NCBI RefSeq assembly: GCF_016899425.1 | Contig: NZ_CP045996.1 | Location: 372,001-436,000, forward strand | Direction: 5' to 3' | Source: Burkholderia sp. MS389 | GTDB taxonomy: Bacteria > Pseudomonadota > Gammaproteobacteria > Burkholderiales > Burkholderiaceae | Length of the DNA: 64,000 nt | Shown here: positions 1-64,000 of the stretch, in pieces | Layout: each line of letters begins with the position of its first letter | Numbering within the stretch: position 1 is the stretch's first letter | Program-made: the position numbers and the translations under genes | Notes under the pieces: model-generated | Database searches by the model: none | Told to the model about the DNA's origin: nothing | What the model saw: only the letters and a program-made list of their open reading frames with translations

Positions 1-471
1 GTCGCAGATCGGCGTTTCGCCGCCCGCGTCGGCCGGTTGCCGGCAGTAGAACGCGACGAGGCGCGGGAACGCGGGCATGTAGGCCATCTCCTGATGCAGC
101 CCGATCCTGAACGGCGGCGGCATGCGGGTCGATTCATAGACCTGGCCGTCGATCTGCCGGCGCGGGGCGGCGCCGGCCGTATAACCGTTCGCGTGCGCCG
201 GATACAGCGCGCCGAGGCGGCCGAACGCGGCGGTGTCGGGCACCGCGAAGCCGCGCCACAGCAGCGCGCCGCATGCATCGAGCAGCGTGTCGATCGTGTC
301 GAGCCGCGAGCGGTACCACGCGACGAACATCTCCGGCGACGTCGCGAGTTCGGCGCTGCGCGGCGTCACGCACAGCGGCAGCGTCGCGCCGGGCGCGACC
401 GGCGCGCACTGCACGTCGTCGGCGCCGAGCCGCACGGCCGCATGCGCGGCGAGGAAGGCGAGATCGGTCAT
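1..471 (-). CDS. TauD/clavaminate-synthase-like Fe(II)/2-oxoglutarate dioxygenase (3' end cut by window)
   Basis: Partial gene: the first 157 residues are present and the frame runs off base 1. Residues about 125-157 contain LHQEMAYMPAFPR followed by a GGETPICD stretch. This is the iron-binding His-X-Glu region and following turn of the TauD/TfdA superfamily; the Glu in place of Asp is the variant seen in clavaminate synthase and SyrP-type tailoring enzymes. The expected role is an Fe(II)- and 2-oxoglutarate-dependent hydroxylation or desaturation of a carrier-bound or free intermediate. It is the last visible gene of the leftward lipid operon, starting 3 bases after the methyltransferase stop. 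The second His and the Arg of the family lie outside the window, so activity cannot be judged. Confidence 0.8.
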   Translation of the reverse strand, partial: MTDLAFLAAHAAVRLGADDVQCAPVAPGATLPLCVTPRSAELATSPEMFVAWYRSRLDTIDTLLDACGALLWRGFAVPDTAAFGRLGALYPAHANGYTAGAAPRRQIDGQVYESTRMPPPFRIGLHQEMAYMPAFPRLVAFYCRQPADAGGETPICD

Positions 472-474
472 CGC

Positions 475-1137
475 TCAGGCCAGCGCCGGTTTCTTCAGCA
501 GGATTTCGAAGCCCAGCGCGCCGAGCCCCATGCTCGGGCTGTAGATCGACGCAACGGCAGTCAGGCCGGCTTCGGCCACCAGCGCATGCGCTTCGTCGAG
601 CGTGATCTTTTCCTCGACGTGGGTCGGCGGATAGTCGGCGGCCGCGCGCATCTCGGTGAAGCGGTCGAGCAGGTGCTGCGGCGCGTCGCGGCGCATGTCG
701 TGCACGAGCGCGATGCCGCCCGGCTCCAGCACGCGATACATCTCGGTCAGGCTGAGCGCCTTGTCGGGCAGGTGGTGCAGCGTCGCGCGGCCGACCGCCA
801 TCGTCAGCGTGCCGTCGTCGAACGGCAGCGCGAGTGCGTCGCCGACGCGCATCTCGATCGTGTCGGCGAGCCCCAGTTCGCGGATGCGCGGGCGGCCTTC
901 GTCGAGCATCGCCGGATCGAGGTCGATGCCGACGTAGCGCCAGCCGCGCATCGCCGGATCGGTCGCGAGCCGCACCGGCACGACGCCGGTGGCCGTGCCG
1001 ATATCGGCGATCGTGCCGGCCGTCATCCCGCGCGCGAGCTGGCGGATGCGACTGATGAACAGCAGGTCCCACGGTTCGAGCGTTTCGGTGGCGAAGCGAT
1101 CGTAGTCGTTCGCCGGGCGCAGGTTCTTGAGCAGCAT
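475..1137 (-). CDS. class I SAM-dependent methyltransferase
   Basis: A 220-residue protein with the class I methyltransferase order. Motif I is ADIGTATGVVPVRLA near residue 40; the acidic strand-2 end is YVGIDLDPAML; motif II is around VGDALALPFDDGTL; and LHHLPDKALSLTEMYRVLEPGG is the typical post-motif of the Methyltransf_11 group. It should transfer a methyl group from S-adenosylmethionine to a small molecule; the substrate is not readable. The start at 1137 follows the citrate-synthase-like stop by 28 bases; an upstream extension of the frame overlaps that gene and was not used. It belongs to the leftward lipid operon and is probably a tailoring enzyme. Confidence 0.85.
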   Translation of the reverse strand: MLLKNLRPANDYDRFATETLEPWDLLFISRIRQLARGMTAGTIADIGTATGVVPVRLATDPAMRGWRYVGIDLDPAMLDEGRPRIRELGLADTIEMRVGDALALPFDDGTLTMAVGRATLHHLPDKALSLTEMYRVLEPGGIALVHDMRRDAPQHLLDRFTEMRAAADYPPTHVEEKITLDEAHALVAEAGLTAVASIYSPSMGLGALGFEILLKKPALA

Positions 1138-1165
1138 GACGTTCCTTGTGCGAAAGGGTGAGGGT

Positions 1166-2413
1166 TCACAGCCAGCCGACCGGCACGGCGGCCAGCAGCC
1201 GTCGCGCGGTCGCGCTGTTGACGCCGAACGCCGGGCGGCGGCGCCGTTCCACGGCATGCGCGGCCATCGCCGCGATGCGTGCGCCGAGCCCGACGCCGAC
1301 GCCCCATGACGGCGCGGCGACGCCGAGTTCGAGCAGCGTCGCGGCGGTCAGGAAATCGATGTTCGGCCGCAGCGCGCGGCGCGCGTCGGCCTGCGCGCAG
1401 CACGCGTCGAACAGCGTCATGTATCGGCCGTCGAAGCGTGCTTCCGTCAACCGGCCACGTATGTGCGGCGGACGCGGATCGGCGACGAACAGCGGATGGC
1501 CGAAGCCGTACAGCGTACGTTTCGCGTCGACCGCCGCGTCGATCGCCGCGCGCCCGGCCGTATCGAGCGCCGCGGCCCGCGCACCGGCGCCGCCCGGCAC
1601 CGACTGCGCGAGCGCGGCGAGCCACTGCATCGCTTCGAGCGCCGCGCCGACGTGCGACGGCCCGCTCGCGAGAAAGCCGGATGCGACGGCCTGGGTCAGC
1701 GTGACGCCGGTGCCGATCGCGACGCGCGGCGCGAGCACGGTCGGCGTGATGTAGCCGAAGCCCGCGTGCCACGCGACGAGCAGCATGTCCATCGCCGCTT
1801 GCGCCGGTGCGTCGTGGCGCGTCGCGCCGGTCAGCACGAGCATGCGTTGCGCTTGTGTTTGCGCTGCGTCGAGCGCCGTGCTGCCAGCGCCCGCGCCTGC
1901 CGCGAACGGCCGGCCCTCGATCGCCGCATGCAGTAGAAACGGTGCGGCGGCCGCGCATCGCAGCATCGTGTCGAGATCGGCATCGTCCGGCGCCGCGCCA
2001 TGTACGCGTGCGGTCACGTCGTCGAGGCCGCGCAGCAGGCCGGACGCGGCCGCGAACACCGGAGCGACGCCGGCCGCGCCGAGCTCGGCCGCGACCGACT
2101 GCGCGACCGAGCCGGGCGCCAGTGCGTCGGCGAACGCGGCGAGCCGCGCGCCGATCGTCGCCTCGTGCGCGCGATGGTCGGTGCTGCCGGGCGCGACGTC
2201 GAACCACAGATGCGCGAGCGCGCCTTCGAACGTCGTCGCGCCGATCAGCGCGTTCAGGTCGAGATCGCGCACGCGCAGCGCTTCGGGGTCGAGCGTCGCG
2301 CCGTCGATGTCGGTGCCGCGATGGCGCGTCGCCGAGCGGCCGAGCAGGTTGCGCGGCGCATCGTCGGTCGCGGCGATGGTGGCGGAGGTGCCGTAATCGA
2401 GCGTCGTGTCCAT
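1166..2413 (-). CDS. citrate synthase family protein
   Basis: A 415-residue protein of the citrate synthase superfamily. The three catalytic positions of the family can be placed: His254 in GPSHVGA, His306 in LYGFGHPLF and Asp353 in RPNIDFLT. The Gly-rich motif normally reads GPLHGGA, so the first active-site loop is altered. Family knowledge: these enzymes condense an acyl-CoA with a 2-oxo acid such as oxaloacetate. In a cluster of acyl-AMP ligases, ACP and acyl-CoA dehydrogenases the likely reaction is condensation of a non-acetyl acyl thioester (alkylcitrate type) rather than the Krebs-cycle step. This is inference. It begins 1 base after the dehydrogenase stop, so it is probably translationally coupled. 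Confidence 0.8.
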   Translation of the reverse strand: MDTTLDYGTSATIAATDDAPRNLLGRSATRHRGTDIDGATLDPEALRVRDLDLNALIGATTFEGALAHLWFDVAPGSTDHRAHEATIGARLAAFADALAPGSVAQSVAAELGAAGVAPVFAAASGLLRGLDDVTARVHGAAPDDADLDTMLRCAAAAPFLLHAAIEGRPFAAGAGAGSTALDAAQTQAQRMLVLTGATRHDAPAQAAMDMLLVAWHAGFGYITPTVLAPRVAIGTGVTLTQAVASGFLASGPSHVGAALEAMQWLAALAQSVPGGAGARAAALDTAGRAAIDAAVDAKRTLYGFGHPLFVADPRPPHIRGRLTEARFDGRYMTLFDACCAQADARRALRPNIDFLTAATLLELGVAAPSWGVGVGLGARIAAMAAHAVERRRRPAFGVNSATARRLLAAVPVGWL

Positions 2414-2414
2414 G

Positions 2415-4268
2415 TCATTCCACCGCGGCGAGTTCGTCGCTGCTGACGCTGATCGCCGCGTGCGCCATCGCGGCGATCACGGCCGCATGCTGGTCGACGA
2501 CGGGCACCACGTTCGCGAAGTAGTAGCGCGCGCTTTTCAGCTTGCCGCGATAGAACGCGAGTTCGGCCGGCGCGTCGGCCGTTTCCGGCGCATCGAGCCG
2601 GCGCGCGGCGATCGTCGCGGATTCGAGCAGCACCCATGCCGACGTGACCACGCCGAACATCTCCAGAAAGCGCGTGTAGAACTGGCTGCTGCGATGCGTA
2701 TGGCCGTCCTGCACGTCGCGCGCGATGTCGTCGAGCGCGGCGGCGATGCGGTCGGCGCCCGCGCGCAGCGCATCGAACAGCGGCCGCAATTCCACATGCG
2801 TGCCGGGTTGATGCTGCTGCGCGAGGAACGCGTCGAGTTCGTCGCGGTAGTACTGGATCAGCCGCGAATGGCGACCGAAGCCGAGCTTGTCGCGCACGAG
2901 ATCCTGCGCCTGGATGTAGTTCGTGCCTTCCCAGATCGACAGGATCTTCACGTCGCGCGCGTTCTGCTCGACCGGGCTCGCATCGGTATAGCCGAGCCCG
3001 CCGTGCACCTGGATCGCCGTTTCGCAGATCCGCCACGCCTGATCGGAGATGAACGCCTTGCAGATCGGCGTCAGCAGCAGTTGCAGCTTGCGATGACGCT
3101 CGATCTCGGCCGGGTCGGCGTCCGGCGTCGCCTCGAGCATCGCCGCGCGCGTCGCGGTCGCCGCGAGCTTGCCGAGCAGGCCGCGGCAGCCGTCGACGCG
3201 GCTTTTCATGTCGACCAGCATGCGCTGCACGTCCGCGTGCTCGACGATCGCGACGCGTGCCGCGTTCGTGTTCGACGCGCGCTCGATCGGCCGGCCCTGC
3301 AGCCGGCGGCCCGCATACTCGACCGCGTGCAGGTACGCGCTCGACGCGACGCCGACGCCGAACATCCCGGTGCTCATCCGCGCCTGGTTCATCAGCGGCA
3401 TCAGCTGCAGCAGGCCGACGTTGCGGCGGCCGCCGAGCAGCCAGCCTTTCGTCGTGCCGTTCGAGCCGAACACGAGATGGGTGTTCGCGCAGCCCTTCAG
3501 CCCCATCTTGCGCGGCAGGCCGATGCAGTCGACGTGGTTCGGCTGCAGCTCGCCGGTCGTTTCGTCGGGCCAGAAGCGCGGCACGACGAGGCACGACAGC
3601 GAGAACGAATCCGGCGATGCGGTGTCGACGCGCCCGAGCACGAAGTACAGCGTGTTTTCCGTCAGCTCGTGCATGCCGGCCGAGATATAGACCTTCTCGC
3701 CGTCGATCGCGTAGATGTCGCGTTCGAGCGGCGTCGCGCGCAGCGCGACCGCGGTCAGGTCGGTGCCGGCCTGCGGTTCGGTCGCGCAGAAGCACGCATC
3801 CCAGCGGTATGCTTCGAGCGGCGCGATCAGCGCCTTCTGGTGCGGCGTGCCGTGCATCTGCAGCAGCTTGACCGCGGGGCGCGTGAAGCCGCCGTACGTC
3901 ATGAACGACGGATTCGCGCCCATGAACATCTCGTAGATCATCTGCGTGACGATCGGCGGCAGCCCGTGCGCGGTGCCGAACAGCGTGTTCGACCACTCGT
4001 CGCGAAAGCGCGCCCACAACGCGTGGAAATGCGAAGGAATCCGTACCTGGCCGTCGTCGAGCAGCGTGCAGCCCTCGACGTCCGCCTGCTGGTAGCTGCG
4101 GCCGAGGTCGAGCGCGAAATCGCGTGCGCGTTCGAGGAGCGCATCGATCGACGCGCGATCGTGCGTGCCGTACAGGCCGTGTTCCGACAGGAACCGCTTG
4201 TCGGCCTCGAACAGTTCCCACAGAAAGAAGCGCAGCTCGCGCAGGCTGACCTTGTAGGCGCTCATCAT
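2415..4268 (-). CDS. acyl-CoA dehydrogenase, large (about 600 residue) class
   Basis: A 617-residue flavoenzyme of the long acyl-CoA dehydrogenase class (DmdC/FadE5-like length). FACATEPQAGTDL-type residues near 150-165 (here CFCATEPQAGTDLTAV) form the FAD/substrate loop. IQVHGGLGYTDASPVEQNARD precedes ILSIWEGTNYIQ, whose Glu447 sits at the usual catalytic base position. About 150 further residues follow as the C-terminal helical domain of this class. It should introduce an alpha,beta double bond in an acyl-CoA or acyl-carrier thioester. The ATG at 4268 overlaps the upstream stop as ATGA; a second ATG follows directly at 4265. All expected core motifs are intact. Confidence 0.88.
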   Translation of the reverse strand: MMSAYKVSLRELRFFLWELFEADKRFLSEHGLYGTHDRASIDALLERARDFALDLGRSYQQADVEGCTLLDDGQVRIPSHFHALWARFRDEWSNTLFGTAHGLPPIVTQMIYEMFMGANPSFMTYGGFTRPAVKLLQMHGTPHQKALIAPLEAYRWDACFCATEPQAGTDLTAVALRATPLERDIYAIDGEKVYISAGMHELTENTLYFVLGRVDTASPDSFSLSCLVVPRFWPDETTGELQPNHVDCIGLPRKMGLKGCANTHLVFGSNGTTKGWLLGGRRNVGLLQLMPLMNQARMSTGMFGVGVASSAYLHAVEYAGRRLQGRPIERASNTNAARVAIVEHADVQRMLVDMKSRVDGCRGLLGKLAATATRAAMLEATPDADPAEIERHRKLQLLLTPICKAFISDQAWRICETAIQVHGGLGYTDASPVEQNARDVKILSIWEGTNYIQAQDLVRDKLGFGRHSRLIQYYRDELDAFLAQQHQPGTHVELRPLFDALRAGADRIAAALDDIARDVQDGHTHRSSQFYTRFLEMFGVVTSAWVLLESATIAARRLDAPETADAPAELAFYRGKLKSARYYFANVVPVVDQHAAVIAAMAHAAISVSSDELAAVE

Positions 4269-5359
4269 GCGTCTCCTTCGATATCGAGTGCGGCGTCGAG
4301 CCCGCCGGCCAGGTCGACGACGGCTGCTGCCGCCGCGCCATGCAGCGCTGCATCCCATACGAGCACCGTGCGGCGTTCGCCTTCGTCGAGCGCGCCCGCG
4401 AGCCGGATCAGCGCGGCGGCCGATTCGGCCGACGACAGATGGCCCGACCCGTCGTGCTGGATGCGCGCGGGGACCGGAATCGACGCGGCGTCAGCCACGC
4501 GCGCCGCGAAGCCGGGATCGAAGCCGGGCGGCACGCACCAGTCGATCTGGTTCGCACGCAGGTTGGCCTGGTCGAGCGCGCGGCGGATCGCGCGCGCGGC
4601 GACCGGCGCGAGCGTGTCGCGCAGCGTGGCCGGCGCATCGGCCCACGGATCGGCGATCGACGGCCCGAATTCGAGCGCGACGGACCGCACGCCGCCCCAC
4701 GCGGCCGGCTCGGGCGACGGGCCTGCGCGCGACACGAGCAGCGCGGCGGCCGCGTCGCCGTAGCCGACCAGGTCGCCGAACTGGCGGAAGAACGGGTAGA
4801 GCCACTTGTCGCTGAGGATCACGAGCGCCTGGTCGCCTTCGTCGCGCAGCAGCCCGTCGAGCAGCATCAGCGCCGAATACCAGCCGAGCGTGCCGTTCTG
4901 GCCGAGCGCGAACGGCGTCACGCGCTGCAGCCCGAGTTCGTACTGCATGCGGCCGACGACCGAGTCGCCGATGCCTTCGTTGAGCGCGCAACTGGCGACG
5001 ATCACATGCGTCGTGCGGGCCAGCGCGCCGGAGCCGAGCTGGTCGCGCAGGTCGAGCGCGGCATCGGCGGCGAGATCGGCGAGGCTGCGCCCGGGCGGCG
5101 CGACGCGCAGCGCGGGCCGGCCGCCCGGCGCGAGACGCGTGCCTTCGTCGGGCGTCAGCGCGCCCAGGCCGCGCGGCCGCGCAAAGCGCGCCTGCGGCAG
5201 CAGCAGGTGCCGGTAGCCGGGATGGCGCTCCTGCGCCTGGATCGCACTGAACACGACGGCGGGCGGCAGCACCACGACGCCGCCGGACAGCGCGAGCATG
5301 CCGGGCGCGGCGACGCGCGGCGCGCCGACACAGGTTTCATCGAGCGTCGACAGGGTCAT
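4265..5359 (-). CDS. ketosynthase III-like protein lacking the catalytic triad
   Basis: A 364-residue thiolase-fold protein recognisable from VIVASCALNEGIGDSVVGR, the FGDLVGYGDAAAALLVSR segment (the usual FGDGAAA loop) and a C-terminal DGSGHLSSAESAAAL segment. The nucleophile position reads GQNGTLGWYSAL, so the Cys expected in the AACAG-type motif is Asn155-Gly156. The His position reads CVPPGFD rather than VPHQAN, and the Asn position reads SGH rather than GNT. The protein therefore looks incapable of standard Cys-His-Asn Claisen condensation. It may be a structural partner, an acyl-transfer chaperone or an enzyme with different chemistry. ATGA overlaps couple it to the genes on both sides, so it is probably still translated and useful. 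Confidence 0.75.
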   Translation of the reverse strand: MTLSTLDETCVGAPRVAAPGMLALSGGVVVLPPAVVFSAIQAQERHPGYRHLLLPQARFARPRGLGALTPDEGTRLAPGGRPALRVAPPGRSLADLAADAALDLRDQLGSGALARTTHVIVASCALNEGIGDSVVGRMQYELGLQRVTPFALGQNGTLGWYSALMLLDGLLRDEGDQALVILSDKWLYPFFRQFGDLVGYGDAAAALLVSRAGPSPEPAAWGGVRSVALEFGPSIADPWADAPATLRDTLAPVAARAIRRALDQANLRANQIDWCVPPGFDPGFAARVADAASIPVPARIQHDGSGHLSSAESAAALIRLAGALDEGERRTVLVWDAALHGAAAAAVVDLAGGLDAALDIEGDA

Positions 5360-6947
5360 GCGGCGGTCTCCTCGAGGTTCGGGCGCGCGAACGCGTCGCG
5401 ATACTGCGCTTTCAGCGCCGGTCGGTCGATCTTGCCGTTCGGGTTGCGCGGCAACGCGGGCAGCGGCTCGACGACGAGCGGGTTCATGTAGGTGGGCAGC
5501 GCGTCGCGGCATGCGCGGGCGATGTCGGCGCGGCACGCGTCGGCGTCGAGCGTCGACACGACGCACGCGGCGATCGCCTCGCCGAGCGCCGGGTGCGGGA
5601 CGCCGAATACGGCAGCCTCGCGGATGTGCGGCAGCGCGAACAGCACGTCCTCGACCTCGGTCGGGCTCACGCGATAGCCGGACGTCTTGATCATGTCGTC
5701 GCCGCGCGCGACGAAGTACAGGTAGCCGTCCGCGTCGCGCCGCACGATGTCGCCGGACCACACGGCGACGTCCGGGCGCGGGATTTCGCCGTGGCGGCGC
5801 GGCAGCGGCCGAAAGCGCTGCGCGGTCAGCTCCGGCCGGTTCCAGTAGCCGAGCGTGTGACGAACGCGCCGCGATGCACGAGTTCGCCGGGCTCGTCGGC
5901 CGCGCATTCGCTGCCGTCCGCGCGCAGCACGAGGATCTCCGCGTTCGGCACGGCCTTGCCGATCGACGTCGGGCGCAGCGCCGCGTCCGCGGGCGGCAGG
6001 TAGGTCGAGCGGAACGCTTCGGTCAGCCCGTACATCAGGTACGGCGACGCCTGCGTGAACAGCGCTTGCAGGCGATGCAGCAGCGGCGTCGCGAGATGGC
6101 CGCCGGTGTTCGCGAAGCGGCGGACCCGCGTGCGTGTGCTGTCGCTCCAGCCGGCCGACGTCAGCTGCATCCACAGCGGCGGCACGCCGGTGATCGACGT
6201 GACGCCGAACGCTTCGCAATGGCGCGGCACTTCGGCCGGCTGCAGGAAGTCGAGCGGCGTATAGCACGCGCCGGACGCGAGCGCGGTCGTCAGCTGGCTC
6301 AGGCCCGCGTCGAAGCTGAGCGGCAGCACGCCGAGCACGACGTCGTCTTCGGCGAGCTGCTGGTACGCGGCGACGCTGAACGCGCCCGATACCAGGTTGC
6401 GATGCGACACGACGACGCCTTTCGGCTTGCCGGTCGAGCCCGACGTGTAGAGCAGCGCGGCCGGATCGTCGTCGACCGGGCGGCCGAAGGGGGGCGCTGC
6501 CGATGCCGACGCCGGCGCGTCGGTGTCGGCCGCTTCGATCGCATCGGCCAATTCCTCGATCAGCAGCGTGCGTTCGCCGACGAGCGCGGCGAGTGTTGGC
6601 AGGCGCTTGAGCCGCTGCGCGCCGGTCACGAACAGCGCGGCGCCGCTGTCGGCGACGATGTGTTCGATCTGCGCTTCCTTCAACTGCGGATTGACCGGCA
6701 CGAAGATCGCGCCGAGTGCGTTGGCCGCGAGCATCGCGACCACGGTTTCGATGCGCTTCGGCGCGTAGATCGCGACGCGTTCGCCGGGTCGCACGCCGCG
6801 CGAGGCGAGCGCGGCGGCGGCGCGCCGAACCGCGCGCGCGAGCTGGTCGTAAGTCAGGGTGCCGCCGCCGTCGGCATACGCCGGACGATGCGGCCAGCGC
6901 TCGGCGCCGTGTTCGAGCAGGTCGGCGATGCTGATCAATGCGTTCAT
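5356..6947 (-). pseudogene. AMP-forming acyl-CoA/acyl-ACP synthetase, frameshifted
   Basis: Two overlapping frames together give one ANL-superfamily ligase. The first part (from ATG 6947) carries TSGSTGKPKG, YGLTE and ends GELVHRGAFVT before running into a premature stop. The second part resumes at LGYWNRPELTAQRF and carries GDIVRRDADGYLYFVARGDDMIKTSGYR and the C-terminal NPNGKIDRPAL with the catalytic Lys. The break lies at the GTGTG at 5855-5859. Deleting two bases (one GT unit) restores a continuous 529-residue enzyme with a perfect family junction. Intact, it would adenylate a carboxylic acid for thioester formation. Either a natural loss-of-function change or a sequencing error; the rest of the gene shows no decay. 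It overlaps the downstream gene by ATGA. Confidence 0.8.
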
Positions 6948-6963
6948 GATCGGCTCCTCGGGT

Positions 6964-8136
6964 TCAGGCCGGCCGCACGTACACGTGCGCGGCTTCGTGG
7001 GACAGGAAATGCGCCATCGAGTACGTGCGGTGATACGCGCCGCAGCGTTCGAACACCGCGATGTCGCCGACCTGGGGCGGCGCGCCCGTGTCGTCGCGGC
7101 CGATCACGTCCGCGCGGCTGCAGGTGCTGCCGACGTAGAGCGTCGGCACGCCACGGGGCGGCGGCGCGGGCGTGCGGCGCACGAGCGACGGCGCGGCCAG
7201 GCGGCGCATCATCGTTTCGGTCTGCGCGAGCAGGAACGCATGCGACAGCCCGCCGTCGCAGACCGCGATCGTGCGGTCCTGCCACGTCTTGACCGCGACG
7301 ACGCGCGTCGCGAACACGCCCGCATCCGCGAAGATCGCGCGGCCCGATTCGTGGGCGAGCGAATACTGGCCGGCGAGCGGCGCGAGCGCGGCGGCATAGC
7401 GTTCGAACGCGGCATCGCCCGGATGATCGTCGGCGAAACCGCCGCCGAGGCTCAGCGACGCGAGCGGCGCACCGTTGGCCGGTGCGAGATCGCGCGCCAG
7501 CGCCGCGAGCCGTTCGGGCAACACGAGCGTGTCCGGCTGCGTCGGGTCCTGGCGGATGAACGAATGCGGGCCGGAGAACACATGCAGCCCGGCGACGGGC
7601 AAGCCGGCGGCCACGAGCGTGCGCACCGCGTCGTGCGCCTCGTTCGGCGTCATCCCGAAGTGGTCGTGCCACAGCGCCCGTGCGTGTTCACCCGCCAGCG
7701 CGCCGGCGTTCACGCGCAGCAGCACGGCGCCCGGCGTGCTGCCGCCGGCCGCCGCTTCGCGGGCGAGCGGCACGAAGCGCGCGACCGCGTCCGGGTTGTC
7801 GAGCACGAAATGGCAGCGCGACGCGAGCCCCGCGCGCATGAACATCTCGTCCATCGACGGATTGTTCAGGTAGCGCGGCGTCTTGATCCGGCCGATCACC
7901 GCGTCGAGTTCGCCGCGGCTCGCGAGTTCGACGCCGTCCTCGTACGCATGCGCGCAACGCGCGAGCATGTCCTGGTTCGGATTCGCCTTCAGCGACACGA
8001 TCAGCCGCGTGCCGAGCCGCGCCTTCAGCGACCGGTAGCGGGCGATCGCGATCTCGGGCTCGTACACGTAGCACGGCGTGCGCAGATCGGCGATCCACGC
8101 CTGATCGGCGGCGGGAAGCGGGCGCTCAGGCGTCAT
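6964..8136 (-). CDS. fold-type III PLP-dependent decarboxylase (LysA/BtrK-like)
   Basis: A 390-residue alanine-racemase-fold decarboxylase. Lys50 in LIVSLKANPNQ is the Schiff-base lysine. GLHVFSGPHS corresponds to the HVGS phosphate/substrate segment, SLGGGFADD is the Gly-rich PLP phosphate loop, and GSTCSRADVI with Cys339 matches the conserved GPxCESxD motif that supplies the catalytic Cys across the dimer. Family members decarboxylate diaminopimelate, ornithine or, in the BtrK/MccE branch, amino acids held on a carrier protein. With an ACP and AMP-ligases in the same operon, decarboxylation of a carrier-bound amino acid is attractive but unproven. It overlaps the upstream ketosynthase by 11 bases. 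Confidence 0.85.
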   Translation of the reverse strand: MTPERPLPAADQAWIADLRTPCYVYEPEIAIARYRSLKARLGTRLIVSLKANPNQDMLARCAHAYEDGVELASRGELDAVIGRIKTPRYLNNPSMDEMFMRAGLASRCHFVLDNPDAVARFVPLAREAAAGGSTPGAVLLRVNAGALAGEHARALWHDHFGMTPNEAHDAVRTLVAAGLPVAGLHVFSGPHSFIRQDPTQPDTLVLPERLAALARDLAPANGAPLASLSLGGGFADDHPGDAAFERYAAALAPLAGQYSLAHESGRAIFADAGVFATRVVAVKTWQDRTIAVCDGGLSHAFLLAQTETMMRRLAAPSLVRRTPAPPPRGVPTLYVGSTCSRADVIGRDDTGAPPQVGDIAVFERCGAYHRTYSMAHFLSHEAAHVYVRPA

Positions 8137-9115
8137 GGCGGCTCACCGGATGGAGCGTGGCGGCCGCATACGCGCCGCAGTTCGACTGCATCACGCCGAG
8201 CACGCGCCGGCCGTGCGCGACCGCATCGAGCCCGACGTCGGCCAGGTTGATCGGGAAATCCGAACAGCACGCGTGGCCGCGCGCATGGATGTTGTCCGCA
8301 TAGAGCCGCTCGGCCGGCACGCGCATCGCGCGGCACAGCGCGCTCCAGCCGGGCAGGTCGGCGTTGTGCGGCAGCACGAGGTCGTATGCGTCGAGCGCAT
8401 GCGGTTCGAGCGCGACGGCCGCGTCGATCGCACGACGCGTGTACGGCCACTCCATCATGATCAGGTCGGCCTCGTTCGCGGCGACCGTGTCAGACCCGCG
8501 ATGCCATTTCGCATGCGTTTCGATCGCAATGCCGCCGAGCCGGTTCTTCGTGCTGTTGCGCGCGATCAGCATCGCGGCCGCGCCGTCGCACTGCACGCCC
8601 GTCATCTGCCGCATCCGGTAATCCTCGCCGTATACGCGGTCGGACGACACGACGAGCGCCGCGTCGATCTGCGGATGGCGGCGCATCAGCGCGCGCACGG
8701 TTTCGATGCCGGCCGCGACCGATACGCAGTTCAGTTGCGCGACGGAGCCGAGCCACAGCGGCTCGATGCCGAAGCGCGCGGCCACTTCGTGCGGCAGGCT
8801 GCGCGGCGCGGGCGGCACGCTGAACTGCTGCGTGTGCACATGCACGATCGCGCCGACGTCGGACGGAGGCACGCGCGCGGTATCGAGCAGCCGGCCGACC
8901 GCCGCGATCGCGAGATCGGTCTCGCTCGTGTCGAGCGCCATGTGGAAATAGCGGCTGCCCGACTGCGCGATCGCGGCCGCCCGCTGGGCTGGATAGTCGC
9001 GTTCGGCGGCCCAGGCTTCGATATCGACGGGCGGGCCCGGCAGCTCGTAGGCCACCGCGTCGATGCCGATCCAGAAGCCGGCGTCGCGGGATGCGGGGGA
9101 GGAGGGCATCGTCAT
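8126..9115 (-). CDS. 3-oxoacyl-ACP synthase III family protein with Cys-His-His residues
   Basis: A 329-residue FabH-like condensing enzyme. Cys130 in AQLNCVSVAAG occupies the nucleophile position and His250 in LPHNAD matches the PHQAN motif. The position normally held by Asn in GNTSAAS reads ARGHACCSDFP, giving His281. Spacing (130/250/281) parallels FabH (112/244/274). A Cys-His-His set is the arrangement of elongating ketosynthases, so chemistry may still be Claisen condensation or acyl transfer. The protein probably forms a carbon-carbon or ester bond on the operon's acyl intermediate. It lies 1 base downstream of the diiron oxygenase and overlaps the PLP decarboxylase by 11 bases. Confidence 0.82.
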   Translation of the reverse strand: MTMPSSPASRDAGFWIGIDAVAYELPGPPVDIEAWAAERDYPAQRAAAIAQSGSRYFHMALDTSETDLAIAAVGRLLDTARVPPSDVGAIVHVHTQQFSVPPAPRSLPHEVAARFGIEPLWLGSVAQLNCVSVAAGIETVRALMRRHPQIDAALVVSSDRVYGEDYRMRQMTGVQCDGAAAMLIARNSTKNRLGGIAIETHAKWHRGSDTVAANEADLIMMEWPYTRRAIDAAVALEPHALDAYDLVLPHNADLPGWSALCRAMRVPAERLYADNIHARGHACCSDFPINLADVGLDAVAHGRRVLGVMQSNCGAYAAATLHPVSRHDA

Positions 9116-9116
9116 G

Positions 9117-10100
9117 TCAGTTGAGCGGCATCGCCGCGTAGTCGAGGACGTCGAGCTTTTCGAAGGTCGCCTGCACGGTCGGCGTGAGCAGGCCCATCTC
9201 GCGGATCGTCGGCACCAGGCGCCGGAAGATCGAGCGGCGGATCGAGCTCGATACCGGCGACTCGCGCACCATCGCGCTGCATTCGCGCTTGGACAGTCCC
9301 ATCGGCTCCCAGATGTCGTCCGCGCACAGATGCTCGTACAGCACGGCCGCGCCTTCGCAGATGAATTCCTCGCGCTCGCGCAGCTCGTGCGAACTCATCT
9401 CCGCGTACACGCGGCACAGCGTGATCCGGCCGACCGCGAAGTGACGCGCTTCGTCGCGCTGGATCCGCAGGAACAGGTCCTTGATGAACGGGTCGGTGCT
9501 GTACGCGACGACGCTCTGGAAGATCGACAGCGCGATGCCCTCGACCAGCACCTGCATCCCGAGGTTCGTCATGTCGAGCGCGCTGCTCGTGATCGTGTCG
9601 TGCAGCAGCCCCTTCAGCGAGCGGCTCATCGGGTAGCTGACGTCGAGCTTCTCGTTGACGAGCTTCGCGTACGCCTCGACGTGGCGCGCTTCGTCCATCA
9701 TCTGCGCGGCCGCGCACAGCCGCGCGCTCAGGCCGTTCTCGGCCGACGCGAGCTTCGACGCGCAGATCAGCGCAGCCTGCTCGCCGTGCAGGATCTGCGA
9801 CAGCAGCCAGCCCTGCGCGTGGTGGCGTACCTCGCGCTTGTCGGCGTCGGCCAGCTTGCCCCACAGTTCGGTGCCATAGATCAGCAGCGTCGGGTCGGGC
9901 ATGCCGAGCGGGTTCGCCGGGTCGAGGTCGTGGCGCCAGTCGACGTCGGTCGCGACGTCCCACTGCGCGGCCTTAGCCTTCTCGTACAGCCGGTTCAGCG
10001 CCTCTTCGCGCAGCGCGTAGTCGTTCGACATCAGCGCATCGACGGGCATCGACCAGCGGATATCGGCCGTGTCCTGCATCACGGTAAGCGTGTCGTTCAT
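9117..10100 (-). CDS. ferritin-like diiron oxygenase
   Basis: A 327-residue helical protein with the full carboxylate-bridged diiron ligand set in order: HGEQAALICASK, MMDEARHVEAY, VLVEGIALSIF and QRDEARHFAVGR (Glu, ExxH, Glu, ExxH). This is the four-helix ferritin-like fold of ribonucleotide reductase R2, AurF-type N-oxygenases and acyl-ACP desaturases. Substrate cannot be deduced. With a PLP decarboxylase that could produce an amine and a carrier protein, amine N-oxygenation or acyl-chain hydroxylation are the two reasonable guesses. The ATG at 10100 shares one base with the upstream TGA, so longer in-frame extensions overlapping that gene were rejected. Confidence 0.85.
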   Translation of the reverse strand: MNDTLTVMQDTADIRWSMPVDALMSNDYALREEALNRLYEKAKAAQWDVATDVDWRHDLDPANPLGMPDPTLLIYGTELWGKLADADKREVRHHAQGWLLSQILHGEQAALICASKLASAENGLSARLCAAAQMMDEARHVEAYAKLVNEKLDVSYPMSRSLKGLLHDTITSSALDMTNLGMQVLVEGIALSIFQSVVAYSTDPFIKDLFLRIQRDEARHFAVGRITLCRVYAEMSSHELREREEFICEGAAVLYEHLCADDIWEPMGLSKRECSAMVRESPVSSSIRRSIFRRLVPTIREMGLLTPTVQATFEKLDVLDYAAMPLN

Positions 10101-10726
10101 CAGGGTCTCCCCGGCCGCGCGGCGGCGCCGGAATGATGGGCGGAATCGGTGAATGGGGCGGCGCGCGACGCGCCGGGGTGCGGCTCGAGCCGGATCGCGA
10201 ACGCCGGCCACGCGCCGCGCAGTTGCGCGTCGAACGCATCGGCGAGCCGCGCGGGCCAGATCGCGCAGCACACGCGGTTGTCGCCGGCGAATTCCGCATC
10301 GCGCAGGATGCGGTCGCCGATCCAGACGACCGGCGCGCCGCGCGCGGCATCGCGCAAGGCTTCGTCGTACAGGTGCACGCCGAGCAGCACGTGCGGCGCG
10401 AGCAGTTCGGCCGGCAGCGCACCGAAATACGGCGCGCACACTTCGATGAACAGGCGCGCGTCCGGGTGCACCGCGTCGCGAATCCGCGCGGTGATTTCCG
10501 CGAGGAATGCGAAATACTGCACGTGGTCGAGCAGCACGCGGCGTTCGCCGTCGGCCGCGTCCGACGTATTGCCAGCGTCGTACGCATCGCCGGCCGCTTC
10601 CGCGAGCGCGGCGCGTGCGTAGTCGGTGGGCGTGTCGAGCGGCATCCGGTATGCGCTGGCCGCGACCGCGACCGGCTGGCGCGCATCGCGCTCGATCCGG
10701 TAGGTGAAGTGAACGGGTCGCACCAT
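10100..10726 (-). CDS. uncharacterised operon protein (208 aa)
   Basis: I do not recognise this family. The protein is soluble-looking, without signal peptide or membrane segment. Residues about 65-110 (VLLDHVQYFAFLAEITARIRDAVHPDARLFIEVCAPYFG) and 115-165 (HVLLGVHLYDEALRDAARG, VVWIGDRILRDAEF) are the conserved-looking parts, and the last 30 residues are low-complexity. It sits between a ketosynthase-like gene (1 base upstream) and the diiron oxygenase (TGATG overlap), so its translation is coupled to both. Codon use matches the neighbours. A carrier-protein-binding or accessory condensing role is possible from context only. Confidence 0.6.
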   Translation of the reverse strand: MVRPVHFTYRIERDARQPVAVAASAYRMPLDTPTDYARAALAEAAGDAYDAGNTSDAADGERRVLLDHVQYFAFLAEITARIRDAVHPDARLFIEVCAPYFGALPAELLAPHVLLGVHLYDEALRDAARGAPVVWIGDRILRDAEFAGDNRVCCAIWPARLADAFDAQLRGAWPAFAIRLEPHPGASRAAPFTDSAHHSGAAARPGRP

Positions 10727-10727
10727 G

Positions 10728-11603
10728 TCACGCCTCGCCGTCGAGAGAGAACGTCGCGTCCGGCGCGAACGCGACGTCCGCGATCGCGTAATAGCCGTTC
10801 AGCGCGAGGGAGCAGACGGCCGCGCGGCGCGGCGTGTCGCCGTCGCGCCGCGCGAGCAGCACCGACAGCCACGGGTCGCTGCCGAACGCATGGCCGAACA
10901 CGCCGTGGCCGTCCGGCAGCAGCGGCGTCTTGCCGACCGACGCGAGCAGCGCGCGCCGCGACGTCGCCGGAAAGAACGGCAACGCCGCGTGCAGGCCCGG
11001 GCGCGCCGCGCAGAACGTGCGGATGTCGCGGCCGAGCCGCACGACCGCACTGGACGGCGGCGCGGCGTCGGCGATCACCGACTGCGCCGGTTCGCGGCCG
11101 ACGTCGACGAGCAGCGTGCAGACGCCGAAGCCCGAGCGCCCCCATGCGGGATTGCCGTGCCAGTACGTATAGCCGTGCACGTCGATGTCGACGATCTGCA
11201 GCAGCAGCGTGCGCGGCCCGGTCTCGGCCGCGGTCGCGAGCGTGCGGCGCAGCACGTAGCCCCACCCCGCGCATTCGTACGAGCAGGTCATCCAGTCGGG
11301 CGTGTAGTCGTTCGCGCCGGCCAGCGCCTGCGCGAACACGCGATGCTGCGGCGAATCGTTCATCAGCAGCATCGACAGGATCGTCGAGCTGACCACGTAG
11401 TCGTCCGCGCCGACCGCGCCGCACAGCCGCTCGCGCTCGGCGCACGCGAGCGTGCCGATCGCGCGCGCCGTGTCGTCGAGCGGCACCGCCGCGCCGTCGC
11501 GCGACGGCGCGACGCGCCGGTACGCGAGCGCCTGCACGGTCAGCGCGGTCGCCGGGGCCGGCTCGATGGCGGCGGTCGCCACGGGGGCAAGGGGCGCGAG
11601 CAT
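10728..11603 (-). CDS. divergent thiolase-fold (ketosynthase-like) protein
   Basis: A 291-residue protein that I place in the thiolase fold by pattern. DDYVVSSTILSM resembles the strand that precedes the acyl pocket, TCSYECAGWGYVLR resembles the nucleophile elbow AACAGWxYAL with Cys111 at almost the FabH position, WGRSGFGVCTLLVDVG takes the place of the FGDGAAA loop, and GHGVFGHAFGSDPWLSVLLA resembles the C-terminal GN/GH segment. It is shorter than FabH (about 317 residues) and highly divergent. It lies between the ACP (7-base gap) and an unknown protein, so a role on the ACP-bound chain is likely. Assignment of fold is moderately sure; activity is not. Confidence 0.6.
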   Translation of the reverse strand: MLAPLAPVATAAIEPAPATALTVQALAYRRVAPSRDGAAVPLDDTARAIGTLACAERERLCGAVGADDYVVSSTILSMLLMNDSPQHRVFAQALAGANDYTPDWMTCSYECAGWGYVLRRTLATAAETGPRTLLLQIVDIDVHGYTYWHGNPAWGRSGFGVCTLLVDVGREPAQSVIADAAPPSSAVVRLGRDIRTFCAARPGLHAALPFFPATSRRALLASVGKTPLLPDGHGVFGHAFGSDPWLSVLLARRDGDTPRRAAVCSLALNGYYAIADVAFAPDATFSLDGEA

Positions 11604-11610
11604 CGCCGTA

Positions 11611-11865
11611 TCAGGCCGCGTGCTGCTGGCTGCGCAGTTGCGCGTCGAGCTGCTGCAGCGTCGTGTACTGCGTGATGTTCAGCGCTTCCGGATCGATCGA
11701 ACCGTAAAGCTGTTCGCAGAACACGATCAGCTCGACGATGTTCAGCGAATCGATGCCGAGTTCGCCGATGCCGGCGTCCGTGTCGACGGTTTCGACGTTG
11801 AGGATCTTCGCGACTTCGCGGGACAGGATGTCGAGCGCGTCGGCCGGAACGTTCTGGGTCGTCAT
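11611..11865 (-). CDS. acyl carrier protein
   Basis: An 84-residue acidic helical protein with LGIDSLNIVELIVFCEQLYG, in which Ser40 of the DSL motif accepts 4'-phosphopantetheine. Length and helix pattern are those of a stand-alone type II ACP. It should hold the fatty acyl (or aminoacyl) intermediate loaded by the AMP-ligase encoded upstream and present it to the dehydrogenases, ketosynthases and diiron enzymes of the operon. A purine-rich GGAGCTC stretch precedes the ATG at 11865. It is preceded by a 58-base gap, one of the larger spacings in the operon. No dedicated phosphopantetheinyl transferase is visible in the window. Confidence 0.93.
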   Translation of the reverse strand: MTTQNVPADALDILSREVAKILNVETVDTDAGIGELGIDSLNIVELIVFCEQLYGSIDPEALNITQYTTLQQLDAQLRSQQHAA

Positions 11866-11923
11866 GAGGGGAGCTCCTGGAGTTGAGTTGAATGGATCGG
11901 GATCGATCGGCCTGTCGCGTGGA

Positions 11924-13009
11924 TCAACTGCCGGCTTCGCAGCGCAGGCTCTTGCGAAGCTCGTGATAACAACGGTACGAACTGCCTTCCATCTTCGAAA
12001 ACGCCAGCAGGTCGCGCTGGTCGTCGAACAGCGGCACCTTGCCGTCGCGCACGAGCGCGCTCAGGAACTCGTTCGACAGCAGCTTGATCGCGAGCACGCG
12101 CTGCACCTTGCCGAAGCTGTAGTGCGCGTCGTCGGTCTGGGTGCGCGCGGCGTCCGCGATGAAGCGGTGCACGGCGCGCGCGTCGGCATCGAGTTCGACG
12201 CGGCCGGTCCGTTCGAGCCAGCCGACGTGTGCCATCAGCGCGCGGACGAAGTACGGTCGCACCACGGTCAGGTATTTGTTGAAGACGGTCGGCCCGCCGA
12301 TCCGCAGCCGATCCTCGGCGGCGACGCGCACCTGGCCGCCGACGTTTGCGAGCTGCAGGTTGCCCGCGAGGAACGGCGCGCCGCAGGTCGTGCGTTTCAG
12401 TTTTCGATACTCTTCGGGCCACACGAGATAGGCGGCCGGGAACATCACGCCCGGCAGGCGCGCGGCGACGACGGCCATGCAGTCGCGATGCGCCTCGATG
12501 CCCCATACCTTGTCGACGGTCAGCGCGAGCCCGTTGTCGTCGCTACGTACGACGGTGCGCCAGGCGGCCAGCGTCGGGCCGCCACCGTCGCTCATCAGGA
12601 ACGCGAAGTTGTGGCCGGCGTCGATGCACGCGCATGCACGGCGGTTCTGGTCGTCGGAGAAGAACAGCCCGAACATGATGCGGATGAATGCGCGCATGAA
12701 CGGCTTGAACAGGTGATGAAACCCTTCGCGGTCGATCTGCTCGAGCAGCGCTTCGGTGAGCGGCGCCTCGTCGTGCCGCAGCGGTGTCGACGCGGACGCG
12801 TCGGGCAGCACGTCCGGCGTGGCGGCGCGCAGCGCGATCACCATCTCGCTGTCGAGCAGCCGCACGGCGGCGGCTTCGACGAGCCGGGCCGCCGCGCGCG
12901 GCGGCGTGCCGATCGCGTCGAGGTGGCGCAGCACCGGATACGCAGCCTGGTCGGCCACGCGCAGCAGCAGCGGCGGTGCGATCGGGGCGGGGGCGGAAAG
13001 CGTGGACAT
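11924..13009 (-). CDS. divergent acyl-CoA dehydrogenase-like protein
   Basis: A 361-residue protein with the middle-domain pattern of acyl-CoA dehydrogenases: FLMSDGGGPTLAAWRT, then LALTVDKVWGIEAH (the usual G-K-W-I strand), then VMFPAAYLVWPEEYRKL and a helical C-terminal part. The canonical catalytic Glu segment (YEGT) is not seen. The family relation is therefore by shape, and a flavin-dependent or non-catalytic role remains open. The start at 13009 leaves 13 bases after the outer-membrane protein stop; a longer frame reading back into that gene was rejected. It probably acts on the ACP-bound acyl chain, since the ACP gene follows directly. Confidence 0.65.
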   Translation of the reverse strand: MSTLSAPAPIAPPLLLRVADQAAYPVLRHLDAIGTPPRAAARLVEAAAVRLLDSEMVIALRAATPDVLPDASASTPLRHDEAPLTEALLEQIDREGFHHLFKPFMRAFIRIMFGLFFSDDQNRRACACIDAGHNFAFLMSDGGGPTLAAWRTVVRSDDNGLALTVDKVWGIEAHRDCMAVVAARLPGVMFPAAYLVWPEEYRKLKRTTCGAPFLAGNLQLANVGGQVRVAAEDRLRIGGPTVFNKYLTVVRPYFVRALMAHVGWLERTGRVELDADARAVHRFIADAARTQTDDAHYSFGKVQRVLAIKLLSNEFLSALVRDGKVPLFDDQRDLLAFSKMEGSSYRCYHELRKSLRCEAGS

Positions 13010-13022
13010 GGCAGGGTTCCTG

Positions 13023-14360
13023 TCAGAAACGCACGCGCACGGCGGCGTCGATGCGGGTGCCGAGGCCGACCATCCGGTACTCGGACTGGCTGTCGGAGAA
13101 GGCGTGGGTGAGCGCGACATCGACGCTCACGCGTTTGTTCACGTCGGCGACGACCTGCGCGATCGCGAGCAGGCCCTTGTCCTGCGGCGAATAGACGCCG
13201 CGCAGCGAATACTCGACGCGGCCGACCTTCTTGCCGAGCCGCGCGAACAGGTAGTCGCGCAGGCTGCCGTCGACGCTCACGAAGCTGGCCGTGCCGCCGA
13301 GGCCGGCCAGCGCGGCGCCGGGCGCGACGGGCAGCAGCGCGTTGTTCGCCTGCACCGCGCCGACCATTCGGCGCCACTGGCTCGCGTCGTAACGCGCTTC
13401 GTCGTGCGACCACTCGACGATCAGCGACAGATTGCCGGGCAGCGCGCTCTGCATGCCGACCGCGCTGCGCCACATGTACTGGCGATCGTTGCGGCGATCG
13501 ACGGCGTCGTACGCGGCGGCCGAATCGAGCGGCGTGCCGTTCGCGATGAACGCGGGCAGCGGCCGCGTCGTGCCGCGCTCGAGCCACGCGCTCGCATAGA
13601 CGGTGTTCGAGCGCGCGACGTCGAACGACAGCGTCGCGCCCGCGCCGCCGCGGCCCGCGTGACGGCCCGCGAGCAGCGCGGCCGAGCCGCCCGACCCGTT
13701 GTACGCGCCGCGCACGAGTTGCGTCGCGCCCTGCACGTCGCGGTTGTCGACGTCGTTGCGCAACGTGCGGTTCTCGCCGGCGATGAACTGCAGCGTGGTC
13801 TGTTCGCCGGCCCATTTCGCTTCGATGAGCGGCGTGCCTTCGACGTCGCCGTAGCGATCGTAGATGTCGGCCGTCGCGGCCCGCTTCTGGAAGAAGCCGA
13901 GCGGGAAGAACGCCTGCGACGTGTCGAGCGTATCGATCCGCTTGCCGGCCGTCAGCGTGATGCCGTTGTCGAACGCGTAGCGCACGCCCGCTTCGTTGAA
14001 GCGGCTCGCCTGCGCGCCGAGCGAATGGTTGCTGGCGACGACGCGCGCGTTCACGAACAGGTTCTCGCCGTCGATGCGTGCGAGCAGGCCGGCTTCCTGC
14101 TGGTTGCGCGGCGAGTCGCCGATCAGGCGGCCGAGCAGCGCGCGGCCGTCCATGCTGTCGACGGAGCGCGCGTAGCCGATACCGTTGAGCGTGCCGAGCT
14201 GATCCATCAGCGATGCTCCGTGCGCGAGCGTGCAACCGAGCGCGAGCGGGATCGCGAGCGCGACGCCGGGCCAGCCGCAGGACGTGCGGCTTGCGCGGTC
14301 GGGCGACGAACGGAGGCGGTCACGATGAGCGTCGGCATCGGCGTCGTACTCACTGGCCAT
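13023..14360 (-). CDS. outer-membrane beta-barrel protein of the lipid operon
   Basis: A 445-residue exported protein. A long polar n-region is followed by the hydrophobic stretch GVALAIPLALGCTLAHG (about 32-48), a probable signal peptide. The mature part alternates polar and hydrophobic residues in the manner of amphipathic beta strands and ends in VRVRF, the C-terminal Phe signature recognised by the Bam complex. No catalytic motif is visible. The gene overlaps the LolA-like gene by 11 bases and lies downstream of an ABC permease and ATPase, which suggests it completes an export path by giving the product an outer-membrane exit or acceptor. Family identity (porin-like or DUF1302-like) is uncertain. 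Confidence 0.75.
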   Translation of the reverse strand: MASEYDADADAHRDRLRSSPDRASRTSCGWPGVALAIPLALGCTLAHGASLMDQLGTLNGIGYARSVDSMDGRALLGRLIGDSPRNQQEAGLLARIDGENLFVNARVVASNHSLGAQASRFNEAGVRYAFDNGITLTAGKRIDTLDTSQAFFPLGFFQKRAATADIYDRYGDVEGTPLIEAKWAGEQTTLQFIAGENRTLRNDVDNRDVQGATQLVRGAYNGSGGSAALLAGRHAGRGGAGATLSFDVARSNTVYASAWLERGTTRPLPAFIANGTPLDSAAAYDAVDRRNDRQYMWRSAVGMQSALPGNLSLIVEWSHDEARYDASQWRRMVGAVQANNALLPVAPGAALAGLGGTASFVSVDGSLRDYLFARLGKKVGRVEYSLRGVYSPQDKGLLAIAQVVADVNKRVSVDVALTHAFSDSQSEYRMVGLGTRIDAAVRVRF

Positions 14361-15093
14361 CGGCGAGCGTGTCGGGATTGAACCAGCCCGACGGAATCGT
14401 GCGCGGTTGGCCGTCGAGGATGTCGACGACGCTCGCGCGCTGCTTCTCGACCTCGTTGCGATACGTGATCTTGCGGATCACCTTGCGGCCGTTCGCGTCG
14501 ACCGGAGCCGAAAAGTCGGCGCTGCGAAACAGCAGGCCGCTCGCCAGGAAGAACTGCGCGCGCACCGGCACGTCGGTGTCGGGCGTCACCCACAGCTTGA
14601 TCGTCGGGTACACGTTGTCGGGATCGGTCGCGCTCAGGTCGAGCTCGGTGGCCGGCTTGCCGGCGATCGGCGTCGTGCCCGGCACGGCCGTCGCGCGATA
14701 GCTGTCCGCCCAGTGCGTGCGCGTGATATCGCTGATCACGACTTCCCCTTGCAGCCGCTGCATCCCGTTGATGCGCACCGCGCTGCGCGTGTTCGGCACG
14801 TAGAACCAGTGCCCGCGCGTCGTCGCGAGGTATTTCTGGCCGTCGTTCTCGCCGCTGCGCGTCAGCGCGAGCGTGTCGCCGTTGCCGCGCGTGTAGACGA
14901 GATAGCGCGTCGCGTCGCCGGCTTGTCCGCCGACCTCGTTGGTGATCCGGATGCTCGTCTGCGTATCGGCGGCCGTGCTGCGGTATGCGTCGGCACGGGC
15001 GAGCATGGTCTGGGCCGTCGGCGTGTCGGCCGCGTGCGCGGCGAGCGGCACGCACGCGACGAGCGCGGCGAACGTAAGGCGAATGCGGTTCAT
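14350..15093 (-). CDS. LolA-like outer-membrane lipoprotein-sorting protein
   Basis: A 247-residue periplasmic protein. The signal peptide is MNRIRLTFAALVACVPLAAHA. The mature half contains GHWFYVPNTRSAVRINGMQRLQG and VVISDITRTHWADSY, the hallmark of the LolA-like family found next to RND and FtsX-type lipid transporters (Pfam LolA_like). Family knowledge: such proteins have an open half-barrel that binds an acyl chain or lipoprotein in the periplasm. Here it follows an FtsX-type permease with an ATGA overlap and precedes an outer-membrane barrel, so it most likely ferries the lipid product of the operon across the periplasm. Confidence 0.85.
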   Translation of the reverse strand: MNRIRLTFAALVACVPLAAHAADTPTAQTMLARADAYRSTAADTQTSIRITNEVGGQAGDATRYLVYTRGNGDTLALTRSGENDGQKYLATTRGHWFYVPNTRSAVRINGMQRLQGEVVISDITRTHWADSYRATAVPGTTPIAGKPATELDLSATDPDNVYPTIKLWVTPDTDVPVRAQFFLASGLLFRSADFSAPVDANGRKVIRKITYRNEVEKQRASVVDILDGQPRTIPSGWFNPDTLADGQ

Positions 15094-16307
15094 GGGGCGA
15101 GTCCTTCGAGGATGTTGCGTTTCGCGAGCCCGATCGTCGCGAGCAGCGCCGCGGCCACGCCGAGCACGACGAACGCGGCTTCGACGGCGGCCACGGCGAC
15201 GGGCGATACGGTGAATTCGAGCAGGATCGGTTTCACGCGGCCGGGCGGCGCGGGCAGGTGGATCTGCGCGTGATTGAGCGCGACCATCGTCAACAGCGCG
15301 AGCGCGATGCCGGCGGCCGCGCCGAGCAGGCCGAGCAGCGCGGTTTCCTGGATCAGCACGCCGCGCACCGTCGCGGCCGGCACGCCGAGCGCGCGCAGCG
15401 TCGAGATCTCGCGGCGCCGCTCGACGATGCTCATCAAAATCCAGTTGCTCATCGACAGCAGGATCGTCGCGCACAGAATCGCGCCGAACACCGAGAACTG
15501 GTTCTTGTACAGCGCGACGACCTGGTGATAGAGCGACACGAGCTGGTCCCAGGTCCGCACGTCGAGCGTCGGCAGCGCGGTGCGCAGCGTCGCAGCGGCG
15601 GCCGTCGTGCCGGCGGTGTCCTCGAGGAACACCGCGATGCGCGACGCGCGGTCGGTGCGCAGCAGCGCCTGCGCGGCCGTAAACGTCACGTTGACGATCC
15701 GTTCGTCGACGTCCTTGTTGCCGGTGCTCATCACGCCGACGATCTGCGCGTCGGTCGCGTTGATGCCGCCGTGCGCGGTCGACGCCATCAGCTGCACGAC
15801 CGAGCCGACGTGCACGCCGAGCTTGCGTGCGAGTTCGGCGCCGACGACGACTTCGGTCCCCGCGTTCGTCGGCGACAGATAGCGGCCCGACAGTACCGTG
15901 TGATAGTCGAAGAAGCCGGGCGGCTCGCGGTTCGGTTCGATTCCTTCGCCGACGAAGCCGTAGCTGAGATCGCCGTTCGATACGAGCCCGTCGAAGTCGA
16001 TGCCGCGCGCGGTCGTCGCGACGCCGGGCACCTTTGCAATCGCCTGCGTGGCGGCGGCCTGTTCGTCGGCGGTCAGCCCGTATTGCAGCGGCCGTTCGCC
16101 GATCAGGTCGAGGTAGCCGTGATGCAGCACCTGCACGTGGCCGACGCCGCTGTCGATCGACCCTTCGCGCACGGCATCGAACGTCGCGATCACGTAGCCG
16201 AGCGCGAGGCTCGACGCGAACGCGGCGACGCCGATCATCGCCATCGTCAGCACGGTGCGGCGCCGGTTGCGCCAGAGGTTACGCCACGCAAACGTCGACC
16301 AGTTCAC
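15090..16307 (-). CDS. FtsX-family ABC transporter permease
   Basis: A 405-residue membrane protein with the MacB/LolCE topology. A first helix is at about 20-42 (VLTMAMIGVAAFASSLALGYVI); a large periplasmic domain of about 210 residues follows; and three C-terminal helices begin near LYKNQFSVFGAILCATILL, with the cytoplasmic coupling segment SIVERRREISTLRALGVP. This class does not form a channel but uses ATP to push lipids or peptides out of the inner membrane or along a periplasmic partner. It pairs with the ATPase encoded just upstream (29-base overlap) and with the LolA-like protein just downstream (ATGA overlap). Confidence 0.9.
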   Translation of the reverse strand: MNWSTFAWRNLWRNRRRTVLTMAMIGVAAFASSLALGYVIATFDAVREGSIDSGVGHVQVLHHGYLDLIGERPLQYGLTADEQAAATQAIAKVPGVATTARGIDFDGLVSNGDLSYGFVGEGIEPNREPPGFFDYHTVLSGRYLSPTNAGTEVVVGAELARKLGVHVGSVVQLMASTAHGGINATDAQIVGVMSTGNKDVDERIVNVTFTAAQALLRTDRASRIAVFLEDTAGTTAAAATLRTALPTLDVRTWDQLVSLYHQVVALYKNQFSVFGAILCATILLSMSNWILMSIVERRREISTLRALGVPAATVRGVLIQETALLGLLGAAAGIALALLTMVALNHAQIHLPAPPGRVKPILLEFTVSPVAVAAVEAAFVVLGVAAALLATIGLAKRNILEGLAP

Positions 16308-16989
16308 GATTCACTCCCGGTACGCCGTCGCGCATCTCGATGCGGCGCGGCAGGTGCGCGCACAGACGATCGTCGTGCGACGCAATCAGAAAGGCGGTGC
16401 CCAGCGTGCGATTGGTGTCGAGGATCAGCTCGGCGACCGCCCGCGCATTCGTGCTGTCGAGGCTCGCGGTCGGCTCGTCCGCGATCACGATCGCCGGCTC
16501 CTTGGCGAGTGCGCGGGCCAGGGCGACGCGCTGCTGTTCGCCGCCGGACAGCTCGCCGGGGCGATGTCGTTCGCGCGCGGCGAGCCCCACCGCGTCGAGC
16601 ATCGCGCGCGCGCGTTCGCGCCGCGTGCGCGGCGTGCCCCATGCGAAGCAGCCGAGCTCGACGTTCTCGAGCGCCGACATCACCGGTATCAGGTTGAACT
16701 GCTGGAATACGAAGCCGATGCGTTCGCGGCGAATCCGTTCGAGCGTGTCCGGCGCATCGTCGATGCGGCGGCCTTCGAGCCAGCGTTCGCCGCTCGTCGG
16801 CACGTCGAGAAAGCCGGCGAGGTTGAGCAGCGTGCTTTTGCCGCTGCCCGACGGACCGACGAGCGCGACGACGTCGCGCCGGGCGATCGAGATCGTCGCG
16901 TCGCGCACCGCGACGACGCGGCCCGCGCCTTCGTACGTGCGTGTGACGTCGCGCAGCTCGAGCACCGGGGCCAGGGGCGCGGCCGTCAT
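16279..16989 (-). CDS. ABC transporter ATP-binding protein (LolD/MacB type)
   Basis: A 236-residue nucleotide-binding protein with all motifs: Walker A GPSGSGKST, Q-loop FVFQQFNLIPVMSALENV, signature LSGGEQQRVALARAL, Walker B IVIADEPTASLDS and switch His in IASHDDRL. The FNLIP wording is typical of the MacB/LolD subfamily that works with FtsX-type permeases. The ATG at 16989 overlaps the fatty acyl-AMP ligase stop as ATGA, and its 3' end overlaps the permease gene by 29 bases. It energises the export system of the lipid operon. Confidence 0.93.
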   Translation of the reverse strand: MTAAPLAPVLELRDVTRTYEGAGRVVAVRDATISIARRDVVALVGPSGSGKSTLLNLAGFLDVPTSGERWLEGRRIDDAPDTLERIRRERIGFVFQQFNLIPVMSALENVELGCFAWGTPRTRRERARAMLDAVGLAARERHRPGELSGGEQQRVALARALAKEPAIVIADEPTASLDSTNARAVAELILDTNRTLGTAFLIASHDDRLCAHLPRRIEMRDGVPGVNRELVDVCVA

Positions 16990-18749
16990 GCGAATGCTCC
17001 CTGGCCCGCTTCGACGGCAACCGGTGCCGCGATGACGGGCAGCGCGCCGTTCGCATAGAGATCGCGACACTTCACGCGCTGCAGCTTGCCGCTCGTCGTG
17101 CGCGGCAGCGAGCCGGGCTCGACGAAACACAGATCCTGCGCGGCGAAGCCGATGCGCGACGCGAGCAGCTGCTGGCACTCGGTGCGCGTTTGCGGCGTCG
17201 CGTCGACGGGCCGCGCCTCGATCGCGACGACCAGCCGCTCGGTGCCGGTTTCGGGATCGGGCAGCCCGAACGCGATGCACGTGCTCTTGCGCAGCGCGCT
17301 GTGCGACGCCAGCGCTTCCTCGATCTCGTGCGGGAAATAGTTGCTGCCGCGAATGATGATGACTTCCTTCTTGCGGCCGAGGATATGCAGCTGGCCGTCC
17401 GCGACGTAGCCGATGTCGCCCGTGCGGAACCAGCCGTCGGCCGTCAGCGGCGCGGCGATCGTGCCGTCGTCGGGGTTCAGGTAGCCGAGCATCACCGACG
17501 TGCCGCGGATCGCGACTTCGCCGACCGCGCGGTTCGCCAGCGCGTGGTCGCCGTCGTCGAGGATGCGGAACGCCATCCCGTCGATCGGCGTGCCCATCGC
17601 GAGCACCGTTTCGGTGTCCGTCTCGCGACCGTCGTTCGCGGCGGCCGGCTGCGCGTCGCGGCGCTCGATCAGCGCGCGCCGGTCGAGCGTGTCGGCGATC
17701 ACGTACGGCGCGCGGTCGACCGCGCCTTCGTGCCACGCGCGATGCATCGATACCGCGAGCGTCGATTCGGCCATCCCGTAGCACGGTTGCAGCGCCGATG
17801 CCGCCAGGCCGTACGGCGCGAACGTCGCGGCGAAATCGCGCAGCGTCGCGTCGTCGACGCGTTCGCCGCCGATGAAGATGTTGCGGCACGCGGACAGATC
17901 GACGCCGATCATCGCGGCCGCATTGAAGCGGCGCACGCAGTAGCGCAGCGCGAAGGTCGGCACCGACGTCGTCGTCGCGCGCGCCGACGCGATGCGCTTC
18001 AACCAGCCGAGCGGATTCCGGATGAAGCTGTTCGGCTGCATCATCAGCAGCGGCGCGCGGTAATGCAGGTTCGACAGCAGCGTGAGCAGCCCCATGTCGT
18101 GATAGAGCGGCAGCCACGACGCGGTGCCGTCGCCGGCCGCGATATCGAAGCGCACCGAGCCGCCGATGCCGAGCACGTTCGCGATCACGTTCTCGTGGCT
18201 GAGCACCGCGGCCTTCGGATGCGACGTCGAACCGGACGTGAGCTGCACATGATGCGGATCGCTGCCGCTCTTCGCGCTGATCAGTGCGCGCGCGCCGGCG
18301 TCGGCGGCATTCGACAGCGTCGCGAGATCGACCACGCGCGTTGAGGCCGCGGGAAACGCGTCGTCGCGCCACGCGGCGGCCTGCGCATCCGCGGCGACGA
18401 CGATGCGCGGCCGGTACAGCTCGCACGCGACGTCGATCACCTGCCGTCCGGCCGCCGCGCGCCGTGCGGGAACGGACACGGTGCAGGGCAGCGCACCCGT
18501 CATCACGCAGGCCATCATCGCGACCGCATGTTCGACCGACGCGGGCAGCGCCAGCATCACCAGATCGTTCTCGCGCACACCGAGCTCGCGCAGCGCGCCG
18601 GCCTGATGAAACACCGCTTCCGCGAAGCGCCGGTACGTGACGCCGGCTTCGTTGCCCGCATCGTCGACGAACGTCATGCGATGCATGGCGCCCGCGACGT
18701 CCTCGAGCGATTCGATCAGGCGATGAATGGTCGATGCGTACTTCGTCAC
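16986..18749 (-). CDS. fatty acyl-AMP ligase (FAAL), first gene of the leftward operon
   Basis: A 587-residue ANL enzyme of the FAAL/FadD32 group. It has the P-loop LTSGSTSHPKAAVLSHEN, SWLPLYHDMGLLTLL (the FAAL-type A4 wording), YGMAEST, TGDIGYVADGQLHILGRKKEVIIIRG and the C-terminal RTTSGKLQR with the adenylation Lys. Family knowledge: FAALs make acyl-adenylates and hand the chain to an ACP without CoA. The ACP encoded in the same operon is the obvious partner. I prefer a GTG start at 18749 because GGAGAACCC stands 5 bases upstream; an in-frame ATG at 18788 lacks a comparable site. It is the promoter-proximal gene, facing the divergent desaturase. Confidence 0.9.
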   Translation of the reverse strand: MTKYASTIHRLIESLEDVAGAMHRMTFVDDAGNEAGVTYRRFAEAVFHQAGALRELGVRENDLVMLALPASVEHAVAMMACVMTGALPCTVSVPARRAAAGRQVIDVACELYRPRIVVAADAQAAAWRDDAFPAASTRVVDLATLSNAADAGARALISAKSGSDPHHVQLTSGSTSHPKAAVLSHENVIANVLGIGGSVRFDIAAGDGTASWLPLYHDMGLLTLLSNLHYRAPLLMMQPNSFIRNPLGWLKRIASARATTTSVPTFALRYCVRRFNAAAMIGVDLSACRNIFIGGERVDDATLRDFAATFAPYGLAASALQPCYGMAESTLAVSMHRAWHEGAVDRAPYVIADTLDRRALIERRDAQPAAANDGRETDTETVLAMGTPIDGMAFRILDDGDHALANRAVGEVAIRGTSVMLGYLNPDDGTIAAPLTADGWFRTGDIGYVADGQLHILGRKKEVIIIRGSNYFPHEIEEALASHSALRKSTCIAFGLPDPETGTERLVVAIEARPVDATPQTRTECQQLLASRIGFAAQDLCFVEPGSLPRTTSGKLQRVKCRDLYANGALPVIAAPVAVEAGQGAFA

Positions 18750-18859
18750 GAGGGTTCTCCCGTTGCGGAACACGGCCGCTCGCGCCACGGTGCCGGCGGC
18801 GCCGTTCGTCGAGTGAGGTGGATTCTTGCCGGATCGATCGGCCGCGACAAACGGAATCT

Positions 18860-18874
18860 ATGCAGGCTATGCAT
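18860..18874. promoter_or_regulatory. candidate LysR-type operator (T-N11-A dyad)
   Basis: ATGCAGGCTATGCAT has perfect 5-base arms around a 5-base centre and contains T-N11-A (861 and 873), the generic LysR-type regulator box. It lies in the divergent promoter region of the cluster whose nearest regulator gene is a LysR protein. Binding is inferred, not shown. Confidence 0.4.
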
Positions 18875-18942
18875 GAGCGGAGCGCATCCACTCGGGGCAG
18901 CGCACATTCGTTATCAGCGTGAACGATGAATACGCGCTAGGT

Positions 18943-18969
18943 GACTGGTCTGTCTCATTCGACCGGTCG
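18943..18969. promoter_or_regulatory. paired GACYGGTC motifs, one within a 10-bp palindrome
   Basis: GACTGGTC at 18943-18950 and GACCGGTC at 18961-18968 are nearly identical and 18 bases apart. The second is the core of the perfect palindrome CGACCGGTCG (18960-18969). Two like half-sites at that spacing could be an operator for the divergent promoters. No regulator is assigned. Confidence 0.3.
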
Positions 18970-19128
18970 TCTAGTTCACGATGTGGTGCGCTCATGCGCA
19001 GGCGTCATGCAATGCGTTCGGAAAATTCGTTTGTCCGAAACATCGACTCACAGAAGAATTGCATCCCGGCAGCGCGCCAGCGCCGCCGCGTCATCGTGCC
19101 GGGCGGGGCCCGGCTCAAGGAGAGCGTC

Positions 19129-20124
19129 TTGTCCGTCACCTCATCGCTGGTCGCCCGAACGAAATCGGTTGCAGACATGAAGAGCCGCCCGAGCGGCGTG
19201 GTCTTCTCGCTGAAGCTGGCGGTGTACGTCGCGCTCATCGCGCACGGGATGATGTTCGCGCTGTCGGCGCTCGTGATCCTGAAGATCTTCGGCATCCTGC
19301 TGATCGGTGCGATGTATGCGCACGGCGTCGAACTGCAGCACCAGGCGCTGCATTACCAGGGGTTCCGCAGCAAGCGCCTGAACATGGTGTTCGGCGTGCT
19401 GCTCGGCATGCCGATGCTCGTGTCGTTCCACGCGTACCAGGACAGCCACCTGCGCCATCACCGGCTGCTCGGCACGCCGGAGAACAAGGAGTTCTTCGAC
19501 TACGGCGACCAGTACGGCGCGCGCCCGGTCGTCAATGTCGGGCTGTGGGCGTGGCGGCTGTCGATGGCCGCGCACTATATCCAGTTCGCGAAGAGCGTTG
19601 CGAAGCTCGTCGTGCCGGGCGCGCGCTTCGGCGACAACGCGCTCGTGTCGCGTGCGATCCGCCGCGACTACCTGCTGATGGCGGCGGCGATCGCGCTGCT
19701 GGCCGCGCTGTCGTTCGCGCTGCACTCGTGGTGCGTCGTCTGGGTGTGGGTCGTGCCGCTCGTGTGCGTCGCGGCGCCCGTGCATGCGCTGGTCGAGATG
19801 CCCGAGCACTACCGCTGCGACCTGACGAGCACCGACCCGTTCCGCAACACGAGGACGATCGAGAGCAATGCGTTCATGACATGGTTCACGAACGGCAACA
19901 ACTATCACGTCGAGCATCACATGATGCCGAACCTGCCGATCGAGCGCCTGCACGATCTGCATGGCGCGATCGCGCCGCGCATCCGCTATTACCACCGCAC
20001 GTACCGGCAGTTCTACTACGCGTTGCTGCGCGGCCGGCTGACGCCTCGCTCGGTGGACGACGATCGGGACGATCGCGAGCCCGATGCCGAAGCGGTTGCG
20101 CCGGCGTCCACGCAATCGGCATGA
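19129..20124 (+). CDS. membrane fatty acid desaturase (three-His-box type)
   Basis: A 331-residue integral membrane desaturase/hydroxylase. Histidine boxes are HGVELQHQALH, DSHLRHHRLLG and NNYHVEHHMMP, in the expected order, with hydrophobic helices before box 1 and between boxes 2 and 3. It should insert a double bond (or hydroxyl) into an acyl chain using a diiron centre, O2 and an electron donor. I prefer the TTG start at 19129 because AAGGAGAG ends 4 bases upstream; an ATG at 19177 is the alternative. It overlaps the next gene by ATGA, forming a two-gene divergent operon. In the recalled afc locus a desaturase gene occupies the equivalent position. Confidence 0.88.
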   Translation: MSVTSSLVARTKSVADMKSRPSGVVFSLKLAVYVALIAHGMMFALSALVILKIFGILLIGAMYAHGVELQHQALHYQGFRSKRLNMVFGVLLGMPMLVSFHAYQDSHLRHHRLLGTPENKEFFDYGDQYGARPVVNVGLWAWRLSMAAHYIQFAKSVAKLVVPGARFGDNALVSRAIRRDYLLMAAAIALLAALSFALHSWCVVWVWVVPLVCVAAPVHALVEMPEHYRCDLTSTDPFRNTRTIESNAFMTWFTNGNNYHVEHHMMPNLPIERLHDLHGAIAPRIRYYHRTYRQFYYALLRGRLTPRSVDDDRDDREPDAEAVAPASTQSA

Positions 20125-21005
20125 CTACCGCTGCCGACTATCTTGGGACGACGATGCTCTATCCGGAACTGTTCAGATCGCTCGAAGCGGTTCGCTGGGA
20201 CATGGAGAAGGACATTCCGTGGAACCGGTTCGATGCCGCGTTGCTCACCGACGAGCAGGCCGAGACGATCAGGATGAACGCGATCACCGAATGGTCGGCG
20301 CTGCCCGCGACGGAAATGTTCCTGCGCGACAACCGGCACGACAGCGACTTCTCCGCGTTCATGAGCGTGTGGTTCTTCGAGGAGCAGAAGCATTCGCTCG
20401 TGCTGATGGAATACCTGCGCCGCTTCAAGCCGGAGATGGTGCCGACCGAAGCGGAACTGCACGCGGTGCGCTTCCAGTTCGATCCGGCGCCGCCGCTCGA
20501 GACGCTGATGCTGCACTTCTGCGGCGAAATCCGCCTGAACCACTGGTACCGCTGCGCGGCCGATTGGCACACCGAGCCCGTCATCAAGCAGATTTACGAA
20601 ACGATTTCGCGCGACGAAGCGCGTCACGGCGGCGCGTACCTGCGCTATATGAAGAAAGCGCTGAACAACTGCGGCGACGTCGCCCGCGCCGCATTCGCGA
20701 AGATCGGCGTGCTGATGGCGTCGGCGCGCCGCACCGAGAAGCCGCTGCACCCGACCAACCTGCACGTGAACCAGGCGCTGTTCCCGCGCGACACCGTGCA
20801 GTCGCGCCTGCCCGATCCGGAATGGCTCGAGCGCTGGCTCGACGAGCAGATCCGTTTCGACGGCGAGTGGGAGAAGAAGGTCGTCGAGCGGATCCTGCAC
20901 AACCTGTCGATCCTGTTCGAGCGCACGTTCGCGACCGCGCAGGAACTGAACCGCTATCGCCGCGAAGTGACCGCGCGGACGAATGGCGCGTTGGGCCGCC
21001 CGTAG
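20121..21005 (+). CDS. soluble ferritin-like diiron protein (acyl-ACP desaturase/oxygenase-like)
   Basis: A 294-residue soluble helical protein. The first half-site is MNAITEWSALPATEMF with FFEEQKHSLVLMEYL (ExxH); the second is LMLHFCGEIRLNHWYR with SRDEARHGGAYLRYM (ExxH). The set of four carboxylates and two His matches carboxylate-bridged diiron enzymes such as acyl-ACP desaturase. Together with the membrane desaturase encoded just upstream (ATGA overlap) it probably oxidises the acyl chain of the cluster product at a second site. A longer continuous frame upstream reads through the desaturase gene in another frame and is not meaningful. Confidence 0.85.
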   Translation: MTTAADYLGTTMLYPELFRSLEAVRWDMEKDIPWNRFDAALLTDEQAETIRMNAITEWSALPATEMFLRDNRHDSDFSAFMSVWFFEEQKHSLVLMEYLRRFKPEMVPTEAELHAVRFQFDPAPPLETLMLHFCGEIRLNHWYRCAADWHTEPVIKQIYETISRDEARHGGAYLRYMKKALNNCGDVARAAFAKIGVLMASARRTEKPLHPTNLHVNQALFPRDTVQSRLPDPEWLERWLDEQIRFDGEWEKKVVERILHNLSILFERTFATAQELNRYRREVTARTNGALGRP

Positions 21006-21624
21006 CGGATCGATACAGGCAGCCCGTCGCGCGGTGCGGGCCGAAATCCCGCCGACATCCGAACGCCATGCGGCCGAACGGCGCTACCGGCAGGCGAATT
21101 AATCATTCCAGACATAATCGGCGCATCAGTTGCTTGAAATTGCATGGCAGCTTTGAAATTCATTCGTTTAGCATATTTATGTAAACACGGAATTCCGGAT
21201 TTAGATGGCATTTTCGTGTATGTTACCGACCGGTTGTCTTTCGCAGTCCGGGAAAATAAATTTAAAAGTTGGCCGATTGAAATTGAATTGTAGGAATCGG
21301 ATGATGCATCTGATTGTGCGACGAGATCGACGTGATAGCGTCGAATTCTGGCGGTAATCCTCTGTTTTTTAAGGAGTTTGTCGACTATTTGAAGTGCTGG
21401 ATTCGTTCTCATATTAATTTACAAAATCACTACCTGGATAATGTTCATGTAAGGATATCATTGCGATCAAAATCGATAGATAAATACAAGTGTCACGATT
21501 GAAAATAAGAATGATGTGCATCCATGCTTCAATATAAAATCGTTTCCGAATCCAAATGGGAGAGACGATTCAGGGAGACGAACGGCGACTTATCGGTCGA
21601 TGGGTGCAACTTTGAGGCGGCGGT
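21006..21624. other. AT-rich intergenic region before the LysR gene
   Basis: These 619 bases are visibly AT-rich (long A/T runs around 21160-21500) in contrast to the surrounding coding DNA. No coding frame with a ribosome site or family resemblance was seen. The region should hold the regulator's promoter; AT-rich upstream DNA is typical of H-NS-bound accessory regulators. Confidence 0.6.
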
Positions 21625-22614
21625 ATGGCTAATGTGAGATTGGCAAAGCGATTGAGAAGTCTGCCTTCGCTGGATTTCCTGAGAGGCTTCGAATGCGCGG
21701 CGCGCCATTTGAGCTTCACGCGGGCGGGGCAGGAACTGAACGTCACGCAATCGGCCGTGAGTCGGCAGGTCAAGGCGCTCGAAGAGCAGCTCCGGATCGA
21801 GCTGTTCCATCGGCACATTCGTTCGTTGACGCTGACCGACAAGGGGCGCGAGCTGTACGACGCGATCTCGTTCGCGTTGTCCGACCTGGAATCGGTGGTC
21901 GGTAAGCTGTCGTCGAGTGTCGGCCAGCGCGCCATCTCGTTGTCGACCACCGTCTCGTTCGCCGCGCTGTGGCTGATTCCACGCCTCGGTTCGTTTCGCG
22001 CCAGCTATCCGGACATCGACGTGCGCGTGTCGGCCACGAGCGAAATCGAAGATCTCAAACGCAAACGTTTGCACCTGGCCGTGCGCTATGCAGGCCCGTA
22101 TACGTCGACCGACGATACGGACGTGCTGTTTCGCGAGCGTGTCGTCGCGGTGTGCAGCCCGAGCCTGGTGGCGGCGGGCGACGCCGCGTCGATGAAGCCG
22201 GCCGACCTCGACAAGCACGTGCTGCTGCATCTCGACGACCCGCGCGGCGAATGGCCGTGGCACGGCTGGAGCCATTTGCTGAAGGCGCTCGGCGTGCCGC
22301 GGCTGCGGCCGGTCGGCGCGCTGCACTTCAGCCAGTACGATCAACTGGTCCAGGCCGCGGTCGACGGCCACGGTATCGCGATCGGCAGGCGGCCCCTCGT
22401 CGACGGGCTGTTGAAGCAGGGGCGGCTCGTCGAGCTGTTCCCGCACTGCACCGTTGCATCGGGCAGCTACGTGCTCGTGCAGAACCCCGATGCGTGCAAC
22501 GAATTCGATATCGCGGTGCTGACCAACTGGTTGCTCGAACAAGCGTGTCATTCGCTCGAGGAGGAGCCGGGCATCGCCGGCAGCAACGTGCTGCCGATGT
22601 ACCGCGTCGGATAG
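21625..22614 (+). CDS. shvR: LysR-family transcriptional regulator (ShvR-like by context)
   Basis: A 329-residue LysR regulator. The N-terminal winged helix-turn-helix is clear (FECAARHLSFTRAGQELN, TQSAVSRQVKALEEQL, LFHRHIRSLTLTDKG), then a linker helix and a two-lobe effector domain (SLSTTVSFAALWLIPRL to about 300). The wording around FLRGFECAARHLSFTRAG places it in the GcvA-like subgroup. It lies just beyond the desaturase/diiron operon, the position of ShvR in the B. cenocepacia afc locus as I recall it; the symbol rests on that context. It probably controls the divergent lipid operons and perhaps itself. Confidence 0.8.
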   Translation: MANVRLAKRLRSLPSLDFLRGFECAARHLSFTRAGQELNVTQSAVSRQVKALEEQLRIELFHRHIRSLTLTDKGRELYDAISFALSDLESVVGKLSSSVGQRAISLSTTVSFAALWLIPRLGSFRASYPDIDVRVSATSEIEDLKRKRLHLAVRYAGPYTSTDDTDVLFRERVVAVCSPSLVAAGDAASMKPADLDKHVLLHLDDPRGEWPWHGWSHLLKALGVPRLRPVGALHFSQYDQLVQAAVDGHGIAIGRRPLVDGLLKQGRLVELFPHCTVASGSYVLVQNPDACNEFDIAVLTNWLLEQACHSLEEEPGIAGSNVLPMYRVG

Positions 22615-22756
22615 CGCGGCGAATACGTCGTGCGCGGCGTCATGCACGACGCCTGCAACCTGTGCGATGATGCGCCGCTTCGCGTTCGTCGCAGAACGCC
22701 GCCGACTGCGGCACCCGTTTCCGGGCCATCGCCGCGTCCTCACATCCGGAGACAGC

Positions 22757-23581
22757 ATGCCCGCACACACTATTCATGGCAGTACCCTGCACTACCTCGA
22801 TCACGGCGCCGGTTTTCCGGTGCTGCTCGGGCACAGCTATCTGTGGGACGCGACGATGTGGGCGCCGCAAATCGACGCACTGTCGCGCCGGTATCGCGTG
22901 ATCGTGCCGGATCTGTGGGGGCATGGCGAATCGGGCGCGCTGCCGGACGGCACGCACACGCTCGACGATCTCGCCGCGCACGCCAGCGCGCTGCTCGACG
23001 CGCTGGAGATCGAACAGTGCGCGATCGTCGGGCTCAGCGTCGGCGGCATGTGGGGCGCGCGGCTCGCGTTGCGCGAGCCGCAGCGCGTGCGCTCGCTCGT
23101 GATCATGGATGCGTCGCTCGAGGCCGAACCCGATGCGACGCGCGCCCGCTACTTCGGGATGCTCGACGCGATCGAGACAGCGGGCCGCGTCGCGCCGCCG
23201 CTGCTCGACGCGATCGTGCCGCTGTTCTTCCGGCCGGACGTCAATCTCGACGACCCGGTGCCGACGGCGTTTCGCGATGCGCTCGCGAACCTGCCGGCCG
23301 ACCGGCTGCGGCAATCGATCGCGCCGCTCGGCCGGCTGATTTTCGGCCGGCCCGACACACTTGCGACACTCGCCGACCTCGATGCCGCACGCACGCTGCT
23401 GATGTGCGGCGCGGGCGACATGGCGCGCCCGCCGTCGGAAACCGTGAAGATGGCGAGCGTGATCGGTTGCGCGCATGCGCTGGTGCCCGACGCCGGCCAT
23501 ATCTCGAACCTGGAAAATCCGGCGTTCGTCACGCGCACGCTGCTCGACTGGTTCGACGCGCAGTCACTGCCGTCGAACTGA
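22757..23581 (+). CDS. alpha/beta hydrolase
   Basis: A 274-residue alpha/beta hydrolase. The nucleophile elbow is VGLSVGGMWG with Ser94, the oxyanion strand PVLLGHSYLWDATMW precedes it, the acid lies in the CGAGDM region and the catalytic His248 is in DAGHISNLENP. VIVPDLWGHGES is typical of the esterase/haloperoxidase-like branch. No signal peptide. The start at 22757 is preceded by GGAGA at 22748; a longer in-frame start at 22667 has none. It lies downstream of the LysR gene on the same strand (142-base gap) and may act on esters or lactones related to the cluster, or be unrelated. Confidence 0.85.
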   Translation: MPAHTIHGSTLHYLDHGAGFPVLLGHSYLWDATMWAPQIDALSRRYRVIVPDLWGHGESGALPDGTHTLDDLAAHASALLDALEIEQCAIVGLSVGGMWGARLALREPQRVRSLVIMDASLEAEPDATRARYFGMLDAIETAGRVAPPLLDAIVPLFFRPDVNLDDPVPTAFRDALANLPADRLRQSIAPLGRLIFGRPDTLATLADLDAARTLLMCGAGDMARPPSETVKMASVIGCAHALVPDAGHISNLENPAFVTRTLLDWFDAQSLPSN

Positions 23582-23607
23582 CGATCGCGCGAACGGCGAC
23601 GCCCGCG
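23581..23607 (+). repeat. 27-bp intergenic repeat, copy 1
   Basis: A 27-base sequence beginning ACGATCGCGCGAACGGCGAC at the stop of the hydrolase gene occurs identically, in the same orientation, at 44928-44954. It contains the small dyad GGCGACGCC. Both copies lie at gene ends. Confidence 0.75.
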
Positions 23608-24713
23608 TGCTCGGCGCCGCGCAGATCGGTTTTTCCGGTGGCGAGCCGCCGCAGCGCAGCGGTCGGACGGGCATGGGCGGCTGCCGGGTTTCTAGCGATC
23701 CTGATTGCGTGGGCGTGGGCGTGAGCGCCGCCCTCGGGTCGCGCGGCCGAATGGTTGCGATCGACCACCGATCTTCCGGAATACTACCGATTCGGTTGGA
23801 CATTGGGGTTGCCTGTCGACACACGAAAATCTGCAGTACGAACGAAAGTTTAAAACGCACCGGGCGGGGTCGCCCGCAACCGTTTCCTCCTTTCCTGACC
23901 CGGGCCGGCGGTGCGGGCAGGGCAACGCGCATATCGCACGCGCCGCATTCGACCGACGCGAACGCCCATCAAAACGAGTCGATCCGAATTCGATGAGCGC
24001 GCGCCGGACGAACTGCCCTATGACGGATCCATACCGACAAGTCCGACAAACGGCATAGGATCCGGCACGCGAACGAATCGTCCCGTGTAATTGATCGTAA
24101 TCGCATGTAATCCTTGGTCATACCGTGTGATCCCGTGTATCGCCCATAGGTTTCGGTCTCTTCAACGACAAACGTTTGCGTGCCGCTATACCGAAAGATT
24201 CGACGATGGAGCCGGTATTTCATTACCGATCCGAGGTCACGCACGATCTGAATTTTCCTTAAATGCCTGGCCAAAATCCCGGGATGACGTTTGCGCGAAA
24301 TCGCCGGTTTCACCCGCCCTGAGCGACATTCGACCATGCTGCCTGAACGGCTCTCACCAGCGCCCACGCGGGGTCGCCGCGATGCGGCCCGTTCGCCCAT
24401 TGCGGCGGCGGCACTCGAAAAAGACGGCTCATTCGATCGATTTCGGTTTCTCTTCATTACCGGTGATTTCCCCCGCCTGCGTTATCGCGATTTATATTTC
24501 CTGGCATTGATGCACGTCAATTTTCAATGAAATGGCGTGATCGTATTTCCACCAAAATTGATGAATTTCAATAAATAGGTCCATATCATTGGCTTGATTG
24601 AATCCGACAACAACACGGCGAAAACAGACATTGACAAATCGGCGGGCGAGGAGCGCCCCTTATGATGCGGCGCAGAAAACAACAAATGTAAGAAATTGTT
24701 AAAGGGCCGCAGG
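23582..24713. other. 1.1 kb gene-free spacer between lipid and polysaccharide loci
   Basis: No frame here has a ribosome site plus family resemblance; the longer ones (for example a basic 162-residue leftward frame near 24.0-24.5 kb) look like chance. GC content falls noticeably toward 24.5-24.7 kb, before the AraC-type gene. A GC hairpin CGGGCG/CGCCCG with loop GGGT lies at 23861-23876. The spacer marks the junction of two functional modules. Confidence 0.6.
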
Positions 24714-25763
24714 ATGCAAACAGTGCCGAATCATTCATCGACGGGGTCAAGCGTGAATCGGGGAAGAGGCGCCGGCAACGAACATCAACGGGCAAGCGTA
24801 ATCGTCCTGTTGCTCGAGGGTTTTTCGATTATGCAGATGGGCAAGCTGGCCGCCGTTTTCGAACTGGCGAATCAGCTCGGACGGGTCGATGGCGCATTCG
24901 TCGACCGTTACGAATTGCGCCTGTATTCCGTGCATGGCGGCCCGGTTCGTTCGTCGTCGGGCGTCGGCATCTGGACGGAAGCGGCGCGCACACTCGAAGC
25001 CAGCAGGGTGCACGCGATGTTCGTGTTGAGCGGTCAAGGCGGGACCGACGAGCTCGACGAACAGTTTATTGCGTGGGTCCGGCATGTCCATCAGCGGGCG
25101 CGGGTCGTGCGCGGCAGCCATGGCGGCCGGAGATTGCTGACGCAGATTCGCCTGGGGCAGAAGGAGATAGAGAGGGCAGCGTCGGGAACGGACGGCGGCG
25201 CGTCGGACGATGAAGCCGCCGGCGACGAAGACGACGGGCCTTTCTCCGATGCGTTGTCGATCGTCCGGGTGGACATGGGTTACGAAATCGCGCAGGAAAT
25301 CGTGATGTGCATGGTGTCCGGCGCGAACCGCAAACTGACCGACGTGTTGTTCGGTGCACGCGTCGCCCGTGCGAGCACGCTGATCCGGATGGCTGCGCAT
25401 CATCTGCGGGTCAATAGCGAGAACCGCATTTCGATCGCCGATGCCGCGCAGGCCGCCGCGATGAGCGAGCGCAATTTCTTGCGGCGCTTCAAGAACGAAA
25501 TCGGTGTCACGCCTACCGAGTTCGTGCTGAGGATACGCCTCGAAAAGGCATGCCGCATGCTGATCGAGACGGATCTTCCGGCGGACAAGGTCGCGCGGCG
25601 CACCGGCCTCGGCAGCGGCGACCGGATGGCAAAACTGTTTCGCCAGCACTTGCAGACATCGCCGACCGAATTTCGGGCGGCTGCACGAAAAGACAGTGAC
25701 GCATCGACGGACACGCTGTACGCGTCGGATTTGGGCGACTGGATGAGCGGCGCATCGTCCTAG
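24714..25763 (+). CDS. AraC-family regulator with GlxA-type (DJ-1/PfpI-like) N-terminal domain
   Basis: A 349-residue regulator. Residues about 25-190 (ASVIVLLLEGFSIMQMGKLAAVFELAN, LYSVHGGPVRSSSGVGIWTE, MFVLSGQGG) follow the class I amidotransferase-like fold of GlxA regulators. Residues about 235-330 carry two AraC helix-turn-helices (ISIADAAQAAAMSERNFLRRFKNEIGVTPTEFV; PADKVARRTGLGSGDRMAKLFRQHL). An acidic, probably disordered insert rich in Asp/Glu/Gly lies near 165-180 between the domains. It precedes the exopolysaccharide operon by 730 bases on the same strand and is its likely regulator. I use ATG 24714; a TTG six codons earlier is possible. Confidence 0.85.
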   Translation: MQTVPNHSSTGSSVNRGRGAGNEHQRASVIVLLLEGFSIMQMGKLAAVFELANQLGRVDGAFVDRYELRLYSVHGGPVRSSSGVGIWTEAARTLEASRVHAMFVLSGQGGTDELDEQFIAWVRHVHQRARVVRGSHGGRRLLTQIRLGQKEIERAASGTDGGASDDEAAGDEDDGPFSDALSIVRVDMGYEIAQEIVMCMVSGANRKLTDVLFGARVARASTLIRMAAHHLRVNSENRISIADAAQAAAMSERNFLRRFKNEIGVTPTEFVLRIRLEKACRMLIETDLPADKVARRTGLGSGDRMAKLFRQHLQTSPTEFRAAARKDSDASTDTLYASDLGDWMSGASS

Positions 25764-26495
25764 AGCGGGCGATCGCAATTCGCCATCGGACGCCCATCGG
25801 CGAAGTCGCTTTACCCGAATTCAAATCCATGCCTGGATATCGATGTTCATTCAGCATGACGGTTTTATGATTTGGAATGCAAATCAGTGGTATCGGTAAT
25901 TCTGATTTGACGAAGGCGGATTCGGCCACAATCGTGGCGCGGTCGGACATCGATCAACCCGCGCGTATTTCCACTGATTAGGTTATCGACTGGCCTTTCG
26001 AGGAGTCGGCACCCCGGTACTCCTCGGAATTTTGCCTGCCGTGTCGTCGTGAGCGCACCGTGCAGGCCTTTTTATTCGTTAGGCGAGCATCGAGCGCCGT
26101 CGTTCGGCCGATGCTCGCTCGTAGGCCAGGACGCACCAGGCGATGCATGCGCATGCCCCGTGCGCGCGCATGGCGGCCGCGGCGAATTGCAAATCGACAT
26201 GAAATTCATGTCGTACATCCGATCCGAATCCGGGCATGAATGGGTGCGAACGCACGTTATTCGTGCATCGCTCGATTCGAGAAATGGATCGAATAATTCG
26301 CTCGGGAAATCGGCCTTGATTTGTTCCGCCATCAACAAGGCGGATTCGGACGCAATCGATAAAGGCGAAAGTCGAGGCGAATATGATGCACTGCGGAAAC
26401 GTTGAAGCAGAGGCGCCGCAACCAGCGTTCCGCGTGATGTGATGCCGCGCTGCGTCGTGAATGGATATTGGGTGATGACTTAGGAGTTCATATCA
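25764..26495. other. leader/promoter region of the exopolysaccharide operon
   Basis: A 732-base gap on the upstream side of the initiating transferase gene. It is AT-richer than the coding DNA and contains the hairpin at 25999-26026. No coding frame was convincing. TAGGAG at 26481-26486 serves the downstream ATG at 26496. Promoter elements could not be assigned by eye. Confidence 0.55.
25999..26033 (+). terminator. hairpin followed by AATTTT in the exopolysaccharide leader
   Basis: CGAGGAGT (25999-26006) pairs perfectly with ACTCCTCG (26019-26026) around a 12-base loop and is followed by GAATTTT. It lies 236 bases after the AraC-type gene and 463 bases before the first polysaccharide gene. 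It could terminate regulator transcription or act as an attenuator. The U-run is short, so termination strength is doubtful. Confidence 0.4.
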
Positions 26496-27572
26496 ATGAA
26501 TTCGTTGATCAATCGAGCGACCGATATCGGAATGATCGTGCTGGGCGCGTTCATCCCCGCGTTGATCGGTGCGACCGGCGGTGCGCGCGGCACCCTGTTC
26601 GACGGTGCCCTCGTCGCGTTTGCCGCCGCGCTGGCGTTGTCGGTATTTCCCGCATGTGGCATCTACGAGAAGGTGCGGACGCAATCGGCGCTGCACCTGC
26701 TCGGGCGCACGGTGCTGGCATGGATCGTCGTGCAGGGCATGAGCACCGCGCTGCTTTACGTGCTGCATCGTGCGCATGTGCTGTCGAGCGAGTGGTTCGT
26801 GTGCTGGACGCTCGCCAGCGGGATCGGCCTGATCGCATTCCGCGCGCTGACGCTCGCGATCTTTGGTGTGATCGAGCGTGCGGGCGGTCAGGTGCGCGCG
26901 GCGGCGATCGCGCACGCGGACCGGCGCGGCCAGTTCGAGATCGGCCACCGGACGGTCGGACGCGTCAAACGGACGGTCAAGCGGAGCTTCGACCTGGTGG
27001 GCGCGTCGGTGCTGCTCGTCGTACTCGCGCCGGCATTGCTGGGCATCGCATGGGCCGTGAGGCGCGACGGTGGTCCGGCGATCTTCGGGCATGAGCGTGT
27101 CGGCCGAAACGGCCGGCGCTTCAAGTGCCTGAAATTTCGCTCGATGGTGACGAACGCCGATGTGGTGCTCAAGGCGCTGCTGGAGCGCGACGCCGACGCC
27201 CGGGCGGAATGGGCGCGCGAATTCAAGCTGAAGAACGATGTCCGCATCACGCCGATCGGCCGCCTGCTCCGCAAGACGAGCCTCGACGAACTGCCGCAGT
27301 TGCTGAACGTGCTGAAGGGCGACATGAGCCTGGTCGGGCCGCGCCCGATCGTCGAGGCCGAGCTCGAACGCTACGGCGCCGACGTGCGCTACTACCTGAT
27401 GGCCAAGCCCGGCATGACCGGCCTTTGGCAGGTCAGCGGCCGCAACGACACCGACTATTCGACGCGCGTGTCGCTCGACGTGTCCTACGTGCGCGACTGG
27501 TCGCTGCGCCGCGACATCGGCATTCTGTTCAGGACGATCACCGTGGTGGTGCGCGGCTCGGGCGCGTACTAG
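26496..27572 (+). CDS. shortened WbaP/WcaJ-type undecaprenyl-phosphate hexose-1-phosphate transferase
   Basis: A 358-residue polyprenol-phosphate phosphoglycosyl transferase. About four N-terminal membrane helices (residues 10-130) are followed within about 30 residues by the catalytic domain: KRSFDLVGASVLLVVLAPALL (re-entrant helix), FGHERVGRNGRRFKCLKFRSM, KTSLDELPQLLNVLKGDMSLVGPRP and PGMTGLWQVSGRNDTDYSTRV. WbaP and WcaJ are usually about 465-475 residues, so the central CoA-binding-like domain is essentially missing. The catalytic wording is closest to galactose-1-phosphate transferases. It starts the repeat unit on undecaprenyl phosphate at the inner membrane and is the first gene of the operon. 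Confidence 0.88.
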   Translation: MNSLINRATDIGMIVLGAFIPALIGATGGARGTLFDGALVAFAAALALSVFPACGIYEKVRTQSALHLLGRTVLAWIVVQGMSTALLYVLHRAHVLSSEWFVCWTLASGIGLIAFRALTLAIFGVIERAGGQVRAAAIAHADRRGQFEIGHRTVGRVKRTVKRSFDLVGASVLLVVLAPALLGIAWAVRRDGGPAIFGHERVGRNGRRFKCLKFRSMVTNADVVLKALLERDADARAEWAREFKLKNDVRITPIGRLLRKTSLDELPQLLNVLKGDMSLVGPRPIVEAELERYGADVRYYLMAKPGMTGLWQVSGRNDTDYSTRVSLDVSYVRDWSLRRDIGILFRTITVVVRGSGAY

Positions 27573-27739
27573 CCGCTTCCTCCCGCGTGTGAAGGCGGTG
27601 CGATCGCGCGTGGCGGAAGGCGGCGCAACGGTACGGTGTGGCAGCAGGCATGTCCGGTCTCGACAGGGGTGCTGTACTCGCGGTCGACACGACGCGAGGC
27701 GACCGAAGCAATTTCAGACTAAAAAAGATCGAGGTTGTA

Positions 27740-28909
27740 ATGCAGAGGTTGCGTCAAATGGAGCCGGCGCGCGCGCCGCGCCGACGATCGCGTGTCGGTC
27801 GACTCGTGATGATCCTGCCGCTGTGTGCGTTGCTGGGCGCGTGCGGTATCGCGCCGGGCATGCGCATGCAGCAGCCGGCGTCGATTCCGCTGCAAAGCGG
27901 CACGACGCCCGGTGACAACGCCACGCTGCCGGTTCCGGTGACGAATATCGACCTGTCGCTGATCCGGCGCATGCGCGATACGGAACGCAGTGTGCCCGGC
28001 GAGCTCCGCGATATCGCCTCGTCGCCGGACGCATACACCATCGGCCGCGGCGACGTGTTGCAGATCACCGTGTGGGATCACCCCGAACTGGCGGCGGCGC
28101 TCGGCGCGCCGGCACAGTCCGCGCCGCGTGCCGCGGATGCGCCGCCGGGTTTCGTCGTCGATCAGGACGGTACGCTGCAGTTTCCTTACGCGGGCCGGTT
28201 GCCGGTCGCCGGGCTGACGGCCGAGCAGGTACAAACGCAGCTTGCGCGGCGTCTTGACAAGACGTTCAGGAATCCGCAGGTCACGGTGCGGATCGCATCG
28301 TTCCGTGCGAAGCAGGTGTATATCGAGGGCGAGGTGCATACGCCGGGCTCGCAGCCGGTGAACGACATCCCGATGACGCTGTATGACGCGATAGGGCGGG
28401 CAGGGGGATTCTCGGCGGCGGCCGACCAGAGTCGCATCGTGCTGGTGCGCGACGGCGTCGAGCGCAGGATCGATCTGACCGGGATGGCCGAACAAGGACG
28501 CAATCCGTCGAAGATCGTGCTGCGCAACGGCGACCTCGTGCGCGTGCTGGCACGCGACGAGAGCGGCGTATTCGTGATGGGCGAGGTCAACAAGCCCGTC
28601 ACGGCGTTGCCGATGCGCAATGGCCGGCTGACGTTGAGCGAGGCGATCGCGCAGGCAGGCAGCCTGAACGCGAACACGGCCGACGCCGCGCAGCTCTACG
28701 TGGTGCGCGGGATGCAGGACGCGCAACCGCAGGTCTATCACCTCGATGCCCGCTCGCCGGTCGCGATGGTGCTCGCCAATCAATTCCAGTTGAAGCCGAA
28801 GGACGTCGTCTACGTCGACGGCAACGGGCTCGTCCGCTTCAGCCGCGTGCTCAGCCTGTTGCTGCCGGCCATCAATGCCGGCCTGACCGCGGCGATCGCG
28901 ACCAAATGA
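27740..28909 (+). CDS. wza: Wza-type outer-membrane polysaccharide export lipoprotein
   Basis: A 389-residue protein with signal peptide and lipobox LLGAC (Cys35). The polysaccharide export domain follows (YTIGRGDVLQITVWDHPEL, DGTLQFPYAGRLPVAGLTAEQVQ), then SLBB domains (KQVYIEGEVHTPGSQPV; GVFVMGEVNKPVTALPM). The C-terminus (FQLKPKDVVYVDGNGLVRFSRVLSLLLPAI) can form the amphipathic helix ring of the Wza pore. Length matches E. coli Wza (379). ATG 27740 has GAGG 5 bases upstream. It overlaps the phosphatase gene by ATGA and forms the outer-membrane exit for the polymer with the tyrosine kinase encoded downstream. Confidence 0.92.
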   Translation: MQRLRQMEPARAPRRRSRVGRLVMILPLCALLGACGIAPGMRMQQPASIPLQSGTTPGDNATLPVPVTNIDLSLIRRMRDTERSVPGELRDIASSPDAYTIGRGDVLQITVWDHPELAAALGAPAQSAPRAADAPPGFVVDQDGTLQFPYAGRLPVAGLTAEQVQTQLARRLDKTFRNPQVTVRIASFRAKQVYIEGEVHTPGSQPVNDIPMTLYDAIGRAGGFSAAADQSRIVLVRDGVERRIDLTGMAEQGRNPSKIVLRNGDLVRVLARDESGVFVMGEVNKPVTALPMRNGRLTLSEAIAQAGSLNANTADAAQLYVVRGMQDAQPQVYHLDARSPVAMVLANQFQLKPKDVVYVDGNGLVRFSRVLSLLLPAINAGLTAAIATK

Positions 28910-29340
28910 TGGAGTCCATCCTGATCGTCTGCGAAGGCAACATTTGCCGCAGCCCGATGGCCGAAGCGATGCTGCGTCAGTCGATGCCGGGGCGCCGCGT
29001 CACGTCCGCCGGCCTGAACGCACTGGTCGGCATGCCGGCCGCGCCGTATGCGCTGGACGTCATGCGCCTGCGCGGGTTCGACGTGTCGCCGCATCGCGCC
29101 CGGCAGGTCGACCGCGCGCTGTGTACCGACGCCGACCTGATCCTCGTGATGGACCGTCGACAGCGCACGTCGCTCGAGAACCGGTTTCCGTTCGTGCGGG
29201 GACGCGTGTTCCGTCTCGGCGAATACACGGACTTCGACGTGCACGACCCTTACCGGCAGCCCAGGTTCGTATTCGAACGCTGCGCGCGACTGATCGAACT
29301 CGGCGTGTCCGAGTGGTCGAAGCGCCTTCGTATCGTCTGA
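28906..29340 (+). CDS. wzb: Wzb-type low-molecular-weight protein-tyrosine phosphatase
   Basis: A 144-residue phosphatase. The P-loop CEGNICRSPMA provides nucleophile Cys9 and Arg15; the general acid is Asp114 in DVHDPYRQP. Length and motifs are those of Wzb/Etp. It dephosphorylates the C-terminal tyrosine cluster of the Wzc-type kinase encoded next, a cycle needed for high-molecular-weight polymer. It overlaps wza by 4 bases (ATGA) and is followed by wzc after 52 bases. Confidence 0.95.
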   Translation: MMESILIVCEGNICRSPMAEAMLRQSMPGRRVTSAGLNALVGMPAAPYALDVMRLRGFDVSPHRARQVDRALCTDADLILVMDRRQRTSLENRFPFVRGRVFRLGEYTDFDVHDPYRQPRFVFERCARLIELGVSEWSKRLRIV

Positions 29341-29392
29341 AGCCGCCGTCGGCCGACGCTCCACTGGAACCCCTACGCCTCATATCGTTGCC

Positions 29393-31630
29393 ATGACCCA
29401 ACCCTCCGCCCCGCCGCAGCAAGCCGCCGAAGACGGCAGCGAGACCGATTTCGTTGCGGTGCTCGACATTCTGCTGGAAAGCCGCTGGCTGATCGCGTCC
29501 ATCACGTGCGTGCTGCTGGCGGCCGGCCTCGCGTACGCGATGCTCGGCAAGCCCGTGTTCGAAGCCAACATCATGGTCCAGGTCGAGGACAGCCCCGACA
29601 CGTCGGCCGCCAAGTCGTTGCTCGGCGACGTATCGGCGCTGTTCGACGTCAAGTCGTCGGCCGCCGCCGAACAGCAGATCCTCGCGTCGCGCCTCGTCGT
29701 CGAACGTGCGGTCGACAAGCTCAACCTGTTCATCGACGCGGAGCCGAAGCGATTTCCGCTGATTGGCGACTGGATCGCGCGCCATCGCGATGGCTTGTCC
29801 GAACCCGGCCTCGCCGGCCTGGGCGGCTACGCGTGGGGCCGCGAACGCATCGACGTGCGGCGTTTCGACGTGCCGCGCAAGAACGAAGGCGACGCGTTCA
29901 CGCTGACGAGCCTCGGGGGCAAGCGCTATCGGCTCGACGGCGGCGATCTCGATGCGCCGGTCGAGGGCACCGTCGGCGCGCTCGAGCGCTTCGACTCGCC
30001 GCGCGGCCCGATCGTGCTGCAGGTCGCGTCGATCGCCGCGAAGCCCGGCGCCGCATTCGTGCTGGTTCGCCACTCGCGGCTGAAGACGATCGAGGACATC
30101 CGCGACCGCCTCAACGTGCAGGAGCGCGTGAAGCAATCGGACGTCGTCGTCGCCAGTCTTCAGGATACCGATCCGAAATGGGTCTGCGACACGATGAACG
30201 AAATCGGCCGTCAGTACGTGCGGCAGAACATCGAGCGGAAATCGGCGGAGGCCGCGCAGTCGCTTGAATTCCTGACCGCGCAATTGCCGCAGCTCAAGCT
30301 GCAACTGGCCGATTCCGAAGCGCGTCTGACCAAACTGCGAGACGAGCATGGCACGGTCGACCTCACCGAGGAGGCGAAGCTCGCGCTGGCCCAGACCGCG
30401 GACGCGAAGACGCGCCTGCTCGAGTTGCAGCAGAAGCGGCAGGAGTTGATGTCCCGTTTCACCGAACGGCACCCGAGCGTGGCCGTGATCGACGAGCAGA
30501 TCGCCGCGCTGAACGGCTATCGGAACGCCGCCGAGCTGCAGATCAGGCGCCTGCCGGACCTGCAGCAGGAAGCCGTGCGGCTGATGCTCGACGTGAAGGT
30601 CAACACCGACCTCTACACGGCATTGCTGAACAACATGCAGCAGCTGCAACTCGTGCAGGCCGGCAAGGTCGGCAACGTGCGTCTCGTCGACACGGCCGCG
30701 GTGCCGGAAGTGGCGGTGCGGCCGAAGAAGGTGCTCGTCGCGCTGGCGTCGCTGCTGCTCGGGCTGCTCGCCGGCTGCGGCACCGCGATCGTCCGCTCGA
30801 TGCTGTTCCACGGCATCTCGGATCACAACGAGATCGAGCGCCGCCTCGGCCTCGCGGTGTACGCGACGGTCCCGATCAGCGACCATCAGCGCGACCTGGC
30901 CGAAGAAGCCGCGCGCAAGAGCGGCCACAAGTCGATCCTGTCGATCGATTTCCCGAACGAGCCGGCCGTCGAGTGCCTGCGGAGCCTGCGCACCGCCCTG
31001 CAGTTCGCGATGCTCGAGGCGAAGAACAACATCGTGCTGATCGCCGGTCCCGCGCCGGGCGTCGGCAAGACCTTCATCTCGTCGAACCTCGCGGTCGTGA
31101 TGGCCAGCGCCGGGAAGCGTGTGCTGCTGATCGACGGCGACATTCGCAAGGGGCGGATGCATGACTATCTCGGCTTTCCGCGCGGCCGCGGCTTCACGGA
31201 GCTGATCGCCGGCAGCGCACGCGTGGAGGACGTGATTCACCGAGAGGTGGTCGAGGGTCTCGACTTCATCTCGACCGGCACGATGCCGAAAAATCCCGCG
31301 GAACTGCTGTTGAACCGCAATCTCGCGGCGCTGGTCGACGGCCTGTCGTCGGGTTACGACATCGTCGTGATCGACTCGGCGCCGGTGCTCGCCGTGCCCG
31401 ATACCGGTATTCTCGGTGCATTCGCCGGTACCGCGCTGCTCGTCACGATGGCGGGCAAGACAAAGCTCGGCGAGATCGACGAATCAGCGAAGCGCTTCGC
31501 GCAAAACGGCGTTCGCCTGAACGGCGTCATCTTCAACGGCGTCAACCCGCGGCTCGGACAGTACGGCTACGGTTCGAAGTACGGCGGTTATCGCTATGTC
31601 GCCTACGAGTACGGAGCGCAGGATGCGTGA
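29393..31630 (+). CDS. wzc: Wzc-type polysaccharide co-polymerase / BY-kinase
   Basis: A 745-residue inner-membrane protein. Wzz domain with helix 1 at about 32-52 (WLIASITCVLLAAGLAYAML); a long periplasmic coiled-coil region with a PCP-type P-rich segment before helix 2 (VLVALASLLLGLLAGCGTAIV). The cytoplasmic BY-kinase has Walker A GPAPGVGKT (552-560), Walker A' VLLIDGDIRKG and Walker B DIVVIDSAPVL. The C-terminus GQYGYGSKYGGYRYVAYEYG holds seven tyrosines, the autophosphorylation cluster. It controls chain length and couples polymerisation to Wza export. No truncation seen. Confidence 0.95.
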   Translation: MTQPSAPPQQAAEDGSETDFVAVLDILLESRWLIASITCVLLAAGLAYAMLGKPVFEANIMVQVEDSPDTSAAKSLLGDVSALFDVKSSAAAEQQILASRLVVERAVDKLNLFIDAEPKRFPLIGDWIARHRDGLSEPGLAGLGGYAWGRERIDVRRFDVPRKNEGDAFTLTSLGGKRYRLDGGDLDAPVEGTVGALERFDSPRGPIVLQVASIAAKPGAAFVLVRHSRLKTIEDIRDRLNVQERVKQSDVVVASLQDTDPKWVCDTMNEIGRQYVRQNIERKSAEAAQSLEFLTAQLPQLKLQLADSEARLTKLRDEHGTVDLTEEAKLALAQTADAKTRLLELQQKRQELMSRFTERHPSVAVIDEQIAALNGYRNAAELQIRRLPDLQQEAVRLMLDVKVNTDLYTALLNNMQQLQLVQAGKVGNVRLVDTAAVPEVAVRPKKVLVALASLLLGLLAGCGTAIVRSMLFHGISDHNEIERRLGLAVYATVPISDHQRDLAEEAARKSGHKSILSIDFPNEPAVECLRSLRTALQFAMLEAKNNIVLIAGPAPGVGKTFISSNLAVVMASAGKRVLLIDGDIRKGRMHDYLGFPRGRGFTELIAGSARVEDVIHREVVEGLDFISTGTMPKNPAELLLNRNLAALVDGLSSGYDIVVIDSAPVLAVPDTGILGAFAGTALLVTMAGKTKLGEIDESAKRFAQNGVRLNGVIFNGVNPRLGQYGYGSKYGGYRYVAYEYGAQDA

Positions 31631-31693
31631 TACGTCCAGCGCAGCCGGCGTCCCGGCATGCGAATCCGGTCGCGCGCGGCGCACGGAGGCGCG

Positions 31694-32926
31694 ATGATCA
31701 ATCCGCGGGATTCGATCGTTTCGCTGGCCGGCGTCGTGATGGGACAGATCGCGCTGTTCGTCAGCATCTTCGTGATCGGACGTCGGTTCGGGCCTGAGTC
31801 GCTGGGCCACTTCAACTATCTGCTCGCGCTGGCGTCTTTCGTCGGCACGCTGCTCGCATTGCGCTACGAGCTCGCGTGCGTCGACGATTCGCCGCGCGAA
31901 TCGTTCAATGCGCTGGTCAACGTGACGGCGTTGGGCCTGATGGTCGCCGCCGCGGGCGGGATGCTGATCGCGATCGCCGGCCGGGCGGATCTCTATCCTG
32001 TCGCCGTCTATGCGCTGGCATCGTTCATCCAGCTGGCTGCCGGCGCCTACCTGAACAGCCTCAGGCGCTACGGATGGATCGCGCTGTCGCGCATGGTCGT
32101 CAACGGTGCGTTCCTGATCGGTCTCGTGCTGTCGCTCGCCTGCTCCGCATGCGGCAAGGTCGACGTATTCGCGTTGTACGCGTGGGTGACCGCCGCAGTG
32201 TCGGTCGTGATGGCCGGTGCGATCGTGCTGAGCGGCTATCGCGCAGGGTATGCGTTCAGGTTGTCGCCGGGTTTCTTCGTCAGGAATCGCCGGTTCGCGC
32301 TGTACATCCTGCCGTCGACGCTGTGCGCGTCGGTGCTGACCTACGCGCTGGCGATCGCCATTCCGCACTGGTTCGATGCGCAGAGTGCCGGCTACTTCGC
32401 CGCGGCTTACCGGCTCGGTTTCTTTCCGGTTTCGCTGATCGCGCAGAGCGTGGGCGGCGTGTTTCGGCGCGACGCAATCGGCGCGATGGCGCGACCGGAT
32501 GCCGGCTCGGCGGTGCATCGGGTGTACCGCACCTACGCGCGTGCACTCGCGGGCCTCGCCGTCGCGTACATGGCCGGCGGGCTGCTGCTGTTCGCGCCGC
32601 TCGTCGACCTGTTCTTCGGCGCAAGCTGGCGCGGCTCGGTCGGCTTCTATTACAGCCTGATGCCGTTGTTCGCGCTGCAGCTGATCTACGTGCCGCTGTC
32701 GCAGATCTTCCTGGCCACGCGCGCGCAGCGCACCGATTTCCTGTTTCAGCTGACCTGCGGGATGGGCCTCGTCGGCGCGTTGGGCATCGCGCGGCTGGCG
32801 AACCTGTCGGCCCAGACGAGCGTCCTGATTTTTTCATTGACCGGCGCGGCGCTGATGGCGGCGGGCATCGCGCTGACGTACCGGGTCCTCGACGCGAACC
32901 TGTCCCGGTCGGGGGCGCTGGCGTGA
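31694..32926 (+). CDS. wzx: Wzx-type polysaccharide flippase
   Basis: A 410-residue protein with about 12 hydrophobic helices across its whole length, beginning with SLAGVVMGQIALFVSIFVIGRRFGPESLGHFNYLLALASFV, the classic N-terminus of MOP-superfamily oligosaccharide flippases. It should move the undecaprenyl-linked repeat unit to the periplasmic face for Wzy. The ATG at 31694 has GGAGG 4 bases upstream; a longer frame from 31658 lacks one. Order in the operon (after wzc, before glycosyltransferases) fits. Confidence 0.88.
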   Translation: MINPRDSIVSLAGVVMGQIALFVSIFVIGRRFGPESLGHFNYLLALASFVGTLLALRYELACVDDSPRESFNALVNVTALGLMVAAAGGMLIAIAGRADLYPVAVYALASFIQLAAGAYLNSLRRYGWIALSRMVVNGAFLIGLVLSLACSACGKVDVFALYAWVTAAVSVVMAGAIVLSGYRAGYAFRLSPGFFVRNRRFALYILPSTLCASVLTYALAIAIPHWFDAQSAGYFAAAYRLGFFPVSLIAQSVGGVFRRDAIGAMARPDAGSAVHRVYRTYARALAGLAVAYMAGGLLLFAPLVDLFFGASWRGSVGFYYSLMPLFALQLIYVPLSQIFLATRAQRTDFLFQLTCGMGLVGALGIARLANLSAQTSVLIFSLTGAALMAAGIALTYRVLDANLSRSGALA

Positions 32927-32954
32927 GAACGCCGATACGACGAACGAGTACACC

Positions 32955-34154
32955 ATGATCCTGATAGTCATCGACTCCCTCGAGCGCTACTACTTCGCCA
33001 CCCGTCTGGTGAGCGCGGTCCGGCACGAATACGAGTTCGCATTCCTGACGAGTGAACCGGTCGCGCATCTCGGCCTGCTGCTGGGCGGCTTCCGGTCGGT
33101 GTACCTGAACCGGCTGATGCCGATCGACGTGCCCGACGGCGGCGCGGCCGACCGCACGCCGTATCAACTGTCGATCGAAGTGATGAACGGGCAGATGACC
33201 GAGGCGCGTGCGAAGCGCGAGTCGGCGGCGATCTTCCATATCGCGTCGGAAGTGCTGCGCGGCCTGCGGGTCGAGCAGTGCGTGATGTGGAACGGGCAGC
33301 AGCTCGTGTGCCGCGCGGTGCGGCAGGCGTGCACGGTGCAGGGCGTGGCGACCCGCTTCATTGAGATCTCGAATCTGCCGGGCAAGCTGTTCGTCGATTC
33401 GCTGGGCGTCAATGCATTGTCGACGATCAGCCGCTACCCCGAGGTCATCGATCGCCTGCCGCTACCCGACGAGGACACGCATGCGCGCTGGCTGTCGACC
33501 TATGAACGCGACAAGCGCAAGCCGCTGCCGCAGGCGCGGACGTCGTTCGGACGCAAGGCGACGTCCGCGACGAATTATGTGCTGAAGCTGGTCAGCCGCG
33601 GTGTCGGCCGGCGGCGTCTGGCAAGCGTGCGCGCGCGCAACGGCATGCCGGCGCCGCGCCAGGCCACCTATATGTCGCCCGACACGCTGTCGACCTGCCG
33701 CTATGTATTCCTGCCGCTTCAGGTGGCCGGCGATACGCAGATCAAGCTGCACTCTGACGTCGGCAATCTCGACGCGATTCGCCATGCGTTCGAGTTCGCG
33801 GCGAACGAGAGCGCCGACCTGTTCGTGAAACTCCATCCGGCGGAAACCGATGCGGCCGAGATCGACGCGATCGTGCGCCTGCAGCAGACGTATCACTTCG
33901 AGATCGTCACGACGCCGACCACGGAGCTGCTGCGGCATGCGCATGCGGTCGTCACGATCAATTCGACGGTCGGGCTGGAGGCGATGCTGTACGGCAAGCG
34001 CGTGGTGTCGCTCGGCCGGTGTTTCTACAAGGAGTTCGACCGCGAGCGCCTGCTGAAGTACATCCATTCGTTTCTGGTCGACGGCATCGACTACTTCGGC
34101 ACCGCGCGTATCCCGGCCGATGCGGCGCGGCGCGTTTTCGCGGGGCAGCGTTGA
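32955..34154 (+). CDS. KpsS/KpsC-like capsule synthesis protein, putative beta-Kdo transferase
   Basis: A 399-residue soluble protein with the capsule_synth (KpsC/KpsS, LipA/LipB) pattern. It has LPGKLFVDSLGVNALS at 141-156, FLPLQVAGDTQI at 252-263 (the PLQ..DTQ motif), FVKLHPAE at 290-297 and INSTVGLEAML at 335-345. Family knowledge: KpsC and KpsS are retaining beta-Kdo transferases that use CMP-Kdo and normally build the phospholipid-linked Kdo primer of ABC-transporter capsules. Here there is no kpsMT, kpsC or kpsDE. The gene sits inside a Wzx/Wzy locus together with four CMP-Kdo genes, so I infer that it inserts Kdo into the repeat unit itself. Confidence 0.72.
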   Translation: MILIVIDSLERYYFATRLVSAVRHEYEFAFLTSEPVAHLGLLLGGFRSVYLNRLMPIDVPDGGAADRTPYQLSIEVMNGQMTEARAKRESAAIFHIASEVLRGLRVEQCVMWNGQQLVCRAVRQACTVQGVATRFIEISNLPGKLFVDSLGVNALSTISRYPEVIDRLPLPDEDTHARWLSTYERDKRKPLPQARTSFGRKATSATNYVLKLVSRGVGRRRLASVRARNGMPAPRQATYMSPDTLSTCRYVFLPLQVAGDTQIKLHSDVGNLDAIRHAFEFAANESADLFVKLHPAETDAAEIDAIVRLQQTYHFEIVTTPTTELLRHAHAVVTINSTVGLEAMLYGKRVVSLGRCFYKEFDRERLLKYIHSFLVDGIDYFGTARIPADAARRVFAGQR

Positions 34155-34155
34155 C

Positions 34156-34686
34156 ATGACCGTCACGTTGAGACAGACCGCCGACGCGATCGCCGAAGAT
34201 TGCCGCCGCAATGCGTTCGTGAAGACGCGCAGCGTGGTGATCTTCTACCGCATCGTGCACTACCTCGCGTGCCGGAACCGGTTCACGCTGCTGGCCGGCG
34301 CGCCGCTGATCCTGCTGTACATCGTGTTGTGCGACTGGCTGATGGGCATCGAGATTCCGGCGAAGACGAAGATCGGCAGGGGGCTCGCGATCTATCACGG
34401 CACCGGCCTCGTGATCAACGGATACGCGACGATCGGCGCGTACTGCACGCTGCGGCACGGCGTGACCGTCGGCAACACGATCCGGAAGGACGGCACGCTC
34501 GGCGGCGTGCCGACGATCGGCGATCACGTCGAGTTCGGCGCGCACAGCGTCGTGCTCGGCGAGGTTCGCATCGGCGACCGCGCGCGGATTGGCGCCGGGG
34601 CGGTCGTGCTGACCGACGTGCCCGACGGCGGCGTCGCGGTCGGTGTGCCGGCGCGCGTTGTCGACAACGGACAGGAATCGAAATGA
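34156..34686 (+). CDS. left-handed beta-helix O-acetyltransferase (serine acetyltransferase-like)
   Basis: A 176-residue hexapeptide-repeat acyltransferase. It has an N-terminal helical part, then the coil region IGRGLAIYHGTGLVINGYATIGAYCTLRHGVTVG with the catalytic His position, IGDHVEFGAHSVVLGEVRIGDRARIGAGAVVLTD and GVPARVV. The layout resembles serine acetyltransferase (CysE) but the protein lacks most of the CysE N-terminal domain. In sugar loci such proteins acetylate a hydroxyl of the repeat unit. It begins 1 base after the Kdo transferase-like gene and overlaps the next glycosyltransferase by ATGA, supporting a role in the same pathway. Confidence 0.82.
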   Translation: MTVTLRQTADAIAEDCRRNAFVKTRSVVIFYRIVHYLACRNRFTLLAGAPLILLYIVLCDWLMGIEIPAKTKIGRGLAIYHGTGLVINGYATIGAYCTLRHGVTVGNTIRKDGTLGGVPTIGDHVEFGAHSVVLGEVRIGDRARIGAGAVVLTDVPDGGVAVGVPARVVDNGQESK

Positions 34687-35675
34687 AAGTGTTCATTCTG
34701 CATCCCGGCAAGGCGAACTATCCCGAGATCGCCGCCTACGGCCGTCGGCTGAGAGCGCACGGGTTCGAGGTGTTCGACGGCGATCTCGATGCGTATGTGC
34801 GCTTTCCGGACCGGGACGTCTGCATCCTTTGGTGCATCATGGGTTTCTATCGGGCATTGCCGCCCGCGCGGTTCGTGATTCACGACTATCGGTCGCTATC
34901 GGTGGGCCGGCTCGCGGCCGTCAAGGACCGCGTGAAGCGCGTGCTGAACGTACGGCCCGATTTGCGCATCTTCCAGAACGCGCGGATGCGGGACGCGATG
35001 GCGTTTGGCGACGGCGTACGCGCGTTGCTGTTGCCGATGGGCGTGCCGGACTGGATCTTCGATCCGGTGGATGCCGGTGCCGGTGCCGGTGCCGGTGCCG
35101 ACGTCGCGGCCGCGGGTGACGCCGATACCGTGCAAACGCCGTCCGGAAGGTTCTGCTATATCGGCGAGATGAGCCGAGAACGCGGCTTTCACAAGGTGCT
35201 CGCCGCCTACCGCGACGCGCGGCGCGACGCAGCGGACACGCTCGTGCTGGTCGGCCATCCGGAGCCCGAAATCCGCGCGGCTTTCGCCGACACGCCGGGC
35301 ATCCGCTTCGTCGGCCGCGTACCGCAACGCGACGCGCTGCGGATCGTGCGCGACAGCGAATACGCGGTGTGCTTCTTTCCGTATCACCGACCGCATTGCT
35401 TCCAGACGCCGACGAAGCTGCTCGAATACGCGTCGCTCGGAAAAAAGATCGTCTGCAACGACGCGCCGTCGAACGTACGCACCGCGAAAGAACTCGGTAT
35501 CCCGTGTCACGTCACCGGCGCGGCGATCTTCGACGAAGTGTTTCCGTTGTCGCGGATCCGTGTGCGTCGTCCCGATCCGGCTGCGATGAAGTCGCTCGAA
35601 TGGGGGCGCGTAATCGAAGGGTCCGGCGTGCTCGCGTATATCGATGCGGTCGCGGGGCGCGGCCCGCGTGTTTGA
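34683..35675 (+). CDS. glycosyltransferase, GT-B fold
   Basis: A 330-residue GT-B glycosyltransferase. The C-terminal donor domain is recognisable: RFCYIGEMSRERGFHKVLAAYRD, TLVLVGHPEPEIRAAF, IRFVGRVPQRDALRIVRDSEYAVCFFPYHRPHCFQTPTKLLEYASLG, with the usual P-TKLLEY nucleotide-sugar Glu segment. The N-terminal domain is short and divergent. A Gly-Ala hexanucleotide repeat (GCCGGT, 35073-35099) makes an Ala-Gly linker between the domains. ATGA overlap with the acetyltransferase. Likely adds one hexose to the lipid-linked unit; donor and linkage are unknown. Confidence 0.8.
   Translation: MKVFILHPGKANYPEIAAYGRRLRAHGFEVFDGDLDAYVRFPDRDVCILWCIMGFYRALPPARFVIHDYRSLSVGRLAAVKDRVKRVLNVRPDLRIFQNARMRDAMAFGDGVRALLLPMGVPDWIFDPVDAGAGAGAGADVAAAGDADTVQTPSGRFCYIGEMSRERGFHKVLAAYRDARRDAADTLVLVGHPEPEIRAAFADTPGIRFVGRVPQRDALRIVRDSEYAVCFFPYHRPHCFQTPTKLLEYASLGKKIVCNDAPSNVRTAKELGIPCHVTGAAIFDEVFPLSRIRVRRPDPAAMKSLEWGRVIEGSGVLAYIDAVAGRGPRV
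35073..35099 (+). repeat. GCCGGT hexanucleotide tandem repeat
   Basis: Four and a half perfect GCCGGT units encode an Ala-Gly linker inside the glycosyltransferase. Changes in copy number would keep the frame and alter only linker length. Confidence 0.85.
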
Positions 35676-35726
35676 CGGTCGTTCGGCGTCGGTGCGCGAC
35701 GGCTCATTTTTCATGGAACGGACCCG

Positions 35727-37755
<2,029 letters not shown>

Positions 37756-37763
37756 GCGGCGCG

Positions 37764-38303
37764 ATGTATCGCGGGCCCGTGCGCCTGGTGCTGTTCGACG
37801 TCGACGGCGTGTTGACGGACGGCCTGCTCCACGTGACGGCCGACGGCGAGTTCATGAAGAGCTTTCATGCGCACGACGGCGTCGCGGTCGCACTGCTGCG
37901 CGCGCACGGGATTCGCGTCGGCATCCTGTCGGGCAAGCATAGCGGCGCGCTGGCGTGGCGGGCGGCCCAGCTCGGCGTCGACGTGCTGGTGACCGGCTGC
38001 GACGACAAGGCCGCCGGTTATGCGGACATCAAGGCGCGGCAACGGATGGGCGACCCCGAAATCGCGTACGTCGGCGACGACGTGAACGATCTCGCGGTCA
38101 TCGAACGCGTCGGCGTGTCGTATGCGCCGGCCGACGCGCATCCGCTCGTCCGCGCACGCGTCGATCATGTCGTACGCACGGTCGGAGGCCGCGGCGTGGC
38201 GCGCGAGGTGGCCGAGCATCTGCTGACCGGCGCCGGGCTGTCGCTCGACGACGCGTACCGGCCGTTGTTCGACGCATGGAGCAGCCATGACGTCATTCAA
38301 TAA
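37764..38303 (+). CDS. kdsC: Kdo-8-phosphate phosphatase
   Basis: A 179-residue HAD phosphatase of the C0 (no cap) class. [13 protein letters not shown] carries the nucleophile Asp, [11 protein letters not shown] the second motif Ser, the Lys lies in [13 protein letters not shown], and [12 protein letters not shown] is the metal-binding motif. This matches KdsC, which hydrolyses Kdo-8-phosphate to Kdo. ATG 37764 is used; a GTG at 37752 overlapping the kdsA stop is equally in frame. The 3' end overlaps kdsB by 17 bases. Confidence 0.93.
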
Positions 38304-39093
38304 CGGGCGGCCGGTGCACGTCGTGATTCCGGCACGATACGGCTCGACGCGACTGCCGGGAAAGCCGCTCGTCGATCTGGACGGCGAACCGATGATCGTC
38401 CGCGTGCACGCGCGCGTGAGCCGTGCGCTGCCCGATACCGACATCGTCGTCGCGATCGACGATCCGCGTATCGCCGACGTGCTCGCCGCGCGCGGCATCC
38501 GTTTCGCGATGACCGACGCCGGGCATGAGTCCGGCACCGATCGCGCGGCGGAAGTCGCGCGTGCGTTCGGCTGGCGCGACACCGATGCCGTGCTCAACGT
38601 ACAGGGCGACGAACCGCTCGTGCCCACGGCGCTGCTGCGGGCATTCGCCGGCTTCTGCAGCGCGGCGCCGGACTTCGGTGTCGCGACGGTGGCCTGCCCG
38701 GTCGGCGACACCGCGTTGCTCGACGAGCCGGGCATCGTCAAGCTCGTCGTCGACGGCCGCGGCCGTGCGCTGTATTTCTCGCGCGCGGCGATTCCATTCT
38801 GCCGCGACGGCCGGCCCGCGCAAACGAGCGGTCCGAACGGCGGCGGTTTTCTGCGGCACATCGGCCTCTACGGCTACGCGAATACGGCGTTGCAGTCGCT
38901 GGCGGCCGCGGCGCCGTGCGAGCTCGAACGATTGGAGCGGCTCGAGCAGTTGCGGGTGCTCTGGCTCGGCATGCCGATCGACGTGATGCAATGGCCCGAT
39001 GCGCCGCCGGCCGGCATCGATACGCCCGACGACGTCGCGCGCGTCGTCTCCCTTCTCAAACGGCAAACTGATGATGCGACAGAACCATATTGA
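38287..39093 (+). CDS. kdsB: CMP-Kdo synthetase
   Basis: A 268-residue cytidylyltransferase. It has [25 protein letters not shown] (nucleotide-binding loop), [23 protein letters not shown] (metal-binding Asp), [22 protein letters not shown] and [18 protein letters not shown], all KdsB hallmarks. It makes CMP-Kdo from Kdo and CTP, the donor for the KpsS-like transferase in the same operon. Overlaps kdsC and kdsD at both ends, so the Kdo genes are translated as a coupled block. Confidence 0.96.
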
Positions 39094-40006
39094 ATCCGCC
39101 CGGCAGGTCTTCGAGATCGAATCGCGGGCGTTGGCCAGCGTGGCCGCGCGGCTCGACGCGAACTTCGACGGTGCGATCGAGATCATGCTCGGCTCGCGCG
39201 GGCGGGTCGTCGTGTGCGGGATGGGCAAGTCCGGGATCGTCGGCAGGAAGATCGCCGCGACGCTGTCGAGCACCGGCACGCCCGGCTTCTTCATGCATCC
39301 GGGCGAGGCTTATCACGGCGATCTGGGGATGGTGACGCCGGACGACACGTTTCTCGCGATTTCGAATTCCGGGGAAACGGACGAGGTGATCAAGCTGATC
39401 CCGTTCTTGCGCAGCAACGGCAACGACCTGATCGCGCTGACCGGCGATCCTGCGTCGACCCTCGCACGCGCCGCGCGGGTCCATCTCGACGTCGGCGTCG
39501 AACGCGAGGCGTGCCCGCTGCAACTCGCGCCGACCGCGTCGACGACGGCCACGCTCGCGATGGGCGATGCGCTGGCGGTCACGCTGATGCGGGCGCGCGG
39601 CTTCCAGCCGGAGCACTTCGCACGCTTCCACCCGGGCGGCTCGCTCGGCCGCCGGCTGCTGTCCACGGTCGACGACGAAATGGCGCGCCGAGACCTGCCG
39701 ATCGTGACGGAAGACATGTCGACGCTCGACGTGCTGGACGCGATGACGCGCGGGCGTCTCGGGCTCGCGATCGTGAAGCGCGACACGGGTTGGGGCATCG
39801 TGACCGACGGCGACATCCGCCGCGCGATCGAGCGGTATGGCGACGGCGTATTGCGGCGCACGGCAGCCGACATGATGTCGATCGAGCCCTGTACGGTACG
39901 GCCGGGTACGCGGGTCGAGGATGCGCTGCTGCTGATGCAGACGCAGCGCATCGGCGCGTTGCTGGTGGTCGACGGCAGCGACGTCGTCGGCGTGTTCAAG
40001 AAATAG
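39071..40006 (+). CDS. kdsD: arabinose-5-phosphate isomerase
   Basis: A 311-residue enzyme with a SIS domain ([43 protein letters not shown], then [14 protein letters not shown]) and two C-terminal CBS domains ([55 protein letters not shown]). This is KdsD/KpsF, converting ribulose-5-phosphate to arabinose-5-phosphate for KdsA. Start at ATG 39071 within the end of kdsB. Length is slightly below E. coli KdsD (328). Last gene of the rightward operon, convergent with the sialidase-fold gene. Confidence 0.94.
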
Positions 40007-40030
40007 ACGAGCGGCGGGCCTCGGCCGGGG

Positions 40031-41233
40031 CTACTGCAACTCTTGTGTCAGCGCAGTGGATGTGGCGTTGTCGCGGAACCGCCGTACGCGCAGGAACGTG
40101 ATGAAATTCGAGTCGTGCTGGCTGGCCGCGCCGCCTTCCGGGTCGTCGAACGCGACGCGGAGCACGGCAACGAGATCGCTGCCGTCGAATTGCCAGTCGA
40201 CGTACTGGAAGCCGTGCCGCTTCTTGTCCGCGTGTTGCAGCAGGATGCGCCGCGCGGTCCACCGCCGCAGATCGGGGGACGACAGCAGCACCAGCGTGTT
40301 GCGCACGCGCTCGAGGTTCATCGGCCCGACGCTCTTCGGCACTGCATTCGTGATCGTCCAGTATTGCTTCGACTGGGGATCGAAGCGGATCGTGAACTTC
40401 TTGCCCGCGCCGGGCAGGTCGACGAAATCGCGCGTCGGGTCGAACGACAGCGTTCGGCCGTCGTCGCTCGTCGTCACCAATGCGGCTTTCTCCGGCCCGT
40501 TCTCAGTATTCACGCGCAGCATGACGACGGGCGCGGCGCCTTGCCTGCCGACGACATTGCCTTCTTCCCACGACTGGAATGTGCCGTCGAGCCAGCGTTT
40601 GTCCGACGGCAGATGCGCGGACATGCGCCAGTTGCGCGCGTCGAGCAGATCGCGGTCGACGGGGGCGGACAGCACCGTCGCGCGCAGGTCGCCGCCGTCG
40701 ACGCTTTCATACGCGCGCCAGACGCGCCCGCGATCGACGAGCACCGGAACCGGCCCGGTGATGAAACGCCCGGAATACGGCAGCAGACCGGTGGACGCAT
40801 CGATCGGCGTGGTCCACGACGCACCGCCGTCGTCGGAGCGGCGAATCGACGGTGTGCCCATCGAGCGGTTGGTGCCCATCAGATACAGCGCGCCGTTCAG
40901 CACGAACAGCGACGACCAGTACTGGTCCGGCACGTCCGCGAGCCGCGACCAGGTCGCGCCCTTGTCGTGCGACGCGAACACGGACACGCGGTTCTGTGCC
41001 GCTGCGGCGCCGAACGTGTCGAAGCTCGCGACATAGTCGCCGTTCGGCAGCAGGGCGAGCGACGGGGAGCCGAGATACACGCGCGTGGCGGCCGGACTGT
41101 GCGCGATGACTTCGCCGGGCGGCGCGGGTACGGAGTCGGCGTTCGCTGCCGTCATCGCGCAGGTCATGCACAGCGCCGCGATAAGCAATCGTTTCAACGT
41201 GCGAAACGTCGACGCATGTCGGAGTGATGTCAT
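40031..41233 (-). CDS. secreted sialidase-fold (BNR/Asp-box) protein
   Basis: A 400-residue exported protein. The signal peptide covers residues 1-32 (LLIAALCMTCAMTAANA). Two canonical Asp-boxes, SHDKGATW (88-95) and SDDGGASW (133-140), and a degenerate TSDDGRTLSF mark a beta-propeller of the exo-sialidase type. Family knowledge: sialidase-fold hydrolases cleave 2-keto-3-deoxy sugar acids, and some act on Kdn or Kdo. Its gene overlaps wzy by ATGA and faces the kds genes, so a hydrolase, lyase or trimming enzyme for the Kdo-containing polymer is a reasonable inference. Catalytic Arg triad was not mapped; a non-catalytic binding role is possible. Confidence 0.72.
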   Translation of the reverse strand: MTSLRHASTFRTLKRLLIAALCMTCAMTAANADSVPAPPGEVIAHSPAATRVYLGSPSLALLPNGDYVASFDTFGAAAAQNRVSVFASHDKGATWSRLADVPDQYWSSLFVLNGALYLMGTNRSMGTPSIRRSDDGGASWTTPIDASTGLLPYSGRFITGPVPVLVDRGRVWRAYESVDGGDLRATVLSAPVDRDLLDARNWRMSAHLPSDKRWLDGTFQSWEEGNVVGRQGAAPVVMLRVNTENGPEKAALVTTSDDGRTLSFDPTRDFVDLPGAGKKFTIRFDPQSKQYWTITNAVPKSVGPMNLERVRNTLVLLSSPDLRRWTARRILLQHADKKRHGFQYVDWQFDGSDLVAVLRVAFDDPEGGAASQHDSNFITFLRVRRFRDNATSTALTQELQ

Positions 41234-42423
41234 GTCGGATGCGCGACGGGCTCGTCGCCGGACAGGTTGGGAAGCGGGCGGACGACCGCGCGCCGCCGCG
41301 GCGCATCCTGGTCGGCCAGCACGACGAACAGCAGAATGGTGAGCCAGAGCATGCCATACAGCACGTGATATTTGAACAGCAGGATCGGCAGCAGATAGAG
41401 CAGATACTTGCGTCGACCCTTGCGGCGAAACAGCATGACCAGCGTACCGAAGAACACGATGAAACCGGCGACGCCCGCGGCGAATACGAGGTAGATGTAG
41501 AACGAGCTGTCGCGCACCTGATAGCCGCGCAGATGCGTCTTGCCGACGTTGTTGCGCTCGTCCCAGAAGAGGCCGTCGCCGAACGCGCCCGCGACGACGT
41601 CGCGCTCGGTCAGCTCGGTCAGCACGAGCGTACGGCTGCCGACCGCATCGTAGTCGACGGACTGGTTCACCCGCTGGTCGTACACGCTGTAAAGCCAGGG
41701 CACGCAGGCGAGCGCGACGACGACGACGGCGATCCGGGTCCGCAGCCGACCGCGCCCGATGAGTACGTGCAGCCCGCACAACGCGGCGCACACGGCCATC
41801 GACGCGACCGAGAAGCTGAGCAGCGCCGTCGCGAACCCGACCGCGGGCGCGAGCGTCATGCGCCGCTGCGACAGCAGCAGGACCACCGCGCTCGGCACGA
41901 CCGTCATCGCGTAAAACGACGGCTCGGAATACAGGCCGAGCGCACGAATCGAAATCAGGCTGTCGGTCAGCGCCTTGGTGGCGTAGAGCGCTTCGGAGTC
42001 GGCTTCGCGCACGTAGCTGTCGAAATCGATGAAGGTACCGGTGCCGAGGTAATAGACGAGCTGAAACGTGAAGAACGCGGCGTGGACGTAGATGAGCATC
42101 CGGCATGCGGTGTCGAGCGTATCCCGCGTGAGCACGCCGCCGGCAAACATCCAGTAGCACAGCGCGATATACGTCTGGATCAGCATGAACTTGACGTAGA
42201 AGTTCACGTAGAAGTCGCCAAACGCGGACAGAACGAACGCGATGCTGATGCTGATCAGCCAGTATGCGCAGACCGGAAACAGGTGACGCTGCCGGTTCAT
42301 CAGCGTCGGCGCGCGAAGAAAGGCGAGCGCGCAGAGCAGGAAATAGGCGGCGAAGGTTGCCCGTACGCTGAATGCGTTGAGGGAGAAGAACAGTACGCTG
42401 GCTGAAAAGAGCAAGGTCGACAT
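41230..42423 (-). CDS. wzy: Wzy-type polysaccharide polymerase
   Basis: A 397-residue protein with at least ten hydrophobic helices from residue 3 (LLFSASVLFFSLNAFSVRATFAAYFLLCALAFL) to the C-terminus (YLLYLLPILLFKYHVLYGMLWLTILLFVVL) and a large loop around 205-300 containing GLYSEPSFYAM and DGLFWDERNNVG. This topology and the SEPSFYA wording are typical of O-antigen/EPS polymerases. No other polymerase gene is present. The start at 42423 was preferred over an extension from 42507 with a basic, non-helical leader. It is on the opposite strand to the main operon and is followed by the sialidase-fold gene. Confidence 0.82.
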   Translation of the reverse strand: MSTLLFSASVLFFSLNAFSVRATFAAYFLLCALAFLRAPTLMNRQRHLFPVCAYWLISISIAFVLSAFGDFYVNFYVKFMLIQTYIALCYWMFAGGVLTRDTLDTACRMLIYVHAAFFTFQLVYYLGTGTFIDFDSYVREADSEALYATKALTDSLISIRALGLYSEPSFYAMTVVPSAVVLLLSQRRMTLAPAVGFATALLSFSVASMAVCAALCGLHVLIGRGRLRTRIAVVVVALACVPWLYSVYDQRVNQSVDYDAVGSRTLVLTELTERDVVAGAFGDGLFWDERNNVGKTHLRGYQVRDSSFYIYLVFAAGVAGFIVFFGTLVMLFRRKGRRKYLLYLLPILLFKYHVLYGMLWLTILLFVVLADQDAPRRRAVVRPLPNLSGDEPVAHPT

Positions 42424-42748
42424 GCGTGCGCCCGATCGGAGACTCCGGATTCGCCACGCGCCGGCCGTTCCGGCGCCGTACGGCGAGGTGCGTCGCGACG
42501 CGGGCAAGGTGCCTGTCGGGCAGGGCTCGCTTGCTCGCCGGTTCGCACGAGGAATACGGGGTCGTCGTTCGGGACGACTCGATTCCGGCGATCAAGCATA
42601 GGCGGTCGGACGAGCGGGCGAGCGGCGTTGTCCGATCCGGGCGGCATTCCGTCTTTTTCCGGCGGGGTCGACGAAGCGGTCTGCGCGCGCCGGCGCTGGC
42701 GAGGGGCAGCGCCGGCCATCGCACGCCGCGTCGTCCGACCCGCGCCCG
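42424..42748. other. gap between PAP2 gene and wzy
   Basis: A 325-base non-coding stretch upstream of wzy and downstream of the PAP2 gene. It holds the perfect 10-base hairpin at 42689-42716 and presumably the wzy promoter. Frames crossing it are shadows. Confidence 0.55.
42689..42716 (-). terminator. strong hairpin downstream of the PAP2 gene
   Basis: GCCGGCGCTG (42689-42698) pairs perfectly with CAGCGCCGGC (42707-42716) around an 8-base loop, beginning 33 bases beyond the PAP2 stop. There is no U-run, so it is either a weak terminator or an mRNA-stabilising hairpin separating PAP2 from wzy. Confidence 0.4.
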
Positions 42749-43336
42749 TCAGGGCCGCAGCGCGAACCGCCCGCACAAAAACGGCGAATAGTTGTCGATC
42801 GCCGCCTGAATCGGCGCGTGTCGACCATAGGCGACGGCCGACACGGCCAATAGCGACCCGGCGACGAGCGCGCGATACCGCGCATCGACACGCGGTGCGC
42901 CATGCCGCCGCACGAACGCCAGCGCGACGGCCGAGCCGACGAGCCAGCCGGCGACGACTTCCGCCGGCGTGTGCGCGTCGTCGAACACGCGCGCCACGCC
43001 GATCAGCGCGCCGAGCGCGAGCCCGAGCGACAGCGACGTGTTCGCCCGCCATGACGTTCCGCTGCTCAGTGCCAGCACGCATGTCATCGGCCAGACCGCC
43101 GATGCGAGCATCGTATGTCCGCTGATCACGCGGAAATCGATCGCGCGGATCTGGACCCCGCAGCCGGCGTACAGCATCTTCGTGGCGCCGACCAGCGCCA
43201 TGCCGGCCGCGAGCATTAGCGCCCACGACGCCGCGTAACGTCGCCCGGTCGCCGAGCACGTCAACCAGCCGATGCACACGAGCGCAAGCGGCAACGTCAT
43301 CGCCGCGTCGCCGAGATCGCTGATGGCCGTCCACAT
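42749..43336 (-). CDS. PAP2-superfamily membrane lipid phosphatase
   Basis: A 195-residue protein with about five membrane helices. The phosphatase motif SGHTMLAS and the later GVARVFDDAHTPAEVVAGWLVG (Arg and His of the third motif) are present; the first motif (KxxxxxxRP) is altered to KMLYAGCGVQIRAID. Members dephosphorylate polyprenyl pyrophosphates or phosphatidate on the periplasmic side. In a polysaccharide locus recycling of undecaprenyl pyrophosphate released by Wzy is the natural guess. It lies 23 bases downstream of galU, probably co-transcribed. Confidence 0.8.
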   Translation of the reverse strand: MWTAISDLGDAAMTLPLALVCIGWLTCSATGRRYAASWALMLAAGMALVGATKMLYAGCGVQIRAIDFRVISGHTMLASAVWPMTCVLALSSGTSWRANTSLSLGLALGALIGVARVFDDAHTPAEVVAGWLVGSAVALAFVRRHGAPRVDARYRALVAGSLLAVSAVAYGRHAPIQAAIDNYSPFLCGRFALRP

Positions 43337-43359
43337 GACCGGGTGCGTCGTGTGGCCGG

Positions 43360-44244
43360 TCAGGCGGCCAGCAGCGTCGACATGCGCGCGGCCAGATAGC
43401 TTTCGAAGTCCGCGGCCACCTCCGGGTGCCGCAGCGCGAACTCGACCGTCGCCTTCAGATACCCGAGCTTGCTGCCGCAATCGAAACGCGTGCCGTCGTA
43501 GCGATGGGCGAGCACCTGTTCGTCCGTCAGCAGCGACTGGATCGCGTCCGTCAGTTGCAGTTCGCCGCCGGCCCCCGGCCGCAGCGCGCGCAGATGCTCG
43601 AACACCTTCGGCTTCAACACGTAACGCCCCACCACGCCGAAATTCGACGGCGCGTTCGCCGGCGCCGGCTTCTCGACGATGCCGGACACCTTGAACAGGT
43701 TGTCCTCCCAGCGCTTGCCGTCGATCACGCCGTACGACGTCGATGCCTCGGGCGCGATTTCCTCCACGCCGATCACCGACGCGTGATAGTGATCGAACAC
43801 GTCGATCATCTGGCGCAACACGGGCGTCGGACCGTCGAGCAGGTCGTCCGCGAGGATCACGGCGAACGGCTGGTCGCCGACCAGCTTCTCCGCGCACAGC
43901 ACGGCATGGCCGAGCCCCAGTGCTTCGGCCTGGCGAACGTAGAAGCAGTCCACGTGGTTCGGCTTGATGCTGCGAACCAGCGACAGCAGCTTTTCCTTGC
44001 CGCGCGCCTCGAGCTCGGCTTCGATCTCGTAGGATTTGTCGAAGTGGTCTTCGATCGCGCGCTTGCTGCGGCCGGTCACGAAAATCATTTCGGTGATGCC
44101 GGCGTCGATCGCTTCCTCGACCGCATATTGAATCAGCGGCTTGTCCACGACCGGCAGCATTTCCTTCGGGCTGGCCTTGGTCGCCGGTAGAAATCGCGTG
44201 CCGAGACCGGCGACCGGAAAGACGGCTTTCGTCACTTTCAACAT
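43360..44244 (-). CDS. galU: UTP-glucose-1-phosphate uridylyltransferase
   Basis: A 294-residue nucleotidyltransferase with the full GalU pattern. It has [106 protein letters not shown] and [14 protein letters not shown]. It makes UDP-glucose, precursor of UDP-galactose by GalE (not in the window). The placement beside the polysaccharide genes suggests a dedicated copy. Two perfect dyads lie 30-95 bases upstream of its start (44274-44288, 44326-44339). Confidence 0.96.
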
Positions 44245-44273
44245 GGTTTTCGGATTCCACTCGTTCGGGTTCA

Positions 44274-44288
44274 GGCATCGACGATGCC
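44274..44288. promoter_or_regulatory. perfect 15-bp dyad upstream of galU
   Basis: GGCATCGACGATGCC has 7-base arms around a single central A, 30-44 bases before the galU ATG. As DNA it is a good operator candidate; as RNA it could form a 6-bp stem with a GAC loop near the ribosome site. Confidence 0.4.
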
Positions 44289-44325
44289 GATAGAGGGCGA
44301 CGATGCGCGAATGCCATCGTCGTTG

Positions 44326-44339
44326 GCACGGTACCGTGC
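44326..44339. promoter_or_regulatory. perfect 14-bp palindrome upstream of galU
   Basis: GCACGGTACCGTGC is self-complementary over its full length, 82-95 bases before galU and about 275 bases before the FlhD-like gene. A homodimeric regulator could bind here; none is assigned. Confidence 0.4.
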
Positions 44340-44611
44340 GCGCTCGCGCAACCGGCCCCGCGCGCCGTCCGAAAATCGTAGGGGTGTTCCGCTTTCCGGG
44401 GGTGACCGAATCTAGGCCGAATCCGACAGCGACACATGGCGAATCGCGAATCATCGCTTTGCAAGCGGCGATTTCGCGTATGTCGGATCAGACCTGGGAA
44501 TTGTCCGCATGATGCGCGTCGCCTGACATAGATTCAGGGATTCATTACTGCACGGCCGGTCGCGGCGCCGCGCGCGGCCCCGCAAGACCCGCCGTCGGCT
44601 CAGGAGCGGTC

Positions 44612-44845
44612 ATGACCGAACAGGGCGATATCTTCGATGCAATCGCGGAATTCAATCGCGCGTATCTCGTGCTGGCCCAACGCATACTGCGTGTCCACTA
44701 CGAGCAGGGCAAGCGGCAATTGGGCATCTCGGATGAAAGTGCCGCAACGATCGTCGCGCTGACGGCCGATCAGATCGACGAACTCGCGGTCGGCGGCGAA
44801 CTTGTCTGCGAATTTCGCGCCGAAAACGCGCCGGGGCGCGCGTGA
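44612..44845 (+). CDS. short orphan FlhD-like protein
   Basis: A 77-residue protein that follows FlhD almost residue by residue over the N-terminal core: IAEFNRAYLVLAQRILR (compare INLSYLLLAQRLI), LGISDESAATIVALTADQIDELA (compare LGINEEMATTLAALTLPQMVKLA) and LVCEFRAE (compare LVCHFRFD). FlhD is about 105-119 residues, so the C-terminal 30-40 residues, including positions reported to contact DNA, are absent. No flhC is adjacent. AGGAG precedes the ATG. It could dimerise with FlhD and alter flagellar control, but that is inference. Confidence 0.78.
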   Translation: MTEQGDIFDAIAEFNRAYLVLAQRILRVHYEQGKRQLGISDESAATIVALTADQIDELAVGGELVCEFRAENAPGRA

Positions 44846-44927
44846 TCCATCGTCCGGTTTTCGCGCATGGGCGTCCGACCCACGTCCGCGAAGCGGAGGC
44901 GTCGTGGCAAGCCCGTTGCCCATTCGA

Positions 44928-44954
44928 ACGATCGCGCGAACGGCGACGCCCGCG
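44928..44954 (+). repeat. 27-bp intergenic repeat, copy 2
   Basis: Identical to 23581-23607 and in the same orientation, here in the 148-base convergent gap between the FlhD-like gene and the MHS symporter gene. Confidence 0.75.
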
Positions 44955-44993
44955 CAAGCCGCGCGGCGTCGCATCGGCCCGCAGAGGCCCGCG

Positions 44994-46463
44994 TTACGCG
45001 CGCTCGCTGATCGCCGTGAACTTGCGGTCGCGCACCCGCGCTTCGTCGGCGCCGCCGTGCACGAGGCTCAACGCTTCCGCGCGGCTCGCGACGCACGGCC
45101 CGGAGCCAAGTAGCGGCTGGCGCGCGGTTTCGCGCAGCGCGAGCACCGACACGATGCCGATGAACGACGCGCCCATCAGGTAGTACGCGGGCATCATCAG
45201 GTCGCCGGTGCGATCGACCAGCCACGCGGCGACGAGCGGCGTCGTGCCGCCGAACAGCGACACCGACACGTTGAAACCGATCGCGAGCGCGCCGTAGCGG
45301 ATCCGCGTCGGGAAGAGGGCAGGCAGCGCCGACGGCATCACGCCCGTGAACGTCGACAGCAGGATCCCGTAGATCAGCATCCCGCCGAAGATCGGCAGCA
45401 TGCCGCCGGTGCGGATCAGCATCAGCGCCGGCACCGACAGCGCGAGCAGGCCCACGCAGCCGGCCATCATCACCGGCTTGCGGCCGATCTTGTCGGACAG
45501 GTGCCCGGCGTACAGCGTCATCGGCATCATCAGCACCATCACGAGCAGCACCATGAAGAGGCCGTGCGATTCGCGCACGTGCAGCGTCGCCGACAGGTAG
45601 CTCGGCAGGTACGACAGCGCCATGTAGTCGGTCACGTTGAAGATCAGCACGAGGCCGACGCATTGCAGCAGCGGCTTCCACTGTTCGACGAGCAGCGTCG
45701 CGAAGCGCTGCTTCGGCCGCGCGCGCTCGTCCGCTTCGCGTGCTTCGGCCTCCTTCTGGAAGGCCGGCGTTTCCTCGAGCTTGAGCCGCACGTAGAGGCC
45801 CACGAGGCCGAGCGGGCCGGCGATGAAGAACGGCACGCGCCAGCCCCATGACAGCAGCGCTTCCTGCGACAGCGTGGCCGTCAGCAGCGCGACCGTGGCC
45901 GCGCCGAGCGTATAGCCGATCAGCGTGCCGAACTCGAGGAAGCTGCCCATGAAGCCGCGACGCTTGTCGGTCGAGAACTCGGCGATGAAGGTCGCCGCGC
46001 CGCCGTATTCGCCGCCGGTCGAGAAGCCCTGCACGAGGCGGGCGACGAGCAGCAGGATCGGCGCCAGGATGCCGATCGACGCATAACTCGGGATCAGGCC
46101 GATCGCGAAGGTGCCGACGGCCATCATGATCATCGTCGCGGCGAGCACGCGCTGGCGGCCGATGCGGTCGCCGAGCGGCCCGAACACCATGCCGCCGAGC
46201 GGACGCACGAGGAACGCGGCCGCGAACGTGCCGAAGGTCGCGAGCAACTGCGCGGACGGGCTGCTCGACGGGAAGAACACCTTGCCGAGCGTGACGGCGA
46301 TATAGCTGTAGACGCCGAAGTCGAACCATTCCATCGCATTGCCGAACGCCATCGCGCCGACCGCGCGCTTGAGGACGGCCGGGTCGACGATCGTGATGTC
46401 ATCCAGCTTGATGGACTGGCGCGAAGACCGGGTTTTCGCGGGGCGCGCTTGCGATGAACTCAA
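44994..46463 (-). CDS. MHS-family major facilitator (ProP-like proton symporter)
   Basis: A 489-residue transporter with 12 helices. It shows the metabolite:H+ symporter signatures NAMEWFDFGVYSYIAVTLGKVFFP, FLVRPLGGMVFGPLGDRIGRQRVL, LLLVARLVQGFSTGGEYGGAATFIAEF and GHLSDKIGRKPVMMAG. The wording is that of ProP-type proline/betaine or alpha-ketoglutarate permeases; substrate is not certain. The long C-terminal tail lacks the coiled coil of E. coli ProP. The TTG start at 46463 is supported by GGAGAG four bases upstream. Stands alone between convergent and divergent neighbours. Confidence 0.9.
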   Translation of the reverse strand: MSSSQARPAKTRSSRQSIKLDDITIVDPAVLKRAVGAMAFGNAMEWFDFGVYSYIAVTLGKVFFPSSSPSAQLLATFGTFAAAFLVRPLGGMVFGPLGDRIGRQRVLAATMIMMAVGTFAIGLIPSYASIGILAPILLLVARLVQGFSTGGEYGGAATFIAEFSTDKRRGFMGSFLEFGTLIGYTLGAATVALLTATLSQEALLSWGWRVPFFIAGPLGLVGLYVRLKLEETPAFQKEAEAREADERARPKQRFATLLVEQWKPLLQCVGLVLIFNVTDYMALSYLPSYLSATLHVRESHGLFMVLLVMVLMMPMTLYAGHLSDKIGRKPVMMAGCVGLLALSVPALMLIRTGGMLPIFGGMLIYGILLSTFTGVMPSALPALFPTRIRYGALAIGFNVSVSLFGGTTPLVAAWLVDRTGDLMMPAYYLMGASFIGIVSVLALRETARQPLLGSGPCVASRAEALSLVHGGADEARVRDRKFTAISERA

Positions 46464-46740
46464 TGATCTCTCCTGGAATGGCCTTGGCGGCGCGGCCGGC
46501 GGGAATGCAGCGGGGGCGTGCGGGCCGACGGACAGCGAAGGCGGATGTCTCGGGGATGCCTCGATGCCGGTGGCGTGACGCGCGCGGCGGACGACACCGG
46601 GCAGGTGTGTTGTGCGAACCAGTTTAGAGAAACGGGCGCGAGCGGCTATCGGTCATGCGCCCGGAACCCGGTGGTAAACGACACGCGGGGAAGCAGCGAT
46701 GCCGATCGCGCCCCGGTGGGCGCAGGCGCGGCGTGGACGG

Positions 46741-47769
46741 TCATCTCGCCGGGCGCCGGCTCGCGGAGACCAGCAACGCGACGAACGCCGCTTCGTCCGC
46801 GCGCAGGCCGCGCGGCGTACGCCGGACCGCGAGCGCGGCGAGCGTGCCCGCCTCGAACGCGTCGAGTACAGCCGGATGGATGTAGCAGCGCCGGCACACG
46901 GCCGGCGTGTTGCGCAGCAGGTCGGCCACCGCGCGCACGGTCTCGACGATCTGCTTGCGCGCATGCGTGACGCCGCGATGCTCGATGCGCCGCAGCAATC
47001 CGAGCGCGTGCACGCTGCCGGCCCAGGTCCGGTAATCCTTCGCGGTGAAATCGGCGCCGCCGGCCTCGCGCAGGTAGTCGTTCACGTCGGACGACCCGAC
47101 CGGATGGCGTACGCCGTCGTCGTCCACATACTGGAACAGCTCGTGCCCGGGCAACTCCGCGCAGCGCCGGACGATCCGCGCGACCCGCGCGTCGTCGACC
47201 GTCACGTCGTGCTCGATCCCGCTCTTGCCGGCAAAGCGCAGCCGCACCTGGCCGGGCTGGATCTTCAAATGGCGCTTGCGCAGCGTCGTCAGCCCGTACG
47301 AGCCGTTTTCGCGCGCATATTCCGCGTTGCCGATCCGCGCGAGCGTCGTATCGAGCAAGCGGACGATCGTCGCGACGACCTTGTCGCGCGGCATACCCGG
47401 CAGCGCCAGATCGCGCGCGACGCGGGCGCGGATGCGCGGCAGCGCCCGCGCGAACGCGGCCATCCGCGCGTACTTGTTCGCATCGCGGGTTTCCCGCCAT
47501 TGCGGGTGATAGCGGTACTGCTTGCGGCCGCGCGCGTCGCGGCCCGTCGCCTGCAAGTGGCCGAGCGGGTCGGCGCAGATCCACACGTCGGTGTACGCGG
47601 GCGGGATCGCGAGCGCGTCGATGCGGGCGATTTCCGCGGCATCGCGAATCCGCATGCCGTCCGGCCCGTAGTACGCGAAGCCGTTGCGCAGCCGGCGGCG
47701 CGTGTAGCCGGGCTGGCGGTCGTCGACATGGCGCAGCGCCGCGACGGCGCTCGAAGCGGGCCGCTTCAT
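46741..47769 (-). CDS. type IB DNA topoisomerase (poxvirus-like)
   Basis: A 342-residue enzyme of the bacterial topoisomerase IB family. The N-terminal domain has YTRRRLRNGFAYYGPDG, IPPAYTDVWICADPLGHLQATGRDARGRKQYRYHP and the catalytic core LTTLRKRHLK, KSGIEHDV, FTAKDYRTWAGSV (Arg) and NTPAVCRRCYIHPAV with the active-site Tyr296. It relaxes supercoils by transient 3'-phosphotyrosine linkage. Such genes are common on proteobacterial accessory and secondary replicons. Neighbours give no functional link. Confidence 0.93.
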   Translation of the reverse strand: MKRPASSAVAALRHVDDRQPGYTRRRLRNGFAYYGPDGMRIRDAAEIARIDALAIPPAYTDVWICADPLGHLQATGRDARGRKQYRYHPQWRETRDANKYARMAAFARALPRIRARVARDLALPGMPRDKVVATIVRLLDTTLARIGNAEYARENGSYGLTTLRKRHLKIQPGQVRLRFAGKSGIEHDVTVDDARVARIVRRCAELPGHELFQYVDDDGVRHPVGSSDVNDYLREAGGADFTAKDYRTWAGSVHALGLLRRIEHRGVTHARKQIVETVRAVADLLRNTPAVCRRCYIHPAVLDAFEAGTLAALAVRRTPRGLRADEAAFVALLVSASRRPAR

Positions 47770-48142
47770 GTCGCGACGCGCCGGCCGGCGGCGGCGGTGC
47801 GCGGCGACCCGCGCTCACGGGCAGCGATCATGCTTGTCTCCTTGGGTTCGCGTGAAGGGCGCTCGCCTGGCATGGGGTGCGAACAGCCATTGCGACGGAG
47901 CAAGAACCGTGCGCCGCCGCGCCCGGCCTCGCTCGCGTGGTTAGGTGTTTATACGCATGCCGATTCCGGCATCGCCCCAATCCAATATTTCATTGGAAGG
48001 TTATCGGACTTGTTCCTAAACTGATGCGGGGCCTGTATACCGCGCCGGCACGACACGCCGGCCGGGGCAGCCCGATCCGCGCCAGCGCCACGCAGAAACA
48101 CAACAGCGCCGCGGCACACAACGACATCATCGGAGACGGACC
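47770..48142. promoter_or_regulatory. promoter region of the ytfQRT-yjfF operon
   Basis: A 373-base divergent gap between the topoisomerase gene and the sugar importer operon. It becomes AT-rich near 47975-48010, where the dyad TCCAAT-ATTTC-ATTGGA (47981-47997) lies about 145 bases upstream of the ATG. GGAGACGG just before 48143 is the ribosome site. No repressor gene is adjacent. Confidence 0.5.
47981..47997. promoter_or_regulatory. inverted repeat TCCAAT-N5-ATTGGA
   Basis: Perfect 6-base arms with a 5-base AT-rich spacer in the importer operon's upstream region. Candidate operator or CCAAT-like activator site; no protein assigned. Confidence 0.35.
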
Positions 48143-49105
48143 ATGACATTCATCAGGAAGCTCGCGGCCGGCGCGATCGTCGCCGCGGCGACGGTGCTGG
48201 CAGGCGGCGCGCACGCGCAGCAAAAGCCGATCACGCTCGGGTTCTCGCAGGTCGGCGCGGAAAGCGCGTGGCGCACCGCGAACACCGTATCGGTGAAGGG
48301 CGCGGCGAAGGACGCCGGCATCAACCTGAAGTTTTCCGACGCACAGCAGAAACAGGAGAACCAGATTCGCGCGATCCGCTCGTTCATCGCGCAGAAGGTC
48401 GACGTGATCGCGTTCTCGCCGGTCGTCGAATCGGGCTGGGAGCCGGTGCTGACCGAAGCGAAGGCCGCGCATATCCCGGTGATCCTGACCGACCGCGGCG
48501 TCGACGTGAAGGACCCGTCGCTGTACGTGACGATGATCGGCTCCGACTTCCTCGAGGAAGGGCGGCGCGCCGGCCACTGGCTCGAAGAGCGCTACAAGAA
48601 CGATGCGGGCCCGATCAATATCGTCGAGCTGCAGGGCACGGTCGGCTCCGCGCCGGCCAACGACCGCCGCGCGGGCCTGCTCGAAGTGATCAAGAACAAT
48701 CCGAAATTCAAGGTCATCGCATCGCAGAGCGGCGACTTCACGCTCGCCGGCGGCAAGCAGGTGATGGAAGCGTTCGCGAAGACCTACGGCAAGCAGATCA
48801 ACGTCGTCTACGCGCACAACGACGACATGGCGCTCGGCGCGATCCAGGCGATGGAAGAGGCCGGCATCAAGCCCGGCAAGGACGTCAGCGTCGTGTCGTT
48901 CGACGCGACCAAGGGCGGCTTTCAGGCGATGGTCGCGGGCAAGATCAACGTCGACGTCGAATGCAGCCCGCTGCTCGGCCCGCAACTGATGACCGCGGTG
49001 AAGGACGTGGTCGCCGGCAAGCAGTTGCCCAAGCGCATCGTGACCAACGAGACGGTGTTCCCGATGAACGTCGCGGCGCAGGTGCTGCCGACCCGCAAGT
49101 ACTGA
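48143..49105 (+). CDS. ytfQ: galactofuranose-type ABC importer, periplasmic binding protein
   Basis: A 320-residue exported protein with signal peptide MTFIRKLAAGAIVAAATVLAGGAHA. The mature sequence tracks E. coli YtfQ closely: ITLGFSQVGAESAWRTAN, DAQQKQENQIRAIRSFIAQKVDVI, SPVVESGWEPVLTEAK, VDVKDPSLYVTMIGSD, IVELQGTVGS and VVYAHNDDMALGAIQAMEEAGIKPGKD. Family knowledge: YtfQ binds furanose galactose. It delivers sugar to the YtfT/YjfF permease. It is separated from the ATPase gene by a 60-base spacer holding a strong hairpin, usual for the most abundant component. Confidence 0.93.
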   Translation: MTFIRKLAAGAIVAAATVLAGGAHAQQKPITLGFSQVGAESAWRTANTVSVKGAAKDAGINLKFSDAQQKQENQIRAIRSFIAQKVDVIAFSPVVESGWEPVLTEAKAAHIPVILTDRGVDVKDPSLYVTMIGSDFLEEGRRAGHWLEERYKNDAGPINIVELQGTVGSAPANDRRAGLLEVIKNNPKFKVIASQSGDFTLAGGKQVMEAFAKTYGKQINVVYAHNDDMALGAIQAMEEAGIKPGKDVSVVSFDATKGGFQAMVAGKINVDVECSPLLGPQLMTAVKDVVAGKQLPKRIVTNETVFPMNVAAQVLPTRKY

Positions 49106-49115
49106 CCTGTCCGCT

Positions 49116-49143
49116 CGGACGGCGGCGTCGCGGCCGCCGTCCG
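49116..49143 (+). other. intercistronic hairpin between ytfQ and ytfR
   Basis: CGGACGGCGGC (49116-49126) pairs perfectly with GCCGCCGTCCG (49133-49143) around GTCGCG: an 11-bp GC stem 11 bases after the ytfQ stop. No U-run follows, so it more likely protects the ytfQ message 3' end and lowers downstream expression than terminates fully. Confidence 0.6.
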
Positions 49144-49165
49144 GCGACGCTTCGAGGGAGGATGC

Positions 49166-50680
49166 ATGCAGAGTCCGCCGGTGGTCGAGATGATCGGCAT
49201 CGACAAGTCGTTTCCGGGCGTCAGCGCGCTGCAGCGCGTGGACTTCCGGTTGTTTCCGGGCGAGATCCACGCGCTGATGGGCCAGAACGGCGCGGGCAAG
49301 TCGACGCTGATCAACGTGCTCACCGGCGTGCATGCGCACGATGCGGGCGAGATTCGCGTCGGCGGCGCGCCGGTGAATTTCGCCGCGCCGCGCGAGGCCG
49401 AGGCGGCCGGGATCCAGACGCTGTATCAGGAAGTGAACCTCTGCGCGAACCTGTCGGTCGCGGAGAACATCTTCGCGGGCCGGCAGCCGATGCGGCGCGG
49501 CGCGATCGACTGGAAGACGATCCACGCACGGGCGCGCGACGCGCTCGCCGAACTCGATCTCGCGCTCGACGTCACGCGTTCGCTCGATTCGTATCCGATC
49601 GCGGTGCAGCAGATGGTCGCGATCGCGCGGGCGGTGTCGGTCGACGCGCGCGTGCTGATTCTCGACGAACCGACGTCGAGCCTCGACGACGGCGAGGTCG
49701 CGCGGCTGTTCGACGTGCTGCGCCGGCTGAAGGCGTCGGGTATCGCGATCCTGTTCGTCACGCATTTTCTCGAGCAGACCTATGCGGTGTCCGACCGGAT
49801 CACCGTAATGCGCAACGGCGAGCGCGAAGGCGAGTACCTCGCGCGCGACCTGCCGGTCGACGTGCTGGTCGCGAAGATGACCGGCCGCGAGCGCATGTCC
49901 GACACGTTGCAGGCCGGCGCCGCCGCGGTCGAGCGTACCGCCGCGGCCGATGCGCCGTTCCTGTCGATGCAGCAGGTCGGCCGTCGCGGGATGATGAGCG
50001 CGCTCGATCTCGACGTGCGCCCCGGCGAGATCGTCGGGCTGGCCGGACTGCTCGGCTCGGGCCGCACCGAAACCGCGCAACTGGCGTTCGCCGCCGCGCG
50101 CCCCGATACCGGCGCGATCGAGATCGACGGCGCGCGCAAGCGGCTCGCGTCGCCGCACGACGCGGTGCGCAACGGGATCGCGTACTGCCCGGAGGATCGC
50201 AAGAAGGAGGGTATCGTCGCCGCACTGTCGATCCGCGAGAACATCGTGCTCGCGCTGCAGGCGCGGCGCGGCTGGTGGCGGCTGATCGGTCGGGCGCGCC
50301 AGCGCGAGATCGCGGACACGTATATCGCGCGGCTCGGCATCAAGGCGCGCGACGCGGAACAGCCGATCGGACTGCTGTCGGGCGGCAACCAGCAGAAGGT
50401 GCTGCTCGCGCGCTGGCTCGCGACGGACCCGAAGCTGCTGATTCTCGACGAGCCGACGCGCGGCATCGACGTCGCCGCGAAGTTCGACATCATGGAGCGC
50501 GTGCTCGCGCTGTGCGCGCAGGGGCTTGCGATCCTGTTCATCTCGTCGGAGATCGGCGAGGTCGTGCGCGTGAGCCACCGGATCGCGGTGCTGCGCGACC
50601 GGCGCAAGGTCGCGGAGCTGAGCGGCGCCGATGCGTCCGAGGAACAGGTTTACCGGTTGATCGCAGGAGGCCAGTCATGA
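49166..50680 (+). CDS. ytfR: galactofuranose-type ABC importer, duplicated ATPase
   Basis: A 504-residue protein with two nucleotide-binding domains in tandem, as in all carbohydrate uptake 2 (CUT2) systems. The first has Walker A GQNGAGKST (39-47), IQTLYQEVNLCANLSVAENIF and Walker B LILDEPTSSLDD. The second has the degenerate Walker A GLLGSGRTE, CPEDRKKEGIV, LLSGGNQQKVLLARWL and LILDEPTRGIDV. The altered second P-loop is normal for the family. It powers import through YtfT/YjfF. Overlaps ytfT by ATGA. Confidence 0.94.
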   Translation: MQSPPVVEMIGIDKSFPGVSALQRVDFRLFPGEIHALMGQNGAGKSTLINVLTGVHAHDAGEIRVGGAPVNFAAPREAEAAGIQTLYQEVNLCANLSVAENIFAGRQPMRRGAIDWKTIHARARDALAELDLALDVTRSLDSYPIAVQQMVAIARAVSVDARVLILDEPTSSLDDGEVARLFDVLRRLKASGIAILFVTHFLEQTYAVSDRITVMRNGEREGEYLARDLPVDVLVAKMTGRERMSDTLQAGAAAVERTAAADAPFLSMQQVGRRGMMSALDLDVRPGEIVGLAGLLGSGRTETAQLAFAAARPDTGAIEIDGARKRLASPHDAVRNGIAYCPEDRKKEGIVAALSIRENIVLALQARRGWWRLIGRARQREIADTYIARLGIKARDAEQPIGLLSGGNQQKVLLARWLATDPKLLILDEPTRGIDVAAKFDIMERVLALCAQGLAILFISSEIGEVVRVSHRIAVLRDRRKVAELSGADASEEQVYRLIAGGQS

Positions 50681-51720
50681 CGTGGCTACGCACGCTGTTT
50701 CGTCATTCGCTCGCGTGGCCGGTGCTGACGCTCGTGCTGCTGTTCGCGCTGGACGTCGCGCATCGTCCCGGTTTCCTGTCGATCGCGCTGCTCGACGGCC
50801 ATCTGTTCGGCGCGCCGATCGACATCCTGAATCGCGCGGCGCCGCTCGTGATCGTGTCGCTCGGCATGACGCTCGTGATCGCGACGCGCGGGATCGACAT
50901 CTCGGTCGGCGCGATCGTCGCGATCGCCGGCGCGGCGGCCGCGACCGTGCTGGAGGCGGACCCGTCGCAAGTCGGCACGGCGCTGGTCGCCGCGCTCGGC
51001 GTCGGGCTGCTGGCCGGCGCGTGGAACGGGCTGCTCGTCGCCTTCGTCGGGATGCAGCCGATCATCGCGACGCTGATCCTGATGGTGGCCGGGCGCGGCA
51101 TCGCGCAACTGCTGACGGGCGGCCAGATCATCCCGATCGGCGCGCCCGGCTACCTCGCACTCGGCGGCGGCTATCTCGCGACCGTGCCGTGCGCGGTGTG
51201 GATCGCGCTGGCGACGATCGGCGCGATCGCGCTGCTGGTGAACCGCACGGCGCTCGGGCTGTTCATTCGCGCGATCGGCGTGAATCCGGTCGCGACGCGG
51301 CTCGTCGGGCTGCGCTCGGGTGCGATCGTGTTCGGCGTGTATCTGTGCTCGGGCGTGATGTCGGCGCTCGCGGGCATCCTCGCGAGCTCGAACGTGCGCA
51401 GCGCCGACGGCAACAACGCGGGGCTGCTGCTCGAACTCGACGCGATCCTCGCGGTCACGCTCGGTGGCACGTCGCTGCTCGGCGGCCGCTTCAGCCTCGC
51501 GGGCTCGGTGCTCGGCGCGCTGATCATCCAGACGCTCACCTACACGACCTATTCGATCGGCGTGCCGCCGGAGGCGACGCTCGTCGTCAAGGCGGTCGTC
51601 GTGATCGTCGTGACGCTGATCCAGTCGGACGCGGCGCGCGCGCTGCTCGTGCGGCATGCGTCGCGGCTGCTGCCTTCCGCGCGATCGCGCGCCACCACCA
51701 CCGGAGCGACGCCGCGATGA
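50677..51720 (+). CDS. ytfT: galactofuranose-type ABC importer, permease 1
   Basis: A 347-residue CUT2 permease with about 8-10 helices. Family wording includes VIVSLGMTLVIATRGIDISVGAIVAIAGA, PIIATLILMVAGRGIAQLLTGGQIIPIG, LGLFIRAIGVNPVATRLVGLRSG and DAILAVTLGGTSLLGGRFSLAGSVLGALIIQTL. It forms the membrane channel as a heterodimer with YjfF. CAGGAGG precedes the ATG, and ATGA overlaps join it to both neighbours. The last 20 residues are a polar tail. Confidence 0.92.
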   Translation: MTWLRTLFRHSLAWPVLTLVLLFALDVAHRPGFLSIALLDGHLFGAPIDILNRAAPLVIVSLGMTLVIATRGIDISVGAIVAIAGAAAATVLEADPSQVGTALVAALGVGLLAGAWNGLLVAFVGMQPIIATLILMVAGRGIAQLLTGGQIIPIGAPGYLALGGGYLATVPCAVWIALATIGAIALLVNRTALGLFIRAIGVNPVATRLVGLRSGAIVFGVYLCSGVMSALAGILASSNVRSADGNNAGLLLELDAILAVTLGGTSLLGGRFSLAGSVLGALIIQTLTYTTYSIGVPPEATLVVKAVVVIVVTLIQSDAARALLVRHASRLLPSARSRATTTGATPR

Positions 51721-52805
51721 CCCGTTTCCTTGGCCGCCTCGCCGATCCGCGCACGCTGCCGATCGTCGTGACGATCGTGCTGTTCGCCGCGCTGTTCGGC
51801 TTCGGGTCCGTGATGTACACGGGCTTTTTCTCGATGCAGGTATTGACCGGCCTGCTCGTCGACAATGCGTTCCTGCTGATCGTCGCGATCGGGATGACGT
51901 TCGTGATCGTGTCGGGCGGCATCGACCTGTCGGTCGGCTCGGTCGTTGCGCTGACAACGATCTTCTGCGCGGTCGGCGCCGAACGGCTGCACTGGCCCGT
52001 GTGGGTGATCGTGCCGCTGGTGCTCGCGTTCGGCGCGCTGTACGGCGCGGCGATGGGCGCGCTGATCCACTACTTCAAGCTGCAGCCGTTCATCGTCACG
52101 CTCGCCGGGATGTTTCTCGCGCGCGGCGCGTGCTTCCTGATTACGACGCAGTCGATCACGATCAATGCGCCGGCGTTCCATGCGATCGCGGGCATCAGCG
52201 TGCCGCTCGGCAGCGGCATGCTGAGCGCCGGTGCGCTGATCGCGCTCGCGACGCTCGCCGTCGCGATCTACGTCGCGCATTTCACGCGCTTCGGCCGCAA
52301 CGTGTATGCGGTCGGCGGCAACGAACGCTCGGCGCTGCTGATGGGCTTGCCGGTCGCGCGCACGAAGGTCGGCGTCTATGCGCTGAGCGGCTTCTGTTCG
52401 GCGCTCGGCGGCGTGGTGTTCACGCTCTACGTGCTGTCGGGCTACGGGCTGCAGGCGCAGGGGATGGAGCTTGACGCGATCGCCGCGACCGTGATCGGCG
52501 GCACGCTGCTGACGGGCGGCGTGGGTTACGTGATCGGCTCGGTGTTCGGCGTCGGCATCCTCGGCACGATCCAGGTGCTGATCACGTTCGACGGCACGCT
52601 GAGTTCGTGGTGGACGCGGATCGTGATCGGCGCGCTGCTGTGCGTGTTCTGCGTGCTGCAGCGGGTCATCGAGCGGCACGCGACGCGGCGCCGCACCGGC
52701 GGCACGGGGCTCGGCGCGCGGCGGCCGACGCAGGCTGCCGCGCCCGCGCGGCCGGCGCCGCCCAAGGAGGACATCGGGCTGGTATCGACGATGCGGCGAT
52801 CGTAG
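51717..52805 (+). CDS. yjfF: galactofuranose-type ABC importer, permease 2
   Basis: A 362-residue CUT2 permease related to YtfT but distinct: LLIVAIGMTFVIVSGGIDLSVGSVVALTTI, QPFIVTLAGMFLARGACFLITTQSITI, FGRNVYAVGGNERSALLMGLPVARTKVGVYALSG and LDAIAATVIGGTLLTGGVGYVIGSVFGVGILG. The Ala/Pro/Arg-rich C-terminal tail (about residues 320-362) is longer than in E. coli YjfF. Last importer gene; the small downstream gene begins 33 bases later. Confidence 0.92.
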   Translation: MTRFLGRLADPRTLPIVVTIVLFAALFGFGSVMYTGFFSMQVLTGLLVDNAFLLIVAIGMTFVIVSGGIDLSVGSVVALTTIFCAVGAERLHWPVWVIVPLVLAFGALYGAAMGALIHYFKLQPFIVTLAGMFLARGACFLITTQSITINAPAFHAIAGISVPLGSGMLSAGALIALATLAVAIYVAHFTRFGRNVYAVGGNERSALLMGLPVARTKVGVYALSGFCSALGGVVFTLYVLSGYGLQAQGMELDAIAATVIGGTLLTGGVGYVIGSVFGVGILGTIQVLITFDGTLSSWWTRIVIGALLCVFCVLQRVIERHATRRRTGGTGLGARRPTQAAAPARPAPPKEDIGLVSTMRRS

Positions 52806-52838
52806 TGCGACCGACTACCCTTGCGCGAGGAGAACACG

Positions 52839-53126
52839 ATGAAGCGCGATGATCTGACGACGGGCATGGCCGATGCGCTGGCCGTCGAGCATGGCCGTCG
52901 GCCGCTGCTCGACCTGGGCGACGCGCGCGACTGCCGGATCGTGGCCGACGCGCTGCGGGTGCTGCTGCGCGAGCGCTCGGAAGCGCTGGCGTTCGCGATG
53001 CGCGTGGCCGACGAGCATGGCCGGCCGCGCCCGGATGCCGGCGAATTCGGCTTGACCGACATCATTCGGCTGGCCCGCGTGGTCGAGCGGGCCGATCGGC
53101 GGCGCGCGGGAATCGCGGTGGAGTGA
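52839..53126 (+). CDS. small uncharacterised protein (95 aa)
   Basis: A 95-residue soluble, charged, helical protein. GAGGAG six bases before ATG 52839 supports translation. Two predicted amphipathic helices (CRIVADALRVLLRERSEALAFAMRVADEH and FGLTDIIRLARVVERADRR) are visible; no family recognised. It follows yjfF by 33 bases on the same strand and may be the tail gene of the importer operon. Convergent with the sensor kinase gene. Confidence 0.6.
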   Translation: MKRDDLTTGMADALAVEHGRRPLLDLGDARDCRIVADALRVLLRERSEALAFAMRVADEHGRPRPDAGEFGLTDIIRLARVVERADRRRAGIAVE

Positions 53127-53160
53127 CGCGCGCGGCCGCATGCCGCTTGCGTCCGCGCCG

Positions 53161-55504
53161 TCACGCCGGCCCGGTCGTGTCCGCCTCGGTGTCGAACGAC
53201 GTATCCGCGACGCGCGTGCGTTTCAGCGAGCCGGCCAGTCTTTCGATCGCCGGCAAGTCCAGCGCATCGAGGTGCGCGCGCACTTCCTGCGCGAACGGCG
53301 CATGGTCCGGCTCGTCCGCATACTGGCCGAGCCATTCCTCGATATCGGTCAGCCGGCCCTCGCCGGCGAGCGCGATCAGCTCGGCGAGCGCGTCGGCGGG
53401 CGGGCAGCGCATCGCGGGCGCGGCGCTGGCCGGTTCCGCTTCGACGGCGGGATCGAACCGCCTGACGAGCCCCGACGCCGGCGCGAGCGCATGGCCGAGG
53501 GCCGGCGCGACGACCGCGAACGAGAACGTCGTGCCGACGCCCGGCTGGCTCGCGACGGCCAGCTCGCCGCCCATCGCGGCGACGATGCGCTGCGCGATGA
53601 ACAGGCCGAGCCCGGTGCCGCCGTTCACCGCCTGCACCTGCTGGTACGCGCGGAAGATGTCATCGGTCGCGCCGATGTCGATGCCGATGCCCGTATCGGC
53701 GACCTCGAACAGCAGGCGCCATGCATCGCCTTCGCGCGACGCGTGAACCGACAGCGCGACCGTGCCGTCGCGCGTGAATTTCGATGCGTTCGACAGCAGG
53801 TTCAGCAATACCTGTTGCAGGCGAATGCCGTCGATCCGCACCGTGCGCGGCAGCGCCGTGACCGGCCGATAGACGAACCGGTTGTGCTGCTGCTCGCACA
53901 GCGCGGCCGCGTAGTGGCCGATGTCGTCCAGCAGCCCGGGCAGGTCGGTGCGATCGGGCGCGACGCCGAGCGGCTGGAGTTCGGCCTTCGTGAACGCGAG
54001 CAATTCGTCGATCAACGCGAGCTGATAGCGGATGCTGCGGTCGATCGACCGGATCAGCCGCTCCTGCCCGCGCGTCGCGCCTTGCAGCAGCAGCTTCGCG
54101 TAACCGTTGATCGTCGACAGCGGCGCGCGCAGGTCGTGGCTGACATAGCCGAGCGTCTCGATCTTCTGCTGCATGTGCGTCTTCGATTGCTGCAACGCTT
54201 CGTTGAGCGCCACCGTGCGCCGCGCGACCTCGTCGCGCAGCCGGTCCTGCTCGGTGAGCTGCCAGTGTTCGAGCCGCTTGCGTGCCTCGGTGCGCTGCCG
54301 GCCCACGTGGTGGATCCACGCGGCCAGCACCAGCAGGTGCGTCGCCAGCCCGATGATCGCGATGACGGGGTTCGGAAAGACGTCGGAGTGGATCCATGAC
54401 AGCACGGACGGCAACGCATCCCGGCCGTCGAGTATGCGGATCAGCATGTTGAAGGTCGCGAACCCGACCGCGATCAGCATCACGCGGGCCGTCGGGGTGC
54501 GCCGGATCACGAGCATCAGTGCGAGACTGATGTTGACGAGCGCGAGCACGGTGTTCAGCCACAGGCAGAACCGGGCGAAGGTCGCCAGATCGCCGAACGC
54601 CGCACCGATTATCCCCGCGCATTCGAGCGCGAGAAACACCATGTACACCGCGCGCATCGGGATGTTCGCCTTCTCGCGATGCGAGACCATCAGGATGAAG
54701 GCGATGAAGCACGCAACGGACAGGTACACGAAGATCGTTTCGCCGCGCGTCGACCACTCGCGCGCGCCGGGCAACAGGAGCATCGCGAGATAGCCGCGGT
54801 ACGCCGCTTCGAACAGCGCGGTGTTCAGGGTGAGCGCGGCCAGCACGTGAAACACGCCGCTGCGCGAGAAGAAGCCGATCAGCAGCGCACACCAGACGAG
54901 AGCGAGCAGCCCGCCGAAGAATCCGAAGTTCCACATCGACGCGTGCAATTCCTGCGCGATCCACGCGTCGCGGGTGAACGCGACCGGCGCAAGCCGCATT
55001 TCCTTGCGCGACGTGATGCGGATCAGCACGGGGAGTCGTTCGCCCGCGCGCAGCGTGACGTCGAGGGTCGGGTAGCGCGCCGGCGCACCGCTCGCGTCGC
55101 CGCGGTCGGTCGGGAAGCTGCGCTCGAGCATCCATTGGCCGTGCCGGTCGACATAGAAGTCGGCGCGATCGACGCGCGCGTCGCGAATCGCGAGCACCAG
55201 CGGGCGCGTCTCGCTGTCGCGGTTGACCAGCGTCGCGCGAACCCACCACGCCGAGCGCGAAAACGACACGTTGAACGCGGTCGCGGTTGTCGGGGCCGCG
55301 CGTCGCGACGGCTCGGCGAGCTGCGCGGCTACCTCGGCGGCGGACATCGTCGCGCCGGCGTCTTCGAACACCGATACGGCTTCGAGTTGCGCGGGATTCG
55401 GCGCCGTTGCGGCACGGGCCGTGGCGTACGTGACGCACGTGGCGGCCAGCGCCGCCAGAAGCAGGAGCGCCGCGCGACAACCCGCCGCCCATGCCGCGCC
55501 GCGC

Positions 55505-55512
<8 letters not shown>
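53161..55512 (-). CDS. 7TM-DISM membrane sensor histidine kinase
   Basis: A 783-residue kinase. After a signal sequence an extracytoplasmic 7TMR-DISM type sensor domain (about 40-185; FSRSAWWVRATLVNRDSETRPLVLAIRDARVDRADFY-like strands) precedes seven hydrophobic helices (about 195-410) and a coiled-coil linker. The H-box YVSHDLRAPLSTINGYAKLL carries His459; N-box NLLSNASKFT, G1 VADTGIGID and G2 GGTGLGLFIAQRIV follow. A further about 110 residues after the ATPase domain are acidic and could be a degenerate Hpt-like or unknown module. Family members sense carbohydrates or small ligands. It overlaps the response regulator gene by 8 bases. Confidence 0.92.
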
Positions 55513-56338
<826 letters not shown>

Positions 56339-57807
56339 GGTTGCGAACGCGTTGGAAGGGAGGGGGGCCGATCAGATCGTCAACATCGTTATCTGGACGA
56401 TTGTTGCAAAAAATTATATGCCGACAATAGCGCCGGTGGCGGGATTCCGTGCGGCGCGTGTGGGCTTGTCGCACGGCGTCGCGAGTATGCGGCGGTGTCG
56501 TCCGTTTTCCGGGAAAAGGGCAGGGAAAATATGCCGAGTCGACTTCGTTGATTTCGGTCTTTATTTCCGATTATATGATTGTCGAAGTTGAAATGGCCCG
56601 AATCATGAATTCGCACTCGCATTATCGAAAATTCGATGGCGATGTGTAATGACGTTCGCTAAATCATGAATCGTTCGATTAATTTCCGGCCGATTCGGGA
56701 TCGATATTGCGTTGTCGTGAAAATCGGGTTGCCTTCCAATATGTATGAATGTAAATGCAGTCCGCTCTGGAAAAGGGTTTGTCCGCCGCAGAAAAGGTTT
56801 TTTTGAGGGAATGTCGGCAAACTAGCCCTGACGCGGCTGGAGTCGGTTCTTTCACGGACGTCGGCTGCTGTAAAGATTGCGGTTGTCATCGCCGTCCGGG
56901 CATCCAGTATTCAACGTTTCATTGAAGAATGGCATTCCCGCATGATGGGACGAGGCAACGAAAATAATGGGCACGAGGTAATGAAGACGTCATCATTCGC
57001 GCCATCGCTCGATGTGAAAGGCGAGTCGCGAAGCGGTGGGGTTTTCCGGGTGTTTGAGGCATCGGGCAACAAGAAATCGTCAAACAAATTCGATCGATTA
57101 ATTCGATGCCGGGGTCGTTCGGCGCGTGGCCGGTTGTTCGGGGAAATCCGGAACGGCCGTCGCCGGTCGGACGAAAAAGGGGTGGGCGACTTCGCGTCGG
57201 CGGCCGGGCGGTTCGACCGAGCCGGCGGCCACGCGCGGCGCTCTTCGAATCAGGCGGATACGAACAATATGAATACGACAAGCATGGCAGGTCAGCGCAC
57301 CGGGTCGATCGATCCGGTGCCGGCTGTCAGCGTCAGCGATCCGGCGGCGCATGCTTCAGATCCGGGGACGGCACGGCGCCTTACGCCACCTGAATGAAAC
57401 ACGACGGGCCACCCGCGGCGCGGGTCGGTATCCGTTCGTCCAGCGTCCGAGCGACGCATTTCCAGTGAGAGTCGAAGTCGCCTTCCGTTTGGCGCGACGG
57501 TGTACGCACGTGCGGATGCGCGCTGCGTCGTGCGTCATGTCGCCGTCGGGCCGGCGATGTCGATGTCCATCAATCGATAACTGACGATCGTGATCGCGCA
57601 GCGCGCCGAACGGGCATGCGCGACGGTCGATCGTGCAATCGCGACGTGGGTCGCGCGTGTCGGGCACCGCCGTACGTTGTTTTGATTAGTCATGCAAAGT
57701 AAGTGGCGGGACGTCGCGATACAGGCGAAAGCAAAGCGGTCAGCACTTCGCCTGGCACCGCGCCCGCTGCTGCGTCATCCAGCACATGTGAACCGAGGGA
57801 AAACAAG
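56339..57807. other. 1.4 kb AT-rich spacer before the adhesin gene
   Basis: A long divergent gap between the response regulator and the adhesin gene. The part from about 56390 to 57110 is markedly AT-rich; the rest is closer to genome average. Open frames in it (for example 151 residues from 56942) lack ribosome sites and protein-like composition. It should contain two promoters and any binding site of the regulator. GAGGGA at 57795-57800 serves the adhesin start. Confidence 0.65.
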
Positions 57808-60800
57808 ATGAACAAGTCGTTCAAGTCGATCTGGAACGAAGCACTGGGCGCCTGGGTTGCGGCGTCGGAGCTCGATCGTGCGCGCGGAAAGCGGGTTGCG
57901 TCGTCGAGAAGAGCATCCGCGCATGCGGCAGACGCGGGCATCGGGACGAACCCGACGCTTTCGCCCAGACGGCTCGTCGTGATGATGGCGGCCGCGTATC
58001 TCGGGCTGTTCCAGGCCAGTGCGCATGCGCAATATTCGGCAGGTGGCGGCTCCGCGACCGGTGGCGCCAGTTCGACGGCGATCGGCAACGGTTCCGTAGC
58101 GTCGCAGGTGAACGCTACCTCTTACGGCAATCTGTCGACGGCGGCTGGTCAGTCGTCCACGGCGATCGGCCCGGGCGCGCATGCGATGGCCGACGGCGCG
58201 ACGGCCATCGGCATCAATTCGCAGGCCACCGGCTTCAACGGTGTGGCGATGGGCGTGCAGTCGATTGGCAGCGGCGCCTTTTCGGTTGCCGTCGGCAACC
58301 TGTCGAGTGCGACGCAAAGCGGATCGGTGGCGATGGGTAGCGGTGCGGTCGCGACGGGTGTGTCGGCCATCGGCCTCGGCAACAATGCGCTGGCGTCCGG
58401 TCAGTATGCCGCGGCGCTCGGTCTCGGCGCGAGCGCGGTAGGCGCACAAAGCGTCTCGCTCGGCTATGCGTCGAATGCAATCAATACGGGCTCGGTTGCG
58501 CTCGGCAATCAGTCGACGAGTTCGGGAGCGGCCGGCGTCGCGGTGGGCAGCGGCTCGCTGGCTGCCGGAAATTCGGGTGTGGCGATGGGCGTCAACAGTG
58601 GCGCGAAGGGTACCGCGTCGATCGCGATCGGCTGGGGCGGCACGGCGGGCGTGCCCGGTTCGGGCACGCAGTCGCTCGGCACCAATTCGATCGCGATGGG
58701 CTCGAATACGACGGCCAGCGCCAACAATGCGCTTGCGTTCGGTGTGAACACTGTTGGATCGGGCGTCAGTTCGATCGCGATGGGCATTCAATCGAGCGCG
58801 ACGCAGCAGTTCGGCCTGGCGTTGGGCAATCTCGCGCTCGCCACCGGCGTAGGGAGCACCGCCCTGGGCTCCAGCGCGACGGCATCGCAGACCAACGCGT
58901 TCGCGGCCGGCACCTCCAGCACGGCGACCGGCACCAATGCGATCGCCTTGGGCACGCAGGCCACGTCCGCCGCCACGAACACGGTCGCCTTGGGGGCTGC
59001 GTCTTCCGCGATCGACGACGGCAGTGTTGCCATCGGCGCTTCGTCGATCGCCGGCAACAACACCGGCACGCCAACCTATCGTGCTACGGCAGTCGGTACC
59101 GGCAGCCAGGCGACAGGTCAGTTCTCGTCCGCATTCGGCGCGACCGCGGTCGCGACAGGTACTGCCGCCGTGGCGATCGGCGATGCCGCCAGTGCGTCGG
59201 CCGCCAACGCGATTGCCATGGGAAGCAGCGCCACCGCTGATTCCGGCAACGCCGTCGCGATCGGCACAGGCGCCACCGCGACGGGCGGCACGGCGGTTTC
59301 CATCGGCGCGGGCAACACTGCCGTCGGCAACGGTGCGGTAGCGATCGGCGATCCGAGCTACGCCAGCGGCACCGGTGCTTTCACGGGTGGTGCGAACAAC
59401 ATTGCCAATAGCGACGGCACCGCATCTGCGACGGTCACCAATCAAGCCAATGGCGCGGTGGCGATCGGCAACAACAACAAGGCGATCGGTCAGGGCAGCA
59501 TCGCGTTGGGCAACGGTTCGACGGCGGGCGCGGCGGGGATGGCCGGCAATATCGCGTTGGGTGACGGCGCGACGGCGGCGACCCGTGCCGGCGACGTCGC
59601 GCTCGGCTCCGGGTCGGTGACGGCCGCGCCGAATCCGACTGCGACCGGAACGCTCGGCGGCGTCATCTACAACTACAAGGGCACGAATCCGACCAGCGTC
59701 GTCAGCGTCGGCGCGCCGAACGCCGAACGTCAGATCACCAACGTCGCGGCCGGGCGTGTCGATGCGTCGAGCACGGACGCGATCAACGGGTCGCAGCTCG
59801 CCGCGACGAACACGGCGCTCGATTCGCTGTCGACGTCGACTGCATCGAGCATCACGTCGCTGTCCACCGGCGTGTCGTCGTTGTCGACCGGCCTGAGCTC
59901 GACCAATAGCACGGTAACATCGCTGTCCACGTCGACGTCCACGGGCATCAGTTCGCTGTCCACCGGCCTGAGCTCGACCAACAGCAACCTGACGTCGTTG
60001 TCCACGTCGACGTCGACCGTCGTCGGCTCGCTGTCGACCGGCCTGAGTTCGACCAATAGCACGATCACGTCGCTGTCGACGTCGACGTCGACCGTCGTCG
60101 GCTCGCTGTCCACCGGCTTGAGCTCGACCAACAGCACGATCACGTCGCTGTCCACGTCGACCTCGACTGTCGTCGGCTCGCTGTCCACCGGCTTGAGTTC
60201 GACCAACAGCAACCTGACTTCGCTGTCCACCGCCACGTCGACCGGCATCGGTTCGCTGTCGACCAGCCTGAGCTCGATCACGAACAACAACACGAACCTC
60301 GGCAACAGCACGGCCGGCGCGATCGGCGGCGGCGCCACCTACGATCCGGCCACCGGCACCATCTCCGCGCCGTCGTACGTGACGTACAACAGCGACGGCT
60401 CCACCACGATCAACAACAACGTCGGCTCGGCGATCGACAACATCAACGCGAACGGCATCAAGTACTTCCACGCGAACTCCACCGCGCCGGACAGCCAGGC
60501 GCGCGGCCTGGACAGCGTCGCGATCGGCCCGAGCGCGATCTCGCGCGTGGACGGCAGCATCGCGCTCGGCTCAGGTTCGGTGGCCGACCGCGCGACGGCG
60601 CCCGCCTCCGGCATCATCCGCAACGGCAGTGCGTCGATCCCGTTCGACACGACCGACCAGACGCTGCTCGGCGCGGTATCGGTCGGCGATGCGACGAACC
60701 GGACGTACCGCCAGATCACCAACGTCGCCGACGGCACCGGCCAGCAGGATGCGGTGACGGTGCGCCAGCTGACCGGTGCGCTGCAGTCGTTCGCGGTCAC

Positions 60801-62034
60801 GGGCCAGAAGTATTTCCACGCGAATTCGACGGCCGGCGATTCGCTCGCGGTCGGCGCGGAATCGGTCGCGGTCGGGCCGACGACGGTCGTCAACGGCGAC
60901 AACGGCGTGGGCATCGGCAACGGCGCGATCGTCGACCAGACCGCGCCGGGCGGCATCGCGATCGGGCAGGCGGCGAGTGCCGCGCAGGCCGATGCGATCG
61001 CGCTGGGCAGCGGCGCGACGGCGACCGGCGCGCAGTCGGTCGCACAAGGCGCCAACGCGGTGGCGGTCAGCGTGGGCAGCGTCGCGCTCGGCTCGGGGGC
61101 GCGCGGCAGCGCGACCGATGCGCTTGCGCTCGGCGCAGGGGCCTCGGCGACGTTCGCGAACAGCGTCGCGCTCGGCGCCGGTTCGCTGACCACCGTCGGC
61201 GCGCTGACGAACTACGTCGCGTACGGGCTGAGCAGCCCGCAGTCGTCGGCCGGCGAAGTGAACGTCGGCAACCGGCAGATCACCGGGCTGGCCGCCGGCA
61301 AGAACGGCACGGACGCGGTGAACGTGTCGCAGCTCGATTCGGTCGCGAACCAGCTGACGACGTTGATCGACCAGCGCACGACCAACCTCGGCGGGCAGTA
61401 CACGACGAACCCGCCCGGCGGCAACGTGCCGCCGGGGGCGAGCGGTTCGAATTCGTCGGCGGGCGGATCGGGGGCGGTCGCGTCGGGCTCGAACAGCACG
61501 GCGGTCGGCAACAGCTCGACGGCGTCCGGCAACGGCTCGACTGCGATCGGCGTGGGGTCGACCGCATCGGGCAACAACTCGACGGCGCTCGGCGCTGGCA
61601 GCAACGACGGCGGGCGCTCGAACGTGGTCGCGGTCGGCTCGGCGGATTCGGCGCGCCAAGTCGTGAACGTCGCGGCCGGTACGCAGGGCACCGACGCGGT
61701 GAACGTGAACCAGCTGAATGCGGTATCGAACCAGTTCACGCAGTCGCTGAACACGGTGAACAACCAGCTCACGCAGATGCAGCAGCAGATCCAGCAGACC
61801 GACTCGATGGCCCGCGAGGGGATTGCCGCGACCGCCGCGATGGCGTCGATCCCGCACATGGACCGCGATTCGAACTTCGCGATGGGGGTCGGCACGGCGA
61901 CGTTCCAGGGCCAGAAGGCGATGGCGGTCGGCGTGCAGGCGCGCGTCACGGAGAACCTGAAGGCGACGCTGAACGGCGGTTTCGCCGGCAGCCAGCGCGT
62001 GGTCGGCGCGGGCGTGCTGTATCAGTGGAAGTGA
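57808..62034 (+). CDS. trimeric autotransporter adhesin (YadA/BpaC-like)
   Basis: A 1408-residue type Vc secreted adhesin. Residues 1-74 are an extended signal peptide (ESPR: MNKSFKSIWNEALGAWVAAS; cleavage expected after ASAHA). Residues about 75-660 are YadA-type head repeats (runs such as AIGNGSVAS, VAMGSGAVATG) with an HTYH-like neck near NVAAGRVDASSTDAINGSQL. Residues 696-820 hold five 25-residue Ser/Thr repeats. A second head/neck part with two KYFHANS segments follows (about 884-1300), then a coiled-coil and the C-terminal membrane anchor (about 1335-1408, ending GVLYQWK). It trimerises in the outer membrane and should mediate adhesion. ATG 57808 has GAGGGA 7 bases upstream; an upstream in-frame start at 57703 adds a non-signal leader. 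Confidence 0.95.
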   Translation: MNKSFKSIWNEALGAWVAASELDRARGKRVASSRRASAHAADAGIGTNPTLSPRRLVVMMAAAYLGLFQASAHAQYSAGGGSATGGASSTAIGNGSVASQVNATSYGNLSTAAGQSSTAIGPGAHAMADGATAIGINSQATGFNGVAMGVQSIGSGAFSVAVGNLSSATQSGSVAMGSGAVATGVSAIGLGNNALASGQYAAALGLGASAVGAQSVSLGYASNAINTGSVALGNQSTSSGAAGVAVGSGSLAAGNSGVAMGVNSGAKGTASIAIGWGGTAGVPGSGTQSLGTNSIAMGSNTTASANNALAFGVNTVGSGVSSIAMGIQSSATQQFGLALGNLALATGVGSTALGSSATASQTNAFAAGTSSTATGTNAIALGTQATSAATNTVALGAASSAIDDGSVAIGASSIAGNNTGTPTYRATAVGTGSQATGQFSSAFGATAVATGTAAVAIGDAASASAANAIAMGSSATADSGNAVAIGTGATATGGTAVSIGAGNTAVGNGAVAIGDPSYASGTGAFTGGANNIANSDGTASATVTNQANGAVAIGNNNKAIGQGSIALGNGSTAGAAGMAGNIALGDGATAATRAGDVALGSGSVTAAPNPTATGTLGGVIYNYKGTNPTSVVSVGAPNAERQITNVAAGRVDASSTDAINGSQLAATNTALDSLSTSTASSITSLSTGVSSLSTGLSSTNSTVTSLSTSTSTGISSLSTGLSSTNSNLTSLSTSTSTVVGSLSTGLSSTNSTITSLSTSTSTVVGSLSTGLSSTNSTITSLSTSTSTVVGSLSTGLSSTNSNLTSLSTATSTGIGSLSTSLSSITNNNTNLGNSTAGAIGGGATYDPATGTISAPSYVTYNSDGSTTINNNVGSAIDNINANGIKYFHANSTAPDSQARGLDSVAIGPSAISRVDGSIALGSGSVADRATAPASGIIRNGSASIPFDTTDQTLLGAVSVGDATNRTYRQITNVADGTGQQDAVTVRQLTGALQSFAVTGQKYFHANSTAGDSLAVGAESVAVGPTTVVNGDNGVGIGNGAIVDQTAPGGIAIGQAASAAQADAIALGSGATATGAQSVAQGANAVAVSVGSVALGSGARGSATDALALGAGASATFANSVALGAGSLTTVGALTNYVAYGLSSPQSSAGEVNVGNRQITGLAAGKNGTDAVNVSQLDSVANQLTTLIDQRTTNLGGQYTTNPPGGNVPPGASGSNSSAGGSGAVASGSNSTAVGNSSTASGNGSTAIGVGSTASGNNSTALGAGSNDGGRSNVVAVGSADSARQVVNVAAGTQGTDAVNVNQLNAVSNQFTQSLNTVNNQLTQMQQQIQQTDSMAREGIAATAAMASIPHMDRDSNFAMGVGTATFQGQKAMAVGVQARVTENLKATLNGGFAGSQRVVGAGVLYQWK
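59893..60267 (+). repeat. five 75-bp tandem repeats in the adhesin stalk
   Basis: Units at 59893, 59968, 60043, 60118 and 60193 each encode a 25-residue Ser/Thr-rich block starting LSSTNS and ending SLSTG (SLSTS in the last). Units three and four are identical at protein level. In-frame, so copy-number change would lengthen or shorten the stalk without loss of function. Confidence 0.92.
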
Positions 62035-62165
62035 TCGCGCGCAGCGGTTCGTTCCGGCACGCGTTGCCGGATCGGGCCGCGCCGAACGCAAACGCAAATG
62101 CATGCGCGTGCGGTCGCGTCATCGCGCCGCGCACGCTGCGCCCATCGCATTCTCGGAGTAATCAA

Positions 62166-62828
62166 GTGAAAAACATCCATCTTGCCCTGCTGACGTCCGT
62201 CGTTGCCCTCGCGGGTTGTTCGAGTGCGTCGGGGCCGACGTACAACGCGTACGAACTGCAGTCGCGAAACGGCATCCGGACGTTCCAGGTCGACTGTCAC
62301 GGCATCCTGTCGACCGCGAAGACCTGCATGAAGGTCGCGACGCGCATGTGCGGCAACGAGCCCGTGCGCCTGGTCGACACCACCACGCCGTACCGCGACG
62401 GCGCCGATCCGCATTCGATCGTGTTCCAGTGCGGTGCGGCGCTCGCGCCGGCCGCCGCGGTCGTTGCGCCGGCGCCCGTGTCGGCCGAGAAGGTGAGCCT
62501 GACCGGCGATGCGTATTTCGCGACCGACTCGGCCGTGCTGACGCCCGCGGCCACCGCCGCGCTCGACACGCTGCTGAACCGGCAGGGCGACCGGCATTTC
62601 TCGCGCGTGGAAGTGGACGGCTATACCGACGCGACCGGTTCGGATGCGCACAACCAGGCGCTGTCGAAGCGCCGGGCGGATGCGGTCGCGGGGTATCTGC
62701 GCGAGCACGGGCTGAAAGCGGATGCGTTCGCCGCAACCGGTCACGGCGAAGCCAATCCGGCGGCGTCGAACGATACCGCGGAGGGGCGCGCGCGCAATCG
62801 TCGCGTGGAAATTTCGCTGCGGAAGTGA
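62166..62828 (+). CDS. OmpA-family lipoprotein paired with the adhesin
   Basis: A 220-residue lipoprotein. Signal peptide and lipobox VVALAGC (Cys18). A middle Cys-containing domain (FQVDCHGILSTAKTCMKVATRMCGNEP, about 42-75) is followed by the OmpA peptidoglycan-binding domain (AYFATDSAVLTPAATAALDTLL, VDGYTDATGSDAHNQALSKRRADAVAGYL, ATGHGEANPAASNDTAEGRARNRRVEISL). It anchors the outer membrane to the cell wall. The GTG start at 62166 is supported by GGAG 7 bases upstream. Burkholderia trimeric autotransporter genes are often followed by such a gene, suggesting help in adhesin assembly or stability. Confidence 0.9.
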   Translation: MKNIHLALLTSVVALAGCSSASGPTYNAYELQSRNGIRTFQVDCHGILSTAKTCMKVATRMCGNEPVRLVDTTTPYRDGADPHSIVFQCGAALAPAAAVVAPAPVSAEKVSLTGDAYFATDSAVLTPAATAALDTLLNRQGDRHFSRVEVDGYTDATGSDAHNQALSKRRADAVAGYLREHGLKADAFAATGHGEANPAASNDTAEGRARNRRVEISLRK

Positions 62829-63144
62829 GAGGTCGTCAGCGAATGGCTGCGGGCGTGGCCGTCGAAACCGGACGGCTCGCTTGCGGCAGGCGCCGTCCGG
62901 AGACGCAGGCGGGTGAGTCCCGACGCTCTCCAGTTCAGCGACACGTGTTTTCCCCAAGGGAAATGAGTGGTATGAACAGCTCGCGGCTCCCCGACAAACT
63001 GGCCGAGCCGCTGAATGACCGGCCCAGGCCGCTGTTCGCCTGTCGAGCCCATACGTTTGATCCGCCGCAAGCGCGCACCCATCGCGGCTCGCATGTTCGC
63101 AATGGACGAGTAAACTGAGGATGCCGTAGAAACAGGAGAATGCG
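62829..63144. other. gap after the OmpA-type gene with hairpin
   Basis: A 316-base non-coding gap. CCGGACGGC (62868-62876) pairs with GCCGTCCGG (62892-62900) around a 15-base loop, 40 bases after the stop, and could be a terminator or 3' stabiliser although no U-run follows. AACAGGAG before 63145 belongs to the next gene. Nothing else recognised. Confidence 0.5.
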
Positions 63145-63462
63145 ATGATCGACGCTGGCCCCCAAAGCACCTTCCGAGGGCTGCCGCTGACCGTGGAGCA
63201 AGACGCGGAAGTGAGGCACTACATCAAGGATCGGACCCGGCGTGGGCTGCCATGGGACACGTCGGAGTTGAGCGCGATGCTCGAGGACATGCTGCATCCC
63301 CCAGGCGACGGCGACAGCGATGTCGCCTCCGACGCAGGCGAAACCATCGCGGCGGCCGAGCGCGCAACGGCGTCGGTTGACGAAGCGATGGACCCGATCG
63401 AGGCGAATGAGGAGTGGAATGCGGCCATGGAGTCGGAGGGCATGAAAGGCCCCAGACGATAG
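63145..63462 (+). CDS. small acidic uncharacterised protein (105 aa)
   Basis: A 105-residue protein with a clear ribosome site (CAGGAG 7 bases upstream). The N-terminal half (FRGLPLTVEQDAEVRHYIKDRTRRGLPWDTSELSAMLEDML) is mixed helix; the rest is acidic and low-complexity. The opening resembles small conserved hypothetical proteins of Burkholderia, but I cannot name a family. No signal peptide. Isolated on its strand. Confidence 0.65.
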   Translation: MIDAGPQSTFRGLPLTVEQDAEVRHYIKDRTRRGLPWDTSELSAMLEDMLHPPGDGDSDVASDAGETIAAAERATASVDEAMDPIEANEEWNAAMESEGMKGPRR

Positions 63463-63728
63463 ATAAATCGGAGCAACGACGCTCCGGTTCCCGGCAGCGC
63501 CGCATACGAGGCGTGCGCGCCGGATGCCGGGCGTTTCAGGAAAGGCGCGTGCGCCGTACACGGTGGGACTGTTGATGCGCAGGGCGACCCCATCGCGAGA
63601 ATCACGACACGCAATTCGTCCGTTCGCAGGGAATTTCGTACGCAGCCGATCGCGCCACCGATGTCACATGGCGCCAGCGGAGCCGCCAGCCGCATCACGT
63701 CGCCGAGCGCCCGGAAGCGGGCGCCATG

Positions 63729-63917
63729 TCAGTGCCTGAGCACGCAGACGGCGACGATTTCGTATCCGGGATCGGCATGCGCGTGCGCTGCCTTTTCCGC
63801 TTCTTCGTACGAAAGAAACGACGTGGCATCTTCAACCGCCGGTGCCATGCCGATATCGCCATCCTCGGCGGTACACAGGAATTGCTCGCCAGTCTTCACG
63901 ACGTAGACGGACAACAT
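63729..63917 (-). CDS. small uncharacterised protein (62 aa)
   Basis: A 62-residue protein starting MLSVYVVKTGEQFLCTAEDG and ending VAVCVLRH, of mixed beta/alpha look with an acidic middle. GGAGGG four bases upstream supports ATG 63917 over the in-frame ATG at 63929. Not recognised; not linked to the neighbours. Confidence 0.6.
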   Translation of the reverse strand: MLSVYVVKTGEQFLCTAEDGDIGMAPAVEDATSFLSYEEAEKAAHAHADPGYEIVAVCVLRH

Positions 63918-64000
63918 GATTCCCTCCATCGTTTGCAGGGGGAAATTCCAGTCTAGCAGGCCGGAAACGGGGCGCGGGCGGTTTGGAGCGGCCTTTCCGT

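What the first reader, a model, noticed from the sequence alone, without database searches (positions are those of the whole stretch)
1..22614. Complete lipid natural-product locus of the afc/shvR kind with unassigned product
Eighteen leftward and two rightward genes encode loading (FAAL, second AMP-ligase, ACP), chain modification (two dehydrogenase-type proteins, two desaturase-type proteins, diiron oxygenase, 2-OG dioxygenase, methyltransferase), condensation (three ketosynthase-like, one citrate-synthase-like), decarboxylation and export. There is no multimodular PKS or NRPS. The layout agrees with my recollection of the B. cenocepacia afc locus controlled by ShvR. Gene content predicts a modified fatty acid or acyl-amine type product, and I know of no fully settled pathway.
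Basis: partly seen in the sequence, partly recalled or inferred. Interest (0 to 1): 0.75.

Follow-up and report, generated by a model that had tools for sequence, protein, structure and literature searches.

The report
Known antifungal lipopeptide cluster, one gene broken
This is the already described Burkholderia gene cluster for the antifungal lipopeptide AFC-BC11, not an unassigned pathway, but in this genome sequence the gene for the enzyme that starts the peptide looks broken, so the compound may not be made.

Summary
The finding names the locus correctly but is wrong that its product is unassigned. Window 1-22614 lies on a 1.18 Mb third contig of a Burkholderia cepacia-complex-like genome and holds the afc/ShvR cluster. 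Eleven named relatives share its gene order (ten Burkholderia; Robbsia with some rearrangement), and published B. cenocepacia locus tags fit gene by gene (afcE BCAS0208, afcA BCAS0222, shvR BCAS0225). The product, AFC-BC11, was published in 2025 (PMC12186527): an N-acyl tetrapeptide made by a thiotemplated route without condensation domains.

Three corrections. The cluster is not complete in the window: most of afcU and all of afcV, W, X and F lie to its left. Two ORFs that look like afcB and afcD are shadow frames of the real genes. And afcQ, the L-Asp-activating enzyme, is split between two reading frames, whereas 20 of 20 other genus genomes with AfcQ at 65% identity or more have it whole. 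This genome has no close second afcQ.

In an audit of 22 clusters, the four internal frame breaks left after setting aside nine near gene starts all fell in afcQ or afcR. That is suggestive of recurrent loss; sequencing error is not excluded.

The parts
1..471 (-). afcU, Fe/2-oxoglutarate (TauD-type) dioxygenase, 3' part only in the window (full gene L007 13398-14471)
   Evidence: PF02668 8.8e-35; 72-97% identical in 11 relatives
475..1257 (-). afcT, SAM O-methyltransferase
   Evidence: PF08241 3e-17; role from PMC12186527
1166..2413 (-). afcS, citrate-synthase-like
   Evidence: PF00285 4.6e-21
2415..4358 (-). afcE, acyl-CoA dehydrogenase (BCAS0208 type)
   Evidence: PF12806 4.5e-22, PF00441 2.9e-20; 23 of 398 family genomes at 1e-130
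4265..5761 (-). afcR, KAS III-like (Thr/His/Glu) in PMC12186527; the upstream third of this ORF overlaps afcQ and is probably not coding
   Evidence: no Pfam or NCBIfam match; about 365 residues conserved, 91-97% in the nearer species; frame-broken in G022 and L079
5356..6267 (-). afcQ, 3' part: ORF holding the C-terminal AMP-binding_C domain, in a different frame from the next part
   Evidence: PF13193 6.5e-15; matches residues 358-524 of B. puraquae AfcQ at 96%
5826..6947 (-). afcQ, 5' part: AMP-binding domain of the L-Asp adenylating enzyme; the frame changes near residue 360 of about 525
   Evidence: PF00501 7.1e-82; matches residues 1-361 of B. puraquae AfcQ at 91%
6964..8136 (-). afcP, PLP-dependent decarboxylase
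   Evidence: PF00278 1.5e-9, PF02784 1.1e-8
8126..9115 (-). afcO, KAS III-like
   Evidence: PF08545 1.2e-5; query of the genome scan
9117..10103 (-). afcN, AurF-type diiron protein (ORF runs further upstream, but that stretch overlaps afcM)
   Evidence: PF11583 4.9e-15; 71% match also in the bolagladin-type genome G025
10100..10726 (-). afcM, 208 aa, essential in PMC12186527, family unknown
   Evidence: no Pfam, NCBIfam or PDB sequence match; AF2 model pLDDT 72.5 without a significant fold match
10728..11603 (-). afcL, KAS III-like acyltransferase (assignment from PMC12186527)
   Evidence: no Pfam match here; conserved in 22 clusters
11611..11865 (-). afcK, sole carrier protein, Ser40
   Evidence: PF00550 6.6e-7; Ser40 invariant in 5 aligned copies
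11924..13000 (-). afcJ, dehydrogenase-type in PMC12186527 (ORF runs to 13120)
   Evidence: no Pfam/NCBIfam match; no match in G025
13023..14360 (-). afcI, outer-membrane channel (assignment from PMC12186527)
   Evidence: no Pfam match; conserved in 22 clusters
14350..15474 (-). afcH, LolA-like (true start probably downstream; upstream part overlaps afcG)
   Evidence: PF17131 3.4e-23
15090..16307 (-). afcG, MacB/FtsX-type permease
   Evidence: PF12704 8.7e-14, PF02687 1.6e-13
16279..16995 (-). afcB, ABC ATPase (the 250-aa ORF 16304-17056 is a shadow frame)
   Evidence: PF00005 7.2e-31; stop-free in 22 of 22 clusters, the shadow frame has stops in 11 of 21 others
16986..18788 (-). afcA, fatty acyl-AMP ligase (BCAS0222 type)
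   Evidence: PF00501 1.4e-49
18919..20124 (+). afcC, membrane fatty-acid-desaturase type (true start probably downstream)
   Evidence: PF00487 2.9e-38
20136..21005 (+). afcD, acyl-ACP-desaturase/AurF-like (the 366-aa ORF 20084-21184 is a shadow frame)
   Evidence: PF03405 1.2e-7, PF11583 1e-6; stop-free in 21 of 21 clusters matched, the shadow frame has stops in 16 of 20 others
21625..22614 (+). shvR, LysR-type regulator (BCAS0225 type)
   Evidence: PF03466 4.5e-29, PF00126 3e-21; ortholog in 11 of 11 named genomes, 64-97%
22667..23581 (+). alpha/beta hydrolase (BCAS0226 type), flanking gene, not core
   Evidence: PF00561 2e-25; beside shvR in 7 of 12 relatives' stretches

Best explanation
This is the known afc/ShvR biosynthetic cluster of the Burkholderia cepacia complex, directing synthesis and export of the antifungal lipopeptide AFC-BC11. 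Working model from PMC12186527: AfcQ adenylates L-Asp (side-chain carboxylate) and loads it on the single carrier AfcK; AfcP decarboxylates it to beta-Ala; AfcQ repeats; the FAAL AfcA puts a C14 acyl chain on the trimer; AfcL passes the chain to Lys-CoA; AfcC desaturates Lys; AfcS, AfcF and AfcT are needed for the O-methyl-malate end; AfcE is proposed to desaturate the beta-Ala units. AfcB/G/H/I and AfcV/W look like membrane export. In this genome sequence the afcQ frame is broken near residue 360 of about 525, which parts the AMP-binding domain from the C-terminal domain that carries the catalytic lysine. If the sequence is right, the strain should not load L-Asp and should make no AFC-BC11. 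Shown here: gene content, order, conservation, the frame break in the held sequence, no close second afcQ. Shown by others: product and core chemistry. Inferred: the export role, and that this strain is a non-producer. Confidence given is for the whole conditional statement; that the locus is afc I put at 0.97, that the break is real in the living strain at about 0.6.
For: Gene order and identity in 11 named relatives and 22 clusters; ShvR in 11 of 11; locus tags BCAS0204, 0207, 0208, 0222, 0225, 0226 fit the gene count and types; published product and chemistry; AfcK Ser40 conserved. Break: two domains in two frames, two separate matches to intact AfcQ in the own genome, none above 37% elsewhere in it, 20 of 20 other genus genomes with AfcQ at 65% or more in one frame, the 11 named relatives in frame, no long single-base run at the break.
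Against: The product was not observed in this strain. The break could be an assembly or sequencing error: both parts stay well conserved (N-part dN/dS 0.21-0.26 against 0.13 between two intact relatives; C-part 0.00-0.09), so there is no clear decay. All other 24 genes of the cluster are intact here.
Confidence: 0.9

Rival explanations
1. The afc cluster is intact in the living strain; afcQ is split only by a sequencing or assembly error, and AFC-BC11 is made normally.
For: One frame change in otherwise intact genes; both pieces conserved; two of the other three breaks sit together in one plasmid record, L079, as a local assembly problem would give. The region is rich in G+C (afcQ 71%, afcR 74%).
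Against: No single-base run longer than 2 lies at the window's break, so it is not the commonest kind of error; afcS is as rich in G+C (75%) and has no break.
Confidence: 0.35
2. afcQ works as two polypeptides, the adenylation core and the C-terminal domain made separately.
For: Both domains are whole and conserved as pieces.
Against: All 20 other genus genomes with AfcQ at 65% identity or more have one polypeptide. I did not test for a ribosome-binding or start site for the second piece.
Confidence: 0.03
3. The locus makes something else, such as a bolagladin-type lipodepsipeptide or a simple modified fatty acid or amine.
For: Nine genes (D, O, P, Q, R, E, S, T, U) are shared, in order, with the bolagladin-type locus G025, and N and F lie near it.
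Against: No multimodular NRPS in the window cluster; afcA, J, K, L, M and the rest of the afc set present at high identity to the published AFC-BC11 producer species B. puraquae.
Confidence: 0.02

Closest known systems
afc/ShvR cluster for AFC-BC11 (B. orbicola Mc0-3, B. puraquae, B. pyrrocinia, B. cenocepacia; PMC12186527, PMC6301696)
   Same: Gene set A-X plus shvR, two divergent operons, gene order, third-replicon location, carrier Ser40; most proteins 85-100% identical in the nearest species.
   Different: afcQ is in two frames in the window sequence.
Bolagladin (bol) cluster of B. gladioli (PMC7756342)
   Same: Shares the VinN-type adenylation enzyme, PLP decarboxylase, two KAS III-like proteins, acyl-CoA dehydrogenase, citrate-synthase-like, methyltransferase and dioxygenase genes in the same order (as seen in the bolagladin-type locus G025).
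   Different: bol has a tetramodular NRPS and one dehydro-beta-alanine; the window has none of the NRPS. afcJ and afcM have no match in G025.
Shorter afc-like cluster described in the B. pseudomallei group (PMC6301696); G047 here has such a layout
   Same: A, J-X core in the same order.
   Different: G047 lacks B, G, H, I, C and D, and has no close afcF (best 35%) in the stretch or genome searched.
Vicenistatin VinN adenylation enzyme (PDB 3wv4/3wv5; the name VinN for these entries is recalled, the listing says 'Non-ribosomal peptide synthetase')
   Same: AfcQ N-part matches at 5.1e-34; PMC12186527 calls AfcQ VinN-type.
   Different: In the window the C-terminal domain lies in another frame.

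Membership tests
afc/ShvR cluster (AFC-BC11) | ShvR-type LysR gene beside the cluster | tested here: met
   21625-22614; ortholog in 11 of 11 named genomes; in B. puraquae, TSV86 and singularis it lies on another contig than the cluster, at a contig break
afc/ShvR cluster (AFC-BC11) | About 24 afc genes in two divergent operons | tested here: met
   24 afc genes A-X counted with the left extension; afcX, W, V, F and most of U lie outside the window
afc/ShvR cluster (AFC-BC11) | Gene order equal to BCAS0204-BCAS0226 of B. cenocepacia | tested here: met
   tags and types against the window order; DNA of B. cenocepacia records L011 and L079 colinear
afc/ShvR cluster (AFC-BC11) | Single carrier protein with Ser40 | tested here: met
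afc/ShvR cluster (AFC-BC11) | Whole VinN-type adenylation enzyme AfcQ | tested here: not met
   split between two frames in the held sequence; sequencing error not excluded. The filing as an afc locus rests on descent and gene order, not on activity
afc/ShvR cluster (AFC-BC11) | No condensation domains | tested here: met
   none in Pfam scans of the cluster proteins
afc/ShvR cluster (AFC-BC11) | Location on the third replicon pC3 | tested here: met
   contig C3 of 1,180,421 bases beside contigs of 3.56 and 3.00 Mb
afc/ShvR cluster (AFC-BC11) | Production of AFC-BC11 and control by ShvR | not testable with these tools
   needs cultures and LC-MS
Bolagladin cluster | Tetramodular NRPS BolH | tested here: not met
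   no NRPS in the window cluster; four A domains present in G025
KAS III/thiolase fold for AfcM | Clear fold match | tested here: inconclusive

The most novel reading that the evidence does not exclude
afcQ-afcR is a recurrent point of loss of the AFC lipopeptide: independent strains have switched the pathway off by frame breaks in the step that begins the peptide, or in its neighbour, while the rest of the cluster stays intact. This would be a genetic off-state beside shvR mutation and pC3 loss, and it would mean that presence of the afc cluster does not predict the antifungal and virulence phenotype.
Probability: 0.17. Interest if true: 0.5.

Novelty: already known. Interest (0 to 1): 0.3.

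Why it matters
What remains useful: (1) a genome can carry a nearly whole afc cluster and still probably not make the compound, so cluster presence should not be read as production or virulence; (2) subtracting the bolagladin-type locus leaves afcJ and afcM as genes essential for AFC-BC11 (PMC12186527) and absent from that genome, which points them to the tri-beta-alanine or lysine part and not to the fatty-acid tail; (3) the cluster also sits in Robbsia and in one further, unnamed genus of the family, widening where this antifungal chemotype can be sought.

Tried and rejected
(1) The alpha/beta hydrolase after shvR as the missing final release enzyme: rejected as a general answer. It is beside shvR in 7 of 12 relatives' stretches, and of the six relatives whose whole genomes I searched, five have no ortholog (metallica, cepacia LK29, TSV86, singularis, Robbsia; best 35% or none) and B. 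puraquae has one (88%) (these six were chosen as five without it beside shvR, plus B. puraquae). (2) A single-base-run switch in afcQ/afcR: not supported. No gene of the cluster has a run of 8 or more; afcQ has a run of 7 in one genome; the longest run at any of the four breaks is 4. (3) My first models of afcB (250 aa) and afcD (366 aa) were shadow frames, noticed from stops in relatives and corrected; searches are superseded for those two genes. The first about 90 residues of afcF as I read it overlap afcX and are probably not coding. (4) AfcM fold: nothing significant. (5) A first ORF-based frame test was noisy from shadow ORFs; replaced. Rows dropped before the count of four breaks: 9 of 13 flagged rows, all near the query start (8 afcC, 1 afcB in G018; junctions within about 30 residues); the afcB one could be real. 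Two in-frame stops near the start of afcF (B. puraquae, Robbsia) were read as start-site effects. (6) Literature: searches (terms Burkholderia, shiny, afc, frameshift; 2 papers, listing only; afcQ, AFC-BC11, afc cluster, shvR since 2019; 508 papers hold a term, 25 listed, most unrelated) and a word search of PMC12186527 showed no report of afcQ loss; most subscription papers are not held. Papers seen: PMC12186527 parts 1-3 of 5 plus word searches; PMC7756342 parts 2 and 3 of 5; PMC6301696, PMC2753556, PMC12096841, PMC6829993, PMC11925244 passages only; others as listings.


Full report
What the locus is. The window is positions 372001-436000 of contig C3 (1,180,421 bases) of a three-contig, 7.75 Mb genome. 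Pfam scans give a fatty acyl-AMP ligase, a second AMP-binding enzyme, a carrier protein, a PLP decarboxylase, a KAS III-like protein, a citrate-synthase-like protein, a methyltransferase, an acyl-CoA dehydrogenase, an AurF-type diiron protein, a TauD dioxygenase, a membrane desaturase, a MacB/FtsX permease, a LolA-like protein and a LysR regulator, and after correction of two gene models an ABC ATPase (afcB) and an acyl-ACP-desaturase/AurF-like protein (afcD). AfcI, J, L, M and R had no family match; their types are taken from PMC12186527. No condensation, PKS or multimodular NRPS domain was seen in these scans.

Membership. A scan of the genome collection (one genome for each of 84,980 species; finds close relatives only) with the protein at 8126-9115 returned 11 loci: ten Burkholderia (anthina, BCC0506, metallica, cenocepacia, cepacia, arboris, lata, puraquae, TSV86, singularis) and Robbsia andropogonis. 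In all 11, afcA to afcV lie colinear with the window in the 20 kb fetched. Over whole clusters most proteins are 85-100% identical in the nearest species, 64-94% in TSV86 and singularis and 50-92% in Robbsia (with afcB and afcD corrected). A ShvR ortholog (64-97%) is in 11 of 11 of these genomes, on a separate contig at a contig break in B. puraquae, TSV86 and singularis. Published tags agree with the gene count: ABC transporter BCAS0204, citrate synthase BCAS0207, afcE BCAS0208, afcA BCAS0222, shvR BCAS0225, hydrolase BCAS0226 (PMC6301696 and PMC2753556, passages); the window has 18 genes from afcE to shvR when afcQ is counted once. This is the afc/ShvR cluster.

Product and mechanism. PMC12186527 (parts 1-3 of 5 read) reports that afc makes AFC-BC11: an O-methyl-malate fatty acyl chain on three dehydro-beta-alanines and a dehydro-lysine. 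In vitro, AfcQ activates L-Asp and loads the sole carrier AfcK, AfcP decarboxylates, AfcQ iterates, AfcA acylates the trimer, and AfcL passes a tri-beta-alanyl chain to Lys-CoA; deletions bear on AfcC, AfcS, AfcF and AfcT; AfcE is proposed to form the dehydro-beta-alanines. Final release, the tail chemistry and the roles of AfcJ, M, N and O are open in that paper. AfcK Ser40 is conserved here.

Corrections to the finding. The operon continues left of the window: afcV, W, X and F and most of afcU lie in L007 9300-14000. The 250-aa frame at 16304-17056 and the 366-aa frame at 20084-21184 are shadow ORFs: stops interrupt them in 11 of 21 and 16 of 20 other clusters matched, while the true afcB (16279-16995) and afcD (20136-21005) frames are stop-free in every match (22 of 22 clusters for afcB; 21 for afcD, three of these being short pieces at contig ends; Robbsia has no afcD match). 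With these models every gene shows its differences mainly at third codon positions (54-84%, lowest for afcF).

The broken gene. afcQ is split here. The AMP-binding domain lies in the ORF 5826-6947 and the AMP-binding_C domain in another frame within 5356-6267. With the intact 524-aa AfcQ of B. puraquae as query, 30 of 65 genus genomes match at 1e-80 or better. Of the 21 with 65% identity or more, 20 have it in one open frame; the window genome gives two pieces (residues 1-361 at 91%, 358-524 at 96%) in different frames. The own genome has no other match above 37%. PMC12186527 names Lys503 as catalytic, which falls in the part that is out of frame. If the sequence is correct, L-Asp loading should fail and no AFC-BC11 be made; this is inference. 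dN/dS for the N-part is 0.21-0.26 in five window-relative comparisons, against 0.13 in the one comparison between two intact relatives, and 0.00-0.09 for the C-part (0.07 between the intact pair): no strong decay, so the break is recent or is an error.

Audit of 22 clusters. 25 proteins (24 from the window, AfcQ from B. anthina) were compared with the window, 18 genus genomes, two plasmid records (B. cenocepacia CMCC(B)23006, L079; B. arboris MEC_B345, L127) and Robbsia; 546 of 550 possible gene copies were found. Thirteen rows were flagged as frame changes. Nine have their junction within about the first 30 query residues (8 afcC, 1 afcB in G018) and were set aside as uncertain starts. The other four are window afcQ, L079 afcQ, L079 afcR and G022 afcR. 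These two genes are 892 of 8775 query residues, so four of four in them would be about 1 in 10,000 for a pair named beforehand and a few in 1,000 if any adjacent pair is allowed (my arithmetic, not a call); if the two L079 breaks are one event the figures weaken about tenfold, and if the set-aside afcB row is real they weaken further. No long single-base run sits at any break (longest 4). This is suggestive of a recurrent point of loss, in line with known shiny variants that lose antifungal activity (PMC12096841, passage), but local assembly trouble in G+C-rich DNA is not excluded.

Relatives that help assign genes. G025 carries four A-domain modules followed by D, O, P, Q, R, E, S, T and U, with N (71%) and F (51%) nearby. 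afcJ and afcM have no match in that genome at the thresholds used. Both are essential for AFC-BC11, so the subtraction points them to steps that bolagladin lacks (trimer or lysine) and not to the citrate-derived tail. AfcM was found in 1 of 399 genomes sampled across the order, the own one (few other Burkholderia were in that sample), and in the afc clusters read here; it has no recognisable fold. AfcE at 1e-130 is in 23 of 398 family genomes, in 3 of 25 genera. G047 has a shorter cluster without B, G, H, I, C and D, and no close afcF. G566, in another genus than Burkholderia, has A-X (C not seen) and F at 42-85%, with part of D at the contig edge and a stop inside the W match; shvR was not seen in that stretch, and its AfcE match also counts one stop. 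Robbsia has the shvR ortholog between afcA and afcC and no afcD in the stretch read.

Verdict. An already described cluster with a published product; ordinary as a find. The point of note is the afcQ break and the small grouping of breaks in afcQ/afcR, which reads or PCR would settle.

Noticed in passing
L079 (B. cenocepacia CMCC(B)23006 plasmid unnamed2) and L097/L098 (G022): Frame breaks in afcQ and afcR (L079) and in afcR (G022), with the other afc genes intact apart from start-site flags.
   Followed up: partly
L139-L140 (G566, another genus of the family): A nearly whole afc cluster (A, B, G-X, F, part of D) at 42-85% protein identity outside Burkholderia.
   Followed up: partly
L018, L077, L078 (Robbsia andropogonis): afc cluster with shvR ortholog placed between afcA and afcC and no afcD in the stretch read.
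   Followed up: partly
L088, L141, L142 (G058): A divergent afc-like gene set (E, Q, V, W, K, P, two L-like, O-like, B-like at 29-53% identity) without a FAAL or citrate-synthase match: a possible different product.
   Followed up: no
L085, L086, L087, L089 (G052, G075, G012, G025): A second kind of VinN-like adenylation locus (about 48-51% to AfcQ) with KAS III-like and PLP-decarboxylase-like neighbours, in several Burkholderia genomes.
   Followed up: no
window 14350-16995: afcB-G-H look like a Lol-type set (ABC ATPase, FtsX-type permease, LolA-like carrier), as if the lipopeptide were moved the way lipoproteins are.
   Followed up: no
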